In this document: piece by piece, positions 1-64,000 of the stretch
Layout: each line of letters begins with the position of its first letter
How positions within the stretch are numbered: the stretch's first letter is position 1
From: Haliotis asinina
Lineage: Eukaryota; Mollusca; Gastropoda; Lepetellida; Haliotidae
Length of the DNA stretch: 64,000 bases
Reading direction: 5' to 3'
NCBI RefSeq assembly: GCF_037392515.1
Contig: NC_090280.1
Coordinates: 61,889,504 to 61,953,503, forward strand
The notes under the pieces: generated by a model
What the model was told of the DNA's origin: nothing
The model's database searches: none
What the model saw: the letters and a program-made list of their open reading frames with translations, nothing else
Translations under genes and position numbers: made by a program

Positions 1-118
1 GCCGGAGATCCAGGTTCGATTACAGGCGTGGGTATAATGTGTGAAGCCCATTCCTGGTGTCCCCCTCCATGATATTGTTTGTACATTGCAAAAGCCACTT
101 AAAACTCAATTCACTCAC
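1..118 (+). mobile_element. tRNA-type SINE, 5' end cut by window edge
   Basis: The sequence keeps the B-box-like GGTTCGATT, the segment 'gtgtgaagcccattcctggtgtcccc', and the CACTTAAAACTC-(ACTC)n tail seen in the complete copy at 53544-53711. It is a retroposed element, not a working tRNA gene: there is no cloverleaf and the tail is a simple repeat. Confidence 0.65.
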
Positions 119-260
119 TCAGCCTGGCCATGACATATGTTTCGCTATAAGAGGAGTCGAGTCACAATGTTGGCAAAATGAGCACCTGCATTATCAGTTT
201 GAAAAACGAATGTTGCCTTATACGTCATGATAATGATTACTGTGAAGTCACTGATTGCGT

Positions 261-343
261 AGGTTGATGCACATGATGCTGAGCACTGGTCAGGTGCATA
301 TTCCAATATTTACAGACCGCAGCCATAGAGCTGGAATATTCCG
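261..343 (+). mobile_element. Fragment of the second (non-tRNA-headed) SINE family
   Basis: It matches the middle and 3' part of the full element at 2802-3078 read in its sense direction, including 'tttacagaccgc.gccat' and 'ctggaatattcc'. The terminal (ACTC)n is missing, so this is a truncated old copy. Confidence 0.5.
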
Positions 344-588
344 TCCGACTTTAAACAACAAAAATATAAGAATACTTTATGGGTCGAAAGAAAATCTAGT
401 CGTTCAGACGTTTACCCATGCGTAGGCATTCTCAGCGTCAAACATCGTCCCTTGTGTCTACCGAGAATATGTGGTTGGGGTATTGCTACAAGCAACCTTA
501 ATACATATTCGATCCATTGCATTTAAATGGAATGCATTTATTGCCCATTGAATGTGGTCTTACTTATTTCAGACAAGCAACAACAAAC

Positions 589-1548
589 ATGAGCGTATGG
601 ACAGACTGGCTGGACATCTTCCCAGTCGTGGGTAGCCTCCAGATCACGGTTGAAGCTATATCGGCCGTCTGTCATGGCGCCTATGACATTGCGAAGGAAA
701 ATGGAGGCGATGCAGCATTGAGTCTAGTGCTGGATGTCCTAACATATGGGACAGCAGGGGCCCCGGATTCTGCTCACCTTAAAGTTGCTGAAAAGGTCGT
801 AACGAAGGGCATTGGGTCCAAAGACGTCATGAATGCCATGGAAGCAAAAGGAGGAAAATCCGGGAAAGGAGGAGCTGCAAAATCCTTGAAAGGAGCTAGT
901 ACAAAACCTGCTGCTGCTACTCAGATTAACATCAAAGAATTGGCCAACAAGTCTAAAAAGCCATCAGACCCAAAGACCAGTAAGGGGGAACAGAAGAAGC
1001 CATCGCATCGTGGCGAGCATGTCATCAACAACAACGTCCTCAAGGTGTTTAGGACAATCATTGACCGGTTTGCTGCCAAGATTGAAAGCACTGCAGCTCA
1101 ACTGCTTGAAAATAAAGAACACACAGCAGCTTATAAAGCATATTACACGCCTCTTCCTGAAGCCACCACCCAATCTATTGGTCACGAAATGGTTGCTCAT
1201 ATTCGAGAAGAGGACCAATACATTGACGCCAACGCAACGGCCTATGGAGTTGCAATCAAAGAGATATCTGACATGGTGGTCACTTATATGTACGACTATT
1301 ACACAAATAACCTGTACTCCGGTCCTGCTGTCGATAGAAGTATCATCGATCTGATTCGTTTACTGAACAACGGTCAGCTGTATGTGGACGAGTACGCCAA
1401 ACAGTACTGGCATCAACAGGGAGGGGACTTGAGCAAGTTTGAAGAGTGTAGACAAGAGGTCGTGAAGATGTTTAGATGTCTCTGTGCACCTACAAGCGGG
1501 GAGAACGAGGCAAAGCAGTGGGTCCGTGATCTGACGGGTCACATGTAA
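589..1548 (+). CDS. Hypothetical 319-aa protein with lysine-rich linker
   Basis: I do not recognise the family. The ATG at 589 is preferred because a 3' splice-site-like tract (TTACTTATTTCAG) ends at 572, which implies a non-coding upstream exon. An in-frame ATG at 532 and an in-frame stop at 499-501 lie further upstream. The protein has an N-terminal part of about 80 residues rich in small and hydrophobic residues (starting MSVWTDWLDIFPVVGS). A Lys/Gly/Ala/Ser-rich low-complexity linker follows at about residues 85-150, then a C-terminal part of about 165 residues that looks mostly helical and has several Tyr residues and two late Cys. No signal peptide or clear transmembrane span is seen. 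An AATAAA lies at 1925-1930. A single long coding exon of ordinary composition among short spurious ORFs supports a real gene or a retrocopy. Function is unknown. Confidence 0.6.
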   Translation: MSVWTDWLDIFPVVGSLQITVEAISAVCHGAYDIAKENGGDAALSLVLDVLTYGTAGAPDSAHLKVAEKVVTKGIGSKDVMNAMEAKGGKSGKGGAAKSLKGASTKPAAATQINIKELANKSKKPSDPKTSKGEQKKPSHRGEHVINNNVLKVFRTIIDRFAAKIESTAAQLLENKEHTAAYKAYYTPLPEATTQSIGHEMVAHIREEDQYIDANATAYGVAIKEISDMVVTYMYDYYTNNLYSGPAVDRSIIDLIRLLNNGQLYVDEYAKQYWHQQGGDLSKFEECRQEVVKMFRCLCAPTSGENEAKQWVRDLTGHM

Positions 1549-1924
1549 CTGTGGCATCCACCACCTCAGCTGAAACATGTTTTTCTGACCAAAGATTCTA
1601 CGTCCGTTACTTACACTGGGGAATGCACAACTGAACTCATTGACGTTGTCTTGTTAAGGGGGAACTCTCTTAACTCTGTACTGAACTTTGATGGAACATC
1701 TAAACTGAGTTGACTTCTGATGTGACTTAAAACTTATGGTAAAGTGTAAAAATATACTTAAACCTGTTCACACTGAAAGGGAAGGCATTGTAAGGTTCTA
1801 ACTCTACTGACATTGGATGATAAGATGAGTTACTATGAAATACAAACATCATATTACTAGTATACAAGATTTGGCTGTACTTACTTTGGACGCCATGATA
1901 CGTAACGTCACTTCGGTGCTGTGT

Positions 1925-1930
1925 AATAAA
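1925..1930 (+). promoter_or_regulatory. Candidate polyadenylation signal of the 319-aa gene
   Basis: AATAAA lies 377 bases after the stop codon at 1548. It is the first canonical hexamer I noticed downstream on this strand, and a 3' UTR of this length is ordinary. Confidence 0.35.
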
Positions 1931-2127
1931 ATGATTTAGGTGGTATCAGCTAATGTGATAAAATCATGTGAATTTTGAGAGCTTGTATCTCATCACGGAG
2001 AGTAGTATATGGTGGCATTTGCTTTAATGCTGCCTTGAACAGCTTTTGATCATACTGGACACTAGTGAAGCCAGTTGGCATGAAACCCGTGAAGATCCGA
2101 ACCAGAACTGAAAATTGATCTTGGTCT

Positions 2128-2304
2128 TAAAAGGCGACAAACGGGGACCAAGCTCGCTGTCTTGGTTGACACATGTCATCGTATCTCAGTTGCACATGCT
2201 ATTGGTCGCTGGATTCTGGGTCTTCCAAACTTGATTACTTACAGACCGCCGCCATATAGCTTGAATATTGCTGAGTGTGGTGTAAACCTGAAGTCACTCA
2301 CTCA
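2128..2304 (+). mobile_element. SINE (second family), sense, 5'-truncated
   Basis: The copy contains 'cttggttgacacatgtcatcg', a diverged 'cagaccgccgccatatagctt' and 'aatattgctgag', and ends in CACTCACTC. It is the same family as 2802-3078 and is diverged and internally altered. Confidence 0.6.
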
Positions 2305-2801
2305 TTATTTGCATCTGTACTTTCCCCTAGGTGATTGTGGCCATTCAACTCACCCATAATGGTACATGTTTATTCCCACATGAAGTGTCAGGTTGAAAAA
2401 TGGTGCTGCGGAATCAAGATACAATTTCAGACACCGATTACTCAAAATAAACTCAAGGCTTTACTCAAATTTCAAGAATTTCAGGAATTAACCAGGGCTA
2501 CAAATGTCATTGTATCCCAGCTGCGTAGATCGACGCTACTAAACCTACTTGGTTTGGTGCTTCCTCGTATATAAATAAGGAGACCACATGGTTCTGGGAT
2601 AACGGAAGTGGTAGCAAATCGCGTCACAAGCAACTATTAGTCATAGACCTAAATGAAGACTGTCCGTTAAGGTAAATATTAGCAAAAAAGTCACACAAAG
2701 GGTAAAAAGAAGGATGGTGATAGTAGGCCAATGCTAAAGCATTTGAGATACGATCACCCATAACGCTAAGAAGACTGTATGGGGCGGGTCGTAAGACAGC
2801 A

Positions 2802-3078
2802 GTGAATGAGTGAGTGAGTGAGTTTAGTTTTATGCCGCAATCAGCAATATTCCAGCTATATGGCGACGGTCTGTAAATAATCGAGTCTGAACCAGACAAT
2901 CCAGTGATCAACAACATGAGCATCGATCTGCGCAATTGGGAACCGATGACATATGTCAACCAAGTCGGCGAGCCTGAACACCCGATCCCGTTAGTCGTCT
3001 CTTACGACAAGCTGAGTCGCCTTTTATGGCAAGCACGGGTTGCTGAAGGCTTATTCTACCCAAGGACCTTCACGGGTC
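2802..3078 (-). mobile_element. Full-length SINE (second family) with 12-bp target-site duplication
   Basis: A perfect 12-base direct repeat (CGTAAGACAGCA) flanks it at 2790-2801 and 3079-3090, so the 277-bp element ends are defined. Read in its sense (minus) direction it begins GACCCGTGAAGGTCC and ends ...ATTCACTCACTG-like (ACTC)n. It serves as the reference copy for the other members in this window. Confidence 0.8.
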
Positions 3079-3559
3079 CGTAAGACAGCATATGAGGTAA
3101 TATACCAATACTGACATCGTGTACCAGTTCCGCTGAACACTGCTTCTTTGTTGGATGTTTACCGCCACATTCAGCAATACATCCGCTTAATGATTGGTCT
3201 CTATCACGAATCGAAATATTGGACTAGACAATAAAATGATTAACGTTTTAAAACTTCGACCTTCGAGCAATTGAAAAACGTTTTTTTTTTTTGAATGAAT
3301 CAAGTCAGTGAGTCTGACCAAATGATCCATTCAGACTGGTCGTACAATATACACACATAGGTTGATTCATTCTGGCATGTCATTACGATGTTATCCCACC
3401 CTTACGGGCCAAATGCTGGCTTGGAACTGGTGGACCCAACCCGGTTTACTTACAGAAGTCCAGTGTCAGGGGCCTAGCTACAACTGTAGAACAAAAGTCC
3501 GGGATTACGCATGATTGTTCCTATAAAGGTTGGAGTCCTTAATATTATCTTATTATAAG

Positions 3560-3900
3560 CGTTGCAAACTGCCAGGTTTACACTCTCCCCTTTCCGTAAC
3601 CCTAAAGAAGGCTCGTCCCATTCTCGATGGTTGTTTAATTGTCACCACTCGCCCCTTTCCACAACCTCCAAAAAGACTCGTCCCCGGTCGATGCTTGTTA
3701 CGTGCGAAAATACGACAAACCAATCAAAACGCGCGTAATGAAGCAGTGCTTTGATAAAAAATAACCCTAAGTACTTAAATCGTTTATGTCAATATGGCAT
3801 TGTTTAGATAAAACATGAAAATATATACCGTCATATTGACGGTACAACGAAATTGTGTTGCCTCATGTGATGTTTATCATAAACATTAATGCTTGTCCAA
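3560..3900. repeat. Interspersed repeat, copy 1 of at least 3
   Basis: Shared blocks are 'ccctttccgtaaccy-aaagaagrctcg', 'cttgttayrtgcgaaaatacga-aaaccaatca' and 'gctttgataaaaat'. The same order occurs at about 20045-20290 and about 36515-36770. Related segments in opposite orientation lie in the two later dermatopontin introns (about 30500-30800 and 50930-51230). It is probably an old non-autonomous transposon. Confidence 0.5.
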
Positions 3901-4454
3901 TATCACGAGTTGGTCACGAATACGGTTTCCTTGTCAATTGAACTAGCCACCTTGACATAGCCTAAAGGATCTAGTTGTCCCGTTCAAACGGGTCTCTTTT
4001 TCACAAAATATGGTCACTTTGACAGTATAATTACTGGGTAATGGGACTTGACTGTGACATGACTTGGACAGTACAAAGCGGAAATAGTTCAGCATGGTAC
4101 GTTGTGAGAGGATGCCCCTGAATAGACATAAATACGGGAGCCATTACATGATCTGGACGTACCCTTCGTTTGGTACCTCTTGATCTCTTGGCGCAGAGAT
4201 CTGCTGTTTACATATGAGCAATATAAGAAACAGCTTCGTGAACGGCATCAGACTGAAATGCCACTACTACCGATGTAAAGACCACAGGGCAAATGCATTA
4301 TGGCACCACCTTATCTACGAGATGAAAAAAGAATATTTGAATGAAAGTAAACGCCTCCTCAGAATAAAGATTTTCAAAAATACTTTATGCGTTCTTCATT
4401 TTTTGCTTGATAGAGTTACCTCCATTCCCTAGCCAGTGACCCAATTAGACATTG

Positions 4455-4640
4455 TAAAACACTCGGTATAGGTTACACAACACCAAATGTTTTCCCATAG
4501 ACTTCTATAGTAACCTTATATTTTTTTAAGAATATCCAGACTATCAACAGCCAACCCATGTACATAGGGGTACAGTCTGGCCTTTAAACTACAATAAAAC
4601 ACAAATTCTGTCCAACTTGTCCGGCGTTTTAATTACTGGA
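4455..4640. repeat. Repeat next to the polymerase relic, second copy at about 57305-57447
   Basis: Both copies run from 'ggttacac-acaccaaatgttt' through 'gtacagtctggcctttaaact' to 'cacaaattctgtccaactt'. Because one copy directly abuts the Polinton-like polymerase fragment, it may be part of that element. This is inference. Confidence 0.4.
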
Positions 4641-4732
4641 TGGAAGTGCTTTTAAAACAATTACTCACTTGTTTGCAACAGGAAGAGAGAACCATTGGAA
4701 AAGTTGCAAGAGGCAATAGGGTGACAAATGTG

Positions 4733-5193
4733 AAATATTGCACATGGACATGGTCTCCCTGGAAATATACACCGAGGACGTGTACGAGGATATGGCACAA
4801 TATATACACCTGTACAACACAAGTGACTACCAAAAGGACCACCCAGTGCACAGCCATGTCAATAAAGATGCTCGGTAAAATGAAGGACGAATGTGCCGGT
4901 ACGCCCCAGAATACATCAGGTTGAGGCCCAAAATGTACTCCATCCTGAAATCCAATGACAATGAAATTAGACAAGCAAAAGGTGTAAAACCATATATGAT
5001 AAAAGAGCGCATCAGACACGACAGATTCAGGGAGGCACTGTTCAGGACACTCACTTTCAAACATCAGATGAACACGGTGAGAAGCAATGGGCACGGGTTA
5101 TATGGACTGACGATAAACAAAAAGTCCCTGTCCCCCTTGGACACAAAACTATGGATCGTTATCCACAGAATAAATACTTACACGAAAAAATAG
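4733..5193 (+). pseudogene. Polinton/Maverick-type protein-primed DNA polymerase B, C-terminal relic
   Basis: The translation resembles the last ~150 residues of the family-B DNA polymerases carried by Polintons and related adintovirus-like elements. Two reading frames are needed upstream (about 4739-4875, then a short stretch near 4860-4895) before a third open frame at 4891-5190. That frame contains LRPKMYS, QAKGVKP and LSPLDTKLWI, in the order expected of the family. The position where family-B motif C should lie reads HMDMVSLEI, so the catalytic Asp-Thr-Asp arrangement is lost. There are at least two frameshifts and a stop at about 4875. The exonuclease, TPR1/2 and palm regions are absent, so it is inactive. 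No integrase, ATPase or capsid gene was recognised nearby. Confidence 0.65.
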
Positions 5194-5355
5194 TAAAAAA
5201 AACCCCAGTATATCAGTAGAAATCTGTATACAATATGCAAAAATGTATATCCAATAATTTTTGCACGTCATGTAGTGAGGGTCCCTGTAGTGCACCAGTG
5301 TTTTATGATTCAGGTCGTCCTGTTTGTGTACTGAGTGCTCTAACTCCGAATCGTC

Positions 5356-5628
5356 TTATGTGCAGTGCTTCCAGGTCATATACAAGACCTTAATGGTAGC
5401 AAAGGAGGCCACCAAAATGTATACAAACTTTTTGATTGATTCCACCATCTGCCCCACCTTATGGATATCGAAATGTGTCTCTTCTTGTTTCTCTTTGATT
5501 TCTTCTATATTGTCCTCAGCTTCTTCTATATTGTCCTCAGCTTCTTCTATATTGTCCTCAGCTTCTTCTATATTCTCCTGGAGTTCTTCCTTGTCATTGT
5601 CCACCTTAAACAATATGTCGACCAACAT
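5356..5628 (-). CDS. Acidic coiled-coil ORF with C-terminal membrane segment, beside the Polinton relic
   Basis: The family is not recognised. From the first in-frame ATG it encodes about 90 residues. The start is followed by a Glu/Asp/Lys-rich coiled coil in which EEAEDNI repeats three times plus a variant. A His/Asp segment follows, then a hydrophobic span (FVYILVASFATIKVLY) near the C-terminus. The frame is open further upstream to about 5752 without another ATG. The repeat reflects a 21-bp DNA repeat at 5500-5583. Its closeness to the polymerase relic suggests a remnant Polinton accessory gene, but it could also be a chance frame through a minisatellite. Confidence 0.3.
   Translation of the reverse strand: MLVDILFKVDNDKEELQENIEEAEDNIEEAEDNIEEAEDNIEEIKEKQEETHFDIHKVGQMVESIKKFVYILVASFATIKVLYMTWKHCT
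5500..5583. repeat. 21-bp tandem repeat, 4 units
   Basis: TTCTTCTATATTGTCCTCAGC occurs three times in tandem, followed by a fourth, diverged unit. The 21-base length preserves the reading frame of the minus-strand coiled-coil ORF. Confidence 0.85.
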
Positions 5629-5931
5629 CAACGTAGTTTGCTCCACAGCTGGTTTGGATTTGCTGGTCTTGATAGCAGGCTGATGACAGACGGTTCTGCT
5701 GCTGTGGACAATGTCGATTCTGGAGCGGGTAAGAGGGTCGATGGTTCTGCATCAGGCTCTCACCATACACCATGGCTCGTACAGCCAATCAAATACCAAA
5801 GCACTTTTGATCTCACTTGGCATGGCCACACCGTAAAGGGAGGGTATTTCTTGGATGTCCCCTGAGGACAAATCTCTTCTGGGTGACATGGGTAAACATA
5901 TATGACACACGTCCAATATGTCTATATGAAA

Positions 5932-7036
5932 ATCCAAGTACTTTACCAATCCTATCCGATATATCCCAGTACTATACCAATCCTATCCCAGGAATCTTGG
6001 TAGTATACCAATCCTATCCCAGGAACCACAGTACTAAACCAATCCTATCCCAGGAACCACAGTAATAAACCAATCCTATCCCACGGATCCCCGTACTATA
6101 CCAATCCTATCCCAGGAATCCCGGTACTATTCCACTCCTATCCCAGGAACCACAGTATTAAACCGATCCTATCCCACGGATCCCCGTACTACACCAATCC
6201 TATCCCAGGAATCCCGGTACTATTCCACTCCTATCCCAGGAACCACAGTACTAAACCAATCCTATCCCAAGGATCCCCGTACTATACCAATCCTATCCCA
6301 GGAATCCCAGTACTATTCCACTCCTATCCCAGGAACCACAGCACTAAACCAATCCTATCCCACGGATCCCCGTACTATACCAATCCTATCCCAGGAACCA
6401 CAGTACTATATCAGTCCTATCCCAGGAATCCCAGTACTATTCCACTCCTATCCCAGGAATTCCGGTACTATACCAATCCTATCCCAGGAATCTTGGTACT
6501 ATACCAATCCTATCCCAGTAACCACAGTACTAAACCAATCCTATCCCAGGGATCCCAGTACTATACCAATCCTATCCCAGGAAACACAGTACTAAACCAA
6601 TCCTATCCCAGGAATCCCAGTACTATACCAATCCTATCCCAGGAATCTTGGTACTATACCAATCCTATCCCAGTAACCACAGTACTAAACCAATCCTATC
6701 CCAGGAATCCCAGTACTATACCAATCCTATCCCAGGAATCTTGGTACTATACCAATCCTATCCCAGTAACCACAGTACTAAACCAATCCTATCCCAGGGA
6801 TCCCAGTACTATACCACTCCTATCACAGGAACCACAGTACTAAACCAATCCTATCCCAGGAACCACAGTACTTAACCAATTCTATCCCAGGAACCACAGC
6901 ACTAAACCAATCCTATCCCAGGAATCCCAGTAATATTCCACTCCTATCCTAGGAATCCCAGTACTATTCCTATCTTAGGAATCCCAGTACTATACCACTC
7001 CTATCTCAGGAACCCCAGCACTACACCAATCCCATT
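5932..7036. repeat. 31-bp minisatellite, about 35 units
   Basis: The core CCAATCCTATCCCAGGAA is followed by TCCCAGTACTATA or CCACAGTACTAAA. These two subtypes, plus a rarer 'tcttggtactata' type, alternate. In the second half (about 6490-6830) triplets of units recur as ~93-bp blocks. Because 93 bases equal 31 codons, long spurious ORFs run through it. Units diverge at both edges. Confidence 0.95.
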
Positions 7037-7657
7037 GATCCCCCTATATCAGGTGCTTACCCCATGCTCTTGTAAGACCCCGATACATCATGCATACGTG
7101 GTCCAAAGCAAACGAAGTGGGACACCTAAACACCTGTATTAATAAAATACATGTAATAAAACCAACTTTCGGTGTAGACATTTTGAAGAAGTTATTACGC
7201 GATGATATACCTTCAGTTGCTACCAATCTGCAGTCCATGTTCCTACTGCATTATTCTATTACTGATTCTATTATCCTAAGTATTTTAATCTCGAACTTTC
7301 GATATTCTAGTAGTTTGTCGACAGATTGCATGGTATAGACTCTGATATTCTAGTACTTTGTCGACACATTGCATGGTATAGACTCTGATATTATTTAAGG
7401 ATGAAATGTTTTGGTCATAATGCCGAAATGACCATCACTCGCTCATTCACTGACTCACTCACTGACTGACTCACTCACTCGCCTGCTCGCTCTCAATAAA
7501 ATATCTTTTTGCGCAAACAAAAAGTCGATTTCATCAGATCACAAATATGCCATGACATCATTCGAAACAAACACTGATCAGGGCGAGCAGTAAGCAGCCA
7601 TCTGTTGGAAATCCTAATCTGTTTTTTTTAAATGGTTCAGACCACATGTGACATAAA

Positions 7658-7665
7658 TATATAAG
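7658..7665 (+). promoter_or_regulatory. TATA box proposed for dermatopontin-like gene 1
   Basis: TATATAAG lies 57 bases before the proposed initiator ATG at 7715. The later two genes have TATATATA 66 bases before their ATGs, so the spacing is comparable. The site is seen in sequence; the assignment is inferred from paralogue layout. Confidence 0.5.
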
Positions 7666-7714
7666 GTTCTGTCGATTGTACGTAATAGACTCTGATGTCT
7701 GTCGTGTTCACAGC

Positions 7715-10700
7715 ATGTCCATTGTTGTAAGTATGATTACCATTGTGACATTTCTCTCTGATCATGAGGGGCGATGATACCTGGTGTTATGGTCTAGGCT
7801 GGAACATTGCTGGAAGCCCCTTTTAAGCCTGTTATATCGCTACAAACACTTGTAACAACTGTATTCTGTAATTTTGAATTTGGTCAAGGCGTTGAACCTA
7901 AGCTTCTGGTTTGATATATCAAATAACATCAAATTGTAGCCAATCGTTTACCCATCTGAACTAGAAATTAACGAGACCTGTTTAACCGCATCTGCCTTAT
8001 ACTAAGATATATCCATGAAAAGTTAACAACTACAAAAGAATTATAAAAGGGCTGAATCCAACCGCAGGTACATTCAAGTTCTAAATGCAGCATACTTGTT
8101 ATTTCAAATTTTGGCTATGTTGATATATTGTCGCCAGTGTCTGAAGGGATGGTGTAAATCCAGCTGGAGTTCATGCAGGTAGCATCAGATCATTAAACGT
8201 AGTGTTTTCTGTTCTTTCAAATTTCGGCAAATTACTGCCCATAATCACAAGTGGCTGAAGGGATGGTGTAAGTCAAGCATGGATCCATGCAGGTAGGAAA
8301 GGCATTGGCGAACTACCGCCTGGTTTTATATTGTGTTGTCCTCTATTCTTAAATTATATAGGCAAGTTATGTTATAGATTTAATTACTGATTTTACCGTT
8401 CTATCTTTGATAAACCAGTCATTTTACTGTCTTTCGTCGACAGCTTTTCGCAATTTAGTTCCATTTATTATCAATTAGTAATTTTAAGTCACGTCATGGC
8501 TGCTATCAACTTGTTTAAGACTGTGTCTGTGCTTTTCTATTTATTAAACTGTCCATCGAAGATAGCCCTCATGTTTATAGTATATATGATGTTCATTTTC
8601 ATATTCTCGTTGCGGCCTAGCTGAAATATTACCCTTGTGACGTAACATTTAAACCCTCTCTTTCAGCTTTCAAACTGTCAAATTTCCCTTTATGATGAGA
8701 AAAATTCCAACATCCTCAGCCTTTGGTGTCTTAATTTCCCAGCTTCAGAAACAATCGAGATCCTTTTACTGCGACGATTTTAAACAGCGCCAGATGACTC
8801 TTGCTCAAAGGGGTTCTGATAAGTGTTAAATCCCTGGTGACATGAGAAAAGCTAACATAAATGTCCCTATTCCCGACATCTAAAAAGCGTTGACGTGATT
8901 TTCCAGGCAAATGTTTAATTTGGCTTCCAAATGTTTGCGTGATGATGGATGTGCAGGATACACTCACTTTTGTTATAAATATATTTTGTGCAATGAAACA
9001 CTCAGTGAGTGAGTGAGTGCGTGAGTGAGTGAGTGCGTGAGTGAGTGAGTGAGTGAGTGAGTGAGTGAGTGAGTGAGTGAGTGAGTGAGTGAGTGAGTAT
9101 CCCCAGTCCCATTGGCAATAGGTCAGCCATATCGTGACTAAAAGTACGAGTTACAATAACTACATAAAAATTGTAAACACCTGTCAGCGAATGAAAGTAC
9201 AACCATACAGAATATCACAGTATCAAGAAATAAAACTAGCATCTCTCTCGAAAATTGGATTTCAAACTGACAATACTGTATAAAACGGGCTATAGATTGC
9301 CAATAATGGAAGGTATATAGGGGAAGCTATACTAAGGGCCATGGTGCTTTTCATAGCCATTGCTAATTGGATGGATCCTGGTTAGATTTATACCATCCCT
9401 TCAGATGTTAACGATTGTAGACCAACCTAGCCTAAGTTAAAATAACATATCCTATGATTAATTAATGTGGTAAGTTTAAATTTACCTCGAATGTTTTGGG
9501 ACTTACGTATTCTCTCAGGAGGAGAATAAGTTTACAGAATGTTAACCGTATTTGAGGACACAGACACTAACAGTCTCAGTTACAAATCTAAACTACAAAT
9601 CATAAAATGACATCTATTTACAAAGCATATTAATCAAAATTTGTAAATCAGTTCTATCGCTTCTATCTTAAATATTCAATGATAAAATGGCAATTAACAA
9701 TACGAAAAGGATAGTTCAATGTTTTGACATTAAAATATTTGTCCCCTGTGATGGAAATCAACACAGCAGGACATGCTTCTGTGTGATTCTTTCATGACAA
9801 AAGATACAAAACGGAGGATCCTCGCCTCTTAATAAGTACAGTGGACTCTGTATAATCACACTCACTGGAACCGGGAAAAATATCGGATAATTCAATGTCT
9901 CACTGTTTGAATACTTTCCAAACAGTCCCATACATTATAACTAGCTTATGTTATGATATCAATGCTTCTATTCTTGGAAAATATAGCAAATAAAAACAAA
10001 TTCTGTAGTTACATGTGCATGTATTGCACTGGATTTGTTATCTTCAGTGCAATATGTATAAGTGTGCTACTATCACAAGTATATTCACATTTTCATTTTA
10101 AAAAGTCCTCCATTGTAGGCGGGCGTTTCGACTCCAGTACAAAGTTCTCAGCCCGTTCACCCTATGCTTCACAGAACATACCTACATCCTCACAATGGCC
10201 ACCCAGTTTGTGAAAACGAAGGTCCAGGCGTTCTCATACTGCTAATTACCTCCCAGTTAACAAGTGCTGTGTCTAAAGAGATTACTAGTAACAGGATGTC
10301 TGTTGTCAACTGGCCATTGACAGGTTGAGTGGCTATTTTAGTCCTAAATAGGGAGGGGATGTCGCATTGTACATACTGACAGTGTCACTGGGACCATGGT
10401 GTCGGAATTTAGAATGTACATATACTATCTGTGTCTTATATTTATAGTATAAGCAACATGACTGCCACAGTTCATGCATATGGTAAGAAAATTGTGGAAT
10501 TTAAATGGAATCTAAGTCTCTGACGGTGTAATTTTGAGTGGACACTGACGGCATCTTGAGAAATGATGGCCATCTTGAATATTCAATGCCTCTCTTTTTG
10601 TATCTTATTTTTATAGTATAAGCACCATATCTGCCATTTTTCATGCATATTGTATGACAATTGTGGAATTTACATGGAATCTACGTCTCTGACGGTGTCA

Positions 10701-13700
10701 TTTTGACATGAAATTGGTGGCCATCCTGAAGAATGGCGGCCATCCTGAAGAATTTTCAATGCCTCTCTATCTGTATTATGTTTTTATCGGATAAGCAACA
10801 TACCTGCCACTTTTCATACTTGTAACATGAAAATGCATAATTATACCATTATCCGCTGGACTATATCGGATAAATCAATGTTTAAGTGATGATGATATAG
10901 CAGCACGCTGTCGGGACGCAAAACTGCATTAGAATTCACAGATTGTCGGATAATAATTCAGACGTCAGATTGAACACAGCCCACTGTATTCGTGTGTTTA
11001 TACCACGTATGACCAATGCGACAGCCGTTACTGTCACTCATTCTTACTCACTTTCACTCACTCACCAGGTAATCCTCCTTGCGTTGGCGTCCATGACGTC
11101 TGTGGCGTCGAAATACGCCAATGACTATGATCAGCCTTTGCTGTATCAGTGTCCTCGTGGGAAATCTATCGCAAGTGTACACAGTGTTCATCACAACGGT
11201 GCAGAGGACCGTCGCTATGGCTTCAGCTGTAAAACAACACCAGGACTCAGAGATTGTTCATGGCATGGTAAGTTCGTGTAATTCTGAAACAACAACTAAT
11301 TCACCAGCATTGATTGCGAGGGTGGTTACTGGTTGACGCGTTTACACGTCACAGCGAGGACCCGGGTGCAATTCCCGTTGAAACCAATTTCTGGTGTAGC
11401 CTCTCGTGATGCTCCTCAAGTGTTGCAGAAAGACGGCGGGTAAAACCATACGTACTAGAGAAGACTAATCCGTTCTCAAAATCGGGGCGTGAATATTGTT
11501 TTTTTTTTCATTTGTTTCATAGTCATAAACATAATAATTGGATATTGACAAGAACGATGTCACACAGAAATTACTATCATAGTTTACTCTTTACTTATGG
11601 GAGAGTTGGTCGGTTTGTTTAACGCTGCACTCAGTAGTCCAGCTATATAGCTACGGTTTGTAAATAATCGAGACAGGACCACACAATCCAGTGATCGGCA
11701 GCATAAGCATCGATCTACGCAACTGGGATACGCTGACATGTATCAACCAAGTCAGCGAGCCTGACCACCTGGTTCCGTTAGCAGCCTGTTGCGACACGCA
11801 TGGGTTATTGAAGACCGATTCTAACCTGGATCAAAGATTTTTAATGTTTCAAGATTTTTCAATTTTGACTTCACGTGTATCCTGTCGCTCTGTCATAATG
11901 GCATTGAAAACATGTGTGTTGTTTCTATATGTACTTTAGCCTAATATTTAAAGCGTTTGCTCGTCGCGTAAAAGACCCGGGTTCGATTCCCCAGTGATAT
12001 TGCTGGAATATTGTTAAAAGCGGCGTAAAAGCACATTCACTCACTCGTATCAAGGGAAATAACTGTGTCCGAAGCATTTTTGGATTCAAACGTTTTCTTC
12101 AGGATATGTCAACGGATTCGACGAGATAATCCTGTTTCAATGTCCAAATAATGGTGTTATCAGCGGAGTCAACAGTTACCATGACAACGGCGCTGAAGAC
12201 AGGCGATTCAAGTTCTACTGCTGTTCTATTAAAGGTGATACTGGTCAATAAAAGAGGTTTACTTACGAGTATGATCACTTAAGCCTGGTAATAACAACTC
12301 AGTGTAATTTCGTCCTTCAGAAATGGATCTGGCAAACAGTAAAATGGTATAGATTCTAAACACACAGCCTACGTGTCACTTGTCACTTGTTATGTTTTTG
12401 TGATTTTGTAAATACGTTCATCTTAATCTGTCTTAATCTCTCTAGGTACGTTCGTTATCTGACTGCGTTTGAAACCGATTCCGTTAACATGGAATTTGAT
12501 CGCTTGACATACCATTCACATCCCAGATGAATGCATTTCAACAATGTTTATGAGATTTAGGCCATTTTCTCCCCCATTTCATAATGTTGCGAGCTTAGAC
12601 GAGGTTCGAGGAAAATCGGACCCCCTTTGTTCCATTGAAGATTTAAACCATCACCTGCTATACAGTTACTACTAAACATGGCTGTTGTATTCTAAGTTTC
12701 TGAAGATATTTCTGCATCGGGTCTGGATCGAAGACTTGGCTGCTTGTTTGTCATATGTTCGTTGTACTTACTGTAAGGACCTTTTCATTGACATATTTTT
12801 GATTGATTTTTTTTATTTGGAATATTGTTGAAAGTAACCGATAGGATCGATAAACGTCACGAACTGGGTGACGTATTTGAAAAAATGTTGTTCCAAGTGA
12901 CACTCAACTCATTTCAATATCTGTTTCAGCGAAAAGACCCCTGGTAAATTGTCGCTTCGGAAACTTTGTCAATGGTTTCGATCAGCCGTTTAACTTCTAT
13001 GTGCGCTCCAGGTTCCTGAAGGGTGTTTTCAGCTATCACCACAATGGGGCCGAGTAAGTTACGGTTTTCACTAATTCACTCACCTTTCGTGACAATCAGT
13101 CACTCTTGGTGGCAATCAGTCTCTCACACATGAAGACAACCACTCACACCTGATGACAATCACTCAACCACAATTGCTGATAATCAGCCACACTTGATGA
13201 CAATCACTCATTCACACTTGATGACAATCATTCACTCACACTTGCTGACAATCATTCACTCACACTTGCTGACAGCCAATTACAAACGTGATGACAACCA
13301 GTCACACTTAGTGGCAATCACTCATTTACTCTAGATGACAATCAATCAGTCACACTTGATGTCAATCACTCACAATTGGTGACAAGCAATTACATTTGAC
13401 GAAAATCCCTCAGTCACACTTGATGACAATCACTCGCACTTGATGACCAGCAATCACTCATACTTCATGACAGTCACTCACTCAAACTTGGTGACAATCA
13501 CTCTCACACTTGATGACAGTAAATCCCTCACTTGATGACAATCGCTCACTCACACTTGGTGCTAATCACTCACACTTGATGATGATCGCTCACTCACACT
13601 TGATGACAGTAAATCCCTCACTTGATGACAATCACTCACTCACACTTGATGACGATTCCTCACTCACACTTGGTGATAATCACTCACACTTGATGACAAC

Positions 13701-13879
13701 TGCTCAGTCACAGTTGATGACAAGCAATCACTCACACTTGATGGTGACTATCAATCACTTGATCACTCTTGGTGATGACAATCAGTCAACCAGTTATATT
13801 TTGGATGTATAAACTATATTCTGTTTTGCTTTGCAGAGACAGACGCTGGCGGTTTGAAACCTGTCAACTTGGGGCATAG
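7715..13879 (+). CDS. DPT: Dermatopontin-like secreted matrix protein, gene 1 (five exons)
   Basis: Proposed exons are 7715-7726, 11069-11267, 12103-12234, 12930-13053 and 13837-13879, all with GT-AG junctions, giving 169 aa. Mini-exon 1 (MSIV) joins VILLALASMTSVAS to complete a signal peptide. The mature chain has three dermatopontin repeats: YANDYDQPLLYQCP...EDRRYGF, YVNGFDEIILFQCP...EDRRFKFYCC and FVNGFDQPFNF...EDRRWRFETC. It carries eight cysteines and ends LGA. Dermatopontins are secreted extracellular-matrix proteins, found in molluscs in shell matrix and haemolymph. Exons 2-5 are strongly supported. Exon 1 is less certain because intron 1 is 3.3 kb; the alternative start is an ATG at 11009 without splicing into exon 2. 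Intron 4 holds a ~20-bp minisatellite. AATAAA at 13922 follows the stop closely. It is the most divergent of the three paralogues. Confidence 0.85.
8110..8640 (-). repeat. Interspersed repeat family, inverted copy inside intron 1 of gene 1
   Basis: Shared segments such as 'ctgaagggatggtgtaa' and 'ccatgcaggtag' match 43860-43940. They are the reverse complement of the copies at about 9240-9800 and 42080-43030 ('ttaccatccctt.ag'). Confidence 0.45.
9002..9098. repeat. (GAGT)n microsatellite
   Basis: About 24 tetramers, with two GCGT variants near the start. It is followed by 'ggtcagccatatcgtgac', so it is the expanded tail of a reverse-oriented repeat element, not an isolated microsatellite. 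Confidence 0.95.
9180..9810 (+). repeat. Interspersed repeat family, forward copy in intron 1 of gene 1
   Basis: Collinear with about 42080-42560 and about 22350-22720. Shared parts are 'aaaacgggctata-a', 'ggttagattta.accatccctt', 'gggacttacgtat.ctctca', 'agccactagcaatctcagtta' and 'attcaatgat.aaatgg'. Ends are undefined, and the (GAGT)n at 9002 may be its tail. Confidence 0.55.
10425..10850. repeat. Tandem repeat of ~180 bp, about 2.3 units
   Basis: Each unit contains 'ttttatagtataagcaac', 'ctgccac.ttcatgcata', 'attgtggaatttacatggaatctacgtctctgacggtgt' (split and diverged between units) and 'caatgcctctct'. It lies in intron 1 of dermatopontin-like gene 1. Confidence 0.7.
11318..11450 (+). 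mobile_element. tRNA-type SINE, diverged, in intron 2 of gene 1
   Basis: It has an A-box-like 'gagggtggttactggttgac', a B-box-like 'gacccgggtgcaattccc', and 'caatttctggtgtagcc'. The A-rich join is kept but the (ACTC)n tail is lost. Confidence 0.5.
11612..11840 (-). mobile_element. SINE (second family), diverged, in intron 2 of gene 1
   Basis: The order 'aacgctgcactcagtagtccagctatat', 'gtaaataatcgag', 'atcgatctacgcaactggga' and 'catgggttattgaagac' matches the reverse of the reference element. Confidence 0.6.
11948..12046 (+). mobile_element. tRNA-type SINE with internal deletion
   Basis: The head has 'aaagcgtttgctcgtcgcg' and 'gacccgggttcgattcccc'. It joins directly to the tail 'gatattgctggaatattgtt' and 'ttcactcactc', so the middle (about 40 bases) is missing. 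Confidence 0.65.
13065..13795. repeat. ~20-bp minisatellite filling intron 4 of gene 1
   Basis: The unit is roughly CACTCACACTTGATGACAAT with many variants (gatgacaat, ggtgacaat, gctgacaat). It occupies almost the whole intron between 13054 and 13836. Intron 4 of gene 2 holds a different, GGTGATG-type array, so the arrays arose independently. Confidence 0.9.
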
Positions 13880-13921
13880 ATCTGTAAGAGTGCACGATAT
13901 CAGTCGGCTGAAGATCAGATA

Positions 13922-13927
13922 AATAAA
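13922..13927 (+). promoter_or_regulatory. Polyadenylation signal, dermatopontin-like gene 1
   Basis: AATAAA lies 43 bases after the stop codon. Genes 2 and 3 have it 31-32 bases after theirs, so the short 3' UTR is a shared trait. Confidence 0.75.
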
Positions 13928-13963
13928 GTCAGATAATCCTCATGTTTGTTTCATTTATATATC

Positions 13964-14100
13964 GGAGCGGTAGGATAGTCTAGTGGCATAACGTGTACTT
14001 GTCACGAGGACCGCGGTTCTATGCCTCTCATGGGAACAATCTGTGAAGTCCATCACTAGTGTCCTCTCCCCAAAACATTGCTAAAGGCCGCCGGTATCTT
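13964..14100 (+). mobile_element. tRNA-type SINE just downstream of gene 1
   Basis: It begins 'ggagcggtaggatagtctagtgg' (A-box region), then 'gaccgcggttctatgcc' (B-box region), then 'tgtgaagtccatcactagtgtcctc'. It is old and lacks the (ACTC)n tail. Confidence 0.55.
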
Positions 14101-14468
14101 GTGCAAGTGAGGGCAGGGTTTGGGCTCTCTAAGTCGATAACTTAGTAACAACTCAACAATCTGTTCATTGTCCAGTAATGACACAAGTCCCTGATTAGAT
14201 TCTCACTATGTTTTTATTCGACACCATAATCCGTTATCAGGAGTTATGTTGAAATTGGGAATACATCCTAATAAGATAAACAAACAATTGACAACTCAAT
14301 TAGCCTTAAGTAGCTTACACTACCGCTACGTGTACTGTGCAGTCTTGCTATACTGATTTAAATATAGCGGTATGACAACAAATGGTGTGGATATACAACT
14401 TCTTTAACGTTTACAACTCGACGTTTCTGGGCTACTCCCTGCCCCTTCATCAGGTGACAACTCGGGGC

Positions 14469-14605
14469 AACGCTCGTCACGCCGAAGATCCGGATTTGAT
14501 TCCCGACACGCGTACGATGTGTCAAGCCCATTTAAGGCGTTGTCCGCAGTGATGTTGCTGGAATATTGCTGAAAGTGACGTAAAACTACACTCACTCACT
14601 CACTC
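14469..14605 (+). mobile_element. tRNA-type SINE, 5'-truncated
   Basis: 'aacgctcgtcacgccgaagatccgg' is followed by 'gtgtcaagcccattt', 'tgctggaatattgctgaaagt' and CACTCACTCACTCACTC. It closely matches the copy with defined ends at 53544-53711. Confidence 0.7.
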
Positions 14606-15614
14606 CTAAAGGGAAATCTCACGGCGTGGACTAAACTCACTGCAATTAAATTATATACTTACAGAAAAAAATCGGTGCATAAAATGGGTGGGGTAGGGTG
14701 ATGATGATTTTTATGGAGTTGCATGTGCAATGTGAATGACACACACGCACACACCAATTAATGTACAAAGTAACAGACCCCACCTTCTGGTCATGTACAA
14801 AATTAATTACCAATCCCAAGAACATGTGTACATGTGCATTTTTATTATTGATTTTATAAACAAAACAAAAAATACCACCTGAAACCCCAAAGCAATATAG
14901 CGCACAGGTACCTTATTTCAGTAGTATATAATGTAACATTAAATCTCTTTAGTTTTGCAGACGAGTACCTTCAAAGTGTGTGTTTCAAAACTTTGAACAT
15001 TTTGTTAATGGGTTTCATATAGACTTCTCTGGCAATGCAATGTGCGATTAGCAATATCCACTGTCGAGAACGAACCGGATGTGGCAACTCAAATGGTGTT
15101 GTGTCAATTAGAACATCTGACACCATCCCACAGGGACGTGCCAAACAGTGTGTCCTGGTGTGGGGAAAACAGCTGCGAGATCATATCTGTATGGGGTCCT
15201 TTTAACTCTTCATATCAAACTTCAATTTAATGAAACTGAAAAACGACCTTAGAGTAGACGCATGACAACGCAATACATACTTAAAAAACATTACCGTACT
15301 TAACAACACAACTGATCATTGTGGATTCTAAACTGCGTGGGATAATAATGTGCATTGTGAATAAGCATATGAAAATAGTTAAATATCATTTCACCAAAAG
15401 CACGGTGCATTGATATCCTAATGCAAGACGTTAGAAGCACTGTGCATTAATTTCTTTATGAAAAAAACATCTTCGTTAAAAACACATTATATTAAGGAGT
15501 TGGTTTGCTTCTCTTTCTGAAAAACACGATGAAAGCCTTTTCCACATATAGAAGAAATGTTTGCTAAAACAGAGTGCATTGTTTAATTATGACGATACCA
15601 TGAGTACATATCAT
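14606..15614. other. Gene-free interval before the satellite
   Basis: No gene is recognised. The last ~230 bases contain phrases such as 'cgttagaagcact', 'ggtgcattgatatcc' and 'atgaaaaaaacatc' that resemble degenerate units of the adjacent satellite ('agttacgaagcac', 'ggtgctcatcag', 'atcataaaaaaac'). Confidence 0.4.
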
Positions 15615-17855
15615 AAAAAAACTTGGGGTGCTCATCAGTTACGAAGCACATCTCCATCATAAAAACTTGGGGTGCTCATCAGTTACGAAGCACATCTATA
15701 TCATAAAAACACTTGGGGTGCTCATCAGTTACGAAGCACATCTCCATCATAAAAACTTGGGGTGCTCATCAGTTACGAAGCACATCTATATCATAAAAAA
15801 ACTTGGGGTGCTCATCAGTTACGAAGCACATCTATATCATAAAAACTCGGGGTGCTCATCAGTTACGAAGCACATCTCCATCATAAAAACGTGGGGTGCT
15901 CATCAGTTACGAAGCACATCTATATCATAAAAAAACTTGGGGTGCTCATCAGTTACGAAGCACATCTCCATCATAAAAAAAAACTTGGGGTGCTCATCAG
16001 TTACGAAGCACATCTCCATCATAAAAACTTTAGGTGCTCATCAGTTACGAAGCACATCTCCATCATAAAAAAACTTGGGGTGCTCATCAGTTACGAAGCA
16101 CATCTATATCATAAAAAACTTGGGGTGCTCATCAGTTACGAAGCACATCTCCATCATAAAAACTCGGGGTGCTCATCAGTTACGAAGCACATCTCCATCA
16201 TAAAAACGTGGGGTGCTCATCAGTTACGAAGCACATCTATATCATAAAAAAACTTGGGGTACTCATCAGTTACGAAGCACATCTCCATCATAAAAACTTG
16301 GGGTGCTCATCAGTTACGAAGCACATCTATATCATAAAAAGACTTGGGGTGCTCATCAGTTACGAAGCACATCTATATCATAAAAAAACTTGGGGTGCTC
16401 ATCAGTTACGAAGCACATCTCCATCATAAAAACTTGGGGTGCTCATCAGTTACGAAGCACATCTATATCATAAAAAAACTTGGGGTGCTCATCAGTTACG
16501 AAGCACATCTCCATCATAAAAACTTGGGGTGCTAGTCAGTTACGAAGCACATCTATATCATAAAAAAACTTGGGGTGCTCATCAGTTACGAAGCACATCT
16601 CCATCATAAAAACTTGGGGTGCTCATCAGTTACGAAGCACATCTATATCATAAAAACACTTGGGGTGCTCATCAGTTACGAAGCACATCTCCATCATAAA
16701 AACTTGGGGTGCTCATCAGTTACGAAGCACATCTATATCATAAAAAAACTTGGGGTGCTCATCAGTTACGAAGCACATCTATATCATAAAAAAAACTTGG
16801 GGTGCTCATCAGTTACGAAGCACATCTCCATCATAAAAACTTGGGGTGCTCATCAGTTACGAAGCACATCTATATCATAATAAAAAAACTTGGGGTGCTC
16901 ATCAGTTACGAAACACATCTCCATCATAAAAACTTGGGGTGCTCATCAGTTACGAAGCACATCTATATCATAAAAAAACTTGGGGTGCTCATCAGTTACG
17001 AAGCACATCTCCATCATAAAAAAAAACTTGGGGTGCTCATCAGTTACGAAGCACATCTCCATCATAAAAACTTTAGGTGCTCATCAGTTACGAAGCACAT
17101 CGCCATCATAAAAAAACTTGGGGTGCTCATCAGTTACGAAGCACATCTATATCATAAAAAACTTGGGGTGCTCATCAGTTACGAAGCACATCTCCATCAT
17201 AAAAACTCGGGGTGCTCATCAGTTACGAAGCACATCTCCATCATAAAAACGTGGGGTGCTCATCAGTTACGAAGCACATCTATATCATAAAAAAACTTGG
17301 GGTACTCATCAGTTACGAAGCACATCTCCATCATAAAAACTTGGGGTGCTCATCAGTTACGAAGCACATCTATATCAAAAAAAGACTTGGGGTGCTCATC
17401 AGTTACGAAGCACATCTATATCATAAAAAAACTTGGGGTGCTCATCAGTTACGAAGCACATCTCCATCATAAAAACTTGGGGTGCTCATCAGTTACGAAG
17501 CACATCTATATCATAAAAAACTTGGGGTGCTCATCAGTTACGAAGCACATCTCCATCATAAAAACTTGGGGTGCTAGTCAGTTACGAAGCACATCTATAT
17601 CATAAAAAAACTTGGGGTGCTCATCAGTTACGAAGCACATCTCCATCATAAAAACTTGGGGTGCTCATCAGTTACGAAGCACATCTATATCATAAAAAAA
17701 CTTGGAGTGCTCATCAGTTACGAAGCACATCTATATCATAAAAACTTGGGGTGCTCATCAGTTACGAAGCACATCTCCATCATAAAAAAAACTTGGGGTG
17801 CTAGTCAGTTACGAAGCACATCTCCATCATAAAAACTTGGGGTGCTCATCAGTCA
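15615..17855. repeat. 44-48-bp satellite array with ~1-kb higher-order period
   Basis: About 48 near-identical units of the form CTTGGGGTGCTCATCAGTT / ACGAAGCACATC / TYYATCAT / A(5-9). Two subtypes (tcCAtcat and taTAtcat) largely alternate, and poly-A length is the main variable. Rare private variants recur 1042-1043 bases apart: 'tttaggtgctc' at 16031 and 17074, 'ggtactcatc' at 16261 and 17304, 'gctagtcagt' at 16531 and 17573. This shows duplication of a block of more than 20 units. Each unit can pair GTGCT with AGCAC across a 12-base loop. The ORFs through it are repeat artefacts. Confidence 0.97.
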
Positions 17856-18162
17856 TGAAATACGTCGTTGCAACAAAGCGCAGAGTGACAATCTCTTATT
17901 AAGCACATTTCAATTTTGCCCATAAATGCTAGCCGTTTTTAAGCAGGAAAATGCATCAGGCCTTGGTCATTCCGTTTGTTATTTCTCAGAAATGTTTACG
18001 TAAATCAGAGAAATTATTCTCTGGGGCGGAGAAGGACAGTGTTATGTAATGAATGTTATGCTGTTTTACCGGTGCAAAGGTGAGAGCAATAGTGAGCTAG
18101 CCTGGGAAGTTCTGGAGGTTTCCACCTAACTCTTATCCAGAGAATAGGAAATAAAGCTGTGG

Positions 18163-18171
18163 TATATAAAG
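18163..18171 (+). promoter_or_regulatory. TATA-box promoter candidate about 300 bp after the satellite
   Basis: TATATAAAG sits in an otherwise unique stretch. It is followed about 30 bases on by pyrimidine-rich 'cctctcatctc', where transcription could start. No convincing coding sequence follows. Confidence 0.35.
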
Positions 18172-18194
18172 GGACCTAGCCTCTCATCTCGAAG

Positions 18195-18660
18195 TATATC
18201 TCAACTTTCCAAGAGGACAGCGTTGTGTGTGACGATCAGTATACCCTGAGTTTAGCTTACTGTTACCGACAGGTGGATCATCTGTATGGCTATAACCACT
18301 GTTGCTGTATTGTATTATCTTTGATATCGTGCTGCCAATCTAGTCTGTGCTGCCAAAGTGATACATGTAGCATACGTGTATGCTATACATTGAGTAGCAT
18401 ACGGTTCTCATCTCTTTGTTTATACACCTATTTCTTTTACGGACTGATTCAAGGCTATCCATTCTTTCGGTATTTCTTTTGTTTCAACATGAAAATAAAA
18501 CAGGTTCCAGTGTGCAAGAAATATTACATTAGTATATATAAATATTCATTTTATGTGAGAAAACTTAACCCTTTAGAATAGACATAGATGTGATGTGTGT
18601 ACCACCGTTGACAGAAGGCAGGCCATTGTTTGCAACAATAAAAACCCTTAATATTTGATA
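18195..18660 (+). ncRNA. Possible short transcript downstream of the TATA box
   Basis: The region between the TATA candidate at 18163 and AATAAA at 18637-18642 is about 470 bases. The longest frame is open for about 118 codons but has no ATG near its start and is Cys/Tyr/Phe/Leu-rich, so it is not a convincing protein. It could be the first exon of a gene, a non-coding transcript, or chance. Confidence 0.2.
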
Positions 18661-19184
18661 TTAATAAATTAATTCTTTTCAAACATCCATACACGATATG
18701 ACAAACCCTTTTCGATATTCGTACGAAATCTCTGAAAAAGACGATTGACGATATTTACTATAATATGGGCATTTTAGATTTGATAGATGCTACATAGTGT
18801 TCCACAAGGAATCAGTGTATTAATTTTATCAATTCCAATCGTCAAACAGTGTCATGTATCTAACTCTAAAATCGATTAATAAAAAGGGGAACATCGATTA
18901 ACATCGGTTAGGGGCCGATTAGGTGAGTGAATGAGTATTTCAGTCACATTGTGACTTGATCAAGTTATACAGATATGTAATAGCACTCAACAATGCATTT
19001 CAAACTAAATCCTGTCAACAAAAGACATGATAATAAAGAGATTATCTTATGATACAGGTATAAATCTGGTGTTTAGGCATTAATATGTGACAGTACAGAA
19101 CAATACTATGTTAAACTTGCATATAGATCACTAGGAGCCAGAGTCACCACCACCAGGGACCATGAGACTTATGGCTGGCCCCCA

Positions 19185-19425
19185 TTTCTAGAAACCAACT
19201 TAAATTTGAGTTTCACTTAAGTCTGACATTTTACTCAAATTTGAGTGAAATTGATATTGGATTATCTACTATTGGACACAGTATACTATCTGAATTCTGT
19301 GGACATGTTACTTGACTTGTGTTTGGATTGAAAATGCAACTGAGTTAGAAACTCGACTGTTTCAAAATGTCAGACTTTGTTTGAAATTTGAGTAAAAAGG
19401 TTTGATTTCTGAAATCGGATCCTGC
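19185..19425. repeat. Imperfect inverted repeat, MITE-like
   Basis: The left part, 'aaatttgagtttcacttaagtctgacattttactcaaatttgag', is mirrored by 'aaaatgtcagactttgtttgaaatttgagtaaaa' on the right. The arms are imperfect and a spacer lies between them. This is consistent with a small non-autonomous DNA transposon; termini are not resolved. Confidence 0.4.
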
Positions 19426-19785
19426 CTTTACATCATCCCTCTGGCCACTCATAAGCAGGTGTCATGGAACACCGTTCTCATTATGACCTATCACGTCTGT
19501 ACTAATCTACAGGACACAGCTGCATGATGATAATGATCATGTAAGCTGTCTCTCACACAACAGTGGGAAATAATGAATGTTATCATCGCATCCCGTTCAG
19601 AAGAGGATTTAAGAGTATTTCAGTTATACCACGAGTAGTCAGTTCAATGATGGAGAAAAGACCAGCTTCAGGGAAGCCGAATATTGTTTTCAATAGATGT
19701 TTCAAGGCAAATCTGTAAGATAATTCATTTTAAAATAGATTTTCATATGCATGACTGAAAACAAAGTAAGTTTGTATCAAGACAT

Positions 19786-19932
19786 CGGGCCGATGGAAGA
19801 GCCTAGTGGTTAACGTGTACGATCGTTACGCTGTAGGTGGGGGTTCGATTCCGCATGGGTACAGTGTGTGAAGCCAATTTGTGGTGCCCCAGGCATGATA
19901 TTGTTGAAATATGGCTGTACGACGGCTGACAA
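19786..19932 (+). mobile_element. tRNA-type SINE
   Basis: The A-box region 'agcctagtggttaacgtg' and the B-box region 'gggttcgattccgc' are well kept, followed by 'acagtgtgtgaagccaattt' and 'catgatattgttgaaatatggc'. The (ACTC)n tail is absent. Confidence 0.6.
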
Positions 19933-20044
19933 ATGAGACCTCTTCAAAGATGGAATGATAGGTATACGAAATGCTGACATGTCAATAATGGCGGCTGGTT
20001 GTCATCCATCAAATATCAGCCGGTTGGTCAGTTAACATTCGAGT

Positions 20045-20290
20045 CCATTCGTCACTGCTCGCCCTTTTCTGAAACCTCAAAGAATACTCGTTCCCTTCTT
20101 AATGTTTGTTATGTGCGACAAATGAATGGTGTAATGATTGCAGTACTTTAATAAAAATAATCCCGAGTAATGATGGCATTATGTGATTATTGAAAAACTC
20201 TTGGAAAGTATTAATCATCTAATTGAAAGCACTAGAACCAAGTGCTAACAGAATTGTGTTATTAAATTGTAGTTTTTGAGGAGGGGGAGG
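20045..20290. repeat. Interspersed repeat, copy 2 (see 3560-3900)
   Basis: Matches copy 1 through 'actgctcgcccttttctgaaacctcaaagaa.actcgttccc', 'tgttatgtgcga' and 'tttaataaaaataatcc'. Confidence 0.5.
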
Positions 20291-20574
20291 GCAGAAATGG
20301 GGTCACTTGAGGAAAAGGTTACTGATGTAACTATTAAAATTTCTGTTTGCTTTGGTGTCAATAGACGGGGTGTAGTAGCAGTAAACGAAATAGCTTATGG
20401 GTTCGGTGAACACGTAATTCACGTGCATGACCGCGCGTCACAGTAGGGTGCGTTTCAGGTTCACGAGTTCATATCAAAGGAAAGTCTCAAAAGCATTACA
20501 GAATATTTTTAGAATAAAAACACTTACATTCGTCACCGTCAGACAATCCCGTTTCAAAGTCAGAGCTACCAGAG

Positions 20575-21118
20575 TCTAGACTGCTCAAGATGGGTTTCCT
20601 TTGTTAGACCACCTTCAACCCAGTATTCTTCTACCTCGATCACATTGCTAACACAACTTTGGTGATTCTGTTGCTATTTCTTCTTTGACAATTTGTTTCA
20701 CATCTTTGCGTTTGAAAGAAACTTTTTTTTCATGCAACTGAATCCTTTAAATTGCCCAAGATCAATGCAGCTGGATTAAGGTCGTAGTGACAGAGCAGCA
20801 ACAGAGCAGAATTTCATGACACTGCTTTTGCCAACAAGGTGTCAGTCACGTAAGCAGTGGGTGGTTTGTGAGCTAGAATGAAATCATACAGCCTAGTTCC
20901 TGTAGCTTTTACTTGAAAGTCGATACCATGCCTTGACAACCAACAAGTCATCTCATGTTTTGGGAAGCAGATTTAGGAGTCGTCTTCAGTGGGATCACTA
21001 ACACTGTGGTATGGTGCGTTGTCCATCACCATCAAACATTTGTCAGGTAGCTGCTCTGTGACCTATTCTGTGAACACTGTGGAGTTCATCTATCTCTGAG
21101 TAAATGTCTACCCGTGAA
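20575..21118 (-). pseudogene. Mariner/IS630-type DDE transposase relic
   Basis: Read on the minus strand, the C-terminal half of a mariner-like transposase is visible. MNSTVFTE is followed by the second catalytic-Asp motif in MVMDNAPYHSV, then FQVKATRTRLYDFILA-like sequence, HYDLNPAALILGNLK and FKRKDVKQIVKEEI. In the family the third acidic residue follows Leu-Asn-Pro; here that position reads Ala-Ala, so the catalytic residue is lost. In-frame stops (after EDDS and in the KAVS and DSVA segments) and frameshifts confirm decay. The N-terminal DNA-binding domain and terminal repeats were not found. A SINE fragment follows at 21135. Confidence 0.7.
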
Positions 21119-21134
21119 GCTCTGAGTTAGAACT

Positions 21135-21275
21135 GATCTTCAGCAACCCATGCTTGTCGTAAGAAGCAACTACAGTAACTGGATAGGGGTGGTCAGGCTT
21201 GCTGGCTTGGTTGACACATGTCATCGGTTCCAATTGCGCAGATCGACGCCAATGCCATTGACCAGTGGATTATTT
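21135..21275 (+). mobile_element. SINE (second family), 5' half
   Basis: 'cttcagcaacccatgcttgtcgtaagaagc', 'ggtggtcaggcttgctggcttggttgacac' and 'caattgcgcagatcgacgcc' match the sense strand. The 3' half with the (ACTC)n tail is missing. Confidence 0.65.
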
Positions 21276-21441
21276 TGCTCCTTTTGTTTGTATCAGAGAA
21301 GTTTGATGTGTATGTGATCTATTACGAGAAACAAGGGGTGAAGATGGACCTACCCCCTTCTACAGACACGTCTTCCACCTAATAAGTCGTTCAAGAGGCG
21401 GAAGCCAAGTTGAAGAGAGAAAGGGAATGTGTCGTCCATAG

Positions 21442-22020
21442 GGAATACACAGTGGAAGCAATGTCAATAAAGCGAATAAGAACAGATTTTTAAATAGAGA
21501 CAAAGGATTAAATGTGTCAACAACGTGTCCTGTCTGCAGTCTCACGTTTTCAAAAAGGGATGCCATTATTAGACATCTCAGGAATCAAGACGGACGACCA
21601 CCACCACCAGTGCCAAAACCAGTACCACCACCACCTCATAGACTTTTTCTTTCATCAATGCCGACTTGGCAACCTCAACAGCAGCAGCAACCAGCGCAGA
21701 CACATGTGGGTGCTTTGGAAGAATTTAGGTTCCTAAGGGATGTGTTTCTGAACTCCAATGTGGCGAATGTGGCTATCCTCGATGTCATAATGTCAACAGG
21801 CAGCAAAGATCCACGTATTACAGGATGTCGTCATCGTAATCTCTCAGTGACTGCCTTGAACCAAAACATATATTACAGTAAGGATCCCACACAACGAAGG
21901 AACTGTCAACACCACCATTATCTGCTTCTGTGCAATAACCCCATTGATCAACAACCCACCATGACGTTGGTGAGACAGATTTATCCAGAAAATTCTCATC
22001 GCCTTGTTGATGCTAGATGA
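21442..22020 (+). CDS. C2H2 zinc-finger-like ORF, probably a gene or transposon fragment
   Basis: The open frame runs from an upstream stop near 21439 to the TGA at 22018-22020. It contains one zinc-finger-like element, CPVCSLTFSKRDAIIRHL, followed by a Pro-rich stretch (PPPPVPKPVPPPP) and a Gln-rich stretch (QPQQQQQ). A segment with FLRDVFLNSNVANVAI follows, then unremarkable sequence. The typical finger has a second His three to five residues after the first; here RHLRNQD lacks it, so zinc binding is doubtful. No ATG precedes the finger in frame; the first in-frame Met comes after the proline stretch. It may be an internal exon, a transposon-encoded protein, or a decayed copy. The left neighbour is a SINE fragment and the right neighbour a repeat. 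Confidence 0.3.
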   Translation, partial: GIHSGSNVNKANKNRFLNRDKGLNVSTTCPVCSLTFSKRDAIIRHLRNQDGRPPPPVPKPVPPPPHRLFLSSMPTWQPQQQQQPAQTHVGALEEFRFLRDVFLNSNVANVAILDVIMSTGSKDPRITGCRHRNLSVTALNQNIYYSKDPTQRRNCQHHHYLLLCNNPIDQQPTMTLVRQIYPENSHRLVDAR

Positions 22021-22229
22021 TCCCCGGGAAGTTGAGAATGGTAATATGACTGAGACTGACATCCAGCGAGAGAGGTAAAATTTACCAGCGCTTTGAGCAT
22101 GCATGTGTGATGGACTATAGTGCTATATAAATACCCATATAATAATTATAATCACCATTGCACCACTGCACACTAAACATTGTGACCCAATAATAACTAT
22201 CACTTAATCAATAATGATACAAATTACAG

Positions 22230-23330
22230 AAAATACACTCTCGTAACACATATGCTGGGATACTACCGATATATATATATATTATTCTATTTGTTTTGGT
22301 CACGACGATGTCATGATGACTGTTCCTGTCACCGTGACACTAGCATCTCTCTAACACTGGACTTCAAATTAGGATCATACAGTATGAAAATAGTGTCAAT
22401 TTACTTTGTTCCTGTGTTAGGACTTACGTATCCTCTCATACCTTTAGCCATCTTTGAAGATATAGCCACTATTAATCTCAGTTACTAATCCAAACTCCAA
22501 TCCTAAAAGTTCATCTTTTTATTTTACAGAACTTTAGCCATCTGTGAGGACATAACCACTAGCAATCTCAGTTATTTATCCAAACTGCCATTCTATATAC
22601 AAAACATATTAATCTATTAATCTAAATTTGTCAATCAATTCTATCTCTAGTAAATATTCATTGATTAAATGGTAATCATAATTACAAAAAAGATCATTCA
22701 GTGTTAGATATAGAACATACCCCAGTGGGAAAAGCAAAACTTGTCCTGCCTGCATACTCACGAAGAGGATCGAACGGCACCTGGTGGTCACACTCGCTCA
22801 CGTTGATCTTGGATATGATTGTTCCACGCTTGTATACCATTAACCTGATGACAGATGTATAACACTGGCCTAATATTCGCACGCCAGCCAAACACAGCCT
22901 AGATTTGACAATTCGAGAAAGCGTCATATTTCACAAATTACAGCATCTGTAATTACGATGGTAAATTTATTTCCATGAAGTTGTGAGAATTATGAGAACC
23001 TGGAATATGTTGATGTTTTAGATTCTGAGAATATTGTCCCTCATTAACTCCAAGATTTTTAGATCATGGTGACTGATCGCTTTAAAGACATGCTCCTATT
23101 TCTAGCATCATCATGTTTTTCCCATTGTGGTAACTGTTCACTTTGTAGAGAAAATACAAAACAGCAAGGCATTGGTGTTTCTAGACTCGGACGGAAATCA
23201 GCAATGCCACACAGCATTGGCGTTTCTGAACTCGGACACAGATCAGCAACACCACACAGCATTGGAGTTTCTGGACACGATCGGATTTGTTTCGGATCTG
23301 AGATAGTTCGTAAAGATTTGTGTCTGAGGT
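22230..23330 (+). repeat. Interspersed repeat, left copy of the pair with 42080-43030
   Basis: Collinear with about 42290-43030: 'tttaggacttacgtatc.tctca', 'atagccacta.caatctcagtta', 'gaggatcgaacggcacctggtggtcac', 'ttgacaattcgagaaagc' and 'tttgtagagaaaata'. A ~45-bp subrepeat ('cagcattggYgtttctg...') occurs three times at about 23165-23275. This is the left edge of the segmental duplication. Confidence 0.6.
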
Positions 23331-23451
23331 GAGTTTTACTGTAGTTGACTTGTTCCTGCCATCAGTTAAAATAAACTGAAAAGTTCAACACGAAAACACA
23401 TGCTGTTAATGTGTGCAGGGCTTGTTGGAGAGATTGACTGTCTATTTGTTT

Positions 23452-23630
23452 TTTGTTGAAAAACCGAATTCCAGCTACATGACGCGAGCCTGCAAGTAAT
23501 GAAATCTGGATCAACCAATCCAGTGTTCAACGGTATGAGCACTGATCTACGCAATTCCGATACGATAATTTTGTGTGAACCAAGTCAGCGAGCCTGACCA
23601 GCTCTCCCAACAAGCATTGGTAATGAACAA
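23452..23630 (-). mobile_element. SINE (second family), diverged
   Basis: 'gaattccagctacatg', 'gaccaatccagtgttcaac'-like text, 'atgagcactgatctacgcaatt' and 'ccaagtcagcgagcctgacca' are in the expected reverse order. The paralogous copy is at 43099-43295. Confidence 0.5.
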
Positions 23631-24424
23631 ACTTAACGAACCCACGACCATCCGCTCTCCAGACGGACTATGTTATGCTGTGTGCAAACAATTCTAAACG
23701 TACCCATGATGCGGTGTCTTGATGTGCGATGTGATAGTGTCCTTTATATCAATGCGCGAGTAAATGGGTTGAGTTTCATGCCACAAATCCCAGCAATATC
23801 AGGCAAGGAACACCAGCAATGGGCTCTACACATTGTACCCTTATGGTGAGTCAGTGAACAAGTAGGATCTTGCGATAATGTTCTAGGTCATCGTTTCACG
23901 AAGCCTCGGCGGAGCTACGCATTCCTAGAAATAATTCAAACTGAAGAGTTACGACAGGTCGTAATGTTACGAACGCTTTGTGACTCGAAACCCAATGACA
24001 TCCCGGCAGGACACGTCAGAAATAGAGCAGTGGCTTTCGTTGGAAAAAAACGTTGTGATAACGTCATCTTTGTGTAATTGTAAACAGCTCAATGGCCCAA
24101 AAACGCGTCAAGAATAAATACTCGACAAAACGTCACCAAGGAAATATGCAAAGCAAAATACACGTGAAAGTAAGCGGAAAAGCATGCTTTATCAATCACT
24201 ATAAAAAGGCAAATGTTACGCTTAATTTTGTGTTTTATTTTTGCCTTGAGAAGAGAAATCATGCCACGACAGTTCCGCCAATCAAAATTTCGCCATAGGT
24301 CGCCTTGACTGGGGAATCGCAGTGCCCGACATATCAACTTTCATAAGAGCACCATATGTCGCCTTTTGTGATCGCTTCCTGCAGACCAGTTCGCTCCGAA
24401 GATCGCTCCAAATAACCGAATGAC

Positions 24425-24825
24425 CTGAGGCCCAGCGCCGGTTGTTATTGTATCGGGCCCGCAGTTTCAAATGTCTGCTTTCAGTAAATTAAAAAAAAAT
24501 AAGTCCTTTTTTTTTCAACTAGAAGTTTTCACCCAATGTTTTGTTATATTTTTGTTATATATATTCGGAAATCACCCATGATCCCTCGTGTTACGAAAAC
24601 CTACAGTTTCGTGGTATTTCAGCGCTTTCAGAATAGGAATGTCAACACCATTCTTTAACAAGTAAAAACTTCTCTCTGTGCCATAAGTTTCGCTAATTGA
24701 TGTGGTAGAAAGTCTTAAATGTGTATAAAGTGTGGTCTATTTTGTCTTCAGGCCCTGGAGATTTAAAGCCTGCAGTCCCTAATGGCCAGCTGACAAATTA
24801 AAGTAGTGTAAACAGTGCCGAGGAG
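24425..24825. repeat. Interspersed repeat, related copy at about 29525-29945
   Basis: Both copies run from 'aggcccagcgc.ggtt.ttattg.atcgg' through 'ataggaatgtc.a.a.ca.tcttta' to 'aatggccagctgacaaattaaagta.tg.aaaca'. The 29.5-kb copy lies in intron 2 of dermatopontin-like gene 2. Confidence 0.55.
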
Positions 24826-24849
24826 CCGTCCAAGTGTTACCACTCAAGC

Positions 24850-25535
24850 TCACTTAGGTCATCGTCTTGCAATAGCCGTGAAAAGTACACAATGCATGGT
24901 TTGAGAAGAAAATAGGACCAAACTGTCAGGAATCGACTGCGTAAAGCGGGATTCGACCAAGAAGGCCAGTTGTTGTCCCTCTTTTGAGAGCCTTTCATCG
25001 GTGCAATCGCTTGCGGTGACGTCGTAGATACTGGAACTGGAACCATTGTAACTGGAGGTGAGTCTGGTTCAGTGATGAATCACGAATTATTCTTAACAGA
25101 CGAGGTGGAAACAGTATGTTTACCGTCGAAGACATGAGCGGTTTGCCTTTTGCAATCGACAGGTTGACACATTCAGTGATGACAGTGTCATGGTGTGGGG
25201 TGAAATATCCAACACAGTGGTGGTTTAATGGTGGCTCAGGGGAATCAACGTAGCCCCTACAAGTCACATCCTTCTGTTATGGGCTGCTAGATGAAGATGT
25301 TACAACATCACAACGATGTTTCACACACAGCCTGCATCACGGTCCGCTTCGTTGTTAATTCCAACGTCCTTGTCTTGTCATGACCTTCCCGATCATTATA
25401 TCTAAATCCGATATCTTGAACATTTATGGGATGAACTCGATCGACGTGTATGTCAACGTCAGAACACGCCTCCGACACTTCCACAACTGACCATCGCATT
25501 GTAGGAAGATACGATACCGAGAAGTAATTAACGCC
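24850..25535 (+). pseudogene. Tc1-like DDE transposase relic
   Basis: A frame-broken but ordered series matches Tc1 transposases. TVRNRLRKAGF comes from the second helix-turn-helix region. SDESRIILNR, around the first catalytic region, follows in another frame, then the equivalent of the Ser-Val-Met-Val-Trp-Gly-Gly segment (VMTVSWCGVKYP), and a C-terminal segment including SRSLYLNPISWTF and TSEHASDTSTT. At least three frames and several stops are needed, so the gene is dead. The tail of the same relic survives at about 45970-46040 in the right duplication block, so the insertion predates the duplication. Confidence 0.65.
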
Positions 25536-25765
25536 ATCTTATCTATTCAAGTAACCAGACTGCTGTTATCTTGCAACAATTTTGAATTTTCACCCTTTTA
25601 CCATTGCAATTACATGAAATAATCGCTATTAAACTAACACAATTTATCTGAAAATGTCGTAAGAGTGTAGATGATATACTTCATTATTTAGTTTTGAGAG
25701 AGAGTACCTGACAGATGGAATCATCATTTTCAATATAAATGTATCGTTGATGTCAGGATGCTTGT

Positions 25766-25979
25766 TTTGTTTGCTGTTTAACGCTGCACTTATAAGGCAG
25801 CGGTCTGATAATGGTCCTGAACAGACAATCCAGTGATCAACATCATGAGTATCTATATACACAAATGGGATTCGATAACGTGTGGTAACCAAGCTAGTGA
25901 GTCAGACCACTCTATTCTGCTATCCACTCTATTCTATGGCATGCATAGGTTGCTGAAGATAAGTGCTAACAGGGTCTAG
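25766..25979 (-). mobile_element. SINE (second family), old copy shared by both duplication blocks
   Basis: 'ttgctgtttaacgctgcact', 'gacaatccagtgatcaacatcatgag' and 'gcataggttgctgaagat' mark it. The orthologous insertion is at 46266-46392, so it was present before the duplication. Confidence 0.6.
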
Positions 25980-27479
25980 ATTTTCGAAGCTTTCGTAGCG
26001 ATAAGATAGTGGTAAGTTAATGCTAATGTATGGCACATACGTCCATCGTAACTCTAAAAGAGTGTTGACGTTCCTATGCTGAAAGTGCGGAAATACCAGG
26101 AAGTGAAACGAAGTTATCGTAACGTGATGGACCCATGGATGAACGTTAATAAAGGAAAGAACAAAAAAAGAAAAGATTCCAGTTGCAAGAAAGACTGAAG
26201 GCCACAAGGTCCTGCAGATATTTGAAACTGACGGCCTCCTGGTCGGCGATTATTTTGAACGCTGCAAGTGGCAGTGACAAAAACACTCAAAGAACCCACT
26301 ACATTATTAGTATAACTGTAGTTAGTCATATGATTTGGTCGCTGTTCTGCAGCAAATGTGTGTTTGTGTGTGTTTCACCTCACCACCACATTCTGAGAAA
26401 GGGTCGGTCTGGCAGGGGGGAAAAACAAAAGAATCTGAATAGTATTCTGCATTCTCATATATTGTAGTCTCTGGACTTCATTCTTGAAAAAAGATGATTG
26501 TTTTCATTGATGACCTCACCCTATATATCTTAGATAACACATATTAATAATGCTAAATAAAAAAATAACGTCCTGATCACCCATTTGTCCGCTATAAGAA
26601 CGAGAGTCTGTAAGAACGAGTGTGACTAACTCTACAACTCAGTAACACGTACTAAACTTCCCAAGCTGTATTTCTGTGAGAAAAATAAATAAAAATGTCA
26701 TCCTCCCTCGTCACATTTTTTCCAGTTTTTTTTTTGTAAAAGTCCTACTGCCCTCGTCACTTTTGAAAATAATGTGCCCAAGAAACACTTTATTTTTTTT
26801 ATTTTCATTTCTACTTTTAATTTTTTTAGTATGCAGCCTAAAATATTAAACAATGAACTCTTTGTAGATCGGTCATTATCAATAGAAAGCTTTGCTGTCA
26901 AATTCAAGATAAACTCTTTTCAATTTGTTTCCGTTATGCTGTATGAAGTGAGACTTGGACAGTTTTCAACACCAATAAGACAGGTAAGGCTGACATAAAA
27001 AGGAAGCTGTCACAGTCTTTATGACTTAATTCAGTACCTGAAAGCGTTTATAGAGTTGTTAAACTTTAAAATTAAGACGGCACTCGCTCTTTAAAGGGAT
27101 AATTATACATTCATTTATAGCGTGCGTAAATTCACTCGTAGAAACAAGTTCAGAAAAGAGAAGGTAGGTTTTAAGATTTTCTGAGAGATCTTTTCCAAAA
27201 CTGGGGTCGGTCTGGCAAGGAGAAATGCAGAAAGTACAAATGCTGCCATTATCAGTGTGTTCGTCGTGACGTTAAGAGCGGCATGGGCTATTGGATTATA
27301 TTGGACAGCAAAAGAAACGTAACGTTTTGTCAGGTTTTTAAATAGAAGACATACACACGAACGCTTTCTTTTTTACTATTAAACTAAAAAATGATATTGG
27401 TATTGTGTTTCAAAATTAAAAAATCAGAATTTTATTCCCAACATAGTCTATATAGAGAACTGCGAACATCTATCTGGCA

Positions 27480-27677
27480 AATATTTCCTGCAGTCTGCGC
27501 TTGCCAGTTACACATTCGCCCTCTCTCTGTGCTGGTATCAGTGGGCGGAGTCACTGTTACTTGCCGCCAACCACAACGTGCATGAGGTGCCAGTTAAAAG
27601 TGATATATGTGTATATATACAAGCGGAACACCCTCCTGGAGTCCGAGTATACCAGGACCCTCAACCCGTATACCAGT
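27480..27677 (+). promoter_or_regulatory. Promoter and 5' UTR of dermatopontin-like gene 2
   Basis: This ~200-bp stretch is strongly conserved with 48787-48984. It includes 'tgggcggagtcactgt' (GC-box-like), 'gccgccaaccacaacg' (contains a RUNX-like ACCACA), 'gccagttaaaagtg', and TATATATA at 27612-27619, exactly 66 bases before the ATG in both genes. Transcription would start about 30 bases after the TATA. An ORF crosses it but the paralogue breaks it, so it is regulatory, not coding. Confidence 0.65.
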
Positions 27678-30600
27678 ATGCTCACTGTAAGTATAGTAAG
27701 ACCCAAGGCTTCAGTTATGGGAAATAACCGCAATTGGGAATAGTATGTGAAACCTTTCAGTCTGCATTTAAGGCTCTTCTGATGTTTTATAAATGAGTCC
27801 TATTCCTGTTTCTTAACTTATTTTCATAGGAAAATTCCATATCTTAAAATCATTCAGTTCGATTTTTCATCTTTGGAAAAGTATTGGTAGCAAAAACGTG
27901 TTCTTTTAATCATTATATTTTCTGTATTACCTCAAGAGACAAATATTGCTATTAGAAATACATTCCAAAATACTTCTCAGTGTTTGCTTTTAACTCTTTG
28001 GAAAACTGTAAGTAACACGGATTCCTATTACAACTGGAAGAACTAACTGACTTCTAATAGGTGTGTACTGAAAAGATGTGTTAATGTAAAATCATGTGTG
28101 TACGATCTTCTATCACATTGTTTGAAAATAAAATATAAGAATTATATGGGTAGCCAAGTGCCTAAAGAGTTGGGTCGTCATATACCAATCTGACACGAAG
28201 CCCATTTCTGATGTTCTCCTCCTTGATATGGCAGGAATATTTCTGAATGTGCTTAAAAGAAAACTCACTCACTGTAACGATTATCAAAAGTTCTTTTCGG
28301 CAATAAGCGCTTGAAAACATATCAAACTGCGTGAATAACAACACAATATGACCATGAACACTAGTACAGTCTAACTGTATTAATAGCTCTGGTGCAACGT
28401 TGCACCACAGACATCTCACGATAGAGATCAGAACCTGCAAGTTTCAGACATTGAGCCCAGTAAGACAACTGCGGTAAGAAATATTATAGAAGTATACCAT
28501 GCCAAGAGAGTGGTATTCCTGCGAACAAAACTAAAAAACAACATGTATTGGATGCATGTTTCATTGCTGTGGAAGTTCATTTTGTCAGCATTTGTTTGTT
28601 TTATGGCTGCCAGTTGACATTGTTTTCAGACTGGGTTTCTTCTGCTGTCGCTTGTCTCTGTCGTGACGTCATACGTCAACGACTTTGACAAGCCTTTGCT
28701 GTTCCAATGTCCTCGAGGGCAGTCCATTGCTTCTTGGGAAAGCTATCACAGCAACCATCATGAAGACAGACGCCATAGGTTCACCTGTAAGAGGACACCA
28801 AGACTGGGGGGATGCCAGTGGTATGGTAAGTGGCATCCACGAAGCGTCTTCAATACTAACATAAGACAGTGAAAATGCACACAAGAGTGACTCTTTGGTA
28901 TTAGTTAGGGAACCACCTTGCCCAGTGTTCACTTAGAAATATTGAAAGGGATATTACTGACATATCATTTAGGCTGGGTAGGAGCAACAATACACCAATT
29001 TCAAAATTAACGCTATAGGAACCGTACAAGGATCTTCGTGGAATTCAAGGACTTCACGGCCTTCTGACCGTGACATACCACTGTTTCTCTCATGGCCTTG
29101 ATTTTTTAAATTTCTGGAGTGAGTGAGTGAGTTAGTTTAGTTTTACGCGGCACTCAACAATATCCCAGCTATATGGCGGTGGTCTGTAAATAATCGAGTC
29201 TGGACCAGGCAGTCCAGTGACCAACAACATGAGCATCGATCTGCGCAATTGGGAACCAATGACGAAGTCAGCGAGCCTGACCACCCGATCCCGTTAGTCG
29301 CCTCTTACGACAAGCATAGTCGCCGTTTATGGCAAGCATGGGTTGCTGAAGGCCTATTCTACTCCGGGACCTTCACAGGTCCCTACTCTGTGGAGAACTA
29401 CTGTATATATACATGTTTTTAAAACTATCTTGTGTATCCATTTTGGGACTCTACAACAACTAAATGGAATCCTGTTTTAACTGCCTTTTCAAAAATGTAA
29501 AATATGCCATTTGGATGAAATAATCGCCGGCCTGGAGGCCCAGCGCAGGTTATTATTGCATCGGAACGGCCGTTTCGAATAGCTGCAGGCCCTTGTAACC
29601 TTCAGTACATTTTAACTGGAATCTTTTCCTTGGCTTTTGTTCTTTCCTACTTGAACGTTCGTGAATCATCCATGATCTATCATGTTTTCACACCCTGGTA
29701 TTTCCGCAGTTTCTGCATAGGAATGTCGATAACAGTCTTTAATAAATTAAAACAACCTCTCTGCGGTTCGTCAATTGATTTTGTGGAAACAGTGTGGAAT
29801 TCTGCAAAGTGTAGTTTATTTTATTGGTTTCACTTTAACAGCATGGGCCTTCAGATTCCATTCCGGGCCGGTAGATTTTAAAGCGGCTAGCGACAGCAGG
29901 TCCTGATGGCCAACGGGTAAATTAAAGTATTGCAAACACTGCATCCGGCAACAATTATATTTGTATATCGTTTCAACTGGTCGCCATCATTGTCATAAAT
30001 GTTTACAAGTTATAATATTTTACGGTAGAATGCTTCGTTTATAACTGAACAACAATAGATTTGCAGTTCTTGTTTAAACAGGATGGTGTGTACGGGATGT
30101 CTACCAGTTCTTGGAACCTGCATGCATAACTTTGCTCTAGTAAATCCGGTGAAATATTGTATGCTAACAAAAGTAGGGAAGACCCCAAGAAACCTCAGAT
30201 CTACATATCCCAGTGAAGTAACACAGACGCAGAGTGTTTAAGATTAAAGTTGATTAGTTATCAAAAAAGATATTATTTGGAAACTCGAGATTCTTACTTT
30301 AATCATGTGTAAATATGTCGGAAAGAGCATGCAAAATCTCGAAAGCAAGCCCGTAAGATCGTTAGAGAATCACTCAAACTGAAACCATAAGCCACGTTCA
30401 GTAAACACATGTGTATTTGAATCTTACACCATTCGTGGCCTTATCCTCATCAAAAGCTTCAAATTAGGCACTTCAGTAACCGGGATTGTTTCTATTAAAG
30501 TGCCTCAATCTTACGCGCATTCTGATTGACTTGTACTTTTGCACATGAGATCCATCGAGAGAGGGGCAAGTCTTATTTTGAGTTACGGATAGGGCCGAGA

Positions 30601-33600
30601 GCTACCTCCTTGGAAAGACTATTTTTATCAAAGTACCGCAATCCTAACGCGAATTCTGATTGGTTTGACGTATTTTCACACATTCCGTTCACTGAGATGG
30701 CGAGGAGGCTATTTGTAGTTGACGGAAAGAGGCAAGTGGTGACCAGTATTTGAAATAATTTCAGAGGGACTCGAGTAGGTATTTGGCTTATCACGGAACA
30801 ACACGAGTAGATCATGAATGGAGAGTGAGCTGCTGATAAACTCGCCATCACCCAATACATACAGGATACTAAATGACCTCTAGTTTAATACCATTTTTAT
30901 TAAACGAGTGAATGATTTGGTATCATTCTCGCTTTCACTCGTTTGATACTACATCTTTCACGAGTTTAATGAAAATGGTATTTCACGGAAGCGAGTACAT
31001 CTAACACAAAATGATAGAAACTCCGGCTACAGTCTGAGCACTCCAGTTTTCCTCAAGTCAAACAAGGTCCAGTACCACTGCACCAGCGGCATTAGCATTG
31101 TGACGTCATAACTCTGAACCCTTATGACGTCATACTTCTAACGGTATTTCACTAGTGTAATATTGCCGTAAAAATATTTGCTTGCAGTATCTTCGGCCTA
31201 CCTTTAGAACACAGCACCACAATTTCTCGTAAGGACGTTCCCAGCCGTAGGTCACATATCAGTGAGACAGGCAACCAGTTTGCGACAGCTAACCGACATT
31301 GTTGCACACTGTGCAAATTTAGCTAGTCATTCCTGTGACGTCACAGAAATGAACGGGAAGAGTCGAATTAGTTGCGGACTATTACGAAAGTTACGGGTAG
31401 ACTTGGTGCGTCGTGCTTTCAATCTGCTGACGGTTGCCGAATGGTCCCGATATCATTTGGCACGATCGCCCCATTCCGTAATCTACAAGACACCATGTTG
31501 TGTTGAATGAGCCGATATGGTTCGAACTGAAAACGATTGTTGACGTCAGGCGTCAGACGTTGATTTCACGGTGCATGCATGAATGATTGACGTGCTTGTA
31601 TAAAAATGATTGTGTGCTTTCGTGACAGATAAGTGTTGCAGGGAACGCAGTAAGGATAATGTGGATCGCGCAAAGGAATGAGTGAGACATGGGCATGTTT
31701 GGTGACGGCACGAGGGTGAGTTAGACTTCGAATCATTATTGACAATATGTAGATCTGGAGGTGAAAGTTGCTGGAGGCCGATTTCCCCCACCCCAAACTT
31801 TCGACATTAAACCATTTCATCGTTTATTTAACTTTTGATAAATTTGGTCTCCCGTTTTCTTTGTGAACAAAGTATTAAGAATGGAAAAGGAAAACAATTG
31901 GTACTCATGCATTTACCTACTATTTTGGATTAGGTCCCTTACCCTGGACCCTAACCCTAAACCTAAACCTAACCCTAATCCTAACCCTTGGAATAATTCT
32001 AATAAATACGCTTACCGAGTCGGCACGAAAATGGCTGACGTATCCAGTGTAGTCTTACCAGTTCGAAAAATAAATATGTCCTTGTAATGGTTCAAATTAC
32101 TGAATGACAAAGATATATATGTATATTAGTTTACAGTTATAATTCATTTAATCCAAATAGTTACGTTTGAAACCGAAATATAGAATATGTTTAGATTATT
32201 TTAACTGGCCAAAACAGCGAATAATAAATCATGGCAAAATGTGACCAATGTAAGTCATTCTTACTAAATCTAAAAATACAAAATATATAATTACACAAAA
32301 TATAACACCTCAGCACCTCTCAATACAAAGAAATATGAGCATATTAGTCAAAAAAAGAAAGAAAAAATTGCGCATCCGCCGGGAACTACTACTGGAAACT
32401 CGCAACATCGTTGGGTTTCTGTAATGACATGGCTGGTAGAGATGAAACATCAGTGAGCGGAGCTTATACGCACTCGCTGAGCTTGACGACCTTGTTGCTA
32501 TGCCAGCGTCATAGGGCATTGTTTCAAGAACGTGCTTTTGAACAAAATCACCTGCAGTTACGTAAAATAGTATTATGACGTGTCTCTAAAGTTTGTGGTG
32601 CTGTATTCTAAAGGTAGGCCGAAGAGGAGCTATCTTCCACGGTCGACTAATATATCATCCAATCTTTCTTTCAGGTTACTTGAACCACTTTGACCAGGAA
32701 ATATCTTTCCAATGCCCCAAAAATGGCGTCATTAGCGGCGTCAACAGCTTCCATAGCAACCATCACGAAGACCGGCAATTTAAGTTCTACTGTTGCTCCG
32801 TGAGATGTAAGTCAAACATGGTCTCACATAACTGTTCATATTCTTGTTTCCGGAATATGTACTCTTTTACACAGGTCACGCCATCCACACATATGTTCTA
32901 TCCTCAGAAAATGAGAAATGTGATTGTTGACAAGAATGGTACACTTTTGGGATTTGAATTCCAGGTACTGATTTTATGTACTCACTGTATAAGTGGTAAA
33001 TTTAATGGCTTCGTTTAGTTTTACACCTCTTTTAGCAATATTCCAGCAATAACACGGAAGGGTACGCCAGTAATGGACTTCACATATTGTGTCCATTTTG
33101 GGAATCGAACCCGGGTCTTTGGCGTCACGAGCTAACGCTGTCACCACTACGCTACCTCACAGCCCCTCCCCTATAATTGGGATGAAGACAGATATTGATG
33201 TGATTATATACGTGCTTTAACGTGTCTATTTCAGATAGAAAATTGGCGCACTGTGACACAACTAACTATCTCAACTGGTGGGATAAAAAGCTAACCTTCA
33301 GAGTGCCCGCCGCGCATTTCCTAACGGGAGTGTACAGCATTCACCACAACCATTACGAGTATGTACATCATCTGCCCGATGCTTTCTGATGTATTCAGAA
33401 GTTAAACAAACTTTACTATCAACGTAAATTGTAATGCGAAATCGAAATAATCGTAGCAACAAGAAAAATATTGATATTACAAGGGTTTGCTTTGAAAAAC
33501 TTGAAACCATGTGAAAAAGAATTTTTTTTTCGATTTTAGAAAATACTTTTATGAAGCCAAAAAGTGCCTCTTTGTTGATATAATCTTATTTTTCTACCCT

Positions 33601-34157
33601 GAAATCATTCGTTATGAGAATTATTTGTATGTTGTTTTCTTCTCCTTTTTAAATTGTCTTTCTCTTGATATATCTGTCGCTATTTCAAGTGCTTTTATTG
33701 TTCAATTTCGCATCTTTGCAAAAAAATTTTCTCGCCTTTTCTATTATTGTCCCGTTATTTAAGACATGAGCTCGTTTCTTCCCGTAACTTGGACATCAAT
33801 AACTGAAGTAACACAACAAACACATATGGTGGCGGTAGCGGTGGCGCTAGTGCTTGTATTGCTTGGGAAGGGTTGAGGTGGAAGGTGATGCAGATGGCGG
33901 TGATGAAGATGCAGGTGATGCAGGTGGCGGTGATGAAGATGCAGGTGATGCTGGTTGTGAGGGTGATGGTGATGCTAGTGGCGGTGGTGATGGTGATGCT
34001 AGTGGCGGTGGTGACGATGATGGTGGCGGTGGTGATGGCGATGGTGATGCTAGTGGGGGTGGTGCAGGTCATGGTGCTGATAGTGACGATGATGATCATG
34101 TAACTTTTCTGTTTCAGAGACAGGCGTTGGAAATTTCAAACCTGCTTGCTCCACTGA
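27678..34157 (+). CDS. DPT: Dermatopontin-like secreted matrix protein, gene 2 (five exons)
   Basis: Exons are 27678-27686, 28630-28825, 32675-32806, 33235-33358 and 34118-34157, all GT-AG, giving 166 aa. Exon 1 encodes only MLT, which splices to TGFLLLSLVSVVTS to complete a signal peptide; the mature chain probably begins YVNDFDKPLLFQCP. Three repeats end in EDRRHRF, EDRQFKFYCC and EDRRWKFQTC, with eight cysteines at the same places as in gene 1. The third repeat opens with an unusual NYLNWWDKKLTFRVP. Dermatopontins act outside the cell in matrix assembly. Intron phases and the 132- and 124-nt exons equal those of genes 1 and 3. Intron 2 (3.8 kb) has been enlarged by a SINE and repeats relative to gene 3 (0.9 kb). 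No disabling change is seen. AATAAA is at 34188. Confidence 0.88.
28145..28277 (+). mobile_element. tRNA-type SINE, very old, in intron 1 of gene 2
   Basis: 'gggtagccaagtgcctaaagagttgg', 'gaagcccatttctgatgttctcctccttgatatggcaggaata' (shared with the paralogous copies), and 'aaactcactcactg'. Copies at 48286-48419 and 49695-49837 occupy equivalent positions, so it predates the duplications. Confidence 0.55.
29117..29382 (-). mobile_element. SINE (second family), near full length, in intron 2 of gene 2
   Basis: It runs from (GAGT)n through 'agttttacgcggcactcaacaatatcccagctatatgg' to 'gggaccttcacaggtc'. The paralogous intron of gene 3 lacks it, so it inserted after the duplication or was lost there. 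Confidence 0.8.
30887..30982. repeat. Inverted repeat, 26-bp arms
   Basis: The arms at 30887-30912 and 30957-30982 match at 24 of 26 positions (AATACCATTTT-Y-ATTAAAC-...-GTGAA). The spacer of 44 bases also contains gagtgaa/ttcactc-like text. It lies in intron 2 of gene 2. Confidence 0.75.
31946..31990. repeat. Interstitial telomere-like tract (CCCTAA)n
   Basis: About seven hexamers of CCCTAA/ACCTAA/TCCTAA type. The animal telomere repeat TTAGGG is therefore read on the minus strand. It sits within intron 2 of dermatopontin-like gene 2. Confidence 0.85.
33012..33170 (-). mobile_element. tRNA-type SINE in intron 3 of gene 2
   Basis: In reverse it shows 'gggaatcgaacccgggtctttggcgtcacgag' (B-box region) and 'gctgtcaccactacgctacc' (A-box region), with 'agttttacacctcttttagcaatattccag' as the tail. 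The equivalent copy in gene 3 is at 51614-51767, so it predates the duplication. Confidence 0.8.
33868..34085. repeat. GGTGATG-type minisatellite in intron 4 of gene 2
   Basis: Repeats of 'ggcggtgatgaagatgcaggtgat' and 'ggtgatgctagtggcggt' fill the 3' part of intron 4. An Asp/Gly/Ala/Ser-rich frame crosses it but is not needed for the gene. Confidence 0.85.
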
Positions 34158-34187
34158 CAAAAACGTGGCACTCACATGTAAACAGTG

Positions 34188-34193
34188 AATAAA
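34188..34193 (+). promoter_or_regulatory. Polyadenylation signal, dermatopontin-like gene 2
   Basis: AATAAA lies 31 bases after the stop codon and is conserved in gene 3 at 52750-52755. Confidence 0.75.
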
Positions 34194-34954
34194 TTCAGAG
34201 GACCATAGCCCTACCTTTGATTCGTTTCTGTGCCATTTAACTTCTCCGAACCTTCAGGGTCTTCCCGTGCGTGTGTAATGATCAGCGACTATTTTAGTGT
34301 GTGAGTTAAAATCTAAGTCACATCAGTAAGTACCGGGGTCTGTCTTTCCCACACGGGCAGATGGTGAAATCTAAATCCTTTGGTATTCCAACCGGAATAC
34401 AGCCAGTTACATTACGTACAACACCGATAGATCCATACAAACGGATCCAAGGATGATGGCCAAGTTGCCAGCGCCACTGACATTGAATCCAAGACTGTCT
34501 CCTCCAGAATTCCTGGCATTACTTCCATTTCCACTGCTGAGGCCAAGGTTATATTCACGGTTCTGGCGTATATTTAACAGCAGAACCATTCCATCGTCCT
34601 TTGTTGGTTTGTTGGTTACCGAATCACGTCGACACAGCAGGTAACACAGAGGCCGAGGCTGCCGCTAAATCAGCTCATTACCAACCATTATCTTCAATAC
34701 TGATCCTTTATAGTGATTTCAAACACAATGTCAAATGTTTTACCCAGGACCCTGTGCGAAACGGTGAGACACCTAAGTAGGGAGACATAAATGTCACGAA
34801 CTGAAACAGTTCGCTACATCTTCTACGTCTGTTATTCAAGACGTGATGAGGCAATTTTACGACGGTGTCCTGTTTGCCACAGTCGGTTTATCCATGACTA
34901 TCTGCTGAAAACGTAGGGAAAGGGACCTCATATGTTTGTCTCTTGCAAAGAAAT

Positions 34955-35450
34955 GTTCACATTAAACCACAGGCAAACTGTAGCGCAAATGGGTTGCACA
35001 GCATTGAGAAAATGACATGTCTTACATGCGAGCGAAGCGTGCAAAGGTTGTCAACGTACTTTCCTCAATTCGGGTCAATGAATATTTTTATATCAAAATA
35101 AACTATCGCCACCATCAAGGGTATACACCCAAATCATCACTGTGTTGTTCTTTCACATTTGCGACCCCACGTTGAACAATTACTCACGTGAAATATTTTA
35201 CATTCAACATTTTAGGCGCAACTTGTGGTATATCAGACCGTTCTTCGCCTCCATTACCCCCTCCAGCTTCCGTAGCAAAGGAGTAAAGAAACAGGAGGGG
35301 ATTATTCCATATGGAATGCTTACAGTTACCTCCCCTGCTTCATTCGCCAATTACGCCAGAAGTGTTTTATGTAGATCAACAACACAGGGGTTCAGTTGCC
35401 ACAGGGCAAGTGACTTCAGGAAAGTAACTTTTCCTGACTAGGTTTCCACT
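34955..35450 (+). repeat. Interspersed repeat with a conserved ORF, copy 1
   Basis: It starts at 'ccacaggcaaactgtagcgcaaatggg' exactly where duplication similarity ends. Other copies are at about 36050-36400, 39360-39640 and 39650-40170 (all reversed) and about 55705-55935 (forward). A frame at 35142-35441 (RPFFASITPSSFRSKGVKKQ) has a clear counterpart at 39756-39986 on the other strand (RPFFASIPPSSFRVNGVKEQ). Confidence 0.7.
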
Positions 35451-35531
35451 TCCCCTGATTTTATGACACAATGTTTGATGTTAATGTTTAAGGGACTATT
35501 TATCGAAGAATTATAAATTTCAAAGAATGAT

Positions 35532-35779
35532 GACCCGTGAACGTCCCGGGGTAGAATAGGCCTTCAGCAACCCAAGCTTGCCATAAGAGGCGACTATGCT
35601 TGTAAGAGGCAACTAACGGGATCGGGTGGTCAGGCCCGCTGACTTGGTTGACACATGTGGTCGGTTCCCATTTGCGCAGATCGATGCTCATGCTGTTGAT
35701 CACTGGATTGTCCAGACTCGATTATTTACAGACCGCCGCCATATGGCTGGAATATTGCTGAGTAAACTCACTCACTCAC
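35532..35779 (+). mobile_element. SINE (second family) with 12-bp target-site duplication
   Basis: TCAAAGAATGAT at 35520-35531 is repeated at 35780-35791. The 248-bp element begins GACCCGTGAACGTCCCGGGG and ends in (ACTC)n. It confirms the ends deduced at 2802-3078, in the opposite orientation. Confidence 0.9.
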
Positions 35780-36049
35780 TCAAAGAATGATAGCTCTACG
35801 TTATTATTATTGCGAAATGTTATAGCTACATTTATTTATGGGCAGATATGAAGTGAAATCCAAGTTCATTTGCAGTTTAAAACCATAAGTGAAAATTATC
35901 TAGTAGTCCACGGACACGTGAGATACCATTATTTGATTGTCCGAAATAATACTGACTTGTCCCAGGTGTCGGGCGATGGGGTTTTTTAACCCCCGCAATA
36001 GCAACGACAGACTAGAGAAATAACCTGCAACAGCTTCATGATAAAATTA

Positions 36050-36400
36050 GACAATATGGTAGTTCTTTTTCATTTCTGCTTATTCCTGTTCCGTCACTCT
36101 AGCTAGCAGGGGTAATGGAGGCGAAGAACGATATAAATACTACGAGTGGCGCGTAAAATGTTGAATAAAGCATATTTGTCGTGAGTAATTATTAAACATG
36201 GGGTAGGAAATCTGGGAGCACAAGCAGGTAAGGAATGGAACTGTACCTTTTATGGTGGTGATATTTTATTTTGACATAAACAGTATTTTCCGGTCAGAAG
36301 CGAGGGAAGTACGTTTGCATATAATAAGACTTGGCATATTCTCTGTGCTGCGCAACCGCATTTGCATTACAGTTTGTCTGTGATTAAACATATTCTGCTA
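36050..36400 (-). repeat. Reversed copy of the 34955-35450 repeat
   Basis: 'gttccgtcactctagctagcaggggtaatggaggcgaagaacg' (diverged), 'aaaatgttgaataaagcatattt', 'tttatggtggtgatattttattttgacat' and 'cgcatttgcattacagtttgtctgtg' match in order. Confidence 0.65.
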
Positions 36401-36514
36401 GACTGCATGGACTTTTCAATAGCGAGGTTGTCACATTATCTAACTAGCAAGAAAGGTCTAGGCATTGAAATAGCCAAGCTTTAACAGTCATCAAACACAA
36501 TGCTGGATTAATCA

Positions 36515-36770
36515 TTCATCACCACTCGCTCCTTTCCGTAACCTCAAAGAAGACTCGTTCCCCTCTTAAAGCTTGTTATGTGCGAAAATACGAGAAACCA
36601 ATCAGAACACGCGTAATGGATGCGCTGCTTTGATAAAAATAGTTCCAGCTTAATTAATTCCTTTATAGCAGTATGTTATTGGGTAAAAACATCTTGAAAA
36701 ACATCTATCGTCATATTGAAAGTACTAAGTACGTAGCCAACAGAAATGTGCTGTGTAATGTGAAGGTTTT
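36515..36770. repeat. Interspersed repeat, copy 3 (see 3560-3900)
   Basis: 'ccactcgctcctttccgtaacctcaaagaagactcgttccc', 'gttatgtgcgaaaatacgagaaaccaatcagaacacgcgtaatg' and 'tcgtcatattgaaagtact' match the earlier copies. Confidence 0.55.
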
Positions 36771-36919
36771 GATAAAAAAAATCTGCAAATGACGGTGAGA
36801 GATTCAAACACACGCACGTGTTTCTTAAAACGGCGCTCACCGAGTGTTTTTCTGATGACCTTGTGGAATTATTGTGGTGATTGTACGTGAGCTTCCAACA
36901 CATTTAGAACAAGTAATTA

Positions 36920-37790
36920 CGAGTTTCAAAACAATCGTATTATATCTGTATGTAACTAATCAGCCACAATCTTTATACTAAGCAAATATTTCACATCTCT
37001 GAAAATATTTTAATCTGACTTTGTTTTGGTAATTCATACATTTTTCGGCGAATTCACAAGAAATTCCACTTGGGGCATGACAACAAGGTTCAATTAGAGA
37101 AATATTTGCAATTTTTTAGTTTCTGCTTTGAGATTTAACGTAGTTGGGGTTTTTTCATAAACTGTTTGCATATTCAATAAAACAAACCCCATTTGTGATT
37201 ATCAAAGCCTTTTCAAAAATATAATTGGAAACATCTGGTAGTAATTACGTCAGAATATGTCTCCGATACCTATATCTCCTTTTTGAGTTGTATCAAGGAG
37301 GAATAATTCTTCAAAATAGATCTAGATAAGCAAAAGCCAAACAGCAATACATTTTATGAGTACTCCACTGATATTTGTTCCACTGTAATAAAATATGGAA
37401 TGGGGTTATTTTTCCTGAAGTAGTTCTCATGTTACTACGCTAATATGAAATCCTTCCAGCCGGTCGCTATTCGACTTGTCCTGGTCATTGTACGTGCTCC
37501 TCCAGTAGTTTCGGGAAATCTAATTTTGTAACTTTCCTAGTTTCAAAACAGCAATATAATATCTGTATGCAACTAATCAGCTGCTACTAATCACATTGGG
37601 CACATATTTCACATGTCTGGGAATATTTCAGTCTGACATGTTTTTGGTCATTCATATATTTCACAACGAATTCATTTAAAATTCCACTTGGGGTATGGCA
37701 GCAAGGTTACAGGAATGTTCCGTTTGAGAAAATACTCTCAGTTTTTAAGATTGAGACATTTGGTAATAATTACGTTAGAATATATCTCTA
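36920..37790. repeat. Diverged repeat with internal ~610-bp direct duplication; related to 56960-57310
   Basis: Segments 36920-37110 and 37535-37725 resemble each other ('ttcaaaacaa...', 'tatctgtatg.aactaatcag', 'aattccacttgggg.atg.ca.caaggtt'). The middle part ('atattcaataaaacaaaccccatttgtgattat') recurs at about 57045-57310. Confidence 0.5.
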
Positions 37791-37796
37791 ACAAAA

Positions 37797-38140
37797 GTGG
37801 TACCCGTGAAGAGCCACCTCCTCGTGGTGGGTGCTGGGTAACGCTAGGTGCTCTTCTCTCGTGTAGACCCGCGTCAGAATGTGTCCACAACACGCCATTG
37901 CTGGTCATAAGAGGCAACCACATCGAGCAACCTGTTTGCCCTGGTTTGCGTTCCGTGTCGATGGAGGACGGTAGTCTGGTGGTTGAGGGCAGTGAGAGCT
38001 TGAATAGTTGTTCCTTTTGCTCAACACACCACTTTGGCCCTTACTTCACCTACACGGATGGTAGAATCGGCTGGTCACGCCATGCCCTGCGCATGGAAAT
38101 TATTTTCGATGATTTAGAAACGCACACAACAGCGTTTTGT
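37797..38140 (+). mobile_element. Probable 5' region of the Jockey-like LINE
   Basis: The block begins 'gtacccgtgaagagccacctcc' and lies immediately before the endonuclease remains. I recognise this block as typical of the 5' end of molluscan LINEs, but that is from memory. A 176-codon frame crosses its first half without known similarity. Confidence 0.4.
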
Positions 38141-38209
38141 ATGTTGATTTTGTATGTTTTAACAAGACATGTAATCATTTTGCCTCGAGTCCTGTGCCCA
38201 GAAGGCGGA

Positions 38210-38685
38210 ATACCATAAGGTGGACTTATCAATCTTTTCATTTTTCATGCTGGAACATATCATCCGGGTATTCTTGGTGCTGCAATCTGCAGGAAACACA
38301 TTTGAAGGAAACATATAACGTTCGATGCATATCATTCTTTCTCACCTTCGGGTGACAGGGCCATTGGTGGATCTTCAATTCTTGTCAAGCAGAGTGGTAT
38401 TCATAGCCCGCTAACACTTAAAACCAATCTTCAAGCCGTTGCAGTGAGATCCACTCTTCATATTGCATTTACAAAATGTTCTCTGTATATTCCGTCTTCT
38501 TTAACACTTAACCTGTCTGATCTTCAAGCTCTCTATGATCAACTTCCGAAACCCTGCATTATAATGGGTGATCTTAATGGCCATCATCCATTCTGGGGTG
38601 GTGCAAATGCTAACACTAAGGGCAAAACACTGGACGATTATATCTCCAACAATGATTTGTGTATATACACAATTTTGTGGAAGTG
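38210..38685 (+). pseudogene. Jockey-like LINE, AP endonuclease relic
   Basis: The remains of an apurinic-type endonuclease are visible in two frames. LQETHLKET (the conserved Gln-Glu-Thr motif) is near 38290. In a second frame GDRAIGGSSILVKQSGIHSP leads to CIIMGDLNGHHPFWGG near 38560, the Gly-Asp-Leu-Asn motif of LINE endonucleases, and then GKTLDDYISNNDL. Family endonucleases are about 220 residues; roughly 140 are recognisable here. The frameshift near 38330 and the loss of the N-terminus make it non-functional. A further 'GSDHFPTI'-like segment follows near 38685, as expected of the domain's C-terminal end. Confidence 0.75.
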
Positions 38686-39359
38686 ATCACTTTCCAACGA
38701 TACTATCAGAAATATTTCCAGTTGATTCTCCATCTTACACACGATAGATTTTTTCCAAAGCTGATTGGTCCTAATGAACATGTAAAATACGACGCGAATG
38801 TTTCTTGGATATGGCTGATCCTGCTCATGTGTTTTAGACGTTTAAACTGAAATTCCTGATGAGTGTATACCAAGGTCCTCAAAAGCTCCACATGTATGGA
38901 AGCCGTGGTTTAATGCAGATTGTAAAATGCTGAAAAAAGCAAGGAAAAGGGCAGAGAAATTATCACCCAACTGTCCACAACTTAAATAAATTTGCAATAT
39001 TAAAATTAATGCAAAGGTACGTCGTACCTTCAAGCATAAAAAACTGCAATCTTGGAGGAACTATAGTTCCTAAATAAATTCACGCACGCCCAAATCCAAG
39101 GTGTGGAACTTGATTCAGAGAATAAATAGCAAAGGTGCAAATTGGCCGTTCACCATCTTAATTTAATAACTGACACATCTAAAATAGCAAATTGGCGAAA
39201 CTCTTGCCAAACAGTCATTATCGACAAATTATGTTCCAGAGTTTCAGAGGTATCAGAAACGGCAGGGAAAAAACTTAATTTCGATTCAAATAACGATGAA
39301 GATGATAATGACGTGTTTTCATTATAGGAGCTACTCACAGCTCTTGAGCAAGGTCATGG

Positions 39360-40170
39360 CGCTTAAAATGTTGAATAAAACATATTTCACGTGAGTAATT
39401 GTTAAATATGGCGTTGGAAATCTGAGATCACAACCTAGTCTGGAATTTGGAGTGTACCTTTGATGGTGGCGATATTTTATTTTGACATGAAAAATGAAAA
39501 ATACTTTTTGATCCGAAGCGAGGGAAGTGTGTTGCCAACCTTTGCTCGTTTCGCTCGCATATATGAAGACTGGCCATATTCTCTACGCTACGCAACCGCA
39601 CCTGCGCTACAGTTTGCCTGTGATTGAACGGAGTGACGGAACATGAATAAGCAGAAATTAAAAAGAAATACCATATTGCCTAATTTTATAGTGAACCTGT
39701 TGGAGTATTTGTCTTATCTGTCGTCGCTATTGTTAGAATTTTCGTCACATATATTCTACATAAAAGTGCTTCTGGCGTAATGGGTGAATGATGCAGGGGA
39801 GGTAACTCTATGTATTCCATACATAATACGACCTTCCTGTTCCTTCACTCCGTTGACCCGGAAGCTGGAAGGGGGAATGGAGGCGAAGAACGGTCTGATC
39901 CACCTTGAGTTGCGCTCAATATGTTGAATAAAAAATATGTCACGTGAGTAATTGTTCAACATGGGGTTTGAAATGTGAGAGCACAACCCAGTGAAGTAAT
40001 GGGTGTATACCTTTGATGATAGCGAGATTTTATTTTGACATGAAAACTACTGGTCGAACTGAAGCGACGAAAGTACGTTGCCAACATTTGCTCGCTTCGC
40101 TCGCATGTAGAGAAGACTAGTCATTTTCTCTATGCTGCGCAGCCCATTTGCGCTACAGTTTGCCTGTGAT
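39360..40170 (-). repeat. Two adjacent reversed copies of the 34955 repeat, interrupting the LINE
   Basis: Copies at about 39360-39640 and 39650-40170 each contain 'aaaatgttgaataaa.catatttcacgtgagtaattgtt' and end with 'cgctacagtttgcctgtgat'. They separate the LINE endonuclease part from the reverse-transcriptase part. Confidence 0.7.
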
Positions 40171-41010
40171 CCAAGGTTTTAAATGATTCAATCGATGGGT
40201 CACTTTTTGTGGATGACTTCAACATTTCCTGTCGTTGTAAAAATATGCATACTGTTGAACTCCTATCAAAGTTGTAAAGGAGGCCAAGTTCTTAGGTTTG
40301 ATTTTCGATTCTCATTTAACCTTCTTACCACACATTAAAGGTCACATGCAACGTAAAATACAACTTTGCTGATTCTGATACCTTTCGGTATGCAATTACC
40401 GAAACAAATCATCAAAAATGCCAATTCAACCTATAAAGTTGATACAAAACGCGATGAAAAAAAGCCCGCGAAATCGGAGTTCAAATGATTCACTAAATTT
40501 CCCCCAGCGCCTGGGGGAAAAGTGGTTTCAACAGCTGCGCTGCCCTGTGCCCATAACACATGCGCAGTGAATAGATTCGCGGAGCTTGAAACAGTATGCA
40601 TACCCGGAGTATGAGGTCGTAAGCAGGTTTCGTACACAAACAAGTAAATAATCTACTCGTTACGTAAAACAAATGTTGATTGTGGTTAAATCTCACATTA
40701 AATCCCTTAAAGCTAAATGCCCGATTTGTTGAAGGTTGTTTCCAACTCAAAGTGGGGAAGGGACCAAACTACCCTCTTACACCTATACCGATCACTGGTC
40801 CGTTCAAAACTCGATTATGGCTCCACCGTATATGGTGGAGCCTGCAAAAGCAACCTTAAACTTCTTGATTCTGTCCACCATCAAGGTCTAGGACTTTGTC
40901 TTGGCTCTTTCAGACCTTCTCCCGTTGACAGTCTATACATTAAGACAGATGAATCATCTGTTACACAACGCCGTATAAAATTGTCTTTACAATACATTAC
41001 CACATCATAG
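40171..41010 (+). pseudogene. Jockey-like LINE, reverse-transcriptase C-terminal relic with nested insertion
   Basis: Near 40190-40230 the frame reads SIDGSLFVDDFNISCRCKN, which contains the RT catalytic Asp-Asp pair (VDD). KFLGLIFDSHLTFLPHIK follows, and an insertion at 40340-40693 interrupts at the following Lys codon. The frame resumes with SLKAKC, then an open frame 40717-41007 contains LLKVVSNSKWGRDQTTLLHL, RSLVRSKLDYGSTVYGG and LLDSVHHQGLGLCLG. These are hallmarks of the region after the RT palm in Jockey-like elements. The RT fingers and palm N-terminal to VDD are missing, so the element is dead. Confidence 0.8.
40340..40693. mobile_element. 354-bp insertion into the LINE with 9-bp target-site duplication
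   Basis: CACATTAAA occurs at 40331-40339 and again at 40694-40702; deleting the interval restores the LINE frame. The inserted sequence starts GGTCACATGCAACGT and ends TTGTGGTTAAATCT. No clear terminal inverted repeats and no ORF were recognised. Its class is unknown. Confidence 0.8.
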
Positions 41011-41613
41011 TCCAATAAGTATAATGGAGACATGCGTATGTCTGTGTATGTCAAAATGTAACCCGTGTGCGCAGTCGCTAAGTTCTATCGGACGTCGAAG
41101 GAAAGTTTCAGGTCAGTGTGAACGTAAAGGAACTTCGAATGAAACATCACAATGTCTGATCTTGCTAGGGGAATGTTTTGAATTTCCGATGCGATGAGTA
41201 GAATCCACGACTGGACTGTCAAGTACAAGCCACCATCGTAAATCTTCATTATTATTATTGGATTCGTTGACAAACATAGGCGGAATCCATTACAAGCCGA
41301 GCTGATTATTTTCTGACACAACAGATGTACGAGTGCGGTTTTTGACCAGATGACGGCCCGATCGATATTAAGGATTTCCGAAACACCAAAAATGCAGTTT
41401 GTGTCGAACTTCATACACTGACTTGAATGAGTACAGTTTTACGAAATAATTCAAGCCGCAATTTTCTAATAGGCGGTGGCTCAGCGGAACAAGCCTTCAC
41501 GTCGAACACGCGGCTTAATATATTACTAGAAGCGTTTGATGTTTTGCTGTCCCCCGCCTTGATATTGCTCACGATCCGGGTTAGAATTGATCCTCAGCAA
41601 CCGATGCTTATGG

Positions 41614-41690
41614 TAAGAGTGAGTGAGTGAGTGAGTGAGTGAGTGAGTGAGTGTTTAACGTCACATCGGCAATATTTCAGCCATAACGAG
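41614..41690 (-). mobile_element. (GAGT)n tail and 3' end of a third repeat family
   Basis: (GAGT)n is followed by 'gtttaacgtcacatcggcaatatttcagccata'. The reverse complement recurs at about 44155-44220, and a decayed copy lies at 9002-9140. The tail resembles the tails of the two SINE families. Confidence 0.65.
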
Positions 41691-41878
41691 AACCATTAAT
41701 ATTATACATAATAGTGAATGGTAAAAAATCTATCAACGAAGGACACTGAAACAACTAGATTATCACAGATAGACATTTAAAACTAGTAATTAAATGTAAA
41801 ACAGTTTAACTAAAGAGGACGATACAATATAAAACGGGCTATATAGACCGCCAACAAATGATGGTAAATTACCATCAG

Positions 41879-41998
41879 AGGCAACTATGGGGATCGGATG
41901 GTTAGACTGACTTGTTTAACACATGTCATCGCTTCCTAACCGCGTTGATTGATGCTCATGATGTCAATCACGGGATTACCTTGTCTAGACCCATCAAT
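41879..41998 (+). mobile_element. SINE (second family) fragment
   Basis: 'gaggcaactatggggatcgg', 'ctgacttgtttaacacatgtcatcg' and 'gatgctcatgatgtcaatcac' match the sense strand with substitutions. Confidence 0.5.
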
Positions 41999-42079
41999 AG
42001 AAGAAGCGCCGTGATATTGCCTGTAGGCGTATGGCGTTTTAATACCGTTTTATATAGAGAGAGAGATATAAAAAGGGCT

Positions 42080-43030
42080 AATAGCTCGCCAACAAGTGAA
42101 GGTAGATCACCATACTAGGGATCATGGGGACTTACAGTGCCTTTGCTATTTTGGACGAACCCTAGTTAGATTTACCCCATCCCTTTCGACGTTAGCGATT
42201 GTAGATAAATCTAGCCATAAGCTGAAATAGCATACACCGTATGATTAGATAATATGCTAAGTGTAAATTTACTTTGACTGTTTTAGGACTTACGTATCTT
42301 CTCATGAGGACAATAATTTGACAATACTTTAGCCCATCTTTGAGGATATAGCCACTAGCAATCTCAGTTACTCAGCTAATCTCAGTCCAAACTACCAGTC
42401 ATAAAAAGCACATTTATTTACATATAAATCAAAACTTACCAATCAGTTCTGTCTCTTTTAAGTATTCAATGATGACAAGGTAATAAAAATTGTAATAGAT
42501 ATCCTTCAAATATTTTGATATCGAAATATGCATCCGGTGTGATGGAAAAAAATAGGAAAAGAACATACCGTGGTGTGAAAAGCAAAGTGTGTCATGTTTA
42601 CACACCCATGAAGAGGAACGAACGGCATCTGGTGGTCACGCTCTCTCAGGTGCCTCGTGCGTGTATACCAGAACTCTGGTAACAGGTTTATAACACCTTC
42701 CTGATATTACCACTGCCAGCCAAATAAACATTCCGGATTTGACAATTCGAGAAAGCATTATGTTTCACAAATTACCGCATATATAATTAACTTGGGATTT
42801 TTTTTCGACGAAGTGAGAATTGTGAGATCACGGAATATTTTTATGATTCATATTCTGAAAATATTGTCCCTCATAAACTCTGGGATTTGTGTTCATGGTA
42901 ATTAAACACTTGAAAGACCTGCGGCTATTTCCAGCATCAGCATGTTTCTCTTATTGTGGTAACAGTTCACTTTGTAGAGAAAATATGAATTAGCAATATT
43001 ACACAACGTTGGTGTTTCTGGACTCGGACT
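42080..43030 (+). repeat. Interspersed repeat, right copy (see 22230-23330)
   Basis: It runs from 'aatagctcgccaacaagtgaagg' to 'ttggtgtttctggactcgg', collinear with 22230-23330 and partly with 9180-9810. Confidence 0.6.
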
Positions 43031-43054
43031 CAAATGTTTGTCTAAACAAACTGA

Positions 43055-43106
43055 CTTTTTGTTTGTTTGTTTGTTTGATTGATTGATTGTTTGTTTGTTG
43101 TATAAA
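43055..43106. repeat. (GTTT)n/(GATT)n microsatellite
   Basis: Tetramers of GTTT interrupted by GATT. It directly precedes the reverse SINE at 43099. Confidence 0.9.
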
Positions 43107-43295
43107 AAGCGAATTCTGCTATATTCTAGCGATATGGTGCCAGTCTATAAACAAAATGTGTACCAGACAGTCCAGTGATCAACAGCATGAGTGTCAGTCT
43201 ACGCAACTGTTATAGGATGACACGTGTCAGTCAAGTCGGCGAACCTGACCACCCAGTCCTGTTAGCCGTTTCTTGAGAAGCATGAGTTGCTGAGG
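43099..43295 (-). mobile_element. SINE (second family), paralogue of 23452-23630
   Basis: 'cagacagtccagtgatcaacagcatgag', 'caagtcggcgaacctgaccaccc' and 'aagcatgagttgctga' in reverse family order. Confidence 0.6.
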
Positions 43296-43699
43296 AGAAT
43301 AAAATATGCAGCAAATCTGTATGTAATTCTTCATTCTGTGTGCGTGTGTACTGGTCATATATTGAAATGAATGGAACCATATGTACAGGGCGATGCTCTT
43401 TTCGTTTCCTTTCTAGTCATCATATATGCAATTTTATGGTGAGGAGTTTAACGTCCCATTTAATGTTCCACTCAAATTATATATCCAGCATGTGCTGGAT
43501 TTATAGTGCTAGCTCAACCATGTCGCATTTCACAAGAATATGCCACTCAGACACATTATACTGACTACGAGCAGACCTACCATCAAGGATCTTTTTACCG
43601 CTGTTGCTTCTCATTTAGTTATTGGTTTTTTAAAAGAAATTGATTTTTTGGTTGAATTTTAAGTAATATGTTCTGTAAATAGATGTACTTTAAATATTG

Positions 43700-44222
43700 G
43701 TAGCTTAGATTAGTAACTTGTTTTGTTAGTGGCTGTACCCTCAAAGGGGGTTGAAGCATTGTAAAATTATTGTCCTCCTGAGAGGGTACGTAAGTCCACA
43801 AACATTCGATGTAAATTTTAGTCTATCATGTTTTTAATCGTAGTATTCTTGTCATTTTAAATTTGGCTAGCATTTCGTACACTCGCCAGCAGCTGAAGGG
43901 ATGGTGTAAATCCAGCTAGGGTCCATGCAGGTAGCAAAGGTGCTGTAAGTCCCCATGGTCCCTAGTATGGTGATCTACCTTCGGTTGTTGGCGATCTATA
44001 GCCCGTGTTTTATAATGTATTGTCTTCTTTACTTACAATGTTTTAGTTTTTCATGCTGGTTTTATATTCATATCTGTGCTGTTCTAGTGTTTTTACAGTC
44101 ATTTGATGACAGGTTTTTTATATTACACATATATTCCATTTCAGTGTTAAGTTCCCGTCACGATATGGCTGCAATATTGCCGATGTGACGTTAAATCTGA
44201 ACTCACTCACTCACTCACTCGA
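43700..44222 (-). repeat. Inverted copy of the 42080/9180 repeat, ending in (ACTC)n
   Basis: Contains 'ctgaagggatggtgtaaatccagctagg' and 'cgatctatagcccgtgttttata', which are reverse complements of the forward copies. It ends with 'ccgtcacgatatggctgcaatattgccgatgtgacgtt' and CACTCACTCACTCACTC. Confidence 0.6.
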
Positions 44223-44352
44223 GCAGACCCCGTACAACTTCCTCGTTGTACGCATTTATACCGAGCGCCAGGCAGGGTAAAACAAGTACCTTATTTTAAC
44301 GTCTGACGGTATCACACGGCAAGGAATCGAACCCGCGACCTTCCGGCTTTGT
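44221..44352 (-). mobile_element. tRNA-derived fragment
   Basis: Reverse B-box-type 'aaggaatcgaacccgcgaccttccggc' is conspicuous. The rest matches the main SINE poorly, so it may be a different tRNA-derived family. Confidence 0.4.
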
Positions 44353-45103
44353 ACAAACACTGCTTAAAGTACCCATCACGCGGTATCTTGATTTGCGGTG
44401 TGATAGTGATGAGGGTGTACTTTAGTGAATGTGTGAATTGGTTGTGTTTTATGCCACAAATTCCAGTCATATCAAGGCAGGGAATGAGTATGATTTTGCG
44501 ACAACATCGTGATATTACAACTACCATATTTTAATGTCTTACGGCATGACGCCGTAAGGAATCTCCAGACGGACTATTTTATGCTGTGTGCAAACAATTC
44601 TAAACGTATCCATGATGCGGTGTCTTGATGTGCGGTGTGATAGTCATGCATATGGGGAGTGAGTGAACAAGTAGGATTTTGCGACAATGTTCCTTTGCGG
44701 CGCTACGCATTCCTAGAAATATTTTATAGTGTAGAGTTACGACAGGTCGTAATGTTACGGAACCCACACGCAATGGATCGGAACCCAAGGATTTCTGCTA
44801 TTTCTTTCAGATATCATGACTCCTGTATATTAAAGGAATATATACTCACCATGAACAGTAAATTTATCATTTTTCAGAATGCATGTGCTGATCCAATCGT
44901 AGGGCCATAGTGTCAAGGTCATAGGTCCAGTTTACAGTAATTCTATTTGGTGCTGGGTTTTTTTCTTGAAATTCTATGATTGACCTCGCATCTTTCTTAA
45001 CGGGTTTTTTATATGTAGATATATCATAGATGTAAATAACACTTTGCTTTATTCCATATGTTTTAGTGAGGGTTTATGTAACATACAATTTAACTGGTTA
45101 CAG

Positions 45104-45256
45104 TGAGAGTTGGGTTTTACGCGACTTTTGTCAATATTCGAGTAATACAAGAGCAGGGGGCATCCAGAAATGAGCGTCACACAATGTGTGGAGCCGAACC
45201 CGGGTGTTCACCATGATTGGCGGACGCTTTAACCACTAGACTACTCCACTGTCCAT
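45104..45256 (-). mobile_element. tRNA-type SINE
   Basis: Reverse order of 'ttgggttttacgcgactttt' (tail), 'gagccgaacccgggtgttc' (B-box region) and 'cgctttaaccactagactactcc' (A-box region) is clear. Confidence 0.75.
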
Positions 45257-45786
45257 GTTTACGAGCAAGGACATGTCAATTGTTTGAGGGTGAACATCAA
45301 GTTCAGATGAAAATGCTTGGTCATTTTAAAAGCACGTGATCTGTTTACTAAATTATTTCGACATAACGCATGAGGTACTAACAAACTGTACTTTTATAAC
45401 CTTTTCACACACAGATGATTACAATGAACACCATGTATGCACCTGCCGTGTATATATATACATAGGCTACTCGTGTAGCTGCGACCAAAGCAATACAAAC
45501 AACAGGCGTTCGTGTCATTGTTAGGATTGAATTTTTTTTTTTAAATATGAAACCTTTGCGATGACCCCGACTTGAAACGCTTCACAGTACAATATATCTA
45601 GACAAGGTTGGACACTTCGGTGTACCCCATCCACTTGCTTTGCCGATCGCTACGCTACCGTCGCATACAATCGATTAAAACTTCATCTAAACATAATCAT
45701 GGGTGATTGGCCCTTTGATCACCACTCATGACACCTACCAGTTCTTTATTGTTATTTGTACATGTCGACTGAAAGCCGATTTTGAC

Positions 45787-45928
45787 CCTCAACTAAACGA
45801 TCTTGACATATATGGCGGACGATAGCAAGGACGCAAGGCAGCATAAAGGGGGTGTGGTCAAAGCAAGTCCTAGCATTGGTCGACGCTTACTATCGTCCGT
45901 CATTTCTGTCAAGATCATTTAGTTGAGG
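45787..45928. repeat. Inverted repeat with 44-bp arms
   Basis: The arms at 45787-45830 and 45885-45928 are complementary with few mismatches (CCTCAACTAAA-Y-GATCTTGACA ... GGACGATAG). Flanking text is also partly mirrored: 'gattggccctttgatcacc' at about 45706 against 'ggtgatcgaaaggccaat' at about 45940. It looks like a foldback or MITE-like element. Confidence 0.8.
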
Positions 45929-46265
45929 TGCCATGACAGGTGATCGAAAGGCCAATCGATAGCTTTCTTCAGACACATCCACAAGTAGCCATCGCATCGC
46001 AGGAAGAATTCCGCAAGACATACAATTTCCTGATTTTGACGCCATCTTTTTTAATCAGTTAAACAGAAACACAACTTAATTTTCGCCTTTTTACATTTGA
46101 AATTACATAAAATAATTTTTATTTAACAAACAATGAATTCTTCTGAAAATGACTTACGAGTTTCTTGCGTCGTAAGAGTGTAGATCAGATACGTCATTAT
46201 TTAGTTTTGAGAGTACTTGACAGACGGAATCATCTTTTCCAATATAAATGTATGTCAGGATGTTT

Positions 46266-46392
46266 GTTTGCTGTATAACGCCGCACTCAGTAACATTCAC
46301 GCTATAGGGCGGCAGCCTGATAATGGTCTTGAACAGGCAATCCAATGATCAACTTCATGAGCATCTATGTACACAATCGGGATTCGATGACA
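46266..46392 (-). mobile_element. SINE (second family), paralogue of 25766-25979
   Basis: 'gctgtataacgccgcactcag', 'ggcaatccaatgatcaacttcatgagcatct' in reverse order; its 5' half is missing. Confidence 0.6.
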
Positions 46393-46897
46393 AGAAAACT
46401 TAAGAAAAGATAATTGTTTTCAATGATAAACTCACCGTATATATCTTAGATAACGCATATTAATAAGATATCAAACAATGAACTCTTTGTAGATCAGTCG
46501 ATAGCAGCAGAAAGCTTTGTAATTAAATTCAAGATGCACTGTTTTCAATTTCTTTCCGTTGTCCTGTATAAAGTTGGACAGTTAGACATCACCATGACAG
46601 GCAAGGCTCACATAAAAAGGAATCTGACACAGTCTTTAGGATTTATTTCAGTGCTCTGTAGGGTTAATAAATGTTACAATTAAGATGACATTCCGAGTTC
46701 AACAGGCATAACTACAAAACATTCATTTATCGAATGCGTAAAATTCACAACATAGATATTATGTTTTTTGCGCTAAAACAAAAAGACAATTATTTTAAAG
46801 ACAGTGTGGAAAAAATAGGTCTTTAGTTGAGATTTAAAAAAGCAGAGAGACTGAGATATCAATGAAATTACTGAGTCTACGTGTAGCTGATGCTGGG

Positions 46898-46971
46898 ATC
46901 ATATCACATCATATCATTATTATATCATATCATATCACATCATATCATTATTATATCATATCATATCATAA
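46898..46971. repeat. ATCAT-rich simple repeat
   Basis: Runs of (ATCAT/ATCAC) pentamers with two 'tattat' interruptions. Confidence 0.9.
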
Positions 46972-47029
46972 TCCACTGAACTCAAATGTGTTCCATAACA
47001 TTAAAATAAATATGTGCATCTTAGAACAG

Positions 47030-47512
47030 GATGAAAAACTGAAATCAATGCTGAAATCTAGAAAAATAATAGGCAGCAAAAGACAAAATCAAAATCTTAA
47101 AAAGATCCTAACCAAAGCAAAATTTACAGAATGCATTAATGCCTACTGCGTCCAGATGTAGCAGAAGTAACGGTGGAACGTATCGACATATTGTTGAAGG
47201 ACACTTCGTAATTTTCACGAGACACGGAGATTTCAATGTGTCCTTCCAAAAAATATAATATATGTTATAACTTGCACAGGTTATTAAGAAGAGTAGATTG
47301 GTCAATCAGAAAATATGAGAGAATTTGTGTCCATAAACAACAAATAAAGTGTCCTGAAACCCGATGTATCCCATTGAGAACGCATCTAGATGTCTGTGCC
47401 AAAGGAGGCGATATTAAATTCACAATATTTCCTCTTTATCGAGTTCAAAATTCATACAAACTATTTCAAAAGAACACTACTTCATAGATAAGTTCGAACC
47501 AATGTAAACCAT
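47030..47512 (+). pseudogene. GIY-YIG-type tail of a Penelope-like (or similar) retroelement
   Basis: LKSMLKSRKIIGSKR, then NLKKILTKAKFTE, is the linker before the GIY-YIG endonuclease of Penelope-like elements. Downstream, in another frame, VHKQQIKCPETR, IPLRTHLDVCAKG and IKFTIFPLYRVQNS match the second half of the same region. The catalytic Gly-Ile-Tyr/Tyr-Ile-Gly segment that should lie between (about 47180-47290) is not recognisable, and two frame changes plus stops occur. The reverse-transcriptase part is missing. The relic sits only in the right duplication block and so arrived after the duplication, or was lost from the left block. Confidence 0.55.
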
Positions 47513-47701
47513 TGAAAATTTTGACCTTGTCACTCTAGAACTGTGTCCTTACTGTGACGCCTTAATTATAGATGATGTCACATTGTAACTGCTACAATAT
47601 GTCTGAACATAAAATTGTAACAACTGAAAACGGCATATTGCATTTATTTAACTAGCTGATATTTATGACTGAACACCTGTACTAGTTTTGACATTTGTGC
47701 G

Positions 47702-47791
47702 TACACACACATACGCACACACAGACACACGCACACGCACACGCACACGCACACGCACACGCACACGCACACGCACACGCACACGCACACG
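47702..47791. repeat. (CACACG)n microsatellite
   Basis: About 12 hexamers preceded by CA dinucleotides. It ends 28 bases before the duplicated first exon at 47819 and replaces the TATA-containing promoter found at the paralogous places. Confidence 0.95.
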
Positions 47792-47818
47792 CTGAAGATC
47801 CTCAGTCTGCATGCCATT

Positions 47819-47827
47819 ATGCGCACT
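47819..47827 (+). other. Second candidate first exon of dermatopontin-like gene 3
   Basis: ATG-CGC-ACT followed by a strong donor GTAAGTATAG, aligned with exon 1 of gene 2 (ATG-CTC-ACT) and the main exon 1 of gene 3 (ATG-ATC-ACT). The downstream intron sequence is also shared ('cttcagttatgg', 'gggaatagtatgtgaaacctttcagtctgcatt'). It would keep phase 0 and give MRT before the same signal peptide. The upstream promoter is lost to a microsatellite, so it may be silent. Confidence 0.5.
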
Positions 47828-48285
47828 GTAAGTATAGTAACTCCCAGTTCTTCAGTTATGGGGAAAAACTGCAATCGGGAATAGTATGTGAAACCTTTCA
47901 GTCTGCATTGAAATCACTTTCTCTTCTGATGTTGTGAAAATGAGTCCTATTTGTGTTTGTTTAACTTCTTTCATTGGGAAATTCTAAATCTTAAAATCAC
48001 TCTGTGCTTGATTTCTCCCTCCTTGAAAAAAACAATGGTAGCAAAAAAAAACATGTTGATTTTATCATTATATTTCCTCATAAGGAAAATGTTGGTATTC
48101 GAAATACTTTCTAAAATACTTCTCAGTAAAACAGATTTCTATTATAACTCTAAAAGACAATGCTGGAGGTAAACATTGACTATTAATAGGTGTGTATTGG
48201 AAAGATGTGTTCAATGTAAGATCCTATGTGTGATATTTCCTAGCAATAATTTTATTCAAAAATAAAATATAAGACTGATCGGGAC

Positions 48286-48419
48286 AGTTGGGTAGCCAAG
48301 TGTTTAAAGAGTTCGTTCGTCAGATACCATTCAGGTAGGAAGCCCATGTCTGATGTTCTCCTATTTGATATGGCAGGAATATTTCTGAAAGTGCTCAAAA
48401 GAAAACTCACCCGCTGTAA
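48286..48419 (+). mobile_element. tRNA-type SINE, old, in the extra first-exon unit
   Basis: 'gttgggtagccaagtgtttaaagagttcg' and 'gaagcccatgtctgatgttctcc' match 28145-28277 position by position. Confidence 0.5.
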
Positions 48420-48786
48420 CGATTATTGAAAGTACAGATATAAAACATATGTCTTTTCGTCAATAAGCGTTTGAAAACATAAACATACTGCGTGAATAAC
48501 AACATAATATGTCATAGAACACTAGTACAGTCTAACTGAAATAATAGTAATGGTACAGCATTCCACCATAGACATTTCAAGATAGAGATCAGTAACTGCA
48601 TGCATCAGAAAGACATTGGGCCTAGAATGATAATTGCGGTCAGAAATGTTATAGAAAAATACCACGCCAAGACAGTGGTATTCCTGCGTACAAAACAAAA
48701 AAGGTTACTAGTATTGTGTGTAAATATTCAGAACGTAATCCCCTATGTAGTCTGTGTACTAGGCAACTGTAAACATCTACCTGGCA

Positions 48787-48984
48787 AACATTTCCTGCAG
48801 TCTTGGCTTGCCAGTTACACATTTGCCCTCTCATTGTGCTGGTGTCAGTGGGCGGAGTCACTGTAAATTGCCGCCAACCACAACGAGCATGAGGTGCCAG
48901 TTAAAAGTGTTATATGTGTATATATACCAGCGGAAAACCCTCCTGCAGACCGAGTGTACCACTACCTTCAACCTGCATACCAGT
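48787..48984 (+). promoter_or_regulatory. Promoter and 5' UTR of dermatopontin-like gene 3
   Basis: Aligned with 27480-27677, with the same GC-box-like 'gtgggcggagtcactg', 'gccgccaaccacaacg' and TATATATA at 48919-48926, 66 bases before the ATG. A TAA at about 48865 breaks the frame that is open in gene 2, showing the conservation is not for protein. Confidence 0.65.
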
Positions 48985-51900
48985 ATGATCACTGTAAGTA
49001 TAGTAAGGCCTAAGTTTCTTCAGTTGTGGGAAATAATGGCAGTCGGGAATAGTAAATAGAAAATTCTAAATCTTAAAATCATACTGTGCTTGATTTCTTC
49101 CTCTTTGGAAAAGTATTGGTAACGAAAATCGTGTTAAATTTACCATTATATTTTATACCATTATATTATATACCATTATATCAGTCGATCACCGTTTATC
49201 CGGACGCTTTGGTTTCACTCCAAAATTGTCCGGATAGCGAGACGTACGGTTAACTGGATCAAACACGCAAAATATGAAAATCAAGTGAACGCAAAAAAAA
49301 AAATCATGTACGTATATCAATAAATGAACAGTCAATAGTAATAACAGTGATTCATCATAATATATAAGTGTACCGATAATACACGGAAGGCGGAACGCAG
49401 GGTACCATTTGTCAGGTTGTCTTGGACGTAATCATGTAGCGTGTAGAGCTTCAGGTGGTAAGTTAGTATCTATGGGAATGGTTGAAAATTCGCGCTTCCG
49501 AGTCCGGAAGCGCAGGGTACGGTTAAGCGAGTACAATTAATGAACGCAAACGGCCCATGTACAACATAATACAAACAAATATTATGATAATGACAGATGG
49601 GAGAACCTGAGGGGTCGACTCTATTCGAAACACCTTCTAAAATCCTATTTGTAAAATTTCCTAGCAATCATTTTAATTAAAAATAAAATATAAGAATTAT
49701 CGGGACAGTTGGATAACCAAGTGTTTAAGAGTTCCGTAGTCAGATACCAGTCAGGTACGAAGCCCATTTCTGATGTTCTCCTCCTTGGTATGGCAGGAAT
49801 ATTTCTGATAGTGCTCAAAAGAAACCTCACTCACTATAACAATTATCAAAAGTTCAGGTATAAAATATATCGGCAATAAGCGTTTGAAAACATAACATAT
49901 TGCGTGAATAACAACATAATATGGCCATGGACACTAGAACAGTCTAACTGAATTAATAGTACGGCGTTCTACCACAGACATCGCACGATAGAGATCAGTA
50001 CCTGCAAGTTTCAGAGAGACCTAGTAAGATAATTGCGGTGAGAAATATTATACAAGTATACTATGCCAAGAGAGTGGTATTCCTGAAAACAAAACTAAAA
50101 AATAACATGTATTGGATGCATATTGCATTGTTGTGGAAGTTCATTTTGTCAGCATTTGTTTGTTTTATGGCTGGCAGTTGACATTGTTTTCAGACTGGGT
50201 TTCTTCTGCTGTCGCTTGTCTCTTTCGTGACGTCATACGTCAACGACTTTGATAAGCCTGTGGTGTTCCAATGTCCTCGAGGGCAGTCCATTGTCTCTTG
50301 GGAAAGCTATCACAGCAACTACCATGAAGACAGACGCCATAGCTTCACCTGCCAGCGGACGCCAAAACTGGGGAAATGTCAGTGGTCTGGTAAGTGACAT
50401 CAACGAAGCGTCTTCAATACTAACATAAGACGGTGAAAATGCACACAAGAGTGACTCTTTGGTATTAGTAGGGGAACCGCCTTGCTCAGTGTTCACGTAG
50501 AAATATTGAAAAGGAGATCACTGACAGTCACGCTGTATAGGAGCAACAGTACACGGATCTTCACGGACCTCAGACCTTCATATATCAGTGTTTCTCTAAT
50601 GTCCACAGTGTTTAAATGTTGATTAGTTATCTAAAAGGACAGTATTTGGAAACTCGAGATTCTTACTTTAATAATGTGTAAAGATGTCGGAAACCGCATA
50701 CAAAATCTCGAAAGCAAGCCCGCAAGATCGTAAGAGAATCACTAAAACTGAAACCATTAGCCACTTTCAGTAAATATATGTGTATTTGAATCTTACACCA
50801 TTCGTGGCCTTATCCTCATCAAAAGCTTCAAATTAGGCTCTACAATTTAATTAGCTTTGTTCTTTACAAAGTAACAATGACGATATATATATTTTGACGG
50901 ATTTTAAAACAATCACATGCCGTAGCTGACTGAAGTAATCAGGATTATATCAATCCTTACGCGCATTCTGATTGACTTGTACATGAGATTCTTCGAGAGA
51001 GGAGCAAATCTTCTGTGAGGTTACGAAAGGGAAAGATTATTGTTATCAAAGTACCCCAATCCTAACGCGAATTGTGATTGGTTTGACGTATTTTCTCAAA
51101 TTCTGTTCTCTGAGATAGCGAGGAGTCTATTTGTTGTTTTCGGAAAAGGGGACGTGGTGACCAGTATTTGAAATCATTTCAGAGGAGTATGAGTAGGTAT
51201 TTGGTTTGTCCCGGAATAACACGAGTAGATCATGAATGGAGAGTAACTGCTGATAAACTTGGCATCAACCAGTTACGTCCAATCTTTCTTTCAGGTTACG
51301 TGAACGACTTTGACAAGCCAATTTCTTACCAATGCCCCAACAATGGCGTCATTAGCGGCGTCATCAGTTTCCATAGCAACCATCACGAAGACCGGAGATT
51401 TAAGTTCTACTGTTGCTCCGTGAGACGTAAGTCAAACATGGTTTCACGTAACTGTTCGTGTTCTTGTTTCCGGAATATGTACTCTTTTACACATGTCACG
51501 TTCTATCCTCAGGAAATGAGAAATGTAATAAGAATGGTACACTTTTAGGATTTCAGTTCAAGGTATTGATTTTAAATACTCACTGTATAAGTGGTAAACT
51601 GAATGACATAGTGTGTTAGTTCTACACCTCTTTTAGCAATATTCCAGCATCAAAACGGAAGGGTACGCCAGTAATGGACTTCACACATTGTATCCATTTT
51701 GAGAATCGAACCCGGGTCTTTGGCGTCACGAGTTAACGCTGTCATCACTACGCTACCTCACTGCCCCTGTAATTAGAATGAAGACAGGTACAGATGTGAT
51801 TACATATGTGCTTTAACGTCTCTTTTTCAGATAGACATTTGGTGCACTGTGGCACAACTGACTATCTCAACTGGTGGGATAAAAAGCTAACCTTCAGAGT

Positions 51901-52718
51901 GCCCGCTGCGCATTTCCTAAAGGGAGTGTACAGCATTCACCACAACCATTACGAGTAAGTACATCATCTGCCCAATGCTTTCTGATGTATTCAGAAGTTA
52001 CACAAACTTTACTTTCAATGTAAATTCTAATGCAAAATAGCAATGATTGTAGTAAAAAGAGTGAGTGAGTGAGTGAGTTTAGTTTTACGTCGCACTCAGC
52101 AATATTCCAGCTATATGGCGGCGGTCTGTAAATAATCGAGTCTGGACCAGACAATCCAGTGATCAGCAACATGAGCATCGATCTGCGCAATTGGGAACCG
52201 ATGACATGTGCCAACCAAGTCAGCGAGCCTGACCACCCGATCCCGTTAGTCGTCTCTTACGACAAGCTGAGTCGCAGTAAAAAGAAATATATTGATATTT
52301 CAAGTTTTTCAAATAACTTGAAACAATGTGGGAAAAATATTCTTTTTCGATTTTAGAAAATATTTCACTGAAGCCCAAAGATGCCACTTTGTTGATATAA
52401 TCTTATTTTTCTACCCTGAAATCATTCGTTATGTGTACTATTTGTATATTTTTTAAAGCTCGGGTTTCTTCTTTTTAAACTGTCTCTATCTTGATTTCAA
52501 GACTAGTGCATTTAATGTCGAATTTTGTATCTTTGCAAAACGTATTTTCTCGTCTTTTCACTTGGCGATGGTTATGATTGTGGCGGTGAAAGTGAATTTC
52601 AAAGGTGGGTTATCCCTTAGAATACCCTTGGACGTTACAACCAGTTTGGTGTAATTGCCAGTAACTTTTCTGTTTCAGAGACAGGCGTTGGAAATTTCAA
52701 ACCTGCCTGCTCCACTGA
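48985..52718 (+). CDS. DPT: Dermatopontin-like secreted matrix protein, gene 3 (five exons)
   Basis: Exons are 48985-48993, 50194-50389, 51295-51426, 51831-51954 and 52679-52718, all GT-AG, giving 166 aa. MIT joins TGFLLLSLVSFVTS to form the signal peptide. The mature protein starts YVNDFDKPVVFQCP and has three dermatopontin repeats (EDRRHSFTC, EDRRFKFYCC, EDRRWKFQTC) with the same eight cysteines as gene 2. The last repeat and C-terminus (NWWDKKLTFRVPAAHF to LLH) are nearly identical to gene 2, whereas repeats 1 and 2 carry several charge-changing substitutions. An alternative first exon lies at 47819. Intron 4 received a SINE (52061-52276) after duplication. AATAAA is at 52750. No disabling change is seen. 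Confidence 0.88.
49182..49530. mobile_element. Possible pogo/Tigger-like non-autonomous element
   Basis: It begins CAGTCGATCACCGTTTATCC, a form typical of pogo-type terminal repeats, and continues 'ggacgctttggtttcactccaaaattgtccggatagcgag'. It is absent from the paralogous position near 27.9 kb. The right end, around 'tacggttaagcgagtac', is not a clear mirror of the left. Confidence 0.3.
49695..49837 (+). mobile_element. tRNA-type SINE, old, in intron 1 of gene 3
   Basis: Same insertion as 28145-28277 by position and sequence ('ttggataaccaagtgtttaagagttcc', 'gaagcccatttctgatgttctcc'). Confidence 0.5.
51614..51767 (-). mobile_element. tRNA-type SINE in intron 3 of gene 3
   Basis: Paralogue of 33012-33170, with the same flanks and the same reverse B-box 'gagaatcgaacccgggtc'. 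Confidence 0.8.
52061..52276 (-). mobile_element. SINE (second family), 5'-truncated, with 10-bp target-site duplication
   Basis: AGTAAAAAGA at 52051-52060 is repeated at 52277-52286. The paralogous site in gene 2 (about 33450) is empty. The element is intact from (GAGT)n to 'acgacaagctgagtcgc' and lacks the last ~60 bases (its own 5' end), as expected from incomplete reverse transcription. Confidence 0.92.
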
Positions 52719-52749
52719 CAAAAACGTGGCAACTCATATGTAAACAGTG

Positions 52750-52755
52750 AATAAA
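52750..52755 (+). promoter_or_regulatory. Polyadenylation signal, dermatopontin-like gene 3
   Basis: AATAAA lies 32 bases after the stop codon, as in gene 2. Confidence 0.75.
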
Positions 52756-53543
52756 TTCTGCAGAACAAACCCCTACCCTTGATTCGTTTGTTTGACATTT
52801 AACTACTCAGAACCTCCAAGGTCATCACGTGCGTGTGTGTGAGTTAAAATTTTAAGTCACATCGGTATCATTTCACTCATTTAGCGACGAGAACATGTCT
52901 GCACTCATATACCTTATAATTACCTCTTAAGTGCAAAATGGATTCTTAAAATGTATATTTCTTCGTTATATGATTATTTACAAACATAGCACCAACTTTT
53001 TTAAAAGAAGCAACTTGTCACGTGCAATTTATGCCAAAGATCAATTTCCTTTCAGCAGTTCACAATCAGATCTTTCAGATTCATTATCTTAATTCCTTGA
53101 GGTTGGATTGAAAGATTTAGTCACAGAATATGGCCGAGACTTAAGTTGTTTAGTACTTCCGGTGACAAAGAACGTATTTTGACAATGGCAAACTGAAGGA
53201 TTTAGTTATTAAAGAGTCAACGTTGTTTTTTGGGGTTTTTTCAAGCCATAACCACCAAAAGTCCTGCATTGGGTTGATGGTTAGTAATTATTCGTTTAAC
53301 TTCATCGCGTACTAACCTGCCAACCCTATTTCCACCACTTGGAATCAGAACTGAACCCCACTGTGACATTGGATCCAAGACTGTCTCCTCCAGCATTCCT
53401 GGCAATACTTCCATTTCCACTGCTGAGCCCAAGGCCATCTTCGTGTTTCTGACGTATGTTTAACAGCAGAACCATTCCAAACACTTGTCACTGATAGTCA
53501 CCCTAGACATTTCAGAACTCTTCAACGATCTTTCTATTGGCCA

Positions 53544-53711
53544 GGGGCGGTGGGGTGGCCAAGTGGTTAAAGTGTTCGCTCATCACGCCGAAGACCCGGG
53601 TTCGATTCCCCACATGGGTACAATGTGTGAAGCCCATTTTCTGGTGTCCCCCGCCGTGATATTGCTAAAAGCGGCGTAAAACTAAACTCACTCACTCACT
53701 CACTCACTCAC
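53544..53711 (+). mobile_element. tRNA-type SINE, best-preserved copy, with 12-bp target-site duplication
   Basis: TTCTATTGGCCA flanks it at 53532-53543 and 53712-53723. The head has a good A box (TGGCCAAGTGGTTAA) and B box (GGGTTCGATTCC), a middle 'tgtgaagcccattttctggtgtccccc', and the tail 'aaaagcggcgtaaaactaaa' then (ACTC)n. The head probably supplies the internal RNA polymerase III promoter. The SINE is absent from the left duplication block. Confidence 0.93.
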
Positions 53712-54176
53712 TTCTATTGGCCAATGTGTCATCGTCGTATGTTGGTTACCGGATCACGTCGGCACAACAGGTAACACATAGGTCGATGCTGCCACTAAAT
53801 CAGCTCTTCACAAACCATTGTCTTCAATGCCGATGCCTCATAGTGATTTTATTCACAATGTCAAAAGTTTACCCAAAACCCTACGCAAAAAGGGTGGGAC
53901 ACTTAGGTAGGAAGAAATAACTTTCACGAACTGAAACCAACAATTCGTTACATTTACTAGGTCTGTTACTCAAGACGTAATGAGGTAATTTTACGACGAT
54001 GTCGTGTTGGACACAGTCGGTTTATCCATGACTATCTGCTGAAAAGGGAGGGAAATGGACCTCTTATATGTGTCTCTTGCGAACTATTGTTTCTCCAGTA
54101 TATGTAATGTGAGTGACGGATTGCCTGTTTTTCAGTTTGGTGCTATGATACATTCTGTGTGTAAATAGTAATATGA

Positions 54177-54238
54177 ATGTGTGTGTGTGTGTGTGCGTGC
54201 GTGCGTGCGTGTGTGCGTGTGTGTGTGTGTGTGTGTGT
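54177..54238. repeat. (GT)n/(GC)n microsatellite
   Basis: TG dinucleotides with CG interruptions, about 62 bases, just beyond the right edge of the duplicated block. Confidence 0.95.
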
Positions 54239-54563
54239 TTAAAAAAACTCATTTGGATTTTGTAGTTAAAACAAATTACTGTAGACTTGGTTTCGTTGCA
54301 ATGTGGCTGAGATAATACCGATGTGACAAATACAAATGGGCCACGCAATTTCGACAGAATGGTATGCATCAACGAAGTCAGACAGTGCAATTACTCGATT
54401 TAAGTTGTAACCTCTTACGACGAACATGGGTTATGGAAGACCATTTCTAACCGGATCATGTGGAGTCCGTTCTAATCCTGTATAGGCAATGTGAATATTG
54501 CAGACCTGACCAGGTGAGTGATAAGGTAAATGGTCAGGTGAGCGATTATGTCAGTTGAATGGT

Positions 54564-54827
54564 GAGTGAGTAAGTTTAGGTTCACGTCGCACTCAGCAAT
54601 ATCCCGGGTATATCGCCGCGGTCTGTAAATAATCGTGTCTGGACCAGACAACCAAGTGATCAACAGTATGAGCATCGATCTACACAACTGGGAACCGATG
54701 ACACGTGTCAACGAAGTCAGCGAGCCTGACCACCTGATCCCGTTAGTCGCCTCTTACGACAAACATAGTCGCCTTTTATGGCAAGCATGGGTTGCTGAAG
54801 GCCTATTCTACCCAGGACTTTCATGGG
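54564..54827 (-). mobile_element. SINE (second family), nearly full length, with 13-bp target-site duplication
   Basis: TCAGTTGAATGGT (54551-54563) and TCAGATGAATGGT (54828-54840) flank it, differing at one base. It runs from (GAGT)n-like text to 'ggactttcatggg'. Confidence 0.85.
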
Positions 54828-55185
54828 TCAGATGAATGGTCCGGTGAATGATCATGTGAGTGATCAGGTAAGTGATCAGGTGAGCGAATGCGGGTCTGAA
54901 GTAAACTGGCACTCACAGCCGTAAACTTGACGAAAACAAAACCAGGATTCAGTCCGGAATTCGTTTCGTATTATCGAGTACTTTATGTGAGAGAAATTAA
55001 CCTACAGATCTGCATAGCAAACAGACAAATCTCTAGGAGGAGCTATTCATCTCATTCTTAAAATTCTGCTTTGAACATGTAAATTGAATATGTAAATATC
55101 CGCTACAAGAACAATGGAGCATATGTTATATTTGGGACTACACTTTCGCAGTAAGGTACAGATTTTAGAACGTTGTCAGGTTGAG

Positions 55186-55256
55186 TTCCATCTAGGATTC
55201 GAACCGACACCCTTAGAGTCAGGCACCTGTTCACCAGCACACAAACTACCGTGACA
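55186..55256 (-). mobile_element. tRNA-derived SINE head fragment
   Basis: Reverse B-box 'ctaggattcgaaccgacacc' followed by 'tcaccagcacacaaactaccg'. The tail is missing. Confidence 0.45.
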
Positions 55257-55704
55257 AAAGTCTTTTAAGCCCCTTTAAACCGGCAAAATTGAACACAGAC
55301 AAATCTGTGATATTCAAAACCTATGTTGAATAAACAATAAACAAGGTTACAATGAATGGCAGTTCAGATTGGCGGCAGTTCATAATGCCATGGACGGTGG
55401 GAGAGATTCAATACACGCCTGTGCCGTTGTTTGCATCACGGCGCTCTCATTGAATGTTTTCTTGGGCGATTTGCGGTCATGTTTTCGAGATTCTACGTGC
55501 GCTTCCGACACTTTAGTTAATGTAATTATTCATAAAGAGCTATGAGTCGCTAAACAATTTGTTTTTGTCTCACTAATCAACTTTAAACTCATTCTCTGTG
55601 TTTACGTTTCACTTCATTGGACACATTTTAGTTTCTTGGGTCCTTCATATTTAGTCAAAGCATCCATCATAAAGCCCACTTGGGGTATTGCAGCAAGATC
55701 AGAC

Positions 55705-55935
55705 CACAGGTAAACTAGCGCAAATGGGTTGCGCAGCATAGAGAAAATGACCAGTCTTCTCACATGCGAACGAAGCGATCAAACGTTGGCAACGTACTTC
55801 CCTCTCTTCGGTTCGAAAAATATTTTTTATGTCAAAATAAAATATCGCCACCATCAAAGGTATACACCCATAACTTCACTGGATTGTGCTCTCACATTTT
55901 AACCCCATATTGAACAATTACTCATGTGAAATGCT
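55705..55935 (+). repeat. Forward copy of the 34955-35450 repeat, partial
   Basis: 'ccacaggtaaactagcgcaaatgggttgcgcagca' (diverged), 'atgtcaaaataaaatatcgccaccatcaaaggtatacaccc' and 'attgaacaattactc.tgtgaaat' are in order. Confidence 0.7.
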
Positions 55936-58445
55936 GGGAATATAAAGCGAACAAATGGTATTAATGACATAAGAAAGTGCATGCAACAAATCATCATTAG
56001 TATTAATTATTTCACACGTTAAAATCGGTTGACCTTTTTCTAAAAAAGCAGTTTTGAATGATTCTGAAGTAATTGTCACTGTTGGGACTGAGTTGTCGTT
56101 CTTAGTTTAAAGTAGTTCTGATGTTCATACGCCTGTATGAAATCCTTCCTTGGGGGCAGGATTCGCTAGTCGGCTAGTCCCGGAATAACACGAGGTGGTC
56201 ACGAATGATTACAAACGGAAGTAAACCAAGCTGGCACCTGTCCCGCATATTCACTTGGTACCATACTTCTGACGTCTTGAATCCAAACCTACCAATCTAA
56301 ACCTCATTTGAACCTGTGTGCGTCATAGCTGTCTGATGGACGTGATTGTATCTACACTGCCTGGCAACAGAGGGAATGGTGGCTCAAAGCAAACAACTTT
56401 CATCAGTTCCCAGGTTATAGTACACATGTTACTGATAGTAAGTCAGCGCTATACCATGAATATACTTGTTATTGCCACGACAGATAAACAGCCTCTACTG
56501 AACCGTTGACTGTCCCAACTTAAGCCATAGGATACCCAGTCCAGGAAGTCCACATAGTCTGTACATCAAAAGCTGAACTCATAGCAAACCTTAAAACCTC
56601 GGTGGGAATAGGAATGGCACCAATCGCTCCCATATTGTTCGTTTAGACTGATGACGCCGGTAATGGGGACCGTTCATAACTTATGCTCTGGGTGGCTCAT
56701 CATAGATGAGGTATTGAATACTTCACACCACTGACACTCACTCATCATTGACACTACACAGCTTATTAATGTAACCACAGTATTCATGATTTCTGAAACA
56801 CAAGGGAGTACTTGTAGGGTTCAAGTGATTTATTTGGGTCAATGGTAGTTTAAATCTGCCCTAAAACATACATAATTCAATCATAAACATCATGGCAGTA
56901 CATAGACACAATATAACGATATTATTTGTAATGACACTAAGGTTACACGAAGTTTGAGAAATATTTTACAGCCGTTTTGGAATTTCTGCTTTTGGTCTTA
57001 ATCTAGCATGTTTTTTGTAGAAAAACATCCTACATTTTATGTGCATATTCAATAAAATAAATCCCATTTGTAATTATTAAAATCTTATAATTAGAGAAAT
57101 ATATGTGAACATGAGGCAATAATTACATCAGAATACGTCTTTAACAAGTAGGTTTTCCTTTTTCTTTTAGTTTTATCAAGGAGGTTTAATTCTTTAAAAT
57201 ACGTAAGCAAAACCAAAAACAGCAATCCATTGTATCAATACTTTGATATTAAGTACCATTGAAATCAAACAGGAATAGAGTTATCGTTCCTGTATGAAGT
57301 AATTCTGAAGGTTACACCACACCAAATGTTTTCCCATAGACATCTATCTAGGTTATCAACATCTATTCCATGTACATAATGGTACACTCTGGCCTTTAAA
57401 CTACTAAACTACAATAAAACACAAATTCTGTCCAACTTGCCCGGCGAATTTTCAGAGCACAGGAAACGGAACACATCAAACCTCATTTCCGCACCAAATG
57501 TCACCTACTTGAAAATATCTGTGCACACGTAAACATAAGTCACGATGATAAAAATAACAGCACTAAATATCTAAAGTTGTGGTCAGTTTTAATTAATGGA
57601 TTTATTTGCTTTTAGAACACATAAACATCCGACACTATTTCATCCAATCACATCTGTCACAGCCTCTGTCCGGTTTTAGTTGTTTCATACGGTCCTCGCT
57701 CGGGGAGCATGTGATTCTGATATACTGTAGTGGAACCTGATATTTCTACGCCAAAATGAAATCCTTCGAGAGGATTTCACGAGTCACTATTCGGAATAGC
57801 ACGAGTGGTCCTCAATAAGAAGCAAGAGTTAGCTCCCCTGATATAGCAAAGAAAAGGCATAATAATGCATATGATCCCATAGAAAGGCGACATTCACGTA
57901 ATACAACCATTCGGCGGTTTAGCGTCAGTCATGGGGTAAGACAAATACAAAATTGTCTTTTGAATAACGAACGTTCGGAAGGAGAGAAACCTTTTGCCGT
58001 TACCATCACCGACAGTGCGTCACAACCTTACTATCATCTCGTTTCTGTACATGGGCTGAATGTATTTGGGCTTATGGGGAACATCACACAGGTATGACCT
58101 ACTTGTGCTGTGTCGTTCTGACTGGGTCGCCGCGTCCCACGTGCAGTCGACAAGGACGGGACTGTTTACAGTGGCCTCCAAACTGGGAATGTGTTTTCTT
58201 TAATACATTCGTAATCTGAATATCAGCCTCATATGGTGGGTAATATCACATAAGTCTGGAACAGGAATTTGGCAAGAACGTGACACTGGCATATAGTGAA
58301 CTCGACTTCTCTCAGTCTGTAGACGCAGACAGGGGTATGAACCCGCAGTGGAAAAAGATCCACGAGTTTACTTGTTCACATTACCATCACATAGTAAATT
58401 ATGATCAAGAGGCATTCGTAAGTCTTATTTAAAGATTAGATGCAA

Positions 58446-58474
58446 CCCCCCCCCAAAAAAAAAAAAAAAAAAAA
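58446..58474. repeat. Poly(C)-poly(A) run
   Basis: Nine C then twenty A. It could be the poly(A) end of a retroposed sequence, or simple-sequence slippage. Confidence 0.9.
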
Positions 58475-58996
58475 CATACTTGAAACTCAATTATCATTTA
58501 TTTATGACATGTGATATACATTTGTGCTTATAGGGAAAAAACAAACAAGCAAAATTATAAGCGTACACATACAATCGCAAATCAAAAGTGCAATATTTTG
58601 TACTTGGGCTTACCGCCCTCGAAACGAAGCACCCGGGATACCCAAACCAGTCAGAGCGGGAGGGCGGGCACTCAAGAGTAACAAAGACTTTCACTGGCTG
58701 GTCCATTTGCTGATACACTTAAGGCTCTTTGTTTATATCGGAAAGCCTAATAGGTGTCAAGTTCAAATTAAGTTTTGCCCATGACAGAGACTGCTTATCA
58801 CAATCAACATATTTTCTTGCTTTGTCTTGTTATGTAACGCGTAGTGTTTTTTTTTACTTTACACAAACATGATTAGTCTACTCTTGCTCTAGGCCTTATA
58901 ATCTGGGTATCGCGCTTCAAGCTTCAGCGAACCTATTCATTGTGTGCAGCGCAGCTCAGTCCTTAAAACCACATTTTTCTTTCCTAAGCTCCACAG

Positions 58997-61667
58997 CCAA
59001 AGTGATTCTTTACCAACTATTCCGAGGTCCCCGAGCGCCAAGTCCATCCCCGTTCGCCGTTAAACTGGAGACTTTCCTCAGAATGGCGAAAATAGAATAC
59101 ACAGTGAGTATTCATACTATAGCATTTGTAAACAATACTTTGAAATACATGTACACCCAAACCTGATGTGTGTAACCTGAACACTTAAATTAAAGTTATG
59201 ACTGACTAAACTTAAAGCTGAAATCATTCTGCTGACAAGGAACAGTGTCCGCTGTAGCAGTCCACTGGGGGACGAGGGGTGGTTTGGGGGCTTTCAGTAA
59301 CATTATTGATGCAATATATTAGCTGTACTGTTTTCTTAAAAAAACAAAACTGATTATCTGCGGTGAAAATATTATCTTCGCACAACCACTGAATGTCTCC
59401 CAGAATGTTCTATACCATGGTCAATGCTATTCCATTTTACATCTGACTATTCCAAACAACTGCTGCATTTGACAGTAATATATTCTGATAACTTCTGCGG
59501 TTAAAACATAACGTTATGAACTGAATCTAAACATATGCAATTTCATACATTTACAACAATGTTTATGAACAGACTACTGCCATTATCTACTACCTGCCCA
59601 GTGCGTGGTACTACCACAGGACTATTAAAGATTTGTGTAGGAATGAATAGTTTCTTTGGAACACCAGACAGCTTTGGTAGTTGGTTTGGATGAAGGATTA
59701 GGAACCTTGGTGAACACGCAACACAAAACCTGTCCGGTTTTCGGCAATGAAATAACGGTGTGAGACCTGACTTTCCAGCCCTACTAGACTGAAGGCATTA
59801 TGTGAGCAATATACTATTCAAACATCACTCATAAAAGGCACATTGCAGAACGACTTCAGCGTAACACAGTCGTCCAAAGGCAAAATCCCGTGGATGAAAT
59901 ACGACGGAGAGGCTGTAGAGGACTCTCAGTTCTGTGTGGAGTATCTGAACCGGAAGTTAAACATTAACCTAAACAGTCACCTGACTGAAGAACAGCGATC
60001 TATTTCGCATGCGTTCCGGAAGATGGCGGAAGAGAATCTATACTGGTAAGCTGTGTACGTTCATTCTATGATGTATATTCATAATGGGGCTTCTCTGATA
60101 ATGTACTGAATCTTTGTGGAGGGACCTTTTTGTATATCGTAATATATGAAAGGCAAAATAAGGCATCCGAAGGTACAAGAACATATATTGTAACAGAATG
60201 CCTAGAAAGAACGTGTTGGTTCCCCACAACATGTCGTGTTCTCCACTCTGGGAAAGCACCATTTGTAATAAATCGGTGGCAAAATAGTATTAACTCTGAC
60301 AATTATCCCAGGGACTCAAGGCAATTAGGTGACCCATCATTAGTTTTGTCAGGATCCGCTTCTCGAAGGTTCCCTCAGCAGTAGGGGTCGGACGTGAGGT
60401 AAAGCGCGCGATGGTGAAGTCTAGTGCTTAAAGCGTTTACTCGGCAATCAGAAGTGGTGGTTCGATTCCCAACAGAGGTACATTAAGTGAATACGCTTGT
60501 CTGGTATTTTGCACAGCTATAGTGGTGAATTCAATATTACTATCACTACCTCATGTTTGATGACAGATGTTATTTTCCAGGTGTATGGGGTTGGCTAGAA
60601 TGGAAAATATGGAATTTATGACAACTATGTCCGGAAATAGGTTCAACAAACTATTTATTTGGTATGGTATACGCGTGTATCGGAACCAGATGAAAGCTCA
60701 CGGAATCGGACGACACTCCCATGACGAAATCCTACATATTTTGGAGGGTGATTTGAGATCGTTGTCAGTCTACCTAGGTAAGGAATGCAATGCGACTCGT
60801 TGAGTCAACATAGATAAATTTGGGTTGGGTAGCATTTGCTTTCCGTTTACGTTTCCAAGCGCCTGAAAGAGGACTAGGTCACTCCTAGGAAAGGACTTCC
60901 GTTCGTAATCATGGCGACTCATGACAGGAGGGTCGAGCCCCGTGGAGCCATTTTAGTGCTAACTATTTTGAATCATTATTTTTTAGTGTAACTAAATAGA
61001 TATTCCGTGGATATTGATTGGTTGGTTGGTTGGTTGGTTGGTTGATTGATACGGCAAATGAATGTTCCTTTTTAATTTTCATTTTTCAGGAGATAAGAAG
61101 TTCTTTTTCGGCGATCAACCATGTGAGACAGATGCTGCTTTGTTCGGACAGTTGTCGCAGATTTACTGGCAGTGTCCAGGAAGCAAAGGGGAGCAACTCT
61201 TGAACGGTAGATCAAAGGAGTTATCTCACCTTTGAAATATTCTCTAAGGAATCCCTACGCTACGCTTTAAAATCCGTTCAAACAATATCATTCATTTTTA
61301 TATAAACGCATACATCATTCATGCGCTTGGTTGAACGGGTAAATGGTGTGGGATTTTCTTGAGCAGTTAACAAAACTAGTGATACTATGCTGAAGCCAGA
61401 AAGGGGCCAGAGGTATTATCCTGCCGTTCGGTTTAATTTCTGTGACAACTGTGAATAACAGGAGAACATGTATTTCATAAGAACATGCATTTTATGAAAG
61501 ATACTATAGTGACAGAAACAACGGTCTAAAGTACAATCCTCCCGTTTGGTTTTCTTTCAGAAAAGTTCACAAATCTGGTTGACTATTGCGAACGAATGAA
61601 GGCGACATTTTGGCCGGACTGGGAGGACTGCATCACGGCAGACGGAACTAAAACTGCAACAAAATAA
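58997..61667 (+). CDS. FAXC: FAXC (failed axon connections)/metaxin-like GST-fold protein, last five exons
   Basis: Exons are 58997-59103, 59849-60045, 60581-60777, 61090-61206 and 61561-61667, with matching phases (1,0,2,1,1). They encode 241 residues plus part of a codon from an upstream exon. KVILYQLFRGP and SPFAVKLETFLRMAKIEY, then QSSKGKIPWMKYDGE and EDSQFCVEYLNRKL, form the thioredoxin-like N-terminal GST half. HAFRKMAEENLYW, GIGRHSHDEI, DLRSLSVYLG and FGDQPCETDAALFGQLSQIY, then EKFTNLVDYCERMKATFWPD, form the helical C-terminal half typical of FAXC proteins. Drosophila fax is linked to axon development; the biochemical activity of the family is unclear. The start is missing: family members have more N-terminal sequence, so one or more 5' exons were not found. 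The donor after exon 4 (GTAGAT) is weak; read-through would add RSKELSHL and stop. AATAAA is at 61788. Confidence 0.85.
60408..60525 (+). mobile_element. tRNA-type SINE in a FAXC-like intron
   Basis: 'gatggtgaagtctagtgcttaaagcg' (A-box region) and 'gtggttcgattcccaacagaggtac' (B-box region) are clear. The tail is decayed. Confidence 0.6.
61017..61044. repeat. (TTGG)n microsatellite
   Basis: Five to six TTGG tetramers followed by TTGATTGAT, in the last part of the intron before FAXC-like exon 4. Confidence 0.9.
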
Positions 61668-61787
61668 GATGAGACCTTCTTAAATGGTCCTGATGAACGT
61701 CAATGGTTTAACCGGAAATTACTGATGGTCCAAGTTGCATGATGCTAACGTCGTGTGGCAATCCCCTAGAGAAAAGATGCCAGTCCG

Positions 61788-61793
61788 AATAAA
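61788..61793 (+). promoter_or_regulatory. Polyadenylation signal, FAXC-like gene
   Basis: AATAAA lies 120 bases after the stop codon at 61665-61667. Confidence 0.7.
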
Positions 61794-62082
61794 GAATGCA
61801 TGAAGATACGAAACTAAAACTGACTTACATTAATATATTGCCGATAAACCATCTAACAACGTCATTGTTTGTGCAAACGTGATTTTTTCCCCAATGAGAT
61901 TTCTTCATTGCAGTCTTTAAAATTTTGAAAGATTCAATTAAACCGATGTTTCTCTCATCGCCTATTAAAACACCAACGAGTTATTTGGTCTCTGCATAAT
62001 AGACACAAACATGATTTGTATTAAAGGGTAAGAAATGACGCTGGCAGTCATCATCTGATTCAACCTTCATCCTTACGTCGAC

Positions 62083-62160
62083 GTAGCTGAGTAGGTAAAG
62101 CGTTGTCTCACCATGGCGGAGGTCCAGGTTTGGTTCCCAGAATGGGTAAATGTGTCCAAT
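62083..62160 (+). mobile_element. tRNA-type SINE head
   Basis: 'gtagctgagtaggtaaagcgttg' and 'ggtccaggtttggttcccagaatggg' mark the A- and B-box regions. The tail is missing. Confidence 0.5.
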
Positions 62161-62499
62161 ATCAGGAAGGTGTATATAAATAATTGATATCGAATCAGTT
62201 ACCTTCACCTACATGTACCTTCAATCTAGTTAAAGGTCAGCGTGATATTTTGAAGTTTGAATTGTGTTTATCCATAACAAACTTGAACGTGACGTTGCGA
62301 GCATGGGAGACTTTTGCCTTTTGGAATATACATGTGTATTTCTATGCCAAACAGCGAATAAAGGACTTCATCACGATGTATATAATAGTGTAAACTAAGT
62401 GATCTTGAATGTTTTGTCAGCGCCATTGTGCAGTATGTTTTCGTCAGCTGCTGGTTCACGCCATGTGTATCTGACAACAGAAAAAAATTGTCAAACATC

Positions 62500-62835
62500 T
62501 TCTGTAGATTCACTACACTTCAATAGCATGCTTGTAACGTTCGGGCAACATTACCACATTTTAGTAACCTCACAAGGTTTCAGTAACATGCATGTCACAC
62601 CCAACAACCTCACTAGACTTCAGCAACGTGGATGTCACACCCACCAACCTCACTTGACATACCCAGAAATCAGTAACATTTATATCTCACTCTTAACCAC
62701 TCTAGATTTCAGCAACATGCATGGCATATCCCAACTAGCTCACTAGACTTCAGAAACATGCATGCTCAAGGGACTTCAGCAATATGCATGTCACCCATCA
62801 ACATATTGAGTCTTCAGTAACATCTGTATCTTACC
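62500..62835. repeat. Degenerate ~45-bp tandem repeat
   Basis: The recurring phrase is 'cactagacttcagcaacatgcatgtcacaccca.caacct', in about seven variable units. Confidence 0.75.
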
Positions 62836-62867
62836 TTGAAAGTCTTCATATGTTTCAATCGACTTCG

Positions 62868-62930
62868 TGGTGTAGTGGTTAGAGCGTTCGCCCACCTTTC
62901 GCGTCAAACCGAAAAGACGTTTAAATATGC
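62868..62930 (+). mobile_element. tRNA-type SINE head fragment
   Basis: 'gtggtgtagtggttagagcgttcgccc' (A-box region) is well kept. The sequence then diverges, so it is a fragment, not a tRNA gene. Confidence 0.45.
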
Positions 62931-63827
62931 TAGTTCCGGCCTCTGCCTTGCGTTCAATATTAATACCCTCTTTAAAAAAGATAGGGGAACCTGAACTTTG
63001 AAGCCTGGTAGAAAGAAAACTCGCTGAGGAACGTTACAATGACATTCATCTTGTGTATGAAGCATCATGTCAGGTTATCAGCACACTCAGACGCAATGAA
63101 TGGGAAGCACGTGCACAATGTGGGAGCCTCCTACACGTGCAAGGAGTGTCATTATGAATCGTGACGTTTTTCAGGCAGGTCGATAAATCACAGTAGACCA
63201 TTTATTCCGATAGTTTTCTTGCATCTGTGCATGGTTAGGGTTTTCAGGGTCAAATCACACACTACTGACTGAAATTTGTAAACCTGAAATTTTCATGTCA
63301 TATTCCAGTCACCTAACAAGGGTGATAACTGAACGAACAGCTTTGCTTTGAATGAAATCCACGTGGTGATGTATTCTGGAAATATCCATCATTATTGAAT
63401 CAAAATTGATTCAATCCCATATATCTCCCAGTTTCGACAATCGTACATTGAAAGTACAGTTCCCCTACCTTTTTGGAAGAGTATAGGTATAACAAGGACT
63501 GGTCGCACAGAGTAAGCATAAATTGTCTGAGTGGGGTATTCATGCTTAACTACGTCATGGTGTCTCACTGAGCTGGCACCATAAAACCAACTTAAGTCTG
63601 GGCTAGAACAAGCAGCCATACAAGCAAGGGCATACACGTCGACATTTGAGCGAAATATACCTAAGAACGACGTTATATTTCACCTCACCTCCACAGACTT
63701 CAGCCAGATGCATGTCATGTCACAGTAACCTCACGGGGTTTTTATGAAAATGTATGTCCCACCGACATAACCTCGATAAAAATATGTAACATTCAGATTA
63801 CACCCATTAGGGCCACTACCACATGTT

Positions 63828-64000
63828 GATGAGTGAGTGAGTTTACTTTTACGCCGCAATCAGCAATATTCCAGCTTTATGACCGGGGTCTGTAAATAAT
63901 CGAGTCAGGAGCAGACAATCCAGTGATCAACAACATGAGCATCGATGTGCGTAATTGGGAACCAATGACATGTGGCAACCAAATCAGCGAGTCTGATCAC
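63828..64000 (-). mobile_element. SINE (second family), cut by window end
   Basis: Starts with GAGTGAGTGAG, 'ttacttttacgccgcaatcagcaatattccagc', then 'aatcgagtcaggagcagacaatccagtgatcaac' and 'accaaatcagcgagtctgatcac' at the edge. Confidence 0.85.

What the first reader, a model, noticed from the sequence alone, without database searches (positions are those of the whole stretch)
7715..52718. Three-gene dermatopontin cluster with a hidden mini first exon
All three genes make sense only if a first exon of 3-4 codons (MSIV, MLT, MIT) splices in phase 0 into the middle of the signal peptide. Exon lengths 132 and 124 nt, phases, eight cysteines and short 3' UTRs are identical across the cluster. 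Standard gene finders would probably miss the 9-12-base coding exons and misplace the starts. A start exon this short, with the signal peptide split by an intron, is unusual and easy to overlook.
Basis: partly seen in the sequence, partly recalled or inferred. Interest (0 to 1): 0.75.

Follow-up and report, generated by a model that had tools for sequence, protein, structure and literature searches.

The report
Abalone dermatopontin gene cluster, short start exon
An abalone-type genome carries a row of similar genes for a secreted matrix protein, each starting with only three or four codons before the first intron; the gene models hold up, but such short starts are a known pattern and not a surprise.

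Summary
Three intact five-exon genes lie on the + strand (169, 166, 166 aa); all 12 introns are GT-AG, phases 0,1,1,2, with exons 3 and 4 of 132 and 124 nt. All match Pfam Dermatopontin (E 6e-47 to 3e-50). The start exons (MSIV, MLT, MIT) are well supported: TATA + ATG + 2-4 codons + GTAAGT occurs at just these three ATGs, 0.083 expected per strand. Genes 2 and 3 have no other Met. A Haliotis discus hannai transcript primer fits the spliced junction, not the intron.

Corrections: only the coding part is 9-12 nt; the exon is probably 40-45 nt with 5' UTR. The cluster has at least four genes, the fourth 6-10 kb before the window. Four of five NCBI-labelled Haliotis rows already start at the leader. 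Phase-0 introns at codons 4-5 of signal peptides are published for insect cuticle genes (PMC1626468).

Verdict: an ordinary tandem-duplicated secreted matrix or agglutinin-like family. A degenerate extra exon-1 copy at 47819 is a minor new detail.

The parts
7658..7665 (+). TATA-like box of gene 1
   Evidence: 49-51 nt between box and ATG
7715..7726 (+). gene 1 exon 1, coding part (MSIV), donor GTAAGTAT
11069..11267 (+). gene 1 exon 2 (rest of signal peptide, repeat 1)
12103..12234 (+). gene 1 exon 3, 132 nt (repeat 2)
12930..13053 (+). gene 1 exon 4, 124 nt (repeat 3, first part)
13837..13879 (+). gene 1 exon 5, coding part with stop; AATAAA at 13922
27612..27619 (+). TATA-like box of gene 2
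   Evidence: 58-60 nt between box and ATG
27678..27686 (+). gene 2 exon 1, coding part (MLT), donor GTAAGTAT
28630..28825 (+). gene 2 exon 2
32675..32806 (+). gene 2 exon 3, 132 nt
33235..33358 (+). gene 2 exon 4, 124 nt
34118..34157 (+). gene 2 exon 5, coding part with stop; AATAAA at 34188
47797..48300 (+). degenerate copy of exon 1 plus the 5' part of intron 1 (ATGCGCACT|GTAAGTATAG at 47819), promoter side replaced by a CA/CG simple repeat
   Evidence: 74% identity to the upstream gene over 536 columns, 72% to gene 2 over 507, 80-87% to gene 3 in three shorter pieces
48919..48926 (+). TATA-like box of gene 3
   Evidence: 58-60 nt between box and ATG
48985..48993 (+). gene 3 exon 1, coding part (MIT), donor GTAAGTAT
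50194..50389 (+). gene 3 exon 2
51295..51426 (+). gene 3 exon 3, 132 nt
51831..51954 (+). gene 3 exon 4, 124 nt
52679..52718 (+). gene 3 exon 5, coding part with stop; AATAAA at 52750

Best explanation
This is a tandem array of at least four dermatopontin genes in an abalone-type (Haliotis) genome, three of them in the window. Each has its own TATA-like promoter and a short first exon (probably about 40-45 nt, mostly 5' UTR) whose last 3-4 codons open the signal peptide. A phase-0 intron splits the signal peptide, and four more exons encode a protein of about 150 mature residues with three repeats and eight cysteines. The protein is probably secreted and acts as an extracellular matrix, shell-matrix or agglutinin (haemocyte-aggregation) protein. 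Shown here: gene structure, family, no alternative Met in genes 2 and 3, the same start exon in the upstream gene, and a like candidate in one distant paralogue. Inferred: transcription start, exon length, secretion and function.
For: Intact spliced models. Pfam DERM well over cut-off in 3 of 3. Exon-1 pattern only at the three predicted ATGs, 0.083 expected per strand. The upstream gene has TATA + MLT|GTAAGTATA. Distant paralogue C11:41.26 Mb has a candidate MPFM|GTAAGT with TATA, then AG|VYVLVALATVCLSSAV in phase 0. Haliotis relatives begin MLTIAFLLL or MMFPTAFLLL in 5 of 6 rows. The H. discus hannai 'Dermatopontin 3' primer reads TCCCT|ACTGCGTTTCTGCTG: 13 of 15 bases agree with the start of exon 2 of genes 2 and 3, and the five before it agree in 4 of 5 with the end of exon 1 (TCACT) but in 2 of 5 with the intron end (TTCAG). 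A pattern of the exon-2 start with its AG (two degenerate positions) is found 3 times in the 1.14 Gb genome, at the upstream gene and genes 2 and 3.
Against: No RNA from this species was examined. The upstream gene and genes 2 and 3 are recent duplicates: their 300 nt upstream differ by 0.12-0.20, no less than many of their introns (0.10-0.32), so their likeness in exon 1 is weak independent evidence. For gene 1 an in-frame ATG at 11009 lies in an ORF (10901-11281) that runs into exon 2, so a start inside intron 1 is possible there. For the other three distant copies sought (two on C11, one on C16) no well-supported exon 1 was found. Function rests on family knowledge.
Confidence: 0.92

Rival explanations
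1. Translation starts elsewhere: gene 1 begins at the ATG at 11009 upstream of exon 2, or transcripts start inside exon 2, and exon 1 is not used.
For: Gene 1 has an open frame 10901-11281 with an ATG 60 nt before exon 2.
Against: Genes 2 and 3 have no Met other than residue 1, and an in-frame TGA lies 13-15 nt before exon 2 (same in the upstream gene). The 11009 start would put 20 residues before the hydrophobic stretch. Gene 1 has its own TATA + ATG + GTAAGT.
Confidence: 0.04
2. An upstream non-coding exon exists and the short exon is internal (a true microexon), for example using the CACAG before the gene 1 ATG as acceptor.
For: TTCACAG immediately precedes CATGTCC in gene 1.
Against: TATA-like boxes sit 49-60 nt before the ATG in 3 of 3 genes (a further TATATG at 68 nt in genes 2 and 3).
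Confidence: 0.04
3. The orphan exon-1 copy at 47819 is a used alternative first exon of gene 3.
For: ATG and a perfect donor are kept; it lies 1.2 kb upstream of gene 3 exon 1.
Against: Its promoter side is a simple repeat with no TATA-like box at the tested spacing, and it has diverged to 72-74% identity from two of the intact copies.
Confidence: 0.07

Closest known systems
Haliotis dermatopontin / hemagglutinin-amebocyte aggregation factor-like proteins (H. rubra, H. rufescens, H. discus B6RB40)
   Same: Family, cysteine pattern and leader; 57-78% identical to gene 2; 167-169 aa in 5 of 6 rows, 194 in P0001.
   Different: The upstream gene and genes 2 and 3 group together (100/99), so they look like duplications in this lineage; gene 1 is a deeper branch.
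Limulus 18-kDa hemagglutinin/amebocyte aggregation factor (P0024)
   Same: Same Pfam domain, 44% identity to gene 2.
   Different: 172 aa; its activity is taken from the title of a paper cited in PMC7747718 (reference seen), not tested.
Biomphalaria and Lottia shell-matrix dermatopontins
   Same: Family; found in gastropod shell matrix (PMC3374290, passages read).
   Different: Location of the present proteins is not known.
Drosophila/Tenebrio cuticle genes with a phase-0 intron at codon 4-5 of the signal peptide (PMC1626468)
   Same: Phase 0, position 4 (upstream gene, genes 2 and 3) or 5 (gene 1), in genes for secreted structural proteins.
   Different: There 80 of 88 are the only intron of the gene; here there are four introns. 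No sequence relation is claimed.

Membership tests
Dermatopontin (Pfam PF14704 DERM) | Profile match above curated cut-off | tested here: met
   160.1, 168.1 and 170.8 bits against 28.3, 3 of 3
Dermatopontin (Pfam PF14704 DERM) | Conserved cysteines | tested here: met
   8 Cys in each of genes 1-3; in 27 homologues 5 Cys columns are invariant and 3 nearly so (these are chosen relatives, window genes not included)
Dermatopontin (Pfam PF14704 DERM) | Three internal repeats | tested here: met
   Exons 2, 3 and 4 cross-match each other by tblastn; model of relative P0002 has three similar sets of strands, mean pLDDT 93.2
Dermatopontin (Pfam PF14704 DERM) | N-terminal signal peptide, secretion | tested here: inconclusive
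   Hydrophobic leader seen by eye after splicing and matched in relatives; no signal-peptide predictor was run
Dermatopontin (Pfam PF14704 DERM) | Matrix binding, shell-matrix location or hemagglutination | not testable with these tools
   needs protein work
Start-proximal phase-0 intron class in signal-peptide genes (PMC1626468) | Phase-0 intron at position 4-5 | tested here: met
   Position 5 in gene 1, position 4 in genes 2, 3 and the upstream gene, on predicted splice sites
Start-proximal phase-0 intron class in signal-peptide genes (PMC1626468) | It is usually the only intron (80 of 88 in Drosophila) | tested here: not met
   Four introns per gene

The most novel reading that the evidence does not exclude
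The promoter + 5' UTR + 3-4 codons form a detachable start module, set off by a phase-0 intron in abalone dermatopontins and able to be copied on its own. The orphan copy at 47819 would be one such copied module, and exchange of modules could rewire expression of these matrix genes.
Probability: 0.1. Interest if true: 0.4.

Novelty: new member of a known kind. Interest (0 to 1): 0.18.

Why it matters
Correct starts matter for annotating secreted proteins, since a missed start exon loses the signal peptide and can hide the protein from secretome screens. The cluster is also a clear local example of recent duplication of a matrix or immune-type gene in an abalone lineage. Neither point changes general understanding.

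Tried and rejected
Positive selection: dN/dS among the upstream gene and genes 2 and 3 is 0.53-0.61 by NG86 (dN 0.075-0.098, dS 0.124-0.161) and 0.56-0.71 by YN00; introns differ by 0.10-0.32 (rough alignments). Ratios below 1, so no case for positive selection.

Exon 1 of the C11 15.87 Mb, C11 16.02 Mb and C16 copies: no well-supported candidate. At C11 16.02 Mb one possible start, MDLLRT before GTAAGT, has a good donor score (6.4) and reads on into the leader, but its only TATA-like word is 10 nt before the ATG. In these three copies exon 2 also begins in mid leader, so a start exon is expected but unproven. The C1 48.9 Mb copy was read at one exon only. Weak tblastn pieces at 18661 and 46527-46708 are not supported as gene remnants; 46618-46748 resembles DNA about 0.55-0.7 kb before gene 2 (70% over 140 columns). 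Two searches for molluscan dermatopontin exon structure gave listings in which I saw no such paper; I opened no paper for it.

Full report
What is there. The window is G000:C1:61889504-61953503 of a 1.143 Gb genome in 159 contigs. Sequence relatives place it in or near Haliotis; no tool names the species and I do not. Gene 1: 7715-7726, 11069-11267, 12103-12234, 12930-13053, 13837-13879 (169 aa). Gene 2: 27678-27686, 28630-28825, 32675-32806, 33235-33358, 34118-34157 (166 aa). Gene 3: 48985-48993, 50194-50389, 51295-51426, 51831-51954, 52679-52718 (166 aa). All 12 introns are GT-AG; phases are 0, 1, 1, 2 in each; each protein has 8 cysteines; AATAAA begins within 45 nt of each stop. Pfam DERM matches all three far above its cut-off.

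Is exon 1 real? By composition: a TATA-like box, 30-75 nt, ATG, 2-4 sense codons and GTAAGT occur at three ATGs on the + strand, all of them the proposed starts, at none on the - strand, and on average 0.083 times per shuffled strand (60 shuffles). The pattern was written after the exons were known, and genes 2 and 3 are duplicates, so count this as two independent hits. By necessity: genes 2 and 3 contain no other methionine, and an in-frame TGA stands 13-15 nt before exon 2. By copies: a fourth gene upstream of the window (C1:61879263-61883342) has the TATA-like box, ATGCTCACT|GTAAGTATA and coding exon lengths 9, 196, 132, 124, 40. It is a recent duplicate of genes 2 and 3, with the 300 nt upstream differing by 0.12-0.20, much like the introns (0.10-0.32), so that likeness alone shows no selection. 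A distant paralogue at C11:41.26 Mb offers MPFM|GTAAGT with a TATA-like word 79-81 nt before the ATG and, after an AG acceptor, VYVLVALATVCLSSAV in phase 0. In three other distant copies (two on C11, one on C16) exon 2 begins in mid leader, but no exon 1 with both a good donor and a well-placed TATA-like box was found. The own-genome search found 21 matches and reports counts as lower bounds.

Evidence from relatives. Of 74 proteins, six are named Haliotis rows. Five begin directly at the leader: MLTIAFLLL (H. rubra P0003) and MMFPTAFLLL (H. rufescens P0002, P0005, P0006; H. discus P0004). One, P0001 of H. rubra, has 27 residues before MKLTITLLLL. Five of the six carry an 'ncbi' source label; P0004 does not. 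PMC4661900 (one section and one passage read) lists an RT-PCR primer for an H. discus hannai 'Dermatopontin 3' transcript, TCCCTACTGCGTTTCTGCTG, with RPKM 2683, 2021 and 980 in large, medium and small animals. Its last 15 bases agree in 13 with the start of exon 2 of genes 2 and 3 (ACTGGGTTTCTTCTG). Its first five agree in 4 of 5 with the end of exon 1 here (TCACT) and in 2 of 5 with the intron end before exon 2 (TTCAG). That is what splicing at this junction would give. It is indirect: that species' gene was not read, five bases are few, and the section does not say how this primer pair performed (6 of the paper's 34 tested transcripts, this one not among them, gave consistent profiles by both methods).

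How short, how odd? With TATA-like boxes 49-60 nt before the ATG and the usual spacing of about 30 nt from box to start (recalled), exon 1 is about 40-45 nt including 5' UTR. Nielsen and Wernersson (PMC1626468; [quoted passage not shown] Drosophila Sgs1-3-7-8 glue genes have first coding exons of 19-31 bp with a phase-1 intron in the signal peptide (PMC10835880, passages read). So the arrangement is known, though here the gene has four introns where the insect ones mostly have one.

Relations within the cluster. The upstream gene and genes 2 and 3 are 90-92% identical in coding DNA; NG86 dN is 0.075-0.098 and dS 0.124-0.161. The tree groups them with strong support inside a Haliotis group, with gene 1 branching below (84/86); 6 of 14 inner branches are open, and the long Lottia and Limulus branches are unsure. 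An 18-base pattern with two degenerate positions, spanning the exon-2 acceptor, matches only at these three genes in the assembly.

A leftover. At 47797-48300, 1.2 kb before gene 3, lies a copy of exon 1 and the first part of intron 1 (74% to the upstream gene, 72% to gene 2, 80-87% to gene 3 in shorter pieces), with ATG and donor intact and a simple repeat where the promoter should be. I take it for a relic of an older duplication; use as an alternative first exon is possible and testable.

Function. From papers (PMC7747718 and PMC3374290, passages read): dermatopontin is found from sponges to humans with roles in cell-matrix interaction and matrix assembly, and it occurs in gastropod shell matrix; the Limulus hemagglutinin and amebocyte aggregation factor is cited there as a relative. 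A model of the H. rufescens relative P0002 is confident (mean pLDDT 93.2) and all-beta with three similar parts. Structural neighbours are too weak to add function. I commit to a secreted matrix or agglutinin protein; which of the two could not be tested here.

Verdict. Observation confirmed; interpretation right about the models, overstated about rarity and invisibility. Ordinary biology, useful for annotation.

Noticed in passing
47797-48300: Degenerate orphan copy of dermatopontin exon 1 and part of intron 1; ATG and donor kept, promoter side a CA/CG simple repeat.
   Followed up: partly
L009/L010, C1:61879263-61883342 (before the window): Fourth intact dermatopontin gene of the same structure, so the cluster has at least four members.
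   Followed up: yes
15608-17853: Long minisatellite, period 44 with a 90-nt higher-order period, about 50 copies of the short unit.
   Followed up: no
5931-7032: 31-nt tandem repeat, about 36 copies, 0.7 kb upstream of the gene 1 start.
   Followed up: no
52059-52275, 29117-29385, 2804-3082, 35532-35782, 54561-54829, 63830-64000 and others: A dispersed repeat of about 170-280 nt, roughly 80-95% alike, inside introns of genes 2 and 3 and between genes, on both strands; looks like a short interspersed element.
   Followed up: no
38306-38686: Piece matching an endonuclease-reverse transcriptase domain (PF14529, E 8.9e-11), probably a retrotransposon remnant.
   Followed up: no
502-1548: Open frame of 348 residues with no Pfam match at E 0.01.
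   Followed up: no
C11:15.87 Mb, C11:16.02 Mb, C11:41.26 Mb, C16:46.66 Mb, C1:48.90 Mb: Further diverged dermatopontin-like copies in the same genome.
   Followed up: partly
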